Below are positions 1 through 64,000 of a stretch of 64,000 bases of DNA, in pieces. This DNA is from Lonicera japonica (taxonomy: Eukaryota > Streptophyta > Magnoliopsida > Dipsacales > Caprifoliaceae), in the NCBI GenBank assembly GCA_021464415.1, contig CM038471.1, positions 72,022,851-72,086,850 on the forward strand, given 5' to 3'. The notes beneath the pieces were generated by a model. That model was not told where the DNA came from. It worked only from the letters and a program-made list of their open reading frames with translations, and made no database searches. Position numbers and translations under genes: made by a program. The stretch's first letter is position 1. Each line of letters opens with the position of its first letter.

Positions 1-2
1 CA

Positions 3-485
3 AAAGATGGGGCTGATAGTGTTGCGGGATTCGTAGACTCCGATTATGCGGGGGACCTTGATAAAAGAAGGTCAACCACGGGTTATGTGTTCACTTTGGC
101 AAGTGGGCCGGTTTCATGGAGATCTATGTTACAAGCAACAAGCGCTTTGTCTACGACAGAGGCAGAGTATATGGCACTCACGGAGGCGTCGAAGGAGGCG
201 GTATGGTTGAAAGGTTTAGTGAGCGAGTTGTGCTTGAAGCATGAAAGTATTTTGCTACGGTGTGATAGTCAAAGTGCACTTTTCTTGGCTAAGAATCAAG
301 TGTATCATGCTCGCACGAAGCACATAGATGTGAGGTATCACCGAGTTCGGGATTGGGTTAATTCCGGGGAAGTCGTTCTAGAAAAGGTGAATACGGATGA
401 GAATGCGGCCGATATGCTCACAAAACCGGTAACCACGGAGAAGTTTAGGCATTACCTTAAGCTTCTTAATCTCACTTCATGTTGA
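3..485 (+). CDS. Copia polyprotein C-terminus (RNase H domain), partial
   Basis: An open frame runs in from the window edge to a TGA at 483-485. It shows hallmark motifs of the copia RNase H/C-terminal region: [17 protein letters not shown] near the start, [10 protein letters not shown] in the middle, [11 protein letters not shown] and ADMLTKP near the end. RNase H removes the RNA strand during reverse transcription of the element. The part visible here is undamaged, so the element may still be coding-competent, but integrase and reverse transcriptase are outside the window. An internal ATG at 87 is not a real start. Confidence 0.93.
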
Positions 486-649
486 AGGAGGAGGGTGTGA
501 CCTTGGAGGTGTCGGGATAATCTCTAAGGGGATGCACGGTTCTTATCCCGAGGTGAAGCAATCGAGATTGGTTTGAGATTACTCGCCAAGGTGGAGATTG
601 TTGTGTTTGGCTTGCAATCTATGTTACAAATATGGTGCAAGCTGGAATG

Positions 650-778
650 CTGCAAAAGCATTTTTGCAGCTGGGCCGGAAAACCGCAAAAGCACTTTTGC
701 AGCTCGGCAGAAGTGTTCTGGAAAGGTGCAAAACCACTTTTGCACCTTGGGCGAGAAACTGCAAATGCGCTTTTGCAG
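650..778. promoter_or_regulatory. Four 20-bp palindromes in the LTR U3 region
   Basis: Imperfect palindromes of the form CTGCAAAAGCACTTTTGCAG occur at 650-669, 683-702, 726-745 and 759-778, with start-to-start spacings of 33, 43 and 33 bp. They lie 40-170 bp upstream of the TATA box. Position and regularity suggest binding sites for a dimeric regulator of retrotransposon transcription. That role is inferred. Confidence 0.6.
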
Positions 779-817
779 TCCGGCGGGTAAAGCCTTTTGG
801 CTTATTTTCTCACTTAG

Positions 818-825
818 TATAAATA
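818..825 (+). promoter_or_regulatory. TATA box of the copia LTR
   Basis: The sequence TATAAATA lies mid-LTR, downstream of the palindrome cluster. This is the expected place for the U3 core promoter that starts genomic RNA synthesis. Confidence 0.7.
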
Positions 826-1291
826 GAAAGGCTTATTTCTATTTATTGTAATGTTGCATTTGCAAGAGTGAGAAAGAGATAGTTGTTCTTACAAGTAAGG
901 GTATTTCTTGTGAGAGGTTAGCTAGGGCTTAGCTAAGGTTTGAGAGGGTAATCTTTTGAGGTTTGTTCCATTGATTTGAGTGAGGATTATTGAGAGAGAG
1001 TTGGTGTAAATTCTTGGTTGATCAATAAAGTTGCTCCCCTTTCAAGTGGAAGACCCAAAGGGTTCCACATTATCTCCGGTGTGTTTTTCCTCTTTGCTTT
1101 GCACTTGATTCTTGTTGTTCTTTATCTTTTATCTATAGTTGCTTGTGATTGTGTTGGTTATCTTGGTTTGAGCCAAAGATCCTATTGCTTGTCGGTTTTC
1201 GCCCGCCAAGTGTTCGTAGAAATTCCCGAAAGGGATTTCTCGGGTTTATTGGTGGATTTGGGACTTGGTTATTGTTCCCACATTCACAACA

Positions 1292-1464
1292 TACTCGGCT
1301 ATATACTCAGCTAACTAGACTATACTTAGCTAAAGACCTTTGGTTTCTTTCGACTGTCATGTTCATTGTTCCTTACTTGGGCTCACTCTCAAAACGTCTG
1401 GCCTACTTAGGTTCGGCCCTAGAATACTTAGCCTAAATAGAGACTCCATCTTTAACCTCCCACA
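1292..1464. mobile_element. Remnant of a solo LTR, split by the copia insertion
   Basis: This 173-bp piece matches the right end of the solo LTR at 58485-59271 almost base for base. It ends CCCACA and is followed by CAATA (1465-1469), the same five bases that flank the solo LTR in copy B. The rest of the LTR would lie left of the copia element, outside the window. Confidence 0.85.
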
Positions 1465-1518
1465 CAATATATAAGATAATCCATACTAAAAATTTGAGAG
1501 AAGGTGAAAAATAATTAC

Positions 1519-4500
1519 CATGGGATACACACTCATTGATGACACTATTGTAGAATTTTATTCCTTCTAAATTCACTCCTCCACTGATCTTCCCACCTGA
1601 AAATGGAAAAAATAAATATCATTAGATATATATTAAATTACCAATTTTTTTTTTTCAATTTTAAATACAAGTAAGATATGGTTATTGAAATGATTCAATA
1701 TTTGCAATCTAATTACGTGGTAATATTCTTGACCATGAGATGGACATTCTGAAGGCATCCATGCCAAGTTCCTTAAGCAATTTAATATCCCCCTACAACA
1801 TTTCCAATAATTTCGTAAAATAAATTATTTTTTTACAAAAAGAAAATTACATTGTCATCACTAGCGTATTAAATTGACATGGTAAATAATCACAAAGAAG
1901 AGCCAAAAAAAAGCATAAATTTCCTTCTTGTAGAATGTATGAAACCATACCTTATAGTGATGATAAAAATCAACAGCTATATCTCCTGTACTCCGGTCCG
2001 AAATTTTTTCTACCATCCACAAGAACGCATTATTTAAGGATTTAAGATACAATACACTAAATTTAAACTAGGAGAAGATGACCAATTTGTAACGAACGAA
2101 CTACTTTTTAATTTACGATCCTCATGCATATTTATTATTACTATTTTTAGTATTTTGTTTTCATAAATTTGAAGGTCCTATAATTGATTCTTATTTTTTT
2201 GTCCTCTTAGTCATATCACAGTTGTATTTTGGATTTATTATGAAATACTAAATAAATTAATGGCAAGATAGTAATGGTATAATATTTGCCACAAGGGTTC
2301 GAATCTCCTCCTCCATCCCCTCCCCCAATTGAACTTTTATAGATCTATTACTTGTATGAAAAAATAGAAAATTAATACAATAAACACTGCAAGCTTTTTT
2401 TAAAAAAAAAATTATGATTTTCTATACATATATATATGTTAAAATGAATTATCAATTAACCAAATGCATAGGCAAAAGGATATATGGCTCCTTAATATGG
2501 TCGGTTCCTCTAAGTAATCATATTTAATAAGTTATACATGTTGGAATTAATCACTAAATCACTTAAGTCATCATGTCAAATTATCAAGAACTAAATTAAA
2601 ACAATGAAACCGCGTACCTAGATCCATGATAAACAAATGCGGAATATATAGGAGGATCGATCACAATAACATCACGGATCGAGCGGGTACGTGGTCTTCC
2701 TCAACCAAATCGCCTTATTGTCTTCATGGGAATTTTTGGTTCTCTTCCAGATGGGGAGAAGGGAGCCGTATTTTGATTTGGTGTATTGGGGACCATAACC
2801 CTAATATTCTCTTTATATATAAACTAATTAGAGTTCCCATTAAACCCTAATAAGCCCATATAAGGTATCTACACATTTGGCTCACATTTATTTGAGTAGT
2901 CTTATGGGCTTAACTAAATATTAATTAGACCACTAAAAATTAGCCCATTAATTAAATAGCAAATATAATTGAAATATTATAATATGTTGTCCACATAAAT
3001 TAGAAAATATAAATTTTCTAACAATCTCCCACTTGGGCTACATATTACTCCGAAAACAATTATATCACTGAATTCCTTAAGCGCGCATCAGTATGCTATT
3101 TATCCTTAGACTTCTCCTTAAAACAATCTGGTCTATCTCATGTACGAGTAATGAAATTACCACAGCTTTTATCACAGTAAGGTCGTGACTAAACCACGAT
3201 TATCACCATACTAATACACTTAATAACATAGATCAAATGTGGATGAGTAGCATGAAAATTACATGCAATGTGATCTTAGACATGCCTATTTCCAACTGGC
3301 CCAACTTTAATGAGATCAGCATTAACCCTCCAAACTTTATGTTAAACCACAATGGAAGGAAATAAAACAAATATTCAGAGTTAAGACGAAAATAAACCAT
3401 CTTCTTTATTCTGCAGAAAATATGCATCTAAATAAAAGAGTATCCAGGATACAAACTCCCACTAAACCAGCACTTTATTAGATAACACAAAACCCAAATG
3501 AGCAATATACTCATGAAATACCTTATGTGTTAAGCCTTTAGTGAACGGATCCGTAATCATGGAGTTTGTACTTATATGCTCTATAGATACGACAACTCTG
3601 AACTCATTTTTTAACAACAAAAAACTTTAATATCTATGTGCTTTAGATTTTCGAAAAATTTCTGTTGTTGTCGAATATAGCAAAATCAATTATTGTCACA
3701 AAATATCTTTAATGGTCTTTCGACACTATCTACAATTCACAACCTAGTGACAAAATTGTGCAGCTATATCCCATCCAAAAATCGAAATCAGAATACCATA
3801 TGATCTCCAACTAATCTGATTTTCGATAAGTAAGTATATAATCATTTTTGTTCTCTTTAAATACCGTATAACCCTTTAATTGGCTGTTTTCCGAATATAT
3901 ATCATAGGGTTACTTAAATATCTACCAAATATCTTTACTATGAACGCTAAACCCAAATGCGTACATACTTTATGATACATCAGACTCCCTACAACTGATG
4001 CATAAGGAATCTTTTGCATCTCTTTCTTTTCAACTTTATGTTGGGACACTTGTTGTGATATAAATTGTCTCCTTTAACAATGGGAGTATCTCCTGAATGA
4101 CAATCTTTCATGCCAAATCTAATAAGAATTTCTTTCGATATATCTCTTTCGTGAAAACCATAAGATACCCGACAATAATGTCGATGTATATGTATTCCTA
4201 ATATAAAAGAGATATTATCAACATAAAATACCAAGACTACTCCCACTGAACTTATGATATACATAATCATCAACCGGATTTACCTCAAAACCTTATGAGA
4301 TAATAACTTGATGAAATATGTAATACCATTGACGGAAAACTTTCTTAAGGCCATAGATGAATTTCTTTAATTTAACTTCTTCTTGAGATTGTTGAGTTTG
4401 CTATATAGGAAGTTTTTCAACATTGTCTTAATGATCCTTATTTGCATTTAAAATAATATAAAAAATTTGATCATAATCATTATCAATAACAGTACTTGGA

Positions 4501-7500
4501 ATTTGAATAAATTCATTTTCAAATACAATGTTTCTAACTTTATCTTCCCCCTCAAACTCAATAATCTAAAGAAATTTGGCATTTTCCGTCTTAATAAAGG
4601 ATTTATTCAAGGGATCATAAAATTTATAATCTCTCGATCTTTCAGTGTATCTAACAAAGTAGCAGCTTATTATATTAAGTCCAATTTCTTTTCTTTATGG
4701 TCTTACCACAGCTAGACAACCTATTTTAGCAACTACTTTGATATAACACTGCTTAAAAAATATGCTGCAGTCTTAAGTGTTTCTTCCTAGAGTCATCATG
4801 GTAGAGAAGAATGATTAATCACGCTCCTTACCATATCCTTAAGCTTCTGTTTTATCTCTCAGCAACACTGTTCATACTAGGTTTGCCTAGCATGGTGTAC
4901 TGTGAGACAATTCTGCATTTCTCTAGGAATTTCACAAATGTCCAGAACGTTGTTTACCTTATCCATTATATCTACCGTAGTATTTACCACCACGATCAGA
5001 TTTCACGGCCTTAACTTTCTTGCCTAGTTGATTTTTAACTCCAACTATGAAAGTCATAACAACGTTTAAGGATTGTAACTTCTCATCAATTAAATATAGG
5101 TACCCTTAATAATTGTCATGAACATAATAAAATACTGTTAACCATTCCAAAAGGCCGTATAGAACAATTCACAGATATCGTCATGAATTAGTTCTAAGAC
5201 AATTGAATTCCTTATGGCACCTAGTTTCCTTATGTTTGTCCATTCCCCCTTTACACATTAAATACAGATTTTAAAATCTATTAAATCAAGGGGTTTTAAG
5301 AATTTCACAAGTCTCTTAATTCTCTATTTAGAGATTTATCCCAAATGCTTGTGCCATAACATGGAAGAATTCTTATCAGTTAATTTATGCTTTGTATCAC
5401 GTGAATCAATTTACAAGGTCTCATTATATGAGGTGGTTGTATCCGTATATAAGCTATCAATTAAAGAAATAGTAGCAAAATATTTGAATTTTGAAAAAGA
5501 CTTAACTTTATTATTTTCAAATGAACAATAATAACCGTATTTGTCCAAATAAAAATAAAAATTATGTCTAAATGACAATACTATATAAGTCTCTCCCAAA
5601 TTCAAAAGTAATTAGTCTTTAATGATAACTTAAAATTCCTTAAAACCTCAACTGTAACTGTTTCGCCACTGCCCTGATAGATGCAAATTTCAACATCAAT
5701 TAGCTTTTGGCTCCACATATAACCTCTAAACACACTTAGGTGAGTAGTGTCACCAAAATTTACTCACAAAGTAATCACATGTACATAAGTTAAACTAACT
5801 ACCGAACAAAACATAATGAGAAGTATATCCTACTTTACACGCCAAATGACGTATTTAAAACATTACTACGTATATCCTTCTTGCAAAATTAACTGACAAA
5901 TTCTTTATCATGTTTCTTTTGCAATTACTATAGTATTGTTCTAACTGCAGCTTCTTAATTTTTATCATTTATCCTTTCCTTTAGAGGTGTTTGCTAGATG
6001 AGTAACCACTGTCTTTTATCGCTAAATCTTTTATTCTCCTTGCACACTGTAAAATATGAACTCATTAAGAGATCATTAACTTATCCTTATGAGTATTGTA
6101 ACTCATTATAAATTAACTGTATTATGCGGGAAGAGAAATAAAGAACTTGATACACGAGCAAGTCATTAGACAGCCCTAACTTTAGTGCATTTAATTTAAA
6201 AGCGATATCAGACATTTTCATAATGTACTTCCCTTATGTTCCTTTTCCTTATACCTTATTGAAACAAGACTAATCAGAAGGTTACTTGTTTCGGCCTTTT
6301 TGTTTTGGCAAAATATTTTTATAATTTCTTTAAGGAACTAAGTATCATTTTTGTCATAAAGCCCCAAAAATTCTTGGAATAGAAGCGTTCTATTTCCAAT
6401 TCTTAAAATTTATGCCGTTAAGCACCGATACCGAATTTATGTTGGCAGATATATAAAGCATAACTTAAAATTAAATAGAGAACAAATTATAAAAATTACA
6501 AACTTACAATTAATATAAATGTCACAACATATTAACAAACAATATATATGAATGACACAATTATCCAAATTATCAATAGTGGGTCCCCATCACAAGATAC
6601 CTAGCACAACATTGATATTTTGTCTTTGGACAGAAACATCAACTTGTAATTGGTCATCTCAATGCAGTAATCAAATATAAATAACAAATACTGTCAAATA
6701 ATAGGACTTCCTTTGGGCCAACGTATTATTCACATGAAAAACTTAATTGTTATATTATATTTATTACCACAAGTGTACACGTTATTCGGCCAAACAATAA
6801 CCTTCCTTTGGGCCGATTATTATTCGCATAAATAACAATTACACACATCTTAATATTTTAAAACAAATAAATTTTTGCGATAGAGGTTACTTTGGCAACT
6901 TATCATTTCAATTCATTTATTTTAAAATATCAGACAATTTGTGCTTCGCATCCTTATAATCTAAAAAAAATGGATTTTCCGTATTAATGATATTTGCAAA
7001 ACATAAACCTTATCTTTCCCACATTGACGTGTACTACAATTTTGGATTACTGACAGTCTAGCTCTTTCGTGCCCAAACAAGACTGTAATAGGTACTCTCA
7101 ATATAAGAATCAAGTGTTGATAATAATTTCTGTCAAACAAAAAGCCTTTCTTTGGACTGACTTATTGCTCACATGAATACCTGACAATTATCACACATTT
7201 ATTCTCGCACGTGTGTTTATTATTCTGCCAAATAATAACCTTCCTTTGGGCCGATTATTAAATGCATAAATAATAACCACACAAATATCGAGAAAAAATA
7301 ATGTCTATTATTTGGCCAAATAATAATTTTCCTTTGGGCCAATTATTATTTGCATAAATAATAAACATTAATATCTTAAATAAATAATAAGCGTGATCTA
7401 AACCATTAATCACAATAGTCACAAAAATAAAATTTAATCTTTCAATATAAAATTTTAATAATTTTATACAGAATCTTAATCCAAAAAAATACAATAAAAT

Positions 7501-7826
7501 GTGCAGGGTTTCTAAAGAAGAAAAATAAATAAGTAAATCAATTATTTACTCCATCAAAAATATCCACCAAACCTTATTGCTAATTAGATCAATATTTAAG
7601 ATCTCTGCACTTTTGTATATATGGTTCCGTTCACACCCCACTCAAAAAATCAGTGCCATCACATCAAGCAAATTATACCAAATTATATATATGCATGTAC
7701 TTAAAATCATATTATGTGACCTGAATAAATATTCATAAAAGATATTGTTGTAGCCATTGTTCGGCTGCTTTAGGTTTGTCAAAAAAAAATAAATCACGCC
7801 GAAGAGTAACATCACTCTTAGGCTAA

Positions 7827-7862
<36 letters not shown>

Positions 7863-9957
7863 TAAAAAAAGATGAAAAACAGAAAAAGAAAAAACCAAGT
7901 CCTTGATCTGCCGCATGTCAAATCGATCGGAGATTTTACCCCTTTAATATATAACTAGACCACATCTCATATACATATATACATTAAACGACGACAAGCA
8001 ATAGTACTCACATATATATTTATTCGACACAGAAGTTAATTCACCTTTAATTGTTATAACTGAAACTCCAATATTATTATATAATAATAATAATTTTTTA
8101 AATCTCTTAATAATTTAACATGAAGTTGCTCTGATACCACTTGTTGGAATTAATCACTAAATCACTTAAGTCATCATGTCAAATTATCAAGAACTAAATT
8201 AAAACAATGAAACCGCGTACCTAGATCCATGATAAACAAATGCGGAATATATAGGAGGATCGATCACAATAACATCACGGATCGAGCGGGTACGTGGTCT
8301 TCCTCAACCAAATCGCCTTATTGTCTTCATGGGAATTTTTGGTTCTCTTCCAGATGGGAGAGAAGGGAGCCGTATTTTGATTTGGTGTATTGGGGACCAT
8401 AACCCTAATATTCTCTTTATATATAAACTAATTAGAGTTCCCATTAAACCCTAATAAGCCCATATAAGGTATCTACACATTTGGCTCACATTTATTTGAG
8501 TAGTCTTATGGGCTTAACTAAATATTAATTAGACCACTAAAAATTAGCCCATTAATTAAATAACAAATATAATTAAAATATTATAATATGTTGTCCACAT
8601 AAATTAGAAAATATAAATTTTCTAACAATACAATTATTTAATTACTGCAGAATGACAATTCCTCACCGTACATTGATTAATCACCAAAATTAAATACCAC
8701 ATGGCGCCTATAAAGTACTGTCACATTTAAGATAGTTTCCTTTGTATTATATTAGGTTTAGACAAGTGTTGAGATTGGGCTTTTCAAAATGATAGGTAAA
8801 ATAATTTTCAATGCGGATATGATGCAGACCGGTATGTATATATATATATATATGAACAGTTCTTTAGTCGCAAATTTTAGTCACTCAAAAATATCTCCCT
8901 CTATTTTAATAATAAAAATTTATTATTAAAAATCGGTCCATACTAGATCCGTGTTGATATATATGTGTATATGTGTATAATAAATTTGGTACACAAGTCG
9001 AACAATATCATTTACTGCTTCGATCAATCATCAATAGTTAAAATGCTAGCTTTTAACTATTTGTTCTGGACTAATTACATTTACGCATTTTACATACTCT
9101 ATATATGTCTAGGAAGTAGGAATGCATGCATAAAATAGGAATAGATCCAATCATATCATATCGCTGGGTGGATCTCGTAGGCGAAACGGTGACTTCAATT
9201 CATGAACAAAAAAGTGTTTGTTTACTCATATTAATTAATTAGTTTAGTCTCCTTATGGTTCTCTACATGCATGGCTATTTAATTAACAAACTAACGTACA
9301 TTTATAAATTATGTATAAAAGTATAAGACACAGTTAATATGGGCGATCATAATTCCGAGTTTGTTAATTTTTAGCATGCGGTTCTCAACTTATTTTTAAA
9401 AGAACGTAATCCTTGTAGTCAGGTTTTTTTAGTAGCTCAATTCAAGCGAGAACCAAGATTCATAAATATTATGCAGTTAATATTAACTTTGTCAGCAGCG
9501 GATAATAATTTTACGGGAGATACTAATGTATGCGATATGTTGTGCAAGATACAAAAAAAGAGTAACTCTAGAAATCATGTTAAAATAAAAAATTGTAAAT
9601 CTTAAAAAGTTTTAAATTCAGGAATTAGATCTTTTTTTTTCATTTTTATAACAGTTAAGCCCTGATAAAGTTCTATTTACTTTGTGAATAGGTGTAAGCT
9701 ATATTCCAAGAGATAACCTAAAATATTATACACAGCTTGTGAGTGCATAAATTAATGTGTTATCTATAGCCTATAGGTCAACTATTAAATTGTTCTAAGG
9801 GTGTGTTTGATTGAGAGTATTTTCCATGGAAAATATCCATTTTCCACTTGATTTGACAACTTAAGGTGTTTGATTGACTTTTTTTTCTAGGCAATTGAAT
9901 TCCCACTTTTGGCTCACACACATTACATTTTCCTTGTAAACAAGGAAAATATTTTCT

Positions 9958-9998
<41 letters not shown>

Positions 9999-11830
9999 CT
10001 AGTTTTTATTTTCCAGGCAATTGCACGGTTTTCGAGACAACATTTTACCCATTTTCTACACTAAAAAAGCTATAACTTAAACTACAAAATTCAAAATTTA
10101 ATAAAAAATTTATATTTAAAATCTACTCATCAAGATCAATTAAACAAGATCCATCATGACTATAAAATTATGTAAAAAAAAATACCCATAATTTTTTCTA
10201 CATTAAAAATGCCACAATACAACAAATATTTTCCGGGTAGAAAATTAAGGCAATCAAACACACAACACTTCATTTTCCATGCAACTCAATTCTAGGCAAT
10301 TCAATTACCGGTAACTTATTTTCTTTCCATGCAAATTCCACGCTTGCAATCAAACGCACCCTAAAAGTACATTAATCTCATTACATATCTCAACTTATTT
10401 TCATTTGTTTTTACCTCGTTTCTTAAATTGTTGTCAAACAAAGCCTAAGATTTATATTTCTTTTTTCGGAATGTATATAATCAATTTGCTAAACTATGTA
10501 ACCATATAAGAGTAATAAGCTAGTGTTACTAATCATAATGTTGAGTGCTTTACGTAAATTAAGCTACTGAAGTCATCGAGTGGTAGAGAAGGTATGGTTT
10601 CTCAAAGGCCACCAAGGTTTAAATTCCCGTCCCCTCCCCCTCAATGAACTTCAGACTATCATTACTTGTATTACAAAAATATCTAAAATGCGTTCAGTAC
10701 TCTAACTAAAAACAAGACATGTTTCTTTTAAATTTATCCCTTGAATGTGTGCCTATAAAAGTAAGTATTTATTTATATATACATATATAAACATTAAAAA
10801 AAAAAAAAAAAAAACCTGGATGATTATGAGTGAAAGTATCCCATATGCTAGGTCCTCTTCCTCCTTCGTTTGCTGCTCCTTCGACCTTACATTAAACCAT
10901 GTATGAATAGTTGAATACATACATTAGCAATGCGGTTTTAATACATATACATAAAGAGAGGAATGTTAATGTTGTTATGGCTGACCATTAGCCAACATAT
11001 ATTTTTTTAGCAACGGATATTTATCGTAACTTTTGTAAAAAAAAAAAAAAAAATTGTCGACGCTAGTATTTTACCGTCACTAAAAGCATATAGCATTAAT
11101 TAACCCACCCCTCATTTTGCTAGTAATTGGTTAATTTTTCATCTCAAGAGTAAAATTTGGTGTATACCTATCTGATCTTTATCCTTGAAAGTCGTCAAAA
11201 AATTCATGAATGAATTCATTTAAAAATGTAAAATTTTAAATGACAATCCACGAACCAATATGTTCTAGAACCCCTTTTTCCGATCCGGTGGCTAATGGAT
11301 CGAGGGGCCCGTCCCCCTAACTTTTTAAAAATTTGCATAGAGTTCTTAAATTTTTGAAATTTTGAGTAGTAATATTATTATTTTATTATGTATAGACATG
11401 ATAAACCTTATTAGCCCCTTCAAATTTTTTCTTTTAAGTAAAATTTATAAGTAAAAAACTACAGAGAAAATAACAGATAAGAATGACTAATCTTTTTTGG
11501 TTAACTTATTTTGAGTTTGTTTTTATGTTATTATTTTTATGTCAAAAAAAATAAAATTAGTAGCTGTATTTTGACCCCCAAATTCAAAATTATGTGTCCA
11601 CCGCCTTCCCCACTCTTATAATTTACAAAAGGTGAATTGTTAATAATATATATATATATATATACCTGGTAAGCAGCAGAGGCTGCCCCAAAAACAAAAT
11701 CATCAGGAAAAGCAGTGCGATTGAATGGAGGTCTATAATGGGCAGGAATAGGAGTTGTACTTTGTGCTGAATGAGTACCCAAAACTATCAAGTACAAGAA
11801 GATCAAACATCCTCTAGTGCCCATTTTCAT
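1519..11830 (-). CDS. GH1 beta-glucosidase, copy A, exons 1-5 (partial)
   Basis: This is the 5' part of a family 1 glycoside hydrolase, an enzyme that releases glucose from a beta-glucoside aglycone. Exons on the minus strand are 11666-11830 (signal peptide and [11 protein letters not shown]), 10816-10885 ([16 protein letters not shown]), 1951-2009 ([14 protein letters not shown]), 1717-1792 ([12 protein letters not shown]) and 1519-1596 ([16 protein letters not shown]). All five are in frame across GT-AG junctions. Copy A matches copy B nearly exactly, apart from points such as Tyr versus His in the DF(Y/H)HHYK segment. Exons 6-13, with both catalytic glutamates, would lie beyond the window edge. 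Intron 2 is swollen to 8.8 kb by a copia element and a Tourist MITE, and intron 5 holds another copia element. Whether the gene is still expressed cannot be told. Confidence 0.85.
2539..3023 (-). repeat. Left LTR (3' LTR in element orientation), 485 bp
   Basis: It is bounded by TGTTGG at the left and CTAACA at the right. The adjoining bases 3024-3036 read, on the minus strand, as the purine-rich AAGTGGGAGAT tract that primes plus-strand synthesis in copia elements. It differs from the right LTR at about four positions (near 2748 and near 2959-2975). Confidence 0.95.
3530..4275 (-). pseudogene. Degenerate copia pol remnant (reverse transcriptase to RNase H end)
   Basis: On the minus strand, 3989-4273 translates to recognisable but decayed reverse transcriptase: [15 protein letters not shown], then [17 protein letters not shown] and VKGDN, equivalent to the YVDD box and the NM-DCK-G-TP segment of copia RT. 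Further left, about 3530-3600 reads [16 protein letters not shown], the C-terminal end of copia pol. Frames are broken between these blocks and no long open frame remains, so the coding region is dead. Confidence 0.8.
4276..6700 (-). other. Copia interior, decayed, no usable gene
   Basis: This stretch should correspond to integrase, protease and gag in a minus-strand copia element. Only short open frames remain and no intact domain motif could be read. No host gene was seen. Confidence 0.5.
6700..7360. repeat. Dispersed leader repeats around CCTTTGGGCC
   Basis: Five related copies of a roughly 40-bp unit (CCTTTGGGCCGATTATTATT followed by TGCATAAATAA or similar) occur near 6711, 6803, 7148, 7230 and 7329. 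They lie in the 5' leader region of the minus-strand element, between primer-binding site and gag position. They may be structured leader or packaging sequence. The role is inferred. Confidence 0.6.
7831..7858. repeat. (TA)n microsatellite
   Basis: A run of alternating TA dinucleotides inside the copia leader region. Confidence 0.8.
8128..8139 (-). other. Primer-binding site for initiator Met-tRNA
   Basis: The minus strand reads TGGTATCAGAGC two bases inside the right LTR. This is the classic plant copia primer-binding site, complementary to the 3' end of initiator methionyl-tRNA. It fixes the element's orientation as leftward. Confidence 0.92.
8142..8627 (-). repeat. Right LTR (5' LTR in element orientation), 486 bp
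   Basis: Near-perfect copy of the left LTR, beginning TGTTGG and ending CTAACA. It is followed by the target duplication ATACA at 8628-8632. The roughly 99 percent identity between LTRs points to a recent insertion. Confidence 0.95.
9799..10361. mobile_element. Tourist-like (PIF/Harbinger) MITE, 563 bp
   Basis: Terminal inverted repeats GGGTGTGTTTGATTG at the left and CAATCAAACGCACCC at the right match the Tourist/PIF consensus form. The 3-bp target duplication TAA (9796-9798 and 10362-10364) is diagnostic. The duplicate at about 61515 holds the empty site with a single TAA. There is no transposase inside. A 39-base G run (9960-9998) lies within it. Confidence 0.92.
9960..9998. repeat. Poly-G tract of 39 bases
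   Basis: An uninterrupted run of G inside the Tourist MITE. Runs this long are rare in plant DNA and hard to sequence, so the true length is uncertain. Confidence 0.9.
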
Positions 11831-11885
11831 ACATATATATATAGCCTTATATATGTGAGTACTCTATGCAACTCTCTTGCCTTTG

Positions 11886-11895
11886 CTATTTATAG
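11886..11895 (-). promoter_or_regulatory. TATA box of beta-glucosidase copy A
   Basis: The minus strand reads CTATAAATAG about 55 bp upstream of the copy A start codon. The same element is at the same place in copies B and C, which supports both the promoter and the chosen start. Confidence 0.7.
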
Positions 11896-13668
11896 GATAA
11901 ATAAATACATTCACTACTTTATCAAGTCATAAAAAAGATTTCTTTAATAATTGAATTATATTAAAAAAAAAATGGGTAAAAACTCCATCTATAAGAATGT
12001 TTTTTGAAAAAAAAAAACAGAGAATAGTATTTGTTTGAAGTAAAGGCATGCTATTTAATTCTTCTTAGCCTATGATTCCTATTCATCATTTGTGTTTGAA
12101 AAAAAAAAATTAATGCAAATTTTGTTTTGCAAAATGTGTTTTTATTTTTTAATAAGTATATTTTTATGTATCTCGCGTAACTTAATTTAGAGTAATGTCA
12201 ACTAAACCCCAATAGATAGTAATGCATTAAAAAAACAAGGACCGCAAACTTAACTTTGTATAATTAAAAAAAAAGTTATCATGTGTGTTTTTCATCAATA
12301 AATGAATTTAAATTTGTAACTTGTAGAAATAACTCTATATATAGCACTGTCAATTAACATTTAGACATAGTAATATAATCTGCTAAAAAACATGCAATAC
12401 AAACTTAATTTTACACGATACCATAAAAAGTTACAATCCAAAATTTACAACAAAGCTAACATTGCATCCTTTTAAAATTTGGTAAATTATAGATCCTTAA
12501 TTTACTAAATTATCATGTGCTAATTCTTTTGCAGAAAACTTTCTTAAACAAACTACATTTTCTAATATTCCATATAATATGAATAGCTAGGTCAAATTAA
12601 AATTTTCCAATAGTTTAAGAAAATCATAAGAAATCATTTGTGAAGATCGACCAATTAATTTCTTTGAGATCTACTGGATAGATATCGTGTTGATTTTATA
12701 AGCACCAACAACATGTATATTTTTATTTTTAGTAAAAAAAATTACATGTATCAATAGGCACTCATATTTTTGACAGAGACCATACACATATGATACACGT
12801 GGTAATTGAGTACAATAATGTTAGCTTGTAGGTAGGTAGGTAGGTAGGTAGAATATGAAATAATGCTCGGTCGCTCGATCCTCGAGTTTAGAATAATGTA
12901 ATATATATGGATCAAGTTATTTAATCAATTTTAAAAAAATTAATCGATGTAGATGGTGGGCATGCAACGATCGACATATTATCACAATCCCGCATTTTAA
13001 CCAATACATATTTAATATGTCAGTTGATTTAATTAAAAAAAATGACTAAATATTTTCTCATAGTATACCTTGATTTGGCATATAATTTTCTTATTTTTCA
13101 TATTATTCAAAAATTGCCTCCAAGCTAATTAATTCTTGGTTCTCCACTGAAAATAGTTCCATCCAGCTAAAAAAAATCACGAAAGTTAATTATCAAAAGT
13201 ATAGTAAATTAAATTTTAAAAAATGAATCCAATTGTATTGGAGGACTGAGGAAACAATAGTTAAAACACAATGGTGAAAAAAGGGTATCGATCAATGAGA
13301 ACAAAGAATTTCATTTTGAGTTAATAGAACTTAATTTGAGTGTAGTTTTTGTAACTCCATCCTCAACTAGAAAGGAAAAATAAAAGAAGAAATTAGGACT
13401 ATATATGGTGATAAAGATAATAAATAAATATGTAATGCAGTCAACTAAAAGAAAAAAGTACACAATGGATATATAAATAAAATATATGTGAATAGGACCA
13501 GCCTAAGAATAAGTTGGGCCAGAAATTTAGCCTGGGCTAAGAATAGTATTATAAGATAGCAATGGAATTAATGAAAATTTTAGGCTGGGCTATAGCTAGC
13601 CCCCATCAGCCCATTTCTAAATCCGCAAAAAAAAAAGTGTCAACTCATTATTTGGAAAAGAGTAGGTT
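11896..13668. other. Upstream flank of copy A, no gene seen
   Basis: AT-rich intergenic sequence. The part to 12875 is duplicated at 63035-64000 and includes a short GTAG tetranucleotide run near 12830-12850. The remainder to 13668 shows no open frame with recognisable motifs. Confidence 0.6.
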
Positions 13669-13886
13669 CACTTAATTTTGAGCGGAGATATTGGCATCCA
13701 AAAAAATTTAACAACACTTCCACTTTCATTCAATTCTTTGCAACCGAGTAAGATGTATGTTACTCAATTTTTAAGAACCGAGTATAAGTTTATATATTCA
13801 GTTATTGACAACCGAGTAAAGTATTATCAAGTTTATACTCGATCTTTCATAACCAAATATCTCCACCCCCTAACTTTTTATTCAAT
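13669..13886. mobile_element. MITE with TATTGGCAxCC ends, cut by the assembly gap
   Basis: The sequence from GATATTGGCATCC onward resembles the element at 47334-47578: both share the phrases CTTTCATTC, CAACCGAGTAA and TTTATACTCG in the same order. Only the left part is present, because the N run starts at 13887. The family could not be assigned from the ends alone. Confidence 0.6.
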
Positions 13887-13986
13887 NNNNNNNNNNNNNN
13901 NNNNNNNNNNNNNNNNNNNNNNNNNNNNNNNNNNNNNNNNNNNNNNNNNNNNNNNNNNNNNNNNNNNNNNNNNNNNNNNNNNNNNN
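13887..13986. other. Assembly gap (100 N)
   Basis: Exactly 100 N, a conventional filler for a gap of unknown size. Beta-glucosidase copy C loses its exons 11-13 here, so the true gap may be large. Confidence 0.99.
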
Positions 13987-14183
13987 ATTTACCAAATTAT
14001 AAGCTTGTGTACACATCAAGAACGAGGAGAGAGTACATACCGGTGTGCCAATAGGGACCCCGTCTTTTTCCGCTGAGCCAAACAAAAAAAAGTATTTCAT
14101 TAAGCTTCAAAGTAATTAAAATTTCATGAAAGAAAAAGTAGGGAGAGTTTCATTTTATATATTGGATCATCCCTAGACATGTG

Positions 14184-14540
14184 CAGGGGCGAACCTAGGG
14201 GGGACAGGGCAGGCTTTAGCACCGGGGAAAATTTTGAAAAACCTACTAGCACTTGTAAAAGAAAAATAAAAAAAATAGTTTAAACCCACCCCTTTACTAA
14301 GTTTTAGCCCATCCCCTAACCAACTCAAATATATATTAGCTAGAGACCTAGAGTCTGTAATAGATGAATTTAAATCATTAAAAACTCGTAGAGCTCAACT
14401 TTGTTAAATAATTTTCATTATGTATGAATTCAAATATTTAAATTATGCTATTAATTTTTTTTCACTATATAGTTATATTTTAGATTATTTTTTTGTTACT
14501 ACATAGCCCACCCCTCGAAAAATTCCTTGGTCCGCCTCTG
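14184..14540. mobile_element. hAT-type MITE in intron 9 of copy C
   Basis: The ends CAGGGGCGAACC and GGTCCGCCTCTG are imperfect inverted repeats of the common plant hAT form CAGxGGCGGAxCC. Flanking 8-bp sequences GACATGTG and GTTATGTG match at six positions and look like an aged target duplication. Copy B intron 9 continues straight through the same flank near 55905 without the insertion. Confidence 0.75.
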
Positions 14541-15934
14541 GTTATGTGCGCTTTTGAAAAAAAAGTAAAAAAATTAGCAACAAATTTCGTGATAGTTAAC
14601 AAGTTTTAATTTTAACCTTTGAGTACGTACTTATCAAATTAAAATTAGCGTTTTAATTTTAATTGCGTGTCCTGTATAGCTGATGTATTTATACATATTT
14701 AGGTTTATGAACTCACTTGTAAGAGCAGCATGATTGTCAGTAGTAAAGCTCAGGTTAACCTTATTCACAGATAGCAGTGGAGACGCATAATTTGTTGTAT
14801 AATAATTTACGCCCAAGAAATCAAGTGACCCTTTTAACATCTTTGATTCCTCTTCTGTGAATTTGGGCAATCTGTCGCCCACATTTTTTCTCATGCTCGA
14901 CGGATAGTGTCCGTACGTCATGGGATGTAGAAACCTCCACTCACAAACAAAAATTTAAATTTAGTAACCAAAAATCATCGTTAGCTAAAAGTTAATTTTT
15001 TGGCCTCTATTTTGACTCAATTCGTTGATAAATGTTTTAATTCTTTATAGATGATATCAGTAGGCTGTATGTAATCCATTTCTGTACAAAAATAGAGTAA
15101 GATTTTTATTTTCTGTATTATTTAGCTATAATGGGAACACAGCTTTTGTTTATAAATTACTTACCATCCTAAATAGAAATCAATTGCTCTATATGAAGCC
15201 TTGAGGGCTGCAAGTGTGTTGGTTTTGGGCACAAACCAATGAGTTACTAATGTCGTCCCAATCTCTCCCTTTTGATACTTCTGCATACATTTAAACTTAA
15301 TTTAGTCAATTGCAACATGAAATTAATTAACCTTATTGGATTTTTCAAAAGCAAATGTTAGATCTAGTAATTGTACATTATGCTTTCAGAGCAGTAATTT
15401 GCATGTTTTGGCTAAAGCAATTTTTGCTTTCGGAATATATAGCTACCAGCTAGCCTAAAAATTAATTTTCACGAAAAGAGGAAAACAACATACCTGATAC
15501 TTTTCCCTGTAAACTTTGACTGCAGCTCCATGAGCAAGAATTAGGTGGTGCGCTACGATGTAAGGTTCTGTCCCTGAGTTACCCTTGCTGCAGTTTCCAA
15601 CAAAGTTGGAGCACCGTCCAGGTGCATAGGTCCCGGTTGCATATCCAAACATGCTAAATGACAACGGCTCATTTAGAGTAATCCAGTGTTTGACTCGGTC
15701 ACCAAATTCTTTGAAGCAGAGGTCAACATAGTCACGATAATCATTCCTAAAATTAATTTGAAAAAAAAGAAGGAAAATAAAAACTATATTAATTAAGAAA
15801 GCAAATCGGAGGGGGCATAATAAGAAGTCGGGATCCTCCTCCACCGAGAAAATAAAATCTGATACAACTTTAAAATTTTTAGCTAAATAGTAGGTGACCT
15901 CATTTTTTCGTACATTTTATGTATACAAAAATTA

Positions 15935-16111
<177 letters not shown>

Positions 16112-17640
16112 TTAAATAATTACCATAGGATAAACATCATTGATAACATTATTGTAGAATTTTATTCCTTCTAAACTCACTCCTCCACTGATCTTCCCAC
16201 CTGAAATTGAAAGAAAAAAAATGGGTCGCGCGTTATCAATAAAAGAATACTAACAATATCATTAGATAAATATTAAATTATCTTTTTCGAAAAACATTTA
16301 AATACGAATACAAAATGAATCTATTAGAATTGTAATCTTACGGGTAATATTCTTGTCCATGAGATGGAGAATCTGAAAGCCTCCATGCCAAGTTCCTTAA
16401 GCAATTTTATATCCCCTACAACATTATCCAATTATTATTTAAATTAATTTTTTTTCACAAAAAAAAAATAAAAAATAGAGATTACGTTTCATCACTAGCG
16501 TATTAAATTGTTATGGTGAAATTCTAAACATCATAAAAAAGTGTGAAAAAGGAATATTTTTGAATGTATAAACCACACCTTATATCGATGATAAAAATCA
16601 ACGGCTACATCTCCTGTACTTCGGTCCCAAATTTTTTCTGCCATGCACAAGTACACGCATTAATTGTTTAAAAAATTAAGATATAATACACTAAAATTAA
16701 ACTTGGAGAAGATGTCCAATTTGTTAATTACTAATGTAAGACTTTTTAATTTATGATCTTTACGCGCATTTATTATTATTATTATTGTTATTAGTATTTT
16801 ATTTTTCATAAATTTAATGTTTATTAATTTCTATTTTTTTGCCCACTTAGTTATAACACATATATTTTGGATTTATTAAGTACGGAATAGTAAATAAAGT
16901 AATAAGCCAAGATGGCAAGATAGTAATATAAAATTGACTACCAGGGTTCAAGTCCTCTCCTCTACCCCTTCCCCCAATCGAACCATCTTTGATGTATCTA
17001 TTGTTTGTATAAAAAAATAAAATAAAATAAAAATAAACGATACAGCTTTTTTAATTTATGCTTTTCTATATGTTAAAAATGAAAAGTGAAAGGATAAATA
17101 GCTCCTTAATATTTAATCAAGCCAAATCAATACCATTAAAAGACAAGCACATGGTTGGTTCCTCTAAGTAAACAGATATATACAAGCAATTTAATTATCA
17201 GTTCTCTTATATATGTATATAATATATTTTGATCAAGTTTAAGGCATTTGATCATAACTTCTGTGTATATTTAACAAGTTATATAATTATTAAAATTACT
17301 GCAGAATGACCAATTCATCACCACACAGTCAACGACCAAAATTAAATACGACAAGGTGCCTATAAAGTAACGTCACAAGTAATAAGATAGCTTCCTTGTA
17401 TTATAAGTGAGACCATAGTGTTGAGATTGGGAATTGTAGAATAGTGGATAAAACAATCTTCTCATGTCCTCACTATTGAAATACAATGGCAAGTTCGAAT
17501 ATTGGCTGGCACTTATATATTTATAAATCTTAGATCTGGAACGAATTGACATGTATACAAATTGACCTTTAGCAATAAAAATATCTCTCTATATTTTATT
17601 AATAAAATATGTTACTAAAAATCGATCTATACCATATCCT

Positions 17641-17642
17641 GG

Positions 17643-17680
<38 letters not shown>
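17641..17680. repeat. (TA)n microsatellite
   Basis: About 38 bases of alternating TA in intron 2 of copy C. Confidence 0.85.
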
Positions 17681-17682
<2 letters not shown>

Positions 17683-18625
17683 GCATAAAATAAATTTTAC
17701 AATATCATAGGCAAAACACAAAGTATATAAAATATTGTACACAAAATTGAACGATATCAATTATAGCACCAATCAACAGTTAATTATTTTAACTATTTGT
17801 TTTCGAAACCAATTATATTTACACACTTTATACTTTTTATATATCCAGCATTACTTCTAATTTTAAAACATGAAATCCAAGCTTTGTTTTTATTATCGAC
17901 CGGAGAAGTCTTAAATATGTTTTAGTTTACAAAAGTTAGAGTGGCTTTTCCATAAAATCAATTAGATGGTCGCGTAAGTACAGCCCGGGGCCAGGAAACG
18001 TCCCTTGTCTATACAAAGGGAATTAATGATATTATTTTATAGATTTTATATAAAACAATTTTAGTTAATTAATAGTAAAATTGGACTATCAAGAAAATAA
18101 TCGTACTTCAATAGTTCAATTTTAAATTATTTGAAACAACGTATACTTTTCTTGAACCGCTTCCCATAGTTTATATCTGTTATTATTTTTTATTTTTTTT
18201 TACTAATTATTATATAAAATAATACAGGAAGATGCCAAGAAATATCTTTTTGAAGGTCGTAAAATAGGAATAGATCCAATCGCTATGTGGATCTCGTAGG
18301 CGAAACGGTGACTTCATGTCCAAGAAAGTGTTTGGTTAATACTCATATTGATTAGTTTAATTTATCCCATTTTCTGGTTCTGTATATGGCTATTTAATTA
18401 ACAAATTAATGTGCCATTATAAATTTACAGTTGACCCTGATAAAGTTTTAATTATTTTGTCGATAGATGTAATTAGCTATATTAATTCCTCGATAACTTA
18501 AAACGTTACACATAAAGTATATAAAAAATTGTATATATATAGTAATTAATTTGTTATCTACTAAAGAGGTCAATGATTAAGCAAACTTCAGTTCTTAATT
18601 AATTGCATAGAACATTGTGTACATC

Positions 18626-19805
18626 CAGTGACGGACCCAGGAATTTAACCAATGGGAGGCAAAATTTAAAACACACAAAAGTATATTTAAAGCCATAAAA
18701 ATTTAACCACAGACATAATCGCATTAATAGTAATACTTGATACAATTAAAAGTCTTACATACTTAATGTCTACAAATTATAATAAAATTCTACGAGGCTT
18801 CATATTTTGAAAGCATTTTAACAAGTCCTCCATATTAATATTATTGAAAATGTCTTGTTTAATGTATGTCACCAAACAGTCATTCATAAATTCATCTTCC
18901 ATTCAATTGCGTATCTTAAAACCCTTTTGTATAGCATAAATACACCTAATATTATTGATGATGTTAAACTTAATGTATCTTAAAACTGTACATAAATCAA
19001 CTAACATTGACATTGTATCAAACAAAACCCTTTTGGCCCATTGGTTGTTAAAGTAATAAATTAATTAGAAAACTAGTTAATTTTATTGACAATTTCAAAT
19101 AATAAACTTTAAATGTACCATCTAAATTAATAATAAATTTCATGAATAAAAAAGATAATATAATATCTCGCCAAAAAGATAACTTAATACACCTAATATA
19201 ACTAATATTTTAAATTAAGGATTTAGACCTAATTCCAAAATCACCAAATATTCAACAATTTATCAATATTTCAAGAAATACACTTAACATTATACAACTA
19301 ATCAATAAATACAACTCATATTATGCAAGTAATCAAGAAATAAATTTATACCTAAAATTAAAAAGTAGATCTAAGAAAATAAATACCTTGAAAAGTTGAA
19401 ACGAGAAGTGTAGAGTGGGAGGGATGGCCGAATGGAGGATGAGCAATGGCCGCTTAGCCGATCGCCGGAAGAAGAAGAGAATGTGAATAAATGGAACTAT
19501 GGAAGAGTGAAGGAAATAGGATGGACAAGTGAAGAATGGGAGGAGAGAGAACCCGAGAGTGTGAAGAAATGAAAAAATGGACGGTCTGGGCGCCTAGTAG
19601 TGTGTTTGATAATTTAAAATGGAAATTTTGTAATGAACCTTACAATTTTTCTCCTTACACTCAGGTACCCTCAAGTATAACGTTATGCACATAAGTCCCT
19701 ATATATATTTTTTTTTCAAAAAATACCCCATATATACTATAAAAAATCAACAAAATCCAACGGGGGAGCCTTGCCCCCCCTTACCCCTATGTAGGGACAC
19801 CCCTG
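18626..19805. mobile_element. hAT-type non-autonomous element, 1.18 kb
   Basis: It begins CAGTGACGGACCCAGG and ends GTAGGGACACCCCTG, which read as imperfect inverted repeats of hAT type. Flanking sequences TGTACATC (18618-18625) and AGTACATC (19806-19813) form an 8-bp target duplication with one mismatch. It sits in intron 2 of copy C and holds no long open frame. The interior contains a GC-richer stretch near 19400-19600. Confidence 0.78.
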
Positions 19806-20414
19806 AGTACATCTATTTATTTTATTAGGAGTTATACTTGTTAATACGCATTTCACATTAAACTAAGAATTTCATTTCCTTTTATAACATAATCAATGTA
19901 CATATATACACACTATATAGATCTATTTAGTAAATAAGTTTTTACTACTCCAAACGTTAAAATTAGTGCTTTAGGTAACTAAAAACTACTAAACTTAGTT
20001 TATGGTAAAAAATGTATGATTTCTCGAATCCACCAGGGGTTCAAACCCTTGTCCCTTCCCCCTCAATGAATGCGCGTCCAGATGTAGGTCGTATAAAAAG
20101 AAAAATATTAATTCATAGTACTATAACCAAAAATAACACATGTTTCTCCTGAATTTGTCCCACTAATTAATGTGTTGCTTAATTTAGAATCAAACATACA
20201 TGCATGTACAAAATAGACAAAGAACCTGGATGATTATGAGTGAAAGTATCCCATATACTAGGTCCTCGTCCTCCTTGGTTTGCTGCTCCTTCGATCTAAT
20301 GTATAAACCATATTTATATACATTAGCAATACCGTTTTAATACGTAACATGTTGATAGAGGAACATTAACATTGTCATGGCTGGCCGACCATTTGCCAGC
20401 ATATACACTTTTAG

Positions 20415-20722
20415 GAGGTGTTTATTTTTGCCTCTGAATGTTTACTGGGAGAGTTTTAAGCATTCGGATATACAATAAGCTATTTCTTTTTTTAAATCAT
20501 TAAAATGCTAAAGGATATTTTTTAATGATTAAGCATTCAGATGTGCAATAAGCTTTTTTTTCTTTTTTTTAATCATTAAAAAGCTAACAGATCTTTTTTA
20601 ATGATTAAGCATTCAACGTTAAGTGGTATTAGCTCCGCTGGATGCTTAATGTTGAATTTAAATCATTTTTTTATACAAACATTTTATATTCAAAAATTCA
20701 TTCAAAATAAAAAACAAACATT
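20415..20722. mobile_element. hAT-like MITE, 308 bp, in intron 1 of copy C
   Basis: Exact 8-bp flanking repeats ACTTTTAG at 20407-20414 and 20723-20730 bound an insertion that copies A and B lack. The ends (GAGGTGTTTATTTTTG and AAAACAAACATT) are only loosely inverted. A further 60-70 bases to about 20795 are also absent from copy A, so the boundary may be more complex. Confidence 0.6.
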
Positions 20723-21398
20723 ACTTTTAGAGCTTAGATTCAACACCTAACATTAAGTAATTAGCATTTAGTAATCAAAGGTTTAAAAAAAAAACACTTT
20801 AGTAACAAGTATTTATCGCAATTTTTGAAAACTCTTTCTTTCTTTCCTTTTTTTTTTCAACGCTTTTAGAAGCACGTCCTCTAATTAATTAACCGCCCCA
20901 AATTTTGCAAGTAATTGGTTCATTTTTTTTCTAAAGTAAAATTTGGTGTAGCTCATCAATTTTTATGTTTAAAAGTTGTCAAAAAAAAATTGTTAAAAGA
21001 ATTCAATTCAAATTAGTATAGTTTAAAACACAATTTATAAACAAATAAACCAGGTCGATCAGTCCGTTTCAGAACCCCTTTATAAATTGTTTATATCATC
21101 AAAATATATATATATGTATGTATGTCTAATGTGAATTGTTAATAATTAGTATATATGTACCTGGTAAGCAGCTGAGGCTGCCCCAAAAACAAAATCATCA
21201 GGAAAAGCAGACCGATTGAAAGGAGGTCTATAATGGGCAGGAGGAGTTGTACTTTGTGCACTTGAATGAGTACCCAAAAACTGAATAATCACTACTAAAA
21301 AGCACAAGAGAATCAAACCTCCTCTATTGCCCATTTCTAGTTATATAACTTAATAACTTAATTTGTGTAAGTCCATCATGCAACTCGCTTTGCCTTTG

Positions 21399-21408
21399 CT
21401 ATTTATAG
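21399..21408 (-). promoter_or_regulatory. TATA box of beta-glucosidase copy C
   Basis: CTATAAATAG on the minus strand, about 65 bp upstream of the start codon, conserved in copies A and B. Confidence 0.65.
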
Positions 21409-24400
21409 AGTCACAATACACTCGCGCGCTAGTTTATCAAGTCATTAAAATAATAATTGTATTATACTATACAGCTGGGTCAATTTATAAAATTCCACGT
21501 CTTTAAGTATAAATAAATAATTTTAAGAAAACAAAGAAATCATTCAATTCATTTGTGAAGACCACGTACTTTGAGATCTGGATGATATATATCGTGTTGA
21601 TTTTAAATATAAGCACCAACCACATGTATGTATATTTTTATTTTACTATTTTTAAATTAATTATGTTTATATCAATACAGACTCCGTTCCTAGTTTTTGA
21701 GATCTTTGATATATCATATACATATTGGTGGTAAGTGGGTACGTACAATGATTCACATGTGATATATAAGATTAAAAATTACTTATTTTTTTCAAGATTT
21801 AATTTGTGGATTCATAGCTAGCGAAGCAAATTAATTTTTAGGGAATTGAAGGGCAGGGAGATATAGGCTCAAACTCCTATTAGGGCTAGGTTGAAATCTG
21901 ATGACAGACCATTTCAAAATTTTCAAGGAACAGTTGTTAGGAAAAGAGTTATCCTTATTTGACATTCTAATTATTGACTGTATTTTTTTTTAGACCTAGT
22001 ATGTACGTATTTGTGTAATTGGGGGCGTTCAATTCATTAAAATATACAGATTAACTTGAATAATCAATTCAAACGGATGACTGAGTTAGCTAGATACAAA
22101 CACCAAATCAAAAGATAAAAGATATCACAATCAAAGAGTTACAACTTCCACATTTATATATACAGGTTTATATATAAGAATGTACGTGTTACTTTTCATC
22201 TGTCTTAATTTATACTGGGATGATTATTCTTAAGTAGCCTCAATTGAATGGCCTCCAGCTTTACTTGTTCGAGCACTCATGGTGCAAGTAATTAGGGTAA
22301 GTAAGATAAATTTACACTACTTTAAGCATTGCTTAAATGCATAAGGTGGACACAATACTTAAATGCGTTTGGATGTGACTCTCCGTCTCTTACTTCTTCT
22401 ATTTTTACTCTATCTCTTTAAGTTCTCTCTTAAAATATAATATAATATTTATTTTATCTCTCTCATTTTATCATACCACTAACATACCATTATTTCAAAA
22501 GCCAAGTACATACTATATTTACTATATAGACCCCAAAGTTTGTCATTGTGGATGCTCTTATATATGTCATTGCCAACCCAGCATTGTAATTGATTAATCT
22601 CATCTAATAAAATAAAAATAAAAGCATGCAAGTTGAGTGTTGAAATCACTTAAATATACAGATGGCAATGGGTGAAATTTGGCTAAACCCGACCTCTTTA
22701 TAAATCCAACTGATCGAAGTTCAACTAGTGTCGGTTCATTTTTTATTTTAAAAAATTCGAACCAGCCCCCAATGGTATATGTGTAAACTCATACCTACCC
22801 CCAACTGAGATAATTATTAGCGTATTTAAAGAAAAAAATTATATCATGTGAGATCAGACAGGTTAAATTGATCTGTGCAAACTCGAACACCTAGTTTTTA
22901 GTTTAAAAGCTAAACCCGCCTTGGTGTTAAAAAAATTTAATAAATACTAAGGTCAAATCAAGCAGGTTAATTTTGTTTTATTTTCAGGATATAGTTATTC
23001 ACCTAATTTTAGAATAAATATGAGTTATAGCTTTTAATTGTTGATTATGGTTAAGTTACTGTTTTTTAAGGGTAATTTAGACTTTGGATGACGAAATTTA
23101 TCAAAATTAGTGTTTGGGTGCCGTTTTAGATGGGATTTGGTCGTTAAACCAGTCAACTTTGTCTCTCTCAATATTTTACAGATTCTTCTAATTTTGCCCC
23201 TCTATACAATTTACCAACACCCATTAAATAAAGACAATGATTCAAATGTACGTGTTTATTGTGGATTTATGTATTTATAGGTGAGTGACACTAAATTTAA
23301 TATTTAGCGGATAACACTAGCTGCTCATGTATCTTCCTAATTTTGAGGATTACATAATATATATATATATATATATTTCCCTCAACTCAACGTCATCTTC
23401 GCAATATTTCCAAATATATATAGTTATATATTATGATGAATTCGATTAATTTTTATAATCAAGTATTTTAATAGATCTTAAAATATGCACGTCTGCTCAT
23501 GACTAATTTCAATGGTATGGCATTTTAAAAGATGGTGGACTTAATTGGGACGTGCAAAGGATATTGAAGATATTGGACCTATCTGGTTAAGCATTTGGGA
23601 TTATTTAGCTGGCTCATAAAGTATTAACTTAATTTCAATAATTATATAAAATCAAATTAATTGAGAATCTCACGTGGAATTGGTGAAAAATATGAAGGTT
23701 AATTAATTAACCTCTTTATTAACAGTATAGTGATTTAAAACAGCTATATATAATTCATAGTTACTATTTTAGTTTTACATATCTAGAAAAAAAAAAAGAA
23801 GAAGAATATCGAAGAAGCTATTTTGACATAATAATGGTTAAGAATAAAATCAATTTATTATAAATATTTATTATTCCGAAAAAAAAAAGGCGTCTCTTCA
23901 TTTGATATAGATGATCCCCACACACAAGTGAGCTTTAAGCCTTAAAAAAAAGAAAATCTTTTTTAAAAAATTCTTTTAACTAACCATGTTTCTAGCTAGT
24001 CTATATTTAATTGAGAGGGAGGGAATTGTTTGATCTTGGGGGAAGAGAACAGTATGGGAGTTTCAAGAATCAAGCGCAAGACCTCTTGGTTAACAACCGA
24101 GACTTATACCACTTAATCCATCCAATCAAATGTGCCCTTGATAATACTTGTCATCTCTTGCTATCTAAAAACCCTAATCTTCTTCATTTTGGAGTTAAGT
24201 AATCAGTTGTTAGCAGTGTATAATTATAATCTCTAGTAGTATCCTAACTGAGTTCTCTACTTCTTAAAAAAAAATTGCATGTCCCTCCCAAAGCAAACTC
24301 TCATTCTTCTAACATTTTAACCAATTCCAATCACTCTTTCTTCATGCATGTGATACTGAAAAACAAACTAATATAGAGAGAGAAGAAGAGACGATGGGAA

Positions 24401-24788
24401 AAAGCGGCAAATGGACTCGTAGTCGACGAGGGGCGATTGACGCAATTTTAAATGGGTGCTTCTAAAAATACTCCCTCTGATCGATATTAGAGATAAATTT
24501 TCCCTCTGACAAAAATACTCCCATTAGAAACTGACAAGTGTTTCATTTGAGGATTTAAAATTGGGCCGAAATAGATAGTCAATCATCACGTAAAGATTCT
24601 CGATCCCTTTGTATTAGTGACTCAACTCGGTCTTTAAACATTTCTGCCAAGTTTTCCATTTCTTTAATTTATTAATATTTTAAAAAATCTATTTTTTTCT
24701 TCTCCCCAAATCTAATTCCGAGTGTATATATTGATCCTTGTATTGCTTATAGCCATATATATACATATTAAAACAAGTTTTAAGTATA

Positions 24789-24837
<49 letters not shown>

Positions 24838-26460
24838 ACGACTTGAGTCCATATATATTTAAGGAAATTAAACTGCTTAATAAAAACAATTAAGACACAA
24901 CATGCATGTAGACACATCGTATACTATAATAGTATTACGGAGGAAGTCTTCCGTAATAATGTTTCTCTCTCCTAATTAATGTTCAATTTAATACTATAAG
25001 TATTACAATTTACAAAGGAAGTATGACTATTAATTTCGTATTTAATTCATTATTTATCTAATTTGTATGTGTTCTTTATATTTCTGTAAGCATCCATTTA
25101 TCTCTTATCTCTCTTCATTAATTCTTCAAATATCCTCTTTTTTTAACAATTTTTTCTCTTAACATTAATTATTTTCTCTCCATTAAGAACCAATTACAAC
25201 TCTTTATATTATGTTATCTAATTATTTTCTCTCCTTATCTTTCCTCATTAATTCCTTAATTGTCTATATACATAATTTTCTTTGTATTTTCACAATTTCA
25301 TTAATGTCTCTTTCTCTTCTTCATGCATTTTATTTATAAAGTATGTAATTATTTATTGTATAATTAATCTCTTCTATAAATGTTCACTCCTTATCACTAT
25401 AAAAATGAATGCATGCATGGAGCCTAGAAGATTAATTTTAGAATTTTTATTGTTTTTTATTGTAAAATATTTTGTGTTTAGTTACACACGTTAAAGAATG
25501 AAAAAGGCAAGTTAGGCAATGTATAAAGATGTAAATAACTTTTGTACTTGATCTGTTTTATTCTTCTATTTAGTGGAATTTCACTTCAATTTTGTCTTTC
25601 TTCTCATATTGTTCTTTCAAATAATTAAAGCTTTTTCACAAGGTTTAATGATTTGGTCATTACTTCTATTTAGAGGATGCCTTCCCAAATTGGTTTAATT
25701 ACAAACCAAATGTATGTATTATAACTTACTTTTTATCAAATTGTTAAATAATAAAAGTATGAGTATTTGAACAATATTATTACTTTTTTCTTCAGTTGTC
25801 AAATAGATTATCAAGAATGGAATAAATAATAACTCTATATCTTTCTTAATTTTTATTTTCTTTGACTGCCTTTTTCTTAATCTTCATTGAAATGTAGGAA
25901 AAGAAGTCTACCTCAACTTGGTCATAGGTGGCATTAATTTGGAACCTTTGAGTTTTGTGAGGAGCATTTTTCCCGTGTATGTACTTTATGAATGAGGATT
26001 GTTGCATCAAATGATCAATATATTTATAAGAACTTTTTAGTCATCATTTGCTTAAAAAGATTGTATATTCTTTGTTTGTTGTTGATACTATATGTTATTA
26101 TGTTATGTATAATCTGGGAGCAACATATTGATAAAGTGTTTTTGGCAAATAAAATGTAATTATATTTGTCACAAAATTTACGTAAATAGTTGATGTATTA
26201 TTTCTGAAAAAGTTATATAAGTAAGAACCTAAGTACGTTGTCGTTTTGTAATTTTTTAATTAATAAACACTTCCAAATTTTCTTTAATATGATGTTAGAC
26301 CTCGAAATTTTATTTGTCTATTTTTCCATATACCAATGAGAACCTTTTTCTCACATGTACGTAGATCATTCATTATTGTTACATCTTTCATCGCATGATA
26401 AATATTGTAATCTTCCATGTTATGAATCATCAATATTGTATATGTGCAGCTTTATATATA
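21409..26460. other. Intergenic region between copy C and the giant element
   Basis: About 5 kb of AT-rich DNA. It holds a (GA)n run (24792-24833), a (TA)n run near 23357-23377 and scattered short open frames without recognisable domains. No RNA gene was seen. A short frame near 24394 opens with Met-Gly-Lys-Ser-Gly-Lys-Trp but ends after about 20 codons and was not accepted as a gene. Confidence 0.5.
24792..24833. repeat. (GA)n microsatellite
   Basis: About 42 bases of alternating AG. Confidence 0.9.
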
Positions 26461-26469
26461 TATATATAT

Positions 26470-26752
26470 GGGTAAGGTTTCAATGGTTACCGCTATTTTT
26501 ACCCATGGATGGTTATTCTAATATTAACCGTTGGATGAAAAATTAATGGTTGAGATCAAATGAGTAGTTGGCTAACATAATTAATGCACATTGAAGAAAT
26601 ACAAACCATTAAGTGCCAGGTTAAGTGGGTAACTTGTTGTTACCTGATGACATGGCATTTTTATTTTTATTTCCATTTAATTTTAAGGAATCTTAAATTA
26701 GAGATTCATTCCATGATTTGCTAATTCCAATCCGGGATATCCCTATTCTTTA
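26470..26752. repeat. Left terminal inverted repeat of the giant element
   Basis: It pairs with 52440-52655 in inverse orientation. The outer 25 bases are most alike (TTCAATGGTTACC is exact). Inner blocks ACATAATTAATG and GGTTAAG are also shared. The identity is diverged, roughly 65-75 percent by eye, so the element is not young or its ends evolve fast. Confidence 0.72.
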
Positions 26753-26986
26753 CCCTTGTAAAATATGATCTCAAATATTATTTGCCAAACACCACACATT
26801 GATTATTGAACCAAAGTAATTAATTATTTAATACTACACTAGTCACGAAGTTTGTATTATCACACCGTAGATCTGATATATAGTATCTCTTCTACTTACA
26901 ACTCTTGATAGCTAGTTTCACAAAGGACCACAAACTAAGTTATATTGGATTGGTTTATTCGATCCATTGAATAGTTTTTAAAGAAA

Positions 26987-28583
26987 ATGAGTTCTAGTGA
27001 TCAGGTTAAGGAGGTAGGTGAAAAAGAATGGAGAATACGCATGGAGAGAGAATTAAAAACAGTGAAGAACGAATTAAGTTTGATAAAAAGTTTGATGGTT
27101 GATAAAGAGTTTATCAAGAGAGAGAGAAACTCTTCTGATGATAACTGTTACGGGGATGATGACGAGTTTTCCTTTATGTCTCGAAAGAAACTCAAGTCAT
27201 CGAATGACGATAGTATTAAAATAATAACACATCAAGTTCGTAGAAGTATTTGTACGACGCCAGTGAATATTTGTTTGTTCAAAGATTTCAAACTTAAAAA
27301 TACGTTCAGGGCAAAGGAAAGAGAATTGTTGGAGTACATATTCTCGAAATCTGTAAAGCAAGAGTGAGTTATATTAACTCTTCATATAATATATTGTTTG
27401 AATTACACTAATTTATTTTTCTTGTTTGTATCAGCCAATTGATCGTGGCGAGTGGTGATCATAGCCTTTTGCGTTCTGATTTTCGATATCTCGGTCCCAA
27501 TGAGGAAATAGAATCTGAGGTTTTTCTTCTTCTTATTGTTATATTTTTTATTTTTAAAGTAAAATAAGACAAGTACTGTTTCATTCACGTAGTGGTCGTA
27601 TTGACTTTTTTTATTTATGAAATAGATTATTACTATGGTTTCCAAAATATTGACCGAAGATGAGAGATCCAGAACTAGCCAAAAGGCAAGAAAGTGGTAT
27701 CTTCCTGCGAGATTAATAGTGAGTATGCCGTTGATTGAATCACTTACTTAAAAAACTTAGTTATTGTTATTAATTTATACTTTTTGCAGAAGGATCATCT
27801 GCCACATCGTGATCTAACACTACACAAAGTTTGGGGAACAATGAATTACTATAAGACGTTTATGGGATGCATGGACAAGTGCGAGGAGGCAAGTATATAT
27901 TATCTCTTTCGTAATTCGTTTTACGTTCTATATCTAACTAATTGGTAATGTGTTTTACATTAGGTATTCATTCCAATTTTAATTTCAAGACACTACATTC
28001 TTGCACGAGTGTTGTTGAAGACAAAAGTTGTTGAAGTTTGGGACTCTCTATCGGATGCGACACAACCTATTCTTTATTCTGCAAGAATTAAGGATATTGT
28101 AAGTTTAAAATTACGGGATCTCTATTCCACATTGATTGTTTTTCAAAGGTTCATAAAATGTCATTTTTTTTCCTGTAATGTTCCTAATATATTCCAGCTA
28201 CGTAATTTGGACTTGGGACTTGAGAGAGAGATTAGAAAGAAGCCTGGAAATTTCAGTTTTTCTAGTTTTCGCATTGTTCGTGCATCATTCGTTCCGAGGC
28301 AACCTAACGGGTTTGATTGCGGCATGTTTGTTATTTTGTTTATGCAATCTGGATGTAAAGTCGATTCTCGATCCTTTGTGGTAAGATATTTCTATTTGTT
28401 TAGCGTTACTAATTAATTCAATCGTTGTTTCCTTTATTTAATTGTTTTGTAATTATTTTGTAGTTCGACTCAAATGAAGATCGGTGTAGACTAGCATGTT
28501 GGTTGGCGAATTCTAACTACAACAAGCACAGAGATATATTGATGAACGATGTTCGAGAATTTTATTTGAAAATGAACATGTAA
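26987..28583 (+). CDS. Ulp1/C48-family cysteine protease, 363 aa, seven exons
   Basis: Exons 26987-27363, 27435-27519, 27626-27718, 27790-27888, 27964-28098, 28198-28380 and 28464-28583 join to one open frame. Catalytic residues of the SUMO-protease fold are readable: His in SRHYILA and Asp in VWDSL (exon 5), the oxyanion Gln in PRQPNGFDCGMF and Cys in the same block (exon 6). The N-terminal 125 residues are charged and probably coiled. Intron 4 starts with GC inside the context AG|GCAAGT, the standard minor GC-AG type. Ulp1 domains are found in some plant MULEs, where they may strip SUMO from host silencing factors. That function is inferred. All catalytic residues are present, so it could be active. 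Confidence 0.9.
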
Positions 28584-29086
28584 ACTGTTTTGAATTTTTT
28601 TGTAAGAAAAAATGAAAAGTTATTATTATGATGCACGGTGCTCAATTTGCATGCCAATGGATTTGATTAATGAAGAGTTATTATTATTTTTTACAATGAT
28701 GATGCACGGTAATCAATATGCATGCCAATAGTTATGATTAAATATTTGTATTCCTCCTCTCTCTAAACACGGTTGGAGAGTAAATTTGGTGTGTATGCTT
28801 CAAGTACTTTAATTAAGTTTCTCTGTCCATACAATCTCAGTTGGAAGTCCAAATGTTAACATGTATTGGAAAAAAGGAAAAAATATAATATGTTTAATTT
28901 GTCATTGAACTCGGGAAGAAATATTAAAATATTAATTAGTAGTAATATTCATTACAAAGCAAAAACAAAAGCACTACGATAACATTAGAAAGCAAAAAGA
29001 AAACTACTACGTTAACATCAGAAAGCAAAAACAACACTACTACGTTAACATTAAGGAAACCAACCCAATTCGTAATAAAAAAAAGT
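28584..29086. other. Spacer between Ulp1 gene and small gene, no gene seen
   Basis: It contains a direct repeat of TTATTATTATGATGCACGGT-like sequence (28620-28645 and 28678-28712) and three copies of an AAGCAAAAACA-ACTAC-TTAACATTA motif near 28957-29055. There is no coding content. Confidence 0.6.
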
Positions 29087-29359
29087 TCAAATTCTCCTCC
29101 TCTTCTCATTATTCTCTCTCTCCGCCGCTTCTTCCATCTCGAGGTTTGCCTTCCTCAGTTCCTCCAGTATCTCTTTCATCCTCCTATAGGCCTCTTCAAA
29201 TTTTTTTGATTCAGCCTCCCACTCTTTTGTCAATCGTTCAGCATAAATCAAATTGTCGATGCACATCTTAGTGAAGTTTAACGATGATATTGGAGGGCTC
29301 GACGTCGATGGAGATTCTGGTGGGCTCGACGTCGATGGAGATTTTGGAGGAGTTGACAT
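29087..29359 (-). CDS. Small coiled-coil protein, 90 aa (paralogue of 35899-36180)
   Basis: Single-exon frame. The start is placed at 29359 (MSTPPKSPSTSSPPE), not at the ATG at 29431, because a TATATAAA box lies at about 29433-29440 and the sister gene starts with the same MST-P--P pattern. The N-terminus has two copies of a PPxSPSTSS repeat, and the rest is a charged helix (EWEAESKKFEEAYRRMKEI). The sister gene has DEWASENKKLRELTEKE at the equivalent place. The upstream regions of both also match (GTGAATGGxAGTC then TATATACTAG). No catalytic motif is seen and the function is unknown. Confidence 0.65.
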   Translation of the reverse strand: MSTPPKSPSTSSPPESPSTSSPPISSLNFTKMCIDNLIYAERLTKEWEAESKKFEEAYRRMKEILEELRKANLEMEEAAERENNEKRRRI

Positions 29360-29519
29360 GTTGAAACAGAAAATTGAAAGTTGATAAGATATTTGATGGT
29401 TGGTTTGATTTGATTTGTGAATGGCAGTCATGTTTATATACTAGTCTCTTGGAATATGAAGGGTTGTCAGTTTGGAAACCCCAACAGGTGCGTGCATTCC
29501 AACAGTTATTATTACGTGT

Positions 29520-29940
29520 GCACCTACAATAAAAGAGATGGACGGTTCAATAATCAATAGTTATCTCACCGAATGATGCGTGATCCTTCGGCACAATATT
29601 GCTTTAATATATTTACATTTGCAAAAACAACAGTAATAGTTCAGAAATACATTGAACTTAATGGAGCATTCGAACTGACATTAAACATTGGAACTTATGA
29701 TTACACTTTGGGTTTAATGGACTTTTTAACTAATGTAGTTTTTTTATAAAATGTTTGCGGTTCCTGCGCGTGGCTCCTTCGACAAACCCATATATATCTC
29801 ACCGAATAATGCGTGTTCCTTCGGCACAATATTGATTGTATATTTACATTTGCAAAGACAACGGTAACCCTAATACGATTAACTTAATGAAGAATTTGAA
29901 CTGACATTAAATATTAATATGAATTTCAGATTTTACAATA
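29520..29940 (-). repeat. Inverted copies of the CCGAAGGATC repeat unit
   Basis: About two units related, in opposite orientation, to the array at 33587-34300. Shared blocks are CACCGAATGATGCGTGATCC followed by TTCGGCAC, TTTACATTTGCAAA-ACAAC, and GATTACACTTTGGGTTTAAT. Together the two arrays bracket the transposase gene and its divergent neighbour. Confidence 0.75.
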
Positions 29941-30000
29941 TATCTAAAAATAATGCTTAGTCAAAACAAGCTTAGAACTACCATAGGATTGAGGTAATAA

Positions 30001-30456
30001 TCAGACATCGTCCGAAGGCTTCAATAACTCTCTGAGCTTTTTCTCCAGGCTTTCGGTTGCAACGTTGATAATCATAATGTTGGACACGCTAGCATTGAGA
30101 AGGGCTTTCCTTTTGGCATATCTCTCCAAATTTTGTAGCAGCTTGTGCAGCAGTTGGGTCAACTCCGCATTCTGGTAATCCGTCAGTACTTGTCCATCTT
30201 GGTTATGATTTAACTCTTTAGGACAAGAGACATCAGGCTTCATCTTTTTCGTGGGGGATTGAACCTCATCCTCTTGGCGAGTGTTGACCTTCGTCAGGGT
30301 AGATTGTACCTCATCTTGATGGAGATTCTTAATCTTTTTCAGGGGGGATTGAACCTGTTCCTCCTCTTCGTACTGAATATACCATTCTTCTGCCTCGTTA
30401 AAATCATTTGTGATCTTTGGTAGCTCTTCAGAATCAGACAGTATAATCAAGGACAT
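30001..30456 (-). CDS. Acidic repeat protein, 151 aa (paralogue of 44688-45110)
   Basis: Single exon. It opens with MSLIILSDSEE and ends with LKPSDDV. The middle repeats a module of the form EDEVQSPxKKxK about three times (residues 31-78). The C-terminal third is a helical block (LTQLLHKLLQNLERYAKRKA, then SLEKKLRELL). The copy at 44688-45110 keeps the same ends, repeats and helix. The LSDSEE start resembles an acidic SUMO-interaction-like motif (hydrophobic LIIL followed by acidic residues), which is suggestive beside a Ulp1 gene but unproven. It is divergent from the transposase gene. Confidence 0.7.
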   Translation of the reverse strand: MSLIILSDSEELPKITNDFNEAEEWYIQYEEEEQVQSPLKKIKNLHQDEVQSTLTKVNTRQEDEVQSPTKKMKPDVSCPKELNHNQDGQVLTDYQNAELTQLLHKLLQNLERYAKRKALLNASVSNIMIINVATESLEKKLRELLKPSDDV

Positions 30457-30849
30457 GTTGAGTATTAAGAGAAGTATTACTGAAAATGCAGTGATGCTTT
30501 GGTTACGTTGTACGCGTGCATATATTTATTTATTTATATTAAAACGTGCACAATACTAATAGCAAAAAAAAAATAAAAAATTTGTCATTTACTGCGCATG
30601 CCTTCTGAAAATCATGAAACTTGGCTACGCACAATTCGTTATCTATTTTTAGTTTTCCAATGGCCATTGATTGTTAGGCAAGTAATTTGCTGTTTTCCAA
30701 TGCTCATTTATTTAAAATTTAAAAACTTAAAAATTAGGAGGGAAAGTGGGCATTACAAAACTTAAAACCTAAACAAGTACTCCACCATTCAGTCATCAGT
30801 AATCATATTGCTTTATAAGAAAGTAATATTGCATCATCATAATTTGTGA
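30457..30849. promoter_or_regulatory. Divergent promoter region between acidic gene and transposase
   Basis: 393 bp between opposite start codons. It contains GCATATATTTATTTATTT near 30518 (minus-strand TATA candidate) and the block TGCGCATGCCTTCTG near 30594. That block recurs as TGCGCATGCCTTGTG upstream of the sister acidic gene near 45254. Confidence 0.5.
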
Positions 30850-33417
30850 ATGGAACATTCAGTTAGTTCTGCATCTACATTCAATCTTCTAAACCAAAAT
30901 GAGGGAGCCATTAACTTATGTGAAGATGATGATGATTTTCTAAGCAACAGCAGAGTGTTGACGCATATTGCTGAAACCGAAAAGGCAAAAGAACAGATTT
31001 CAGAAGATAAATCTTCTAACATGGAAGCTGAAGGTGAAAATGAAGATGGTGAAGATCAACCTCAAAAAGATAAGCAACAGTTATTAGAATGGACAGATCC
31101 AGATGTTACGGTGTGGGAAGAATTAATGACGTATTTGTGCATTGATAAAGCACCGGAAGACATACAAGATGATGACTTAGTCGATAAAGAGTTCGTTACA
31201 ATGGAACAAGCTGAAACATTCTACCATATGTACTCAAAAATAATGGGGTTTAGCATTCGTAAGAAAATTAAAAGGAGAAACTCAGTAGGTGAGTGTATAA
31301 TTAGAAGTTGGGTGTGTTCAAATGAAGGATATAGAGAGAATAAATATCAATATCTTGAACGTAGGACTAGGGAGCCAAGAAATATAACTAGGACAGGTTG
31401 CAGGGCTTCATTTAGAATAAACAGAAATAAAGAAGATGGCACATGGTTTGTTAAATGTCTTAGGACACATCACAACCATTCCTTAGCCTTATCCCACCAA
31501 AAACCATTTCTTAGATCCAGCCGAAAATTAAATGAAGCAGATAGGGAACAAGCAATGTTGATGAAAAGGTCTGGAATAAGGACTTGCCACATTTGGCAAT
31601 ATATGGTAGAACAACACGGAGGTTGGCAGAAGGTAGGGTGTATCAAACCTGACTTGTATAGGGGGTGAGGCAAAAATATGGTGCTTGGAGTGATTGTGAT
31701 ACATCTACGGCAATGGGTTATTTAGAATCAAAAAAGGGACCAGATCCTGAATTCTTCTACAAGCATGCCACTGACGAGGAAGGGAGGTTGACAAATTTGT
31801 TTTGGGCGGATGGAGCGTGTAAAGTCGACTATCAGTTATTTGGTGACTGTTTATCTTTCGATTCCACATATAAAACTAACAGGTACGAGTTCCAAGCTCA
31901 TGCCAAATTATTTACATTCATAATAAAATCCACACGTTTTTCTTAATTTGTAATTTTTTTGTAGGTATGGAAAACCATTGGTAGTTCTATTGGGGTCAAA
32001 CAATCACGATAGAACCTGTGTATTTGGTTTTGCTTTACTACAAAACGAGTTGGCTGAAACGTATACATGGATACTAGAGACATTTTTAGAATGTATGGAT
32101 GGAAAGCAACCTGATACAGTTTTAACTGATGGTTGTCGATCCATGAACAAGGCACTAGAAGAGACCATGCCAGGTGTTGTGCATCGTATATGCTCATGGC
32201 ACATAATAAAAAACTCGATACAACATATACATAAAGCTGGATTCTGCGAAGATTTCAAGAGATTAATATTCAGGTAAATAATTGTTACTCCGAACGATCA
32301 ATATATTTACACTTTTTTTTTTTCATTCTGTCTTCTCAACAGGTACTACTCAGATAATCAGTGGGAAGAAGAGTGGAACAAAATGAAGGCCAAACACGAA
32401 TTACTTGAGAATGATTGGTTGGAGGCACAGTACATGACTAGGCATATGTGGGCAGATTCTTTTCTTCGTGGTCATTATTTTGGTGGGAGTAGAGCAACCG
32501 GCAGGTGTGAGTCTATGAATGCTTTTCTCAAAAAGGATTTAGAAGAGGATATACCATTGTGGATGTTTCTTAGACATTGCGACAATGGTTTAGCTGCTTT
32601 ACGTTACCATGATATGAGAGAAGACTTTAGAACAAACATGACAGAAGCTGTCCTTGATCGGACCAACATGGAGTTGCTTGAGGAACAGGCCTGTTCAATT
32701 TTCACTAGAGAGATATTTCATCGGGTGAGGGCTCAGATTCTACGTGCTGATAAATACATTGTTTTAGAACGGACAGAATTACCTAACTACGATGTTTGCG
32801 TAGTGACAAAGTACATGCGCAATGATTCAAAGCGTAAGGTTCTTTACTCTCATGATGGGGATGACGTCAGATGTGAGTGCTATTGGTATGAAACTAAAGG
32901 AATACCATGTAGACATATTTTTTCAGTCATGAAGCATTTGAACAAGGCTGACTTCCCAGAATATTTAGTAAAGAGGAGGTGGTTAAGGGATGCAAAAATC
33001 ATTGATCCGTCATCAGTAGGTTCGGAGAGAAAATGCCCTCATCCGGATGTCGTAGAGAACACCAGGTATGGTGGCATTAGCACGCAGAGTAATTTGGTCG
33101 CATTCTACGCTACCAAATCAAGCAAAGCATTCAATATGGCAATGAAGGCTATGACTGGGTTAGTAGTTGAGTTGCAAAAAATGGCGAAAGAAAAAGGAGA
33201 TGATCCTATATCAAGGGACCAAAACTCTGCCACATTGGGTATTAAAGACCCAGCAATTGTTCCAACCAAAGGCAGACCTACTCAATCATCTCAACGTGGA
33301 AAAAGGAAAAGTACAACGACTATTAAGCCAAGATATTGCAAGAGATGTCATGGAACAGGCCACGATTCAAGAAATTGCCCAACCAATGGAGGAGGGACGA
33401 AGTCAAACAAAAATTAA
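30850..33417 (+). pseudogene. MULE transposase (FAR1-MULE-SWIM-zinc knuckle), one frameshift
   Basis: Three exons (30850-31883, 31966-32273, 32343-33417) span a FAR1/FHY3-like transposase of about 805 residues. In order: acidic N-terminus; FAR1 DNA-binding domain (residues about 120-212, ending THHNHSL); MULE DDE core with Asp in FDSTYKTN (codon at 31861), Asp in LTDGCRS (32128), CxxH in RICSWHI, and Glu in GRCESMN (32509); SWIM zinc finger CEC...CRH (32872-32916); C-terminal zinc knuckle CKRCHGTGHDSRNC (33337-33378). After LYR the frame breaks at a G run (31660-31664) that is one G short: the summed exon length is 2417, one less than a multiple of three. All other motifs are intact, so this is either a single inactivating deletion or a homopolymer error. 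Confidence 0.88.
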
Positions 33418-33586
33418 TAATATTTTTTTTTCGTCTTAATTTAGCGCCTTCTTTTTTTCGTAGACATGTTAATGCATCTATGTATATTACATTTTGAGAA
33501 AGCATTATTTTGTTTATATATCTACATTACATTTTTATTGCACAATATTACTTCGTCATTTCTTCATTTTTTTTCAAATTAAAATT

Positions 33587-34300
33587 AAACCCATAGTGTA
33601 ATCTTAAGTTCCAATGCTAAAGTCCCAGTTATTTATGAACTATTATTATTTAGGGTAACCGTTGTTTTTGCAAATGTATATAAAAAAGACTCTAATTGCC
33701 GAAGGATCATCCATCCTTCGATGGGATAACTAATTGTTTGCCGAAGGATCCACCCGCAGGAACAAGAGACATTTTATAAAATATTTACATTAGTTAAAAA
33801 AGCCATAAAACCCGTAGTGTAATCTTTTAAGTTCGAATGCTTAAAGTCAGTTCGAATCTCCATTAAGTTCCAGTCATTTCTTAACTATTATTTAATAGGT
33901 TACCGTTGTTTTTGCAAATGTATATAAAAAAGACTTTACTTGCCGAAGGAGCACCCATCATTCGGTGGGATAACTATGGGTTTGCCAAAGGACCCACCCG
34001 CAGGAACAACAGACATTAATAAAATAGTTACTTTAGTTAAAAAAGCCATTAAACCCGTAGTGTAATCTTTTAAGTTCGAATGCTTAAAGTCAGTTCGAAT
34101 CTCCATTAAGTTCCAGTCATTTCTTAACTATTATTTAATAGGTTACCGTTGTTTTTGCAAATGTATATAAAAAAGACTCTACTTGCCGAAGGAGCACCCA
34201 TCATTCGGTGGGATAACTATGGGTTTGCCGAAGGATCAACCCTAAGGAAAATATATGTTTTATAAAATATTTACATTCGTTAAAAATGCCATTAAACCCA
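33587..34300 (+). repeat. Tandem array, three units of about 221-243 bp
   Basis: Unit starts (AAACCCxTAGTGTAATC) lie at 33587, 33808, 34051 and a partial one at about 34294. Each unit has GTTGTTTTTGCAAATGTATA followed by TAAAAAAGAC, which resembles a TATA box, then TTGCCGAAGGA, a CATTCGGTGGGATAACTA block and a second GCCGAAGGATC. Related inverted units lie at 29520-29940. Possible transposon-protein binding array or repeated promoter; no coding content. Confidence 0.85.
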
Positions 34301-34467
34301 TAGTGTACTCTTCAGTTCTAAAAAATGCCATTAAACCCATAGTTAAAAATGCCATTAAGCCATTACACCCAAAAAACTTCACAACCCTACCAAAAAAAAA
34401 AAAAAAAGACTTCCCTCTTATGAAGCATTCATCAACACCTATTCCTCGTTCTTCCAACCCCTTGCCA

Positions 34468-34917
34468 TCAGAGAAGATCATCGAGACGGCCCTTCAGATC
34501 CCTGTGGAATCTTATTTTCTTCTTTGTCCCTGCTGCATGGGATGATAAAGTTCTTAACCCGTTGAGGCGCTTGCGGTTGCCAGTTGCGTAGCAAACTGGG
34601 CAGTGCACCATGCCCTTTTGATGGTCATCAACTGTCTCCATAAAGATAGTAATCATTGCCTTTATCCGTCGCTTCTCATCGCTTTCTTCATCGCTTGCTT
34701 CATCGGTGTCTCCGTCCGGTTCCTCTATAGCCGTTGGATCATACGGCTCTGCTAGGTTCTCGGGCCAATCATTAAGAATATCTTTTGCTGCAGTTTGTGG
34801 TGGGGGAGGGGATTTGTAGTAAGTTGGAGGATTTTGGACGTCAGCCTTCATTTTTGGATGATCTCCTGAGAAAGCATCTGTTTGATCAAACTTGGCTTTT
34901 TTGATTGGTGAAGCCAT
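34468..34917 (-). CDS. Small protein with XS-type zinc finger, 149 aa
   Basis: Single exon beginning MASPIKKAKFDQ. An acidic middle (EEPDGDTDEASDEESDEKRR, residues 65-84) precedes a C-terminal block HCPVCYATGNRKRL...LSSHAAGT...FHRDLKGRL (residues 105-145). The spacing of CxxC, His 127 and His 138, with the HAxGT phrase, resembles the XS zinc finger found next to the XS domain in SGS3-like RNA-silencing proteins. No XS domain follows. Assignment is from pattern alone. Its upstream region shares an inverted module with the GRF gene at 50218. Confidence 0.65.
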   Translation of the reverse strand: MASPIKKAKFDQTDAFSGDHPKMKADVQNPPTYYKSPPPPQTAAKDILNDWPENLAEPYDPTAIEEPDGDTDEASDEESDEKRRIKAMITIFMETVDDHQKGMVHCPVCYATGNRKRLNGLRTLSSHAAGTKKKIRFHRDLKGRLDDLL

Positions 34918-35898
34918 TGGAAACAGGTTTTTCGTATCAGAGGTATATGTGTTGCAAATAATTTTATTGCTTGTAGAATCTATTTAAATACAATAGGAAA
35001 GACTAGTAATTTAATGATGTACGTAATGTGGAAGGCTATACTTTAATGCGCAGGGATTTATATTGGGACTTTAAAGTCCCCATCAACCGTTCCCGATGAT
35101 TTTTATGGGTTTTCGAACCGTTTCCATTGTGTGGCTAATCGAAAGCAACGATTTAAGTTAGTAATATCTGATTGGGCATGTAAACCTATTGCATACTGCA
35201 ACTAATTAATACTGTTGGAACTCACAAGTTTACATTTATTACTATTTTAAAATTAGGGTAATTTTATTTCTATCCACCAATTAATAATCCTTCAAATATA
35301 TTTATTTTAAAAGATAGTTTCCTAACTAGAATATACTTCCTTTAAATATATTTACTTTTAAAAGTAGTTTCCTAATTAGAATATATTTTCCTTAATTTGT
35401 TAAAATTGTATTGATACAAGTACTTTACATTCATTATTTATCAAAAACATACAATATTACAAAACTGGGCGGAATTAATTTATAGCATTACATCTAGTGG
35501 ATTTTTTAAAATGAAATCATTAATAAATAATATTTATAAAATTGAATCAATAATATATTTTTTTTCAGTTTATCCACAATCGTGGATTAATTTAATAGGC
35601 TACGTGGATTAACTTAATAACGCGGATTAACTTCGAGATATGGTGGACAGAAATAAAATCACCCTAAAATTATTGTGTAAAACGATGTTCAGTGGGTTGA
35701 AAAGCATTTCCTATAAGTTCATGGTTGGGAAACATTTGTTTTTTGTTTTTTAAAACAATTTCGGACAAAATGGCTGCAGGCTACTGAATTAGATGTTCAC
35801 CCTCCTTAACCAGAGATTCTCGAAACTACTGATAATTTTCATTAATAATTAAAAAACAAGTAATACATAGCGGACCATTAAAAAAAAGAAAAAAACAT
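34918..35898. other. Spacer with upstream module and AT-rich filler
   Basis: Upstream of the XS-type gene, the segment 35140-35235 is inverted-homologous to 49920-50020 (blocks GATTGGGCATGTAAA, GCAACTAATTAATA, GTTGGAACTCACAAGTTTAC). The rest is AT-rich with a repeated AATATATTT-ACTTTTAAAA-TAGTTTCCTAA-TAGAATATA phrase (35292-35340 and 35343-35390). No gene seen. Confidence 0.6.
35140..35235 (-). promoter_or_regulatory. Shared upstream module, copy 1
   Basis: About 95 bp lying some 220-320 bp upstream of the XS-type gene start. In gene orientation it reads GTAAACTTGTGAGTTCCAAC, TTAATTAGTTGCAG, TTTACATGCCCAATCAGA. The same order occurs about 200-290 bp upstream of the GRF gene at 50218. Unrelated proteins sharing this module suggests common regulation. 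Confidence 0.7.
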
Positions 35899-36180
35899 TT
35901 ATTTTTTCCTACTATTCTCCCACATGAGTTCCAATGCATCCATCTCGTCTGTTCTCTTCCGCCTCTTCTGAATCAGCCCATCTATTTTCAATAAGACATC
36001 GTTCATTTTTTTATCGAACTCGTCACGTTCTTCGTCTGAAGCATTCGGGTTCTCTTTCTCAGTTAGCTCTCGAAGTTTTTTGTTTTCGGAAGCCCATTCA
36101 TCCGAAAGTCCATCGAGAAATTTTATATACTGGGCACGCTTGACATGAATATCCGAAGGAGTGACTGGACTTGTTGACAT
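35899..36180 (-). CDS. Small coiled-coil protein, 93 aa (paralogue of 29087-29359)
   Basis: Single exon beginning MSTSPVTPSDIHVKR. It is almost wholly charged helix (DEWASENKKLRELTEKE, then DKKMNDVLLKIDGLIQKRRK). Two TATATA-type boxes lie within 110 bp upstream (around 36266 and 36288, in CTAGTATATAAT repeats). Same layout and promoter pattern as the sister gene. Function unknown. Confidence 0.65.
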   Translation of the reverse strand: MSTSPVTPSDIHVKRAQYIKFLDGLSDEWASENKKLRELTEKENPNASDEERDEFDKKMNDVLLKIDGLIQKRRKRTDEMDALELMWENSRKK

Positions 36181-37793
36181 GATCGCTATCTTAGGGGAGA
36201 GAGAAAGTGAAAGTAGAGAAAAGAAGGAAGTTTGTGGGTTGTTTGAATTGTGAATGGTAGTCGGAATTATATACTAGGGCCATCATTATATACTAGGGTG
36301 TCACTCTGGAAACCGAAGAGATGCACGATAACCAAGAGGAGATCAGTAAATTAATTAAATTAATTCTGCCTGTGTAACCGTCATACGGGCTTCCTGTAAC
36401 GTTACTTCATCCGCGTAGGTTATCATTGCCTTTCAATTCACCTATCAACGACTTCTAATTTAATGATGGCTTTGTCTGTGCCTATAGCACAATAATTTTT
36501 TATTAACATCAATTTTATAATTTTTGGTTTGAAATTCCATATGATCATGAGAAAAATAAATTCTAGATATGATAAATATTTACAAATCTTAAAAACAAAA
36601 TATTAGTTTTTACACTTTAAATTTAAGAAAAGTTTAAAAATAAAATATTGAATCAATATAAATAAGGAGTTGGATATTAACACTCGAATTAGTAAAATAT
36701 AATATAAGGAGGAATTTTTTCCTCTTTCAGAAAAATATATAAATTTAAACTTTTTATTTTGAATAAAAAAGAAAGAAAAACAAAACTGTCAATGAATGAA
36801 AGAAAGTTGATGTCAATTTTTTAATAAAAAATTCACATGCACAATACTTAATCACTTCTACGGGTGTCCACTCTTTGGTTAAAATTAATTTCTTTTTCAT
36901 TTGTTCATTTGATTGAAATAGATTAAAAAAATAATAATAATAATGGACACGTGCCGTTTTGTTATTGGGACCCCATGACCCATCCAATTTTGCCACCACC
37001 ATTTTTTTTTCCGGTGGGTCCCAATATATCAATATCTTATTAAAAAAAAAAATTAGAAAGGCAGATATGCGCAATGATTTTGAATCTTTGCATTAAATGC
37101 AAAGACTGCAATGGGGCGCGTGAGCACCCAATCTGTCTTCTTTGAGACGACTAGCTTTTTTATGTGATTATGTCAGGTTGTGGGCCCGTTGTAATTGGGC
37201 GCGTGAGCACCCAACCTTTATTTGTTTCCTTTTTTAGTGCATATCCAATGGTAATGTAAATTTTAAAATGATAAGATTTTAACACATGTTGAATATCAAT
37301 CCTAGCATTTTTTTTTTGTAAATTTTTTTTAAAATTTTTACAACTGAAGTTATATTATTTTTCTACTAGAGTCTCAAATTACGTAAATCACGTGAAAATA
37401 ACATACCCTTATTTAATTTTAATACTATAAATTTACTACCTACTTTACAATATTTTTTAAGAGTCCTCCAGCAAGAATTTTTTTTTTGTGCCACTTGTAC
37501 AAGTTAAAAGTCCATTTTTGCGGGAGATGCGTTAAACAATTTTTTTGTTTTACATCTTCTGCCACCTCTTATTTCACTTTTGTTTCCCGCTTCTCTCCTA
37601 CTACTTCGATACTTCCTTTTGCACAGTACCTAATATGTAGGTACTGGTTTTTCATCATTCAAAGTTTTCTACGTCTTCATTGGTCGGTCGAAAAAAAGAA
37701 AAAAAGAAAAAAAACCCAGACCAAACGAACCCTAAAATTGATAAAAATTTGTTCTCGTTGAAATTCTTCTGTTTCCGAATAGTTTTATTCGTA
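36181..37793. other. Long divergent spacer upstream of the plant mobile domain gene
   Basis: 1.6 kb without a gene. Visible landmarks are a G-box ACACGTG at about 36949, and two copies of GGGCGCGTGAGCACCCAA (37115-37132 and 37197-37214), 82 bp apart. There is also a polyA/AT-rich stretch and a segment beginning TGCATATCCAATGGTAATG (37229) that may be a MITE fragment. The 5' UTR of the plant mobile domain gene probably begins in the last 200-300 bp. Confidence 0.5.
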
Positions 37794-40700
37794 ATGGCCA
37801 ACATTCCTTTATCTAAAGATCACGTTCCGAATGTTCCTCCACCCAACTGTTGGAGGTCTGCTCCCTTCTTTCATGCTTGCGAGACTATCATGGATGATCT
37901 GATCGATTGTGATGGCACAAATAATGATCCATCCGAAGTTGCTCCTTTTAATCCCGATGTTCCTTCTCCCAAAATCGAGTTAGAGCCTGAGAAAGGTTCT
38001 TTCATTCCCCCTTCTTCTGTTCTACGCTTCGCCTTGGATCGTGGTGATTTCCCGTACTCTTTGCTTATATTCGATGCTTACAGCGGAACCACCAACAACT
38101 GGGAAGTGTGGACCGATTCCATCCTTAGTAATTCCACATATCGCGTCCTGTTGATGAAAGCAGGTATTTATCATTTAGTGGAGGCTTTCCGTTCTTTTCA
38201 CTTTGAGAAAAAGGACGCGGTTGTTAATTCTCTGATAACCCTAATTTCACGGTGGAGCTGTGATACTCATACTTTTATCACGGGTTGGGGCGAATTCACA
38301 ATTACACTAGAAGATATTTGCCAGCTATTTGGGTTAGCCCCCTTAACCAAGCACCCTTATGACGAAAAATCCATTGGTGGAATGAAGGAGGCTCTTGACG
38401 TGTTTGACCGCTGGTACACGGAAGCTGGCAATCTGATTGACGATAATGGAAAGAAGTCAAAGAAAACTACTTTCGGAACCTGGGTCAGACATGTGTTTGG
38501 TCATATTGACGGTGGTGCCAAGGGGAAGTCTAAGAAGGCGGGTTCAAGCAGCACAACTCCTACGGTTAAAACATCGGAGTTGTGTAACCATAAGTGGCAT
38601 CTGGCCGCTTATTTGACTATGTTTTTTTCGCGAGTTATTTCGCCCGGTAAGCCCTCTGAAGCCCCCCGAAAGCTTCTTGTGCCTCTTGCTGTTCAACTGG
38701 CCTCAGGTTGTGACGTTCCTTTGGCCGCTTTTATGCTGGGCAATCTTTATAGCTGGCTCGATCGAGCCCATTCCGATTTCCGCCGTTCAATGGGTCGGTA
38801 TGCGATTGGCAGCTACGCGCCCATAATGATTCTGCTCCCTTTCATTTATGAACGTTTTCCCAAATACGCTCCTACCCCGAAGCCCTTTCCCCCTCTAAAT
38901 GTTAATGCCGAAGGCAACGAAGAGAGAGGACCTTTGAGGTTCTTACGGTGGAACGGTGTTTCGTCCTTAAACAATTTGGGAGATTTCATCGATGTTGAAA
39001 GTGACTTTGTCTTCAGGCCATATCAGAAGACTGTATTTTTTCACCACGATTTCTTCGGTCCAACAGTTCAGTCGTATAGGAATATTCCGGGAATTAGCGC
39101 CAAACAGTTTTATCGTGAAACCATCGGCAAGACCCTTGCTTGTGTTCTTCGCTGCTGTGTACCTGTTTTGAATGAACTGGAGACTTCTGCAGCGGCTTAC
39201 AACCCTCACAGAGTTGCAAGGCAATTTGGCTGGGACCAGGTGGTTCCTACGCCTCCTGCCCCTTATGCAAAAATCGAAATTCTCTCGGGCATGCACGATT
39301 TCGCATGGACCGCTTTTACTAGGAGGTTAGCACTGGAGAGATGTATTCGGCTTGATGAACCCTTCGTGATTGCTGATAGTACTTCCATTGGTAGGAAAAC
39401 CATTAACTATTCTTTGTTTTGGCATCTACAAGCCGCCGAAATAATTAAATTCGTTCAGAGTGATCCCGAAGTGGCATCTTCTGATATGGTGAAAATACCG
39501 GAAACTACGCTCCGCCGTTTGAGAGAATTTCCAGTTGAAGGGCAATGGAGAGGACATCGGAGCCGTTTCATTAAGGACATAGCAGAGAATGTTCCCAAGG
39601 GCAACATAATTGCTCCTTCCGGTCGTTCCAAACGGAAACAAAAGAGTAGGGACGCAGATGCCTCTACTTTTGTATCCATGGAGGCCGACAAACGCCGAAA
39701 ATTGTCGCAAACTTTCCCTGATGATGAAGTGCCCTTGTCGGAATTGGTCAAAGCTTTAAAGGAGGCAGCCAGCCAGAAAGTTTCTTCCATTGCCGGTCAG
39801 ACTGAAGATGACCTCGGTGGAAAACATTGTGAGGGCGCCGAAGGAGAGAAGGAAATAGCAAGTGAAGTGGAAGTTCATTTGTCGGAGGTATATGAATTTT
39901 CCTTTCTTTCGTTGGAAATGAGGTACTTAAAATGACCCTTTAATTATAAGTACGAACCATTGGAGCAAAAACTGACAATGTGTATAATTTATTTGTAAAA
40001 CAAATTTTTATCAACCAAATGTCAATTATTTATTAGTCCACATGTTTTTATACATTGCTATTGGAGATGCTCTCATCTGATTGTTATCCCTCCTTTTTTT
40101 TAGTCGGAAGAAGAGGGTGCTTGCGTCCTTGTGCGGAAAAATTCTCGTACTATTGCTGAACTGGTTGTTTCAGAAGGCCGTAATGAAGGTGGGACTACTA
40201 GCCTGATTGAGGGACATGATGACAATTCTTTCTACGGTGGCAATGTGTCGGCTGGCCTCAGTGAGGGACATAATCATTCTTCCGGCGACAGTGGGAATTC
40301 AGATACTCTTGCGAATTCTTATAAGAGGAAGGAATTTGAGGAGACTGCGCAAGTCGGCATTCCAACAGGTGGGAATTTGCTTATACATTTTGATATTGCT
40401 TTCTCACCTTTTTTTTTTTAACTCTTAGCTGCATGCTTTCTCCTTTCTATTTTTACTTTTTTTTACAGCCTCTACGGACGTTGCTCCCCTAGTTGTTTAT
40501 GAAGGCAACATTGAAAGAGAAATTGGCGGAATGCTTGAGCAAACTGACGATTCTTCTTACAAGACGAAGGAAATTGAGGAGACTGCTCAAGTCGACCTTC
40601 CGACAGCTGGAAGTGGCCATGGTATTTATTTTGCTTATACCTTTTTCATATTGCTTTCCCTCCTTTTTTTTTTAACCCTCACCTGCCTGCTCCACTAGTG

Positions 40701-41336
40701 GATTATGAAGGAATGACTGAGCAACCTGGTCATTCTACTGAAGAAGGTGTCGACGCTGATGAGCAAGACTTTTCTTACATGTGGAATGGAATTGAAGACA
40801 CTGTGCAAGTTGACCTTCTTCAGAAACTTTCCACCAAGGACCGTGCCTTCTTTCGGTCTTTGGCAAGTCAGTCAACACTCAGGCCACACCTTCTTGGTAT
40901 ATTTAATGACACCTTCGGTGTGATGGGTGATACTGCCATTGAGCTGCTGAGCGACTTTGACATTGAGCGAATGGAAAGCGCCTTGATCATATTGCATGCG
41001 AGCAAATTGGATACTACATATCTGGAGGAGAAGGTTCGTCTTTTGAAGTCCCTCTCCACTCGCAGCAAAAGTGATAGGCTTGATACTCTCTTTTACTCTG
41101 AGGAAAAACTACTGCGTAAGAAGGAGGAAATTGAAACTCAGAAGGTTGCTTTGGAAGCAAGGATAAGTGCTTTGATGAAGGAAATTCAAGAATTGGAGCA
41201 ACCGATGCGCACTTTGGACCGGCAACTCGGTTCTATTGCCGCTGAAAGGAGGCAGTTGCTAGGTGATGTGAAAGAGAGCTTGGGCAAGGAGTTTGATGAA
41301 GTGGTTGGCACTTCACTAGGAGAGTTCCTACGCTGA
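37794..41336 (+). CDS. Plant mobile domain (PMD) protein with coiled-coil tail, 1049 aa
   Basis: Exons 37794-39887, 40104-40368, 40469-40621 and 40699-41336 join in frame. The start is the ATG of MANIPLSKDHV; the longer open frame upstream begins in A-rich leader. The PMD (aminotransferase-like mobile domain) runs roughly from residue 100 to 470, with WTDSILSNSTYRVLLMKAGI, SRWSCDTHTF, WGEFTITLEDICQLFGLAPL and a Trp/Phe-rich second half. A basic NLS-like patch (SGRSKRKQKSRD) follows near 615. Exons 2, 3 and 4 each carry a variant of SYKxKExEETAQVDLPT, so this exon was multiplied. The last exon ends in a strong coiled coil (KKEEIETQKVALEARISALM). PMD proteins occur as transposon genes and as host silencing factors (MAIL/MAIN family). 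Function here is unknown. Confidence 0.88.
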
Positions 41337-41853
41337 TGATTTGCCTTCAAACATTTTTTCTTCTTTATTTGTAAATATTTACTGTCACGATTGCTCTTAC
41401 TTTTGTAGAAATTTTATTATATTAAGATTTTTTGATATAGAGAAATATTTAAATTTTATTGAATTAGGATATGCTACTTTGGTGTTAGCACTGACGCCAC
41501 ATTTCAAAATTTAATCAAACTTGTCTCATAATCACTAAATTCTTTTTTAATTCTGAAATATTACTCTCTTCAATGTGTAAAATGGTTGTGTATTAGTTAA
41601 TAATATAAAAAACGTTAATGCCCCAAATTAGACAGAATATGTAGACCGAAAAAAGAAAAAAAAAATTAGACAGAGTACTGGCTTTTCCATTAAGTGAAGA
41701 AGATTACACTTGACTTATACAGAAGGCCAAACATTTCACGATTCAAAAACAAAGTACACTTACAGCGTGAACAAAAAGAACGGACTGAACAGTAGAAGAG
41801 CAAAACAGGATAAAGTGTCCCCAGTAAGAATATTTATATGGGGGGAACCACCA

Positions 41854-42186
41854 TCAAGTAGTGTTTTCTTTCCGTTCTCCCAATCTTCTCTGCAGCTCAT
41901 CCCGCTCTGCCATGACGGTTGCCAAGCGCTCCTCCAAACTTTGGATTTGACTAACCATTTTGGGGATCTCTCTTTCCAAGTCGGGGATCTCTCTTTCCAA
42001 ACTCACCACCCTTAAGGAAAGGGCCTCGAAGCTATTGGGTGAGGGAGGAACGTTGGAAGTACTGGCTTTATCCATAGTTTGCTTGATGTTTTGGTTAACT
42101 AGAGGTTTGTTCTCCTTCATAAAGGTGGACGATTCTGAAGCACCGGATTCTGCCAAAAATCTATATATGGCTCTGTATAAAGGCAT
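41854..42186 (-). CDS. Small coiled-coil protein, 110 aa
   Basis: Single exon beginning MPLYRAIYRFLAESG. A linker (STSNVPPSPNSFEAL) is followed by a heptad-type coiled coil from about residue 55 to 104, with EREIPDLEREIPKMV and ERLATVMAERDELQRRLGER. A TATA box (GGCTATAAATACC on the minus strand, about 42223-42235) lies some 40 bp upstream of the start. Convergent with the PMD gene, 518 bp away. It could pair with the PMD tail or with the coiled-coil protein at 43382, but this is speculative. Confidence 0.65.
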   Translation of the reverse strand: MPLYRAIYRFLAESGASESSTFMKENKPLVNQNIKQTMDKASTSNVPPSPNSFEALSLRVVSLEREIPDLEREIPKMVSQIQSLEERLATVMAERDELQRRLGERKENTT

Positions 42187-43381
42187 GGAATATGAGAAAG
42201 ATGGGTTTCTGAGAAGGTGCTTCGGGTATTTATAGCCAAGCTAAATGACCGTTCGCAAAAGGGAGTTATGACACTCGGGAAACGATGCAAAAAATAAAAT
42301 AAAAAAGTGAGACGGATAAAGGATACCTATCTACTAAAACTAAAAATCTACTAAAACTAAAAACTAAATAAAAATGCAGCCCCTTCTTACCAAAGAAGTG
42401 CCACGTGTCGCGTTTTTAACAATTGAGCATTTATATCTCAGTTACTCCTCGTCTTCTTTCATTTAATGCGGCTTTTGAATTTCCTTGCCACTGTAAACAC
42501 TTTTCGAAGAAGTTTATTACTCCCTCCGTCTCACAAAGATAGACCCATTTTTTTTCATGTAGATTAAAAAATTTCATTTAATGTAATTGGAACCATAATT
42601 TTTTTTCATATTTTTCCCTATTATACCCTCATTTATTCTACTATAATAAATACATTGAATTAGAAGATGAACATACATTTTTTTATCTTTCCTATGGGAA
42701 ATGAGTATTTATTAGGTAAAGTTAATTATTTAGGAGTTGATAACAATGTAATTAAATAAGGGTACATTAGGAAAAAGAAAATTTTAGTACATTTTTTAAA
42801 AGGCAAGAGGACTATAATTTGGAACAGACGAAAAAAGAATAGTAAACTATTTTTATTGGACGAATGGAGAATTTGATTTGCTTATAGTAAACTATTTTTA
42901 TATATTAATTAGTAACTAAATATTAATTGACTGAGATGCATAAGATTTCTGAAATTTAGTAGGCATTATATAAATAATTGATGTGTAAAGTGATATGTTA
43001 GTAAAAAATTAGTAAAACAAAATTATATAACAAATTCTTTATTAAAACGACCACGCACTGGGTGGACATTATTATATATTAAGCTAGTATTATTATTATT
43101 AATATTATTTCTAAGTTGAAGATGCCACGTGGAATTTCCCTGAGGGTCATTTCAACGCACGTCTTTTGCATTAAATGCGCGATGGTGACCATTCTCGACT
43201 CCCAATGGGCAATGGTTACACTCCATCGTTTGGTTGATCGAGCGTGGGACGCGTGTGAACTTGCGCGTGCGGATATGTTAAATACGGAGAAAATATAGAA
43301 ACAATTGAGTTCTTTCTCCCTCTTCGAAGAAAAAACCTAGGGCTTACTCCTTCGTCCTTCTTCTTTCGTCGTTTCTGGAAT
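42187..43381. promoter_or_regulatory. Divergent spacer with two G-boxes
   Basis: Between the coiled-coil genes at 41854 (minus) and 43382 (plus). Each side has a G-box: TGCCACGTGTCGC near 42400-42414 and TGCCACGTGGAAT near 43121-43136. The TGCCACGTG string is the same on both sides. A block TTACTCCCTCCGTCTCACA near 42517 resembles the end of a common plant Stowaway-type MITE (CTCCCTCCGTC), so a MITE may occupy about 42517-42870. No gene seen. Confidence 0.55.
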
Positions 43382-43798
43382 ATGTCGACTCACAGGAATC
43401 TGGATATCTTTCTTGTTGAAGCCGAACCCATTCCTCGTAGGCTCCGACGGTCGGATACGGGCGATGCAAGTGGTTCCAACTCGACAGATGTTAATCCAAA
43501 CGAGCATTATTTCGAAAGGATCCGACGGGTAGAGGCGGAATTGAAAGGTAAAGTCCACCGGATGGAGTGTGAAATAGTTGACCTTGAGTCTAAGCGGCGT
43601 AACCTTGGGGTAAGATATGAGCAATTGAGGACAAAGTACGAGATGTCTGTATCCCGGGAGGCCAGCACAAATGCTTATGCTGATGGCGTGCTACAAGACT
43701 CCATCCGATTGGGGAGGGAGCAAGAAGAACAAATCCGCCGATTGAGGGAAGAAAATGACCGACTGCGACGTGCACTGTTACGGTTATACCTAAAATGA
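43382..43798 (+). CDS. Small coiled-coil protein, 138 aa
   Basis: Single exon beginning MSTHRNLDIFLVEAE. A short basic/Ser-rich N-terminus precedes a long helix from residue 40 to the end (RIRRVEAELKGKVHRMECEI, then EEQIRRLREENDRLRRALL). The last part has a leucine-zipper-like spacing. No known enzyme motif. The N-terminal MST and helical make-up recall the genes at 29087 and 35899, but clear homology was not found. Confidence 0.65.
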   Translation: MSTHRNLDIFLVEAEPIPRRLRRSDTGDASGSNSTDVNPNEHYFERIRRVEAELKGKVHRMECEIVDLESKRRNLGVRYEQLRTKYEMSVSREASTNAYADGVLQDSIRLGREQEEQIRRLREENDRLRRALLRLYLK

Positions 43799-44687
43799 AG
43801 ATAAGGTTTTTTAGAGGAATCTGTAACGGTTCAGGCGAAGGACGATTTATAATGATTATCTTCGTTTTTTGTTACTTCTTTGTTTTTTGTCATTAAAAAT
43901 ATTAGTTTTTTGTGAGGTATTTTGTCTTTCGCTTAATGTTAATGTTAATGTTAATTCCTCTCGCTTAATGTTAATGTTAATGTTAATTCCTCTTTGATAG
44001 TTTAAATGCTTGTACAACGCTTCTGCAAATAAATTATCGTTTTCGTGTTGCCTTTGCAGAAATAAAAACCTAAATAATCATTAATGTGTTGTTATCTTTG
44101 AGGCCTACATATTTGAGGCAAGATTAATTTTTAAATATTATTTCAAAGAAGATAGAAATTGTATTTATTTTTTTTTTTACGTCTCCTTTGTAGTTAATGC
44201 AAAGGCTTAAGTACTTCAAGTATATATATTGAGTACGGGATTAAAAAGTGCCCTTTTTTTTTTTTGCAAAAAACCCGAGAGGACAAATTACTTAATGAAA
44301 TTTATATCTCTGAGTTGTCTTTCGGTTGATATAAAATAACTAATGTATTCGCTTAGAAGGAAAACTTGAATTGCTATGCATGCACTGAGAAGGAGAATTG
44401 AACATCAAGTACCATTTGAACTAACAAAAAGAAGAGGGAAATCGCAACATTTAAAAGCATTAGGATTAACATTAATTAAGCCAACACGAGATGCTTCTTG
44501 GGGTCCAGGGACTCAAAACATAAGAGTTGACAAATAAAGTAAGGATCCTTCGGAAGGTTGATCCTTCGGATGGACCAGGACCCCAAAACAAAAGACTTGA
44601 CAAAGAAAGTTAAGATCCTTAGAAGGGACAAGGGCCCCAAAACAAAAAGACTTGACAAATAATTTTAAAAGTAACAAGAAAAAAACA
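43799..44687. other. Spacer between convergent genes
   Basis: It contains a tandem repeat of CGCTTAATGTTAATGTTAAT followed by GTTAATTCCTCT (43931-43993) and paired GATCCTTCGG motifs at 44543 and 44563, the inverse of the CCGAAGGATC motif in the arrays at 29.5 and 33.6 kb. A phrase of GACTTGACAAA and CCCCAAAACAAAA is repeated (44575-44655). No gene seen. Confidence 0.6.
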
Positions 44688-45110
44688 TTAAATATCGTCC
44701 GAAGGCTTGAAAATCTCAGCGAGATTTTTCTCCAGACTCTCAATGGTAGCGTTGATAAACATAATATCGGTCACGCATGCACTCAAAAGGGCTTTTTGTT
44801 TGCCATATATGTCCAAATTTTCATGAAGCTTGTTCAGCAGTTGTGTCAAGTCCTCTTTCTGGTCAAGTTCTTTACCATTGTTCTCTCTAAGGGGAGATTT
44901 AACCTCATCCTCTTGGCGAACATTGATCTTTTTGTGGGGAGATTCAACGTCATCCTCTCGGCTAACCTTGAGCTTTTTAAGCGGAGATTGAACCTCCTCC
45001 TCATCCTCTTCTTCGTAATGAATAGAACACTCATCTGCCTGAGTAACATTTTTTTTGTTGATTTTCTTTTTTGGTACTTCTTCAGAATCAGACAAAATGA
45101 TCAAAGACAT
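44688..45110 (-). CDS. Acidic repeat protein, 140 aa (paralogue of 30001-30456)
   Basis: Single exon beginning MSLIILSDSEEVPKK and ending FKPSDDI. It has the repeated DEVxSPLKKxK module (residues 36-76) and a C-terminal helix (DLTQLLNKLHENLDIYGKQK, SLEKNLAEIF), matching the gene at 30001 throughout. A TATA-type box (CACTATAAATATATGC on the minus strand, about 45185-45200) lies 75-90 bp upstream. Upstream sequence is also conserved between the two genes (GAGTATTAA, TGATGCTTxGGTTA, GCGCATGCCTT). Confidence 0.7.
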   Translation of the reverse strand: MSLIILSDSEEVPKKKINKKNVTQADECSIHYEEEDEEEVQSPLKKLKVSREDDVESPHKKINVRQEDEVKSPLRENNGKELDQKEDLTQLLNKLHENLDIYGKQKALLSACVTDIMFINATIESLEKNLAEIFKPSDDI

Positions 45111-45460
45111 ATTGAGTATTAATTAAGAAACTAAGAGAAGATGTATTATTCAAAATAGTGTGATGCTTCGGTTATGATGTACTGGTGCATATATTTATAG
45201 TGTAACGGAGACAAGACTCCCCAAAAAAAAAAAAAAGGGATTTTGTTGTATATCATCTAATGCGCATGCCTTGTGTAATCATGTTAATCTTAGAACTTCG
45301 AACTTTTTATTCTACCACTGCATCACATTAAATGCAACCTGCCACGGCGTGACTTGGCGCCCAAAATTAAGTTGAAATGAACACGGCATTGCCTAGGGAG
45401 ATGACCCGTGACATTTGTACAATCCGATGAAGCCAAATGAGAATAAAGTAGAAGGAAATT

Positions 45461-45501
45461 TTGTGGAACGGAAAAATAACAATAGCAATAATAACAATAG
45501 C

Positions 45502-45578
<77 letters not shown>

Positions 45579-45627
45579 CAATTAATTTCATTCATAATAA
45601 CAATAAGAATATCAACAACAGTAATAA

Positions 45628-45698
<71 letters not shown>

Positions 45699-45735
45699 GT
45701 AATATGTAATGTAATAGAATAATAACAACAGAAAC

Positions 45736-45772
<37 letters not shown>

Positions 45773-45880
45773 GTAATATGTAATGTAATATTGTAATAAT
45801 AATATATTGTAATAATAATAATAATAATAATAATAATATATTATTGTAATAATAATAATAATATGTAATGTAATAATAGA
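45461..45880. repeat. (TAA)n/(TAG)n trinucleotide microsatellite block
   Basis: Long runs of AAT and AGT triplets with a few interruptions. They create meaningless open frames of Tyr, Ile, Leu or Ser repeats in several frames, none of them real genes. Confidence 0.95.
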
Positions 45881-46200
45881 ATAATAACAACAGAAACAAA
45901 TCCGAAAACCTACCGAACAAATTTAATGATTCACACCAATCCAAAAAACAATGAAATATTATTGTAGTAGTACTATTGTACTACTACTAACAGTAGTAGT
46001 AGACAATTGGTACGTAGCATTAGTAGCTCAGTATGTTTAGTACTAATTTAGGGGGTGTTATGGCAAATCCGAAAACCTACCAAACGAATTGAACAAATTC
46101 ACACTGATCCAAAAAACAACGAACTAATAGTACTATTGTACTACTATTACTACTACTACTGACACCACTGCTATTGACAGTAGTAGTAGTAGTAGTAGTA

Positions 46201-46265
46201 GAGGAAAGAGGTTGGCCCAGTGGTAGGCAACCTCCACCCTCGGTGTAAGATCAAGGGTTCGACTC
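46201..46265 (+). mobile_element. SINE 5' fragment duplicated with the minisatellite
   Basis: The same first 65 bases as the SINE at 46436, ending just after the B-box-like GGTTCGACTC and then running into minisatellite sequence. It is a partial copy made by array expansion. Confidence 0.65.
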
Positions 46266-46435
46266 AGCTCAGTATGTTTAGTACTAATTTAGGGGGTCTT
46301 ATGGCAAATCCGAAAACCTAGCAAACGAATTGAACAAATTCACACTGATCCAAAAAACAACGAACTAATAGTACTATTGTACTACTACTGCTACTACTAC
46401 TGACACCACTGCTATTGACGGTAGTAGTAGTAGTA

Positions 46436-46590
46436 GAGGAAAGAGGTTGGCCCAGTGGTAGGCAACCTCCACCCTCGGTGTAAGATCAAGGGTTCGACTC
46501 ATGGGGTGGGAGGGAAGGGTTTTTCTTTATTTGTAGGATTAAGGGAGAGACTTAGACCTCCCTTAAATTTAAAAAAATAAAAATAAAGAA
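46436..46590 (+). mobile_element. tRNA-derived SINE
   Basis: The head carries RNA polymerase III promoter boxes: GGCCCAGTGGTAGGC (A box) and GGGTTCGACTC (B box), about 30 bp apart as in a tRNA. The body ends in an A-rich tail (TTTAAAAAAATAAAAATAAA). It does not fold as a functional tRNA. Short flanking repeats could not be set because it sits in triplet repeats. Confidence 0.7.
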
Positions 46591-47333
46591 AATAGTAGTA
46601 GTAGTTGTTGTAATAGAAGTAGTAGTAGACAATTGGTACATAGTATCAGATGCTCAGGGTGTTTACTACTAATTTAGGGGGTGTTATGGCAAATCCGAAA
46701 AACAACAAGCTATTAGTACTAATAGTACTATTGTAACTACTGCTGGGTGTTTAGAACTAATTTATGGGGTGTTATGGCAAATACAAAAAGCTACCGAACG
46801 AATTGAACAAATTAACATCGATCTAAAAAACAACAAACTAATAGTACTATTGTACTACTACTACTACTATTACGACTGACACCACTTTTACTGACAGTAG
46901 TAGTAGACAATTGGTACATAATATTAGAAGCTCAGCATGCTTACTACTAATTTAAGGGTTGTTATGGCAAATCCGAAAATCTAACGAACGAATTGGATTG
47001 ATTCACACTGATCCAAAAAACAACGAACTGATAGTACTATTACGTACCTACTACTACTACTACTACTACTGTTGTCACCACTACTACTGACAGTAGTAGT
47101 AGACAATTGGTACGTAATATTAGTAGCTCAAGGTGTTTAGTACTAATTTAGGGGGTGTTATGGTAAATCCGAAAGCCTACCGAACGAATTCAACTGATTC
47201 ACACCAATCTATAAAACAACAAAACTAATAGTACTATTTTAGTAGTGATAGTTAAAAATAAAGTGATGTGATAGACAATGGTCACATCACACTAGTCACA
47301 TTATTGTAACTAGAATTTAGGGCAGTGATATTG

Positions 47334-47578
47334 GCACCCCCAAAAAAACTTGGTGACACTCCCACTTTCATTCGGTCCTTTACAACCAAGTAAAGTATCT
47401 GTTACTCTGTTATTGTGGATCGATTAGAAGCTTATATACTCAGTCCTTGACAACCGAGTAATGCATTATTACGTTTATACTCGGTTCTTGACAATTGGGT
47501 AATGTATAGTTACCCGGTTGTAAAGAACCGAATCAAAAGTGGAATTGTTTTCAAGAGATATTGGGGGCGCCAATATTT
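47334..47578. mobile_element. MITE with TATTGGCxCCCCCAA ends, 245 bp
   Basis: The ends TATTGGCACCCCCAA and TTGGGGGCGCCAATA are inverted repeats. The interior repeats the phrase ACAACCGAGTAA/CGGTTCTTGACAA in both directions. It is related to the truncated copy at 13669. No clear target duplication was found. Confidence 0.7.
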
Positions 47579-48730
47579 TAACCCATAATTTAGACTAATG
47601 CTTGATTTTTTTCTTTTCAAATATTTTTGTTCTGCCATCTGACTGAAAATATATATTTAAATTTAAGAAGGAAAATGATAATATGAGGCCTTAGTGCACA
47701 TGTTAAAACTATTATAAATGGAAAGAACAATTTCTTCTACGAGAATCTGTGCCTTATTTAATTGCAGGAGTTTATTTTTATCAAACAAGTAAATGACAAT
47801 AATGCAGCCCAATCTAAAAGAACGTATCAATTTGCACCCTAAATTGTAGCGGGGCCCACAAAATCTACTTAAGGAAAACCCATGCAACCACATTCCTATC
47901 CACCACGTACGCTGTACACTTGTTGAATTAATTGTTAGAGCATCTCCAACAAGCTCTTCAAAGGACTAAACTGCAAATTAATTGAATAGTCGTGTCAGCA
48001 AAATTCACTCCAACAGAAGTAGCACAATGGAATCTCCAATTTGAAAAGTCTTTCTCAGTCTTCAAATATGAAGAGTGATGAAAGAACTCTTCAAACATGT
48101 TTTTTAATATTTTACTAAAGTGATTTTCTGCTAATTTAAAATGACATTGTTGGAAAGTAAAACATTTAATATATAATAATATATTAAAAATTAAAACAAT
48201 AATATATTTGAAGAGGCTCTTGGAGATCATTGAAAACATTTTTTAAAATGGCTCTTCAAAGTGCTACATAGGTCAACAAAATTATTTTTGTAGAGTCATT
48301 TTTTAAGAGGCTCAAAATTATTTTATGTAGCATCTTAACCTCCAACGTGATGTAATATTACGATTTAAATGGAGCAAAAAATATATATCCCATAGATTTT
48401 GACCGGGTAAAAGTGCAATCTTTTTTTTTTCTTTGTTAAAACTTGAAAACACTTATTTAAAACGTAGAAATATATATCCCATGGTCATCATTCTTGATTG
48501 CATTAGGAAGCACTTTTTGATATCCATCTAATTATATTATAAATTTTATATTTTATATTTTATATTATATTATTATTAATATTAATAATAATATATAGTA
48601 AAAGGCTCTCTTTCTCTGCGGGGCTTGACACGTGTCCATTATTAACAAAACGTGCGATGAATATGCTCTAAGCCTGTCATAACTCGGAAACGTAACAGTC
48701 CCTTCGTTCACCACCAACTACTACGAAAAA
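47579..48730. other. Spacer with probable MITE remnant and G-box
   Basis: A segment from TTAGAGCATCTCCAACAAGC (47935) to about 48345 resembles a common MITE type that begins GAGCATCTCCAA. The same words in inverse occur in intron 1 of the PMD gene (about 40059). A G-box GACACGTGTCC lies near 48628, about 100 bp upstream of the basic-protein gene. No gene seen. Confidence 0.5.
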
Positions 48731-49153
48731 ATGATTAAAACAACAACGGCGAAGATAGACAGTGCAGACCACGTTCCAAAATCCCTCATGAGTGAAGGAA
48801 CCTCAAGGAAACGCCGCAACGACGGAGTTGAGGAGAGTGATCCTCAAATAAACATGTCGGAATCTGCTCCGAAAAAACTAATGAAGACATTTCAAATTTT
48901 GGAGTGTGAAGAAGAGAGGGCAGAGAAGAAGACGAAGAAAAACAAGAAGAAGAAGATGAAGAAGAACAAGAAGAAGAACAAGAGAAAGAAGTACGAAAAT
49001 CATGTCGATACCGACATTGACAAATTTGAAGCGTGGTTGAAGTACGAAGACGGAAGCGACCATGTGAGCCCTTCTCTGGATGGTAAAGAGGAAGAAAATG
49101 GTTATGTTCTGGACAGCGATGATGATGAACCTCCAAACCACTCCCATCGATGA
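48731..49153 (+). CDS. Lysine-rich basic/acidic protein, 140 aa
   Basis: Single exon beginning MIKTTTAKIDSADHV. Residues 64-87 are an almost unbroken Lys/Asn/Arg stretch (KKNKKKKMKKNKKKNKRKK), a strong nuclear or nucleolar localisation signal and possible nucleic-acid binder. An acidic C-terminus follows (DGKEEENGYVLDSDDDE). It belongs to the set of small charged proteins of the element. No relatives recognised. Confidence 0.6.
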   Translation: MIKTTTAKIDSADHVPKSLMSEGTSRKRRNDGVEESDPQINMSESAPKKLMKTFQILECEEERAEKKTKKNKKKKMKKNKKKNKRKKYENHVDTDIDKFEAWLKYEDGSDHVSPSLDGKEEENGYVLDSDDDEPPNHSHR

Positions 49154-50217
49154 AAACCCTAGTTTTTGATTTTTTTAACATTTTCTTTTTTGGGTAAGGA
49201 TTTTTGTCAGCGAATCCTCTTGGTAAATTATAATTTTTCTTTTTTGGTGGTTGTGTAAATGATTGGTCCTCAGAGCACCTATATCCCCTACTTTTCTCTC
49301 AATTGTTTTGTTTTGGGCCCCTGGCCTCTCCGAAGCATCAAATCAAGCTTTTTCCTTTTGTTAGTTCAAATGCTTAGGTTCTCCTTCTCTGAATAAAAAA
49401 GAAAACTAAAAACATAATTTCGTCATTTTTAAGTTGAAGATAAAAAAAAAACCAAAAAAAAAATAAAAAAATTTAAAACAACAGGACATAACTACACTTT
49501 TATTAAAGTACATCACAAAATAAAACAAGTATTTTCGTTCATAATTTCTTTTAGGGAATACATTAGTTATTTTATATCAACCGAATGACAAAACTCATGG
49601 ATTTAATTTCCATTAAGTTCATCGAGTATTAATAAGTATTTCTCGACTGTTATTACTCCATTAGGAATGAAGAACTTTGTTAACCTCTTTAAAAGAGGGT
49701 AATGGTGACCCTTGCATTTGATTAGTGGATGCAATAAAAACTGTGGGTATCGCCCAGCTCCCTAACCTAATGCGGCACCGGGTTCGGACGGCAGGGAACC
49801 GTAGCATGGGGGGACGTCTAATCCTTTTGCCGCCGTAAGTCGCCCTGGCTAATCGTAAGTAGCATGCAAGCATTCTCTCAAAATTAGAATTAATGGACAA
49901 CATCGTTTTACACAAGACTTTTTAAAATAGTCATAATTGTAAACTTGTGAGTTCCAACAATATTAATTAGTTGCAGCATGCAATACTTTACATGCCCAAT
50001 CAGAATCGTTGCTTTAGATAAATACTACTTTACATGCACCAAGCATCGGAAATTGCATTATCTCACGCTGCCAAGGAAATAATTAAAACTACTCCAACTG
50101 TTAGAAGATCTTCGCTATAATTAAAACCTTCTAATTAACCTAAATTCTTCAATCAAATTACACTATACTATTATCTTCGTTACAAGTTCTTCGCTTCTTG
50201 TTACTACGATTTCAAAG
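49154..50217. other. Spacer with shared upstream module before the GRF gene
   Basis: It holds a GC-richer 150-bp island at 49740-49880 (ACCGGGTTCGGACGGCAGGG, GCCGCCGTAAGTCGCCC) of unknown origin. It also holds the upstream module at 49920-50020 described separately. The 5' end of the GRF gene is probably within the last 150 bp. Confidence 0.5.
49920..50020 (+). promoter_or_regulatory. Shared upstream module, copy 2
   Basis: It reads GTAAACTTGTGAGTTCCAAC, TTAATTAGTTGCAGCATGCA, TTTACATGCCCAATCAGA and ATCGTTGCTTT, about 200-290 bp upstream of the GRF gene. It is the inverted counterpart of 35140-35235 upstream of the XS-type gene. Confidence 0.7.
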
Positions 50218-50577
50218 ATGGGAGCACTAGATTATTCTAGCAGCAGCAATTCAGGAGAACAAAATCTCGTTTGCAGGCCAAAGCTATGCTTCTGTGGGAA
50301 AAACGCCTCCGTTAAGATTAGCCGGACACTAAAAAACCCAGATAGGATTTTCTATTGCTGCAAGAACAATGGCTGCGGTTTTTTTGAATGGTTTGTTCAA
50401 CCAAGTGCTCTGTCTTCTCTTCCAGAAGAGAACAAAGATAGGTCGACACATTCAACTACTTCAGCTTCTGTTAATATTCTAAATAAGCACGAGAAACTGT
50501 ATGTTATGGTTCTCACTGAAATTGTGTTAACAGTTGTTTTAAATCTTCTTGTAGTTTGCATAATATTAAAGATGTAA
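50218..50577 (+). CDS. GRF zinc-finger protein with C-terminal membrane segment, 119 aa
   Basis: Single exon beginning MGALDYSSSSNSG. The GRF-type zinc finger (residues about 21-61) shows LCFCGKNASVK, then RIFYCCKNNGCGFFEW, with the four zinc cysteines and the aromatic FFEW end typical of the family. A Ser/Thr-rich linker leads to a hydrophobic segment (VMVLTEIVLTVVLNLLVVCI, residues about 96-115) that looks like a tail anchor. GRF fingers bind single-stranded nucleic acid in other proteins. Small GRF plus membrane-tail proteins are common in plant genomes near transposons. Confidence 0.82.
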   Translation: MGALDYSSSSNSGEQNLVCRPKLCFCGKNASVKISRTLKNPDRIFYCCKNNGCGFFEWFVQPSALSSLPEENKDRSTHSTTSASVNILNKHEKLYVMVLTEIVLTVVLNLLVVCIILKM

Positions 50578-51325
50578 AAAATCAGTTATTTCAATAAAAT
50601 TTGATCTCTGTTCTATCCATTGTGTTTCTTCTTTTGTTTTGCATAATATTATTTGATATGTAAAAATCAGTTACAGTTTCATTGTCCTTCAAATTGCGGA
50701 TTAGATAATTTACAATTAACTAATTTACAAAATTTTAATTTATTAGTATTTGGTTGTGTAAATTGAACAATTGTAAAGATGATAATTCAAGTTGATTCAC
50801 AAAAACTCAAATTAGTCATTTCAAGTAAAACTTGAAATTGCCCCAAATTCAAGAATTAGATAATTCATTCCAACTCTATTTTTCGAGAAGATCTAGTATC
50901 TACCCCGTGATGTTGATGCATCTAGACAAAATTTTAAATGACATAGAACAAAAGGGAACATTATTCTAACAATTGGAATTGAATTAGTCATAAATGAGCA
51001 AATTCACAATTCTTCAATCGAAAATTAACCATAATTCAAAAATTAGGTAATTTACACAACCAAACGGGTGGTGTTTTCAATTAAATTTTATCAAAATCTT
51101 TGTTAATTAAACCCATTTGCGTCTTAAAGATAAATTTGACTGATGAGACTTAAAAGACAAAAATACAAATTCTATATTTCCTCAAATAAGCTGTTTCAAT
51201 ATCCAGCTGGGTCTTAAATAAAAATAAAAATAAAAATAAAAATACATATATACATGAGACTTCAATGCATTAATGATATTATAGTTTTTATTTCACCAGC
51301 AAATAAATAAAAATATCTTTCATAA
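50578..51325. other. Spacer, no gene seen
   Basis: Between the convergent GRF gene and the gene at 51326. It contains internally repeated TAGATAATTTACA / AATTAGGTAATTTACAC-like words near 50702 and 51045 and an (ATAAAA)n run (51221-51243). Confidence 0.55.
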
Positions 51326-52215
51326 TCAACGTCCACCTCCGGCTCGGGGCACTACTTCACTTGTCACCAATCCATCTTCCTCATCTCCATTTCTGTTTTG
51401 ATTGCCTTCATATTCTTGCTGCGAAGGAAACAAATAAAAAATAAGTTTTATGTTATTAATCAACCAAGTACATTAAATACTCCTATAATCAGATCAAACG
51501 GTACTTACAATACGACGTCGTAACTCATGTATTACAACGTTAGAAGCATTCAACCTATCTCTCGATTCTAGCATCTTCGAAACTAGTATGTTTTGCAACC
51601 CAACAATCATTCTCAGCAAGGTAGACACTTTCTCAACACTAACCTACATTTGTAAAATTATATTATGTATCAAACATAGGATAATAAAAATATATATATA
51701 AAAGGAAAAAGTAAGAACAAACATTAAAAAACATATCCACTTACAAATCTAACATGTTCTGGAATCTGCATATTGTTCATGTTAACATCTGATGGTATAT
51801 TTATAGTCATTGGATCACCATCTTGGTCTGGAATAAGAAAGGTCCAAGGCGGTATTGGGACATCGTCATCTTCAATTAGACTAACATTTCCATTACTGGC
51901 ACAATCTTAATAATTTAAGATGTACAGATATTATTGGTTAAAATAGGGAAACATGTTAAGCAATTCTCGAATACAGGAAAAAAAAAAAAAACAAACAAGC
52001 AGACTATACACAAATATTACCAAAAAACCGTGTGAGGAACACAGATCAAGCTTCGTACGACTGGTTCTGCCTCGATTCTTGAATCTTGATGATGATGATC
52101 CCTCAGACTTTTTAGGGGAAAAATATCGGCGAGCATTGTCTACGATCTCTCTTGATCTTCTCCGGTAGTTACGTGATCTTGTTGGAACTTGCTGTGATGC
52201 TCCAACAGATCTCAT
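51326..52215 (-). CDS. Uncharacterised four-exon gene, 191 aa
   Basis: Exons 52029-52215, 51745-51905, 51509-51643 and 51326-51418 join with GT-AG introns into one frame. The N-terminus is basic (RSRNYRRRSREIVDNARR, SSSSRFKNRGRTSR). Exon 2 is acidic (VSLIEDDDVPIPPW). Exon 3 encodes a helix (VEKVSTLLRMIVGLQNILVS, then MLESRDRLNASNVVIHELRR), possibly a dimerising segment. The C-terminus is GGGR. It is the outermost gene on the right, 440 bp from the inverted repeat. Family not recognised; intron count suggests a captured or long-resident gene. Confidence 0.68.
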
Positions 52216-52439
52216 CTTAGAAGCAGAAGAAGCAGCTCTGTATTTTACTTTTCTTTCTCTCTCAAAGACTCAGACAAAAAAAATAAACAAACAAAAAGCA
52301 AAGAAAGTAGAGTTGTACGTAAAATGTAACATGATATATAGAGATGAAAAATCAAACTCAAATCTATTTTGAAGTGTTATTTCCTATAAACATATGCCAT
52401 TAATTAACTATAAAACTGAAATGACTAAAACACCCATGT

Positions 52440-52655
52440 GCACTTATCCTAATCCGGAATTGGGTTATACCAAGTCTGTTTGGCAAATGGAATCTTTAAA
52501 GAATCTAAAAGATTAATTAAAAAAAAAAAAAAAAAGATCCGGTCACCTTAACCTGCTATAACAGGTTAAGGGATATGCCAACTCATCAATGTCCATTAAT
52601 TATGTCAGTACCCATCTATGGGTAGAGAGAGAAGGTAACCATTGAAAACTCTTCC
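52440..52655. repeat. Right terminal inverted repeat of the giant element
   Basis: The inverse of 26470-26752. It ends CCATTGAAAACTCTTCC at 52655 next to (TA)n. An A run (52520-52535) and a short palindrome CCTGCTATAACAGG (52551-52564) lie inside. Confidence 0.72.
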
Positions 52656-52865
52656 ATATATATATATCTTATCGAGTAAAATATGTACTCATGATTGATT
52701 TTGTTGTAACATAGTGATTTGAAGCCAAACATTTTTAATTTTTTATACTTAATTTTAATCGATCATTTAATTATAAATCACCCACGCATCACACTTGTAT
52801 ATATTATTTAGTTTCTCATGTTGGGGGTACCAACCACTTATTTAATTAATACATATAGGGTGGGC

Positions 52866-62969
<10,104 letters not shown>

Positions 62970-63024
62970 ACATATATATATAGCTTTATATATGTGAGTA
63001 CTCTATGCAACTCTCTTGCCTTTG

Positions 63025-63034
63025 CTATTTATAG
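63025..63034 (-). promoter_or_regulatory. TATA box of beta-glucosidase copy B
   Basis: CTATAAATAG on the minus strand, about 56-65 bp upstream of the start codon at 62969, conserved in all three copies. Confidence 0.72.
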
Positions 63035-64000
63035 GATAAATACATTCACTACTTTATCAAGTCATAAAAAAGATTTCTTTAATAATTGAATTATATTAAA
63101 AAAAAATGGGTAAAAACTCCATCTATAAGAATGTTTTTTGAAAAAAAAAATACAGAGAATAGTATTTGTTTGAAGTAAAGGCATGTTATTTAATTCTTCT
63201 TAGCCTATGATTCCTATTCATCATTTGTGTTTGAAAAAAAAATTAATGCAAATTTTGTTTTGCAAATTTTGTTTTTATTTTTTAATAAGTATATTTTTAT
63301 GTATCTCACGTAACTTAATTTAGAGAAATGTCAACTAAACCCCAATAGATAGTAATGCATTAAAAAAACAACGACTGCAAACTTAACTTTGTATAATAAA
63401 AAAAAAAGTTATCATGTGTGTTTTTTATCAATAAATGAATTTAAATTTGTAACTTGTAGAAATAACTCTATATATAGCACTATCAATTAACATTTAGAAA
63501 TAGTAATCTGCTAAAAAATATGCAATACAAACTTAATTTTACACGATACCATAAAAAGTTACAATCCAAAATTTACAGCAAAGCTAACATTGCATCCTTT
63601 TAAAATTTGGTAAATTATAGATCTTTAATTTACTAAATTATCATATGCTAATTCTTTTGCAGAAAACTTTCTTAAACAAGCTACATTTTCTAATATTCCA
63701 TATAATATGAATAGCTAGGTCAAATTAAAATTTTCCAATAGTTTAAGAAAATCATAAGAAATCATTTGTGAAGGTCGACCAATTAATTTCTTTGAGATCT
63801 AATGGATAGATATCGTGTTGATTTTATAAGCACCAACAACATGTATATTTTTTTTTTTAGTAAAAAAAATTACATGTATCAATAGGCACTCATATTTTTT
63901 GACAGAGACCATACACATATGATACACGTGGTAATTGAGTACAATAATGTTAGCTTGTAGGTAGGTAGGTAGGTAGAATATGAAATAATGCTCGATCGCT
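63035..64000. other. Upstream flank of copy B, no gene seen
   Basis: AT-rich promoter-side sequence, duplicated at 11896-12875. Only small differences separate the two copies, so they should share most cis-regulatory signals. Confidence 0.6.

Follow-up and report, generated by a model that had tools for sequence, protein, structure and literature searches.

A 26-kb Mutator-type element of Lonicera japonica with about twelve predicted accessory genes and many genomic copies

Is a gene-rich stretch of 26,186 bp in Lonicera japonica (Caprifoliaceae, Dipsacales) one transposon, or an assembly of unrelated mobile and host sequences? The stretch occupies positions 26470-52655 of the window, i. e. 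the 64,000 nt of DNA analysed here (assembly GCA_021464415.1, contig CM038471.1, 72,022,851-72,086,850, forward strand); all positions of the element are given in window coordinates. The first-pass annotation had proposed a single Mutator-like element (MULE) of about 26 kb. Multiple genomic copies, target site duplications (TSDs) and empty sites bear out that this is a mobile unit. We consider it probable that it is a Mutator-type transposon which moved as a whole, is likely mobilised by its own FAR1/MULE transposase, and carries about 12 predicted accessory genes, some of which may aid silencing evasion.

The left terminal inverted region (26470-26740, plus strand) starts with GGGTAAGGTTTCAATGGTTACC and is best conserved in its outer 60 bp; the right one (52450-52655, minus strand) terminates in ...GGTAACCATTGAAAACTCTTCC. 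They are similar over 59 bp at 81%, and the similarity extends inward in diverged form. The extended alignment of the two ends scored 134, whereas the best score of the left end against 569 other pieces of the window was 101; in a control with random pieces, 1 of 381 window pairs scored equally high, the window containing true repeats of its own. No further inverted partner was listed for either end in the whole window (E 1e-5) or in 26000-53300 (E 0.05). Diverged inverted ends in the correct orientation are thus present as proposed, and so is (TA)n at both junctions. The TSD, ATATATATAT, lies at 26460-26469 and 52656-52665. A target duplication had been predicted correctly, but its size is 10 bp and not 9 bp, within the 8-11 bp usual for MULEs. 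The two 10-bp duplicates are identical to each other in 18 of the 21 copies that were read at both junctions (out of 29 paired rows), including all three informative cases, in which the target is other than pure (TA)n. The junctions of an older copy on C4 were also read but left out of this count because its flanks are pure (AT)n. In 24 of 28 script-read cases (30 fetched), the left end adjoins a run of alternating A and T of at least 8. All three related empty sites that were read continue straight through the insertion point; together with the target duplication they place the boundaries exactly at 26470 and 52655, as originally drawn.

In the 886-Mb genome the left end is present in at least 40 copies of 97-100% identity, window included (the best 40 of 736 first-look candidates were scored); for the right end, the best 40 of 766 candidates showed 94-100%. 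A same-strand right end follows within 80 kb in 29 of the 40 scored left ends. The end-to-end span is 25.3-27.0 kb in 16 of the 40 (window included), 15.2-22.4 kb in seven paired left ends and 43-62 kb in six, three of which re-use a right end that is already paired. Each end thus partners the other in many copies, which contradicts an origin of the two inverted repeats from separate short elements. A genome search also turned up further copies in which the internal genes lie between the two ends. Three additional copies read end to end have the same gene order as the window copy: two are colinear with it at about 99% and have unrelated flanks, and the third, the C4 copy, is older and decayed (91.5-96.6%). 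The cut points are identical between copies. Taken together, the ends, the 10-bp TSD, the (TA)n target, the related empty sites, the near-identical copies and the kept gene order indicate that the element moved as one unit. At a diverged locus on C1 (32.92-32.94 Mb), a short derivative of 4.2 kb, bounded by these ends, lies beside a decayed fragment; this locus was excluded from the evidence on the ancestral form.

The transposase gene (30850-33417, plus strand, three exons) has Pfam matches to MULE (1.4e-22), FAR1 (6e-20) and SWIM (2.5e-4). The presence of a MULE transposase inside the element was therefore correctly called, but its reading frame is not intact in the window copy, where a one-base frameshift occurs near 31,660; this frameshift is absent in both other copies compared. 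Among the 36 listed exon-3 matches of at least 350 aa, 22 are free of stops by our count, with frameshifts elsewhere being possible. The domain order FAR1/MULE/SWIM fits the Jittery/FAR1 clade of MULEs. In a protein search without genome context, the best matches of a piece of the transposase besides itself were from Humulus (57%), Cannabis and Ulmus. In the Lonicera genome, the next full-length matches after the element's own family are at 29%, so that no stand-alone source of the transposase was seen among the best 81 of 1562 candidates. The transposase likely acts on the outer ends. The word GGTTACC, chosen after looking, is shared by the outer ends and the arms of an internal module (A, below; 6 of 6 occurrences in the element) and is the post hoc lead from which the transposase might be supposed to bind the outer ends. 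We read the element as a giant MULE that is likely able to move itself.

The element contains further inverted repeats. The arms of module A flank the transposase gene; the left arm (29557-29916, plus strand) consists of tandem units and is inverted relative to the right arm (33584-34359, plus strand; 243-bp units x2.8). In module B the left arm (44290-44620, plus strand) is inverted relative to the right arm (49290-49618, minus strand). A third pair, 35167-35252 (minus strand) and 49920-50004 (plus strand, upstream of the GRF gene), shares 93% identity. The inverted pairs 29557/34220, 44290/49618 and 35167/50004 suggested a pile of separate nested short MULEs. As an account of the unit as it is today this was rejected, since all three further copies that were fully read keep the modules in place and 39 of 40 listed matches of the module A arm lie near some listed end (the criterion for right ends being loose, 40 kb); for 33 of the 40, a listed left end lies 3.06-3.36 kb outward. 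Modules A and B hence travel with the element. The 35167/49920 repeat was also considered as the terminal repeat of a 14.8-kb inner element, but its two copies immediately precede genes, and visual inspection revealed no TSD.

The modules also bear on the question of which transposase moves the element. Modules A and B could be MULEs that inserted into a larger non-autonomous element, and a different transposase, acting on the outer ends, would now mobilise the unit in trans. That both modules have inverted arms of their own and that the SD genes are paralogous between them would fit such a history, and the position of the module A arms around the transposase gene is compatible with a captured MULE as well. 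Yet all three further full copies, one of them at 91.5-96.6%, preserve this arrangement, no stand-alone transposase of this family was found among the matches listed, and inspection by eye revealed no TSD around module A or B. We therefore regard movement in trans as improbable, though as the most serious competitor of a self-mobile element.

Inside the element, Pfam supports Peptidase_C48, FAR1, MULE, SWIM, PMD and GRF domains, and ten frames run from an ATG to a stop codon without interruption. The Ulp1-type cysteine protease (26987-28583, plus strand, 363 aa) is complete, as had been claimed: besides the Peptidase_C48 match, its seven-exon model is uninterrupted and its catalytic H, D, Q and C align with those of yeast Ulp1. 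Exons 1-5 are open in 17 of 30 copies. The plant mobile domain (PMD) of the predicted gene at 37794-41336 (plus strand) was recognised by Pfam; the proposed 1049-aa protein, however, is seen as two distinct frames, an open first one of 713 codons and another of 252 codons, putatively joined by splicing. In a protein search without genome context, in which 7991 candidates were listed, two proteins resembled it, both from Prunus (24-26%). A GRF zinc finger is likewise supported by Pfam for the 119-aa protein at 50218-50577 (plus strand), the hydrophobic C-terminus of which was judged by eye. The assignment of the 149-aa zinc-finger-like protein (34468-34917, minus strand) to the XS type was not supported; Pfam did not recognise it as XS and its best match was another finger at E 0.085.

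The remaining genes encode mostly small proteins: CC-a (29087-29359, minus strand, 90 aa) and CC-b (35899-36180, minus strand, 93 aa), both charged and with similar upstream regions; the paralogues SD-a (30001-30456, minus strand, 151 aa) and SD-b (44688-45110, minus strand, 140 aa); the coiled-coil protein CC2 (41854-42186, minus strand, 110 aa) and the coiled-coil-like CC3 (43382-43798, plus strand, 138 aa); a lysine-rich protein (48731-49153, plus strand, 140 aa); and a multi-exon basic protein of about 195 aa (51330-52215, minus strand, exon borders by eye), which had no Pfam match. The SD protein matched itself and one other protein at 45% in a protein search without genome context. None of the element proteins matched a VANC-type domain in Pfam, a search that a highly diverged version might escape. 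A noncoding tandem array (45897-47244, plus strand) is built of repeats about 196-242 bp long, which contain inner palindromes of the CTACTACTACTGACACCACTG type. An Rfam search gave no match.

Are the extra genes functional, or is the element a giant Pack-MULE carrying captured host sequences by chance? Gene capture is usual among MULEs according to the parts of PMC2528002 consulted, and the decay of copies after insertion is nearly neutral. Compared with the window copy, the C2 copy has 8 synonymous and 21 nonsynonymous changes and no stop, and the C3 copy 14 synonymous and 47 nonsynonymous changes and five stops, its coding difference (0.72%) exceeding the noncoding one (0.31%). In the older C4 copy, pN/pS is 0.64 (raw, transition bias uncorrected), 12 stops are present and coding divergence (3.6%) is barely below noncoding divergence (3.9%), which gives no selection signal for most accessory genes. 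Against functionless cargo, the frames are full-length and open, and SD-a and SD-b, identical at 79 of 135 aligned residues, have a dN/dS of 0.32, indicating that selection kept this gene after its duplication; this pair is the only one for which constraint was demonstrated. The zinc-finger gene has no clear host parent among its 45 genomic loci (merged from 58 rows; the 13 rows left out are 11 pieces near listed loci and two separate weak ones, C1:95096080 and C8:54797262). With 53 transposase places chosen from 142 rows, 40 of the 45 loci have a listed transposase match within 8 kb on the opposite strand, 41 are near a listed transposase or left end and four have neither. Furthermore, Pack-MULEs hold host gene fragments and no transposase, whereas this element encodes one. 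Cargo of this kind is thus unlikely, slightly more so than movement in trans. That a host gene cluster was spread by segmental duplication is hardly credible. Local duplication does occur, as is seen from three left-end pairs whose flanks agree by more than 98% over 1.4 kb and from two copies with a common right flank, but no others match among 28 left flanks, and the constant cut points, 10-bp TSDs and related empty sites already contradict it.

The self-mobile giant MULE that we favour resembles several known systems in part; the comparisons refer to the portions of the cited papers that were available. MuTAnT/AutoMuTAnT of Medicago (PMC4486113) is also of the Mutator type, inserts into (TA)n and makes a short TSD; we also count its Jittery-like transposase as a likeness to the FAR1/MULE/SWIM protein. 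AutoMuTAnT, however, has 4.9 kb, one gene, a 9-bp TSD and the TIR mask GGGGTTTGCTAGAACA, as against 26.2 kb, about 13 genes, 10 bp and GGGTAAGGTTTCAATGG here; the element thus shares the target of that family but neither its terminal sequence nor its TSD size. With Kaonashi/VANDAL elements (PMC13317346, PMC10398659, PMC2528002) it shares an Ulp1 domain, accessory genes and internal noncoding tandem repeats; those elements lack TIRs and have some three genes, whereas the 26-kb Lonicera element has TIRs and no VANC match in Pfam. A plant mobile domain occurs in grass and Amborella MULEs, fused to the transposase (PMC5418596), while here a gene of its own encodes it. MULEs with multiple tandem TIRs (PMC3310237) resemble the module A arms, which unlike theirs are internal and not at the mobile ends. 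The parts of the giant-transposon review PMC6431247 that were available describe similarly enlarged multi-gene DNA transposons and give up to 7 kb for Pack-MULEs, 16-20 kb with 4-5 ORFs for red alga CACTA elements and up to 39 kb for Helitrons, but no MULE of this kind. MULEs in the literature sampled for comparison mostly have a few kb and one to three genes, and none of comparable size and gene content was found in searches of open-access papers.

A possible interpretation is that modules A and B derive from MULEs that were once independent; their arms, no longer in use as ends, might today function as promoters or binding arrays, while the encoded transposase would act on the outer ends. 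By analogy with VANC proteins and PMD proteins, some of the accessory proteins probably counter host silencing. As VANC proteins do on VANDAL elements, the Ulp1 protease (by deSUMOylation), together with the PMD protein and the small charged proteins, could target the noncoding tandem arrays inside the element and keep transcription on; the catalytic residues of Ulp1 and the domain names are what suggests a role in silencing or SUMO pathways. More tentatively, and with appreciable doubt on our side, the element might represent a new, self-contained class of giant plant DNA transposon, a counterpart of the giant multi-gene transposons that occur in fungi and animals, in which a deSUMOylating protease, a plant mobile domain protein and zinc-finger and coiled-coil proteins form a counter-silencing kit acting jointly on the internal repeat arrays. 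With 26 kb, about 13 genes, clean target duplications and many near-identical copies, the element shows that a plant transposon of the cut-and-paste type is able to carry a large set of genes to new places, and has done so in the recent past. It also provides candidate proteins with which to test how a transposon could counter silencing in plants; young, decayed and shortened copies within one genome are the internal controls. Two further motifs, both leads chosen after looking, are TGCGCA/ATGCGCA near promoters and CCTTCGG in the arms.

The first-pass annotation had proposed that diverged inverted ends with (TA)n at both junctions delimit a giant Mutator-type transposon (MULE) at 26470-52655. 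Comparison of the window with itself confirmed these ends, which match over 59 bp at 81% and are flanked by (TA)n on the left and on the right. The extended end-to-end score was 134, whereas the left end reached at best 101 against 569 other window pieces; in 381 random pairings of window pieces, a score as high as that of the end pair occurred once, the window containing true repeats. The ends do not belong to separate short elements, since this self-comparison listed no further inverted partner for either of them and many left and right ends pair genome-wide.

The window's own assembly (886 Mb in 967 contigs) was searched for further copies. The best 40 of 736 first-look candidates matched the left end at 97-100%, and the best 40 of 766 the right end at 94-100%, the window included in both. 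Among the matches listed, 29 of the 40 left ends have a right end on the same strand at a distance of up to 80 kb. The span is 25.3-27.0 kb in 16 of these pairs (window included), 15.2-22.4 kb in 7 and 43-62 kb in 6, three of which re-use an already paired right end; 11 left and 14 right ends are without a listed partner. Three copies with both ends and internal genes, on contigs C2, C3 and C4, were read end to end; the others were sampled near the ends or in part. The complete C2 and C3 copies are colinear with the window over 26.2 kb at about 99% and have unrelated flanks. The C4 copy (1.83-1.85 Mb) has the same gene order and is 91.5-96.6% identical in long aligned pieces. It is an older copy and decayed, lacking 34.8-35.8 kb and part of 37.0-37.5 kb and carrying an extra piece of ~1.8 kb.

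Both junctions were examined in 21 of the 29 pairs. An identical target duplication was found in 18 of the 21, of 10 bp and not of the 9 bp first expected. In the C3 and C228 copies, which have the right flank in common, it differs at one base, and one further copy shows a one-base shift in phase. Since most targets consist of (TA)n alone, they are little informative; the three exceptions, ATATATGTAA, ATTTATATGT and ATATATATAA, all show a perfect duplication (copies of 26.3, 26.3 and 22.4 kb). Of 30 left ends fetched, 28 were read by script, and 24 of these adjoin an alternating AT tract of 8 or more. The window copy lies within another dispersed repeat (about 24916-26469 and 52656-52790), the left part of which matches 24 other places over at least 740 of 751 query bases at 80-97%. 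At all three related sites fetched, the left flank runs directly into the right one and the element is missing; matches to the two flanks overlap there by 10, 8 and 10 bp, which sets the bounds at 26470-52655. This shows that the 26,186-bp unit moves, into (TA)n and with a 10-bp duplication.

The transposase lies between inverted arms of its own (29557-29910 / 33841-34220, about 80%), and arms at 44290-44620 / 49290-49618 bound a second block. These arms suggested a heap of nested transposons, which the genome-wide search of the same assembly ruled out for the present unit. Of the best 40 matches to the transposase arm (108 candidates), 33 are found 3.06-3.36 kb inward of a left end on the list, another 6 lie no more than 40 kb from a listed right end, and 1 is near neither. 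With the transposase as query (best 81 of 1562 candidates), the next full-length matches after the family's own loci drop to 29%. The zinc-finger gene (34468-34917) has 45 loci. At 40 of these a transposase match is listed on the opposite strand no more than 8 kb away, at 26 a left end is listed at up to 16 kb, and 4 lack both. The internal modules belong to the element.

Pfam matches to Ulp1-type protease, FAR1, MULE, SWIM, PMD and GRF domains back the transposase, Ulp1, PMD and GRF genes noticed earlier between the ends. The element has 10 ATG-to-stop frames, and tandem arrays of noncoding sequence occupy 33.6-34.3 and 45.9-47.2 kb. The Ulp1 gene gives an open seven-exon model of 363 aa, which keeps the H, D, Q and C that are catalytic in yeast Ulp1. 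The window-copy transposase has a one-base frameshift absent from two other copies compared. At 35248-35672, within the stretch missing from the C4 copy, a short insert that has inverted ends of 32 bp splits an upstream repeat common to the zinc-finger and GRF genes. At 47328-47576 there is an imperfect, MITE-like palindrome of ~250 bp, with a relative at 13674-13841 in the left flank.

Among the matches listed, transposase exon 3 has no stop in 22 of 36 of at least 350 aa (frameshifts elsewhere are possible). Of 24 matches to the zinc-finger frame that reach 145 aa and 95% identity, 22 have none, and of 30 copies 17 have open Ulp1 exons 1-5. Changes after insertion look nearly neutral. Since the coding difference from the window exceeds the noncoding one in the C3 copy (0.72% and 0.31%) and hardly falls below it in the C4 copy (3.6% and 3.9%), we claim no selection on most genes. 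Judging by substitution ratios, the small predicted proteins SD-a and SD-b are the exception (79 identities over 135 aligned residues; dN 0.25, dS 0.79, ratio 0.32; bootstrap pN/pS 0.33-0.61). Upstream regions are alike in SD-a/SD-b, CC-a/CC-b and the zinc-finger and GRF genes; only the SD proteins are recognisably paralogous, and internal gene duplication is thus shown for them alone. Window and C2 copies differ by 0.29% in coding and 0.45% in noncoding sequence, which at a plant rate of ~7e-9 substitutions per site per year would date their separation to about 0.2-0.3 million years before present.

The element is a MULE by its domain content, its ends and its target duplication. Its transposase has relatives in Humulus (57%), Cannabis and Ulmus, all Rosales. 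MuTAnT is nearest in target choice, Kaonashi/VANDAL and PMD-bearing MULEs in cargo; each differs from the window element in a checked feature. Searches of open-access papers showed no MULE of comparable size and gene content; the Pack-MULEs mentioned in a giant-transposon review do not exceed 7 kb (PMC6431247).

The element is likely moved by its own FAR1-type transposase, for which the matches listed contain no other genomic source; this enzyme would insert the unit into (TA)n with the 10-bp duplication. The predicted accessory proteins would counter host silencing, a reading drawn from published MULEs by analogy. In these, VANC21 binds noncoding VANDAL21 regions that contain tandem repeats and short motifs, and DNA methylation there is lost upon its expression (PMC10398659), some VANC genes carry Ulp1 (PMC13317346), and PMD proteins function in silencing, with an anti-silencing role suggested for MULE-borne ones (PMC5418596). 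The window element carries an Ulp1 gene, a PMD gene and noncoding tandem arrays.

A GH1 beta-glucosidase-like gene, assigned by eye, has its 3' end ~210 bp from the element and is part of a tandem array of such genes (1-21650 and 52866-64000), in which 61518-64000 and 10362-12875 are 97% identical. Elsewhere, three pairs of left ends (L005/L006, L008/L027, L014/L015), 27.6-36 kb apart, share >98% of 1.4 kb of left flank, and thus the locus was tandemly duplicated together with its flank, possibly by aberrant transposition or unequal exchange. The copies at C3:82851620 and near C228:3810 have the right but not the left flank in common, which is the pattern that recombination between copies, or a join made in assembly, would leave. 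At C1:32920500-32938500 (L063-L064) there is a 4.2-kb element that has both ends of the giant type and is flanked by (TA)n. Next to it is a decayed fragment whose transposase module has the inverted orientation with respect to the zinc-finger gene.
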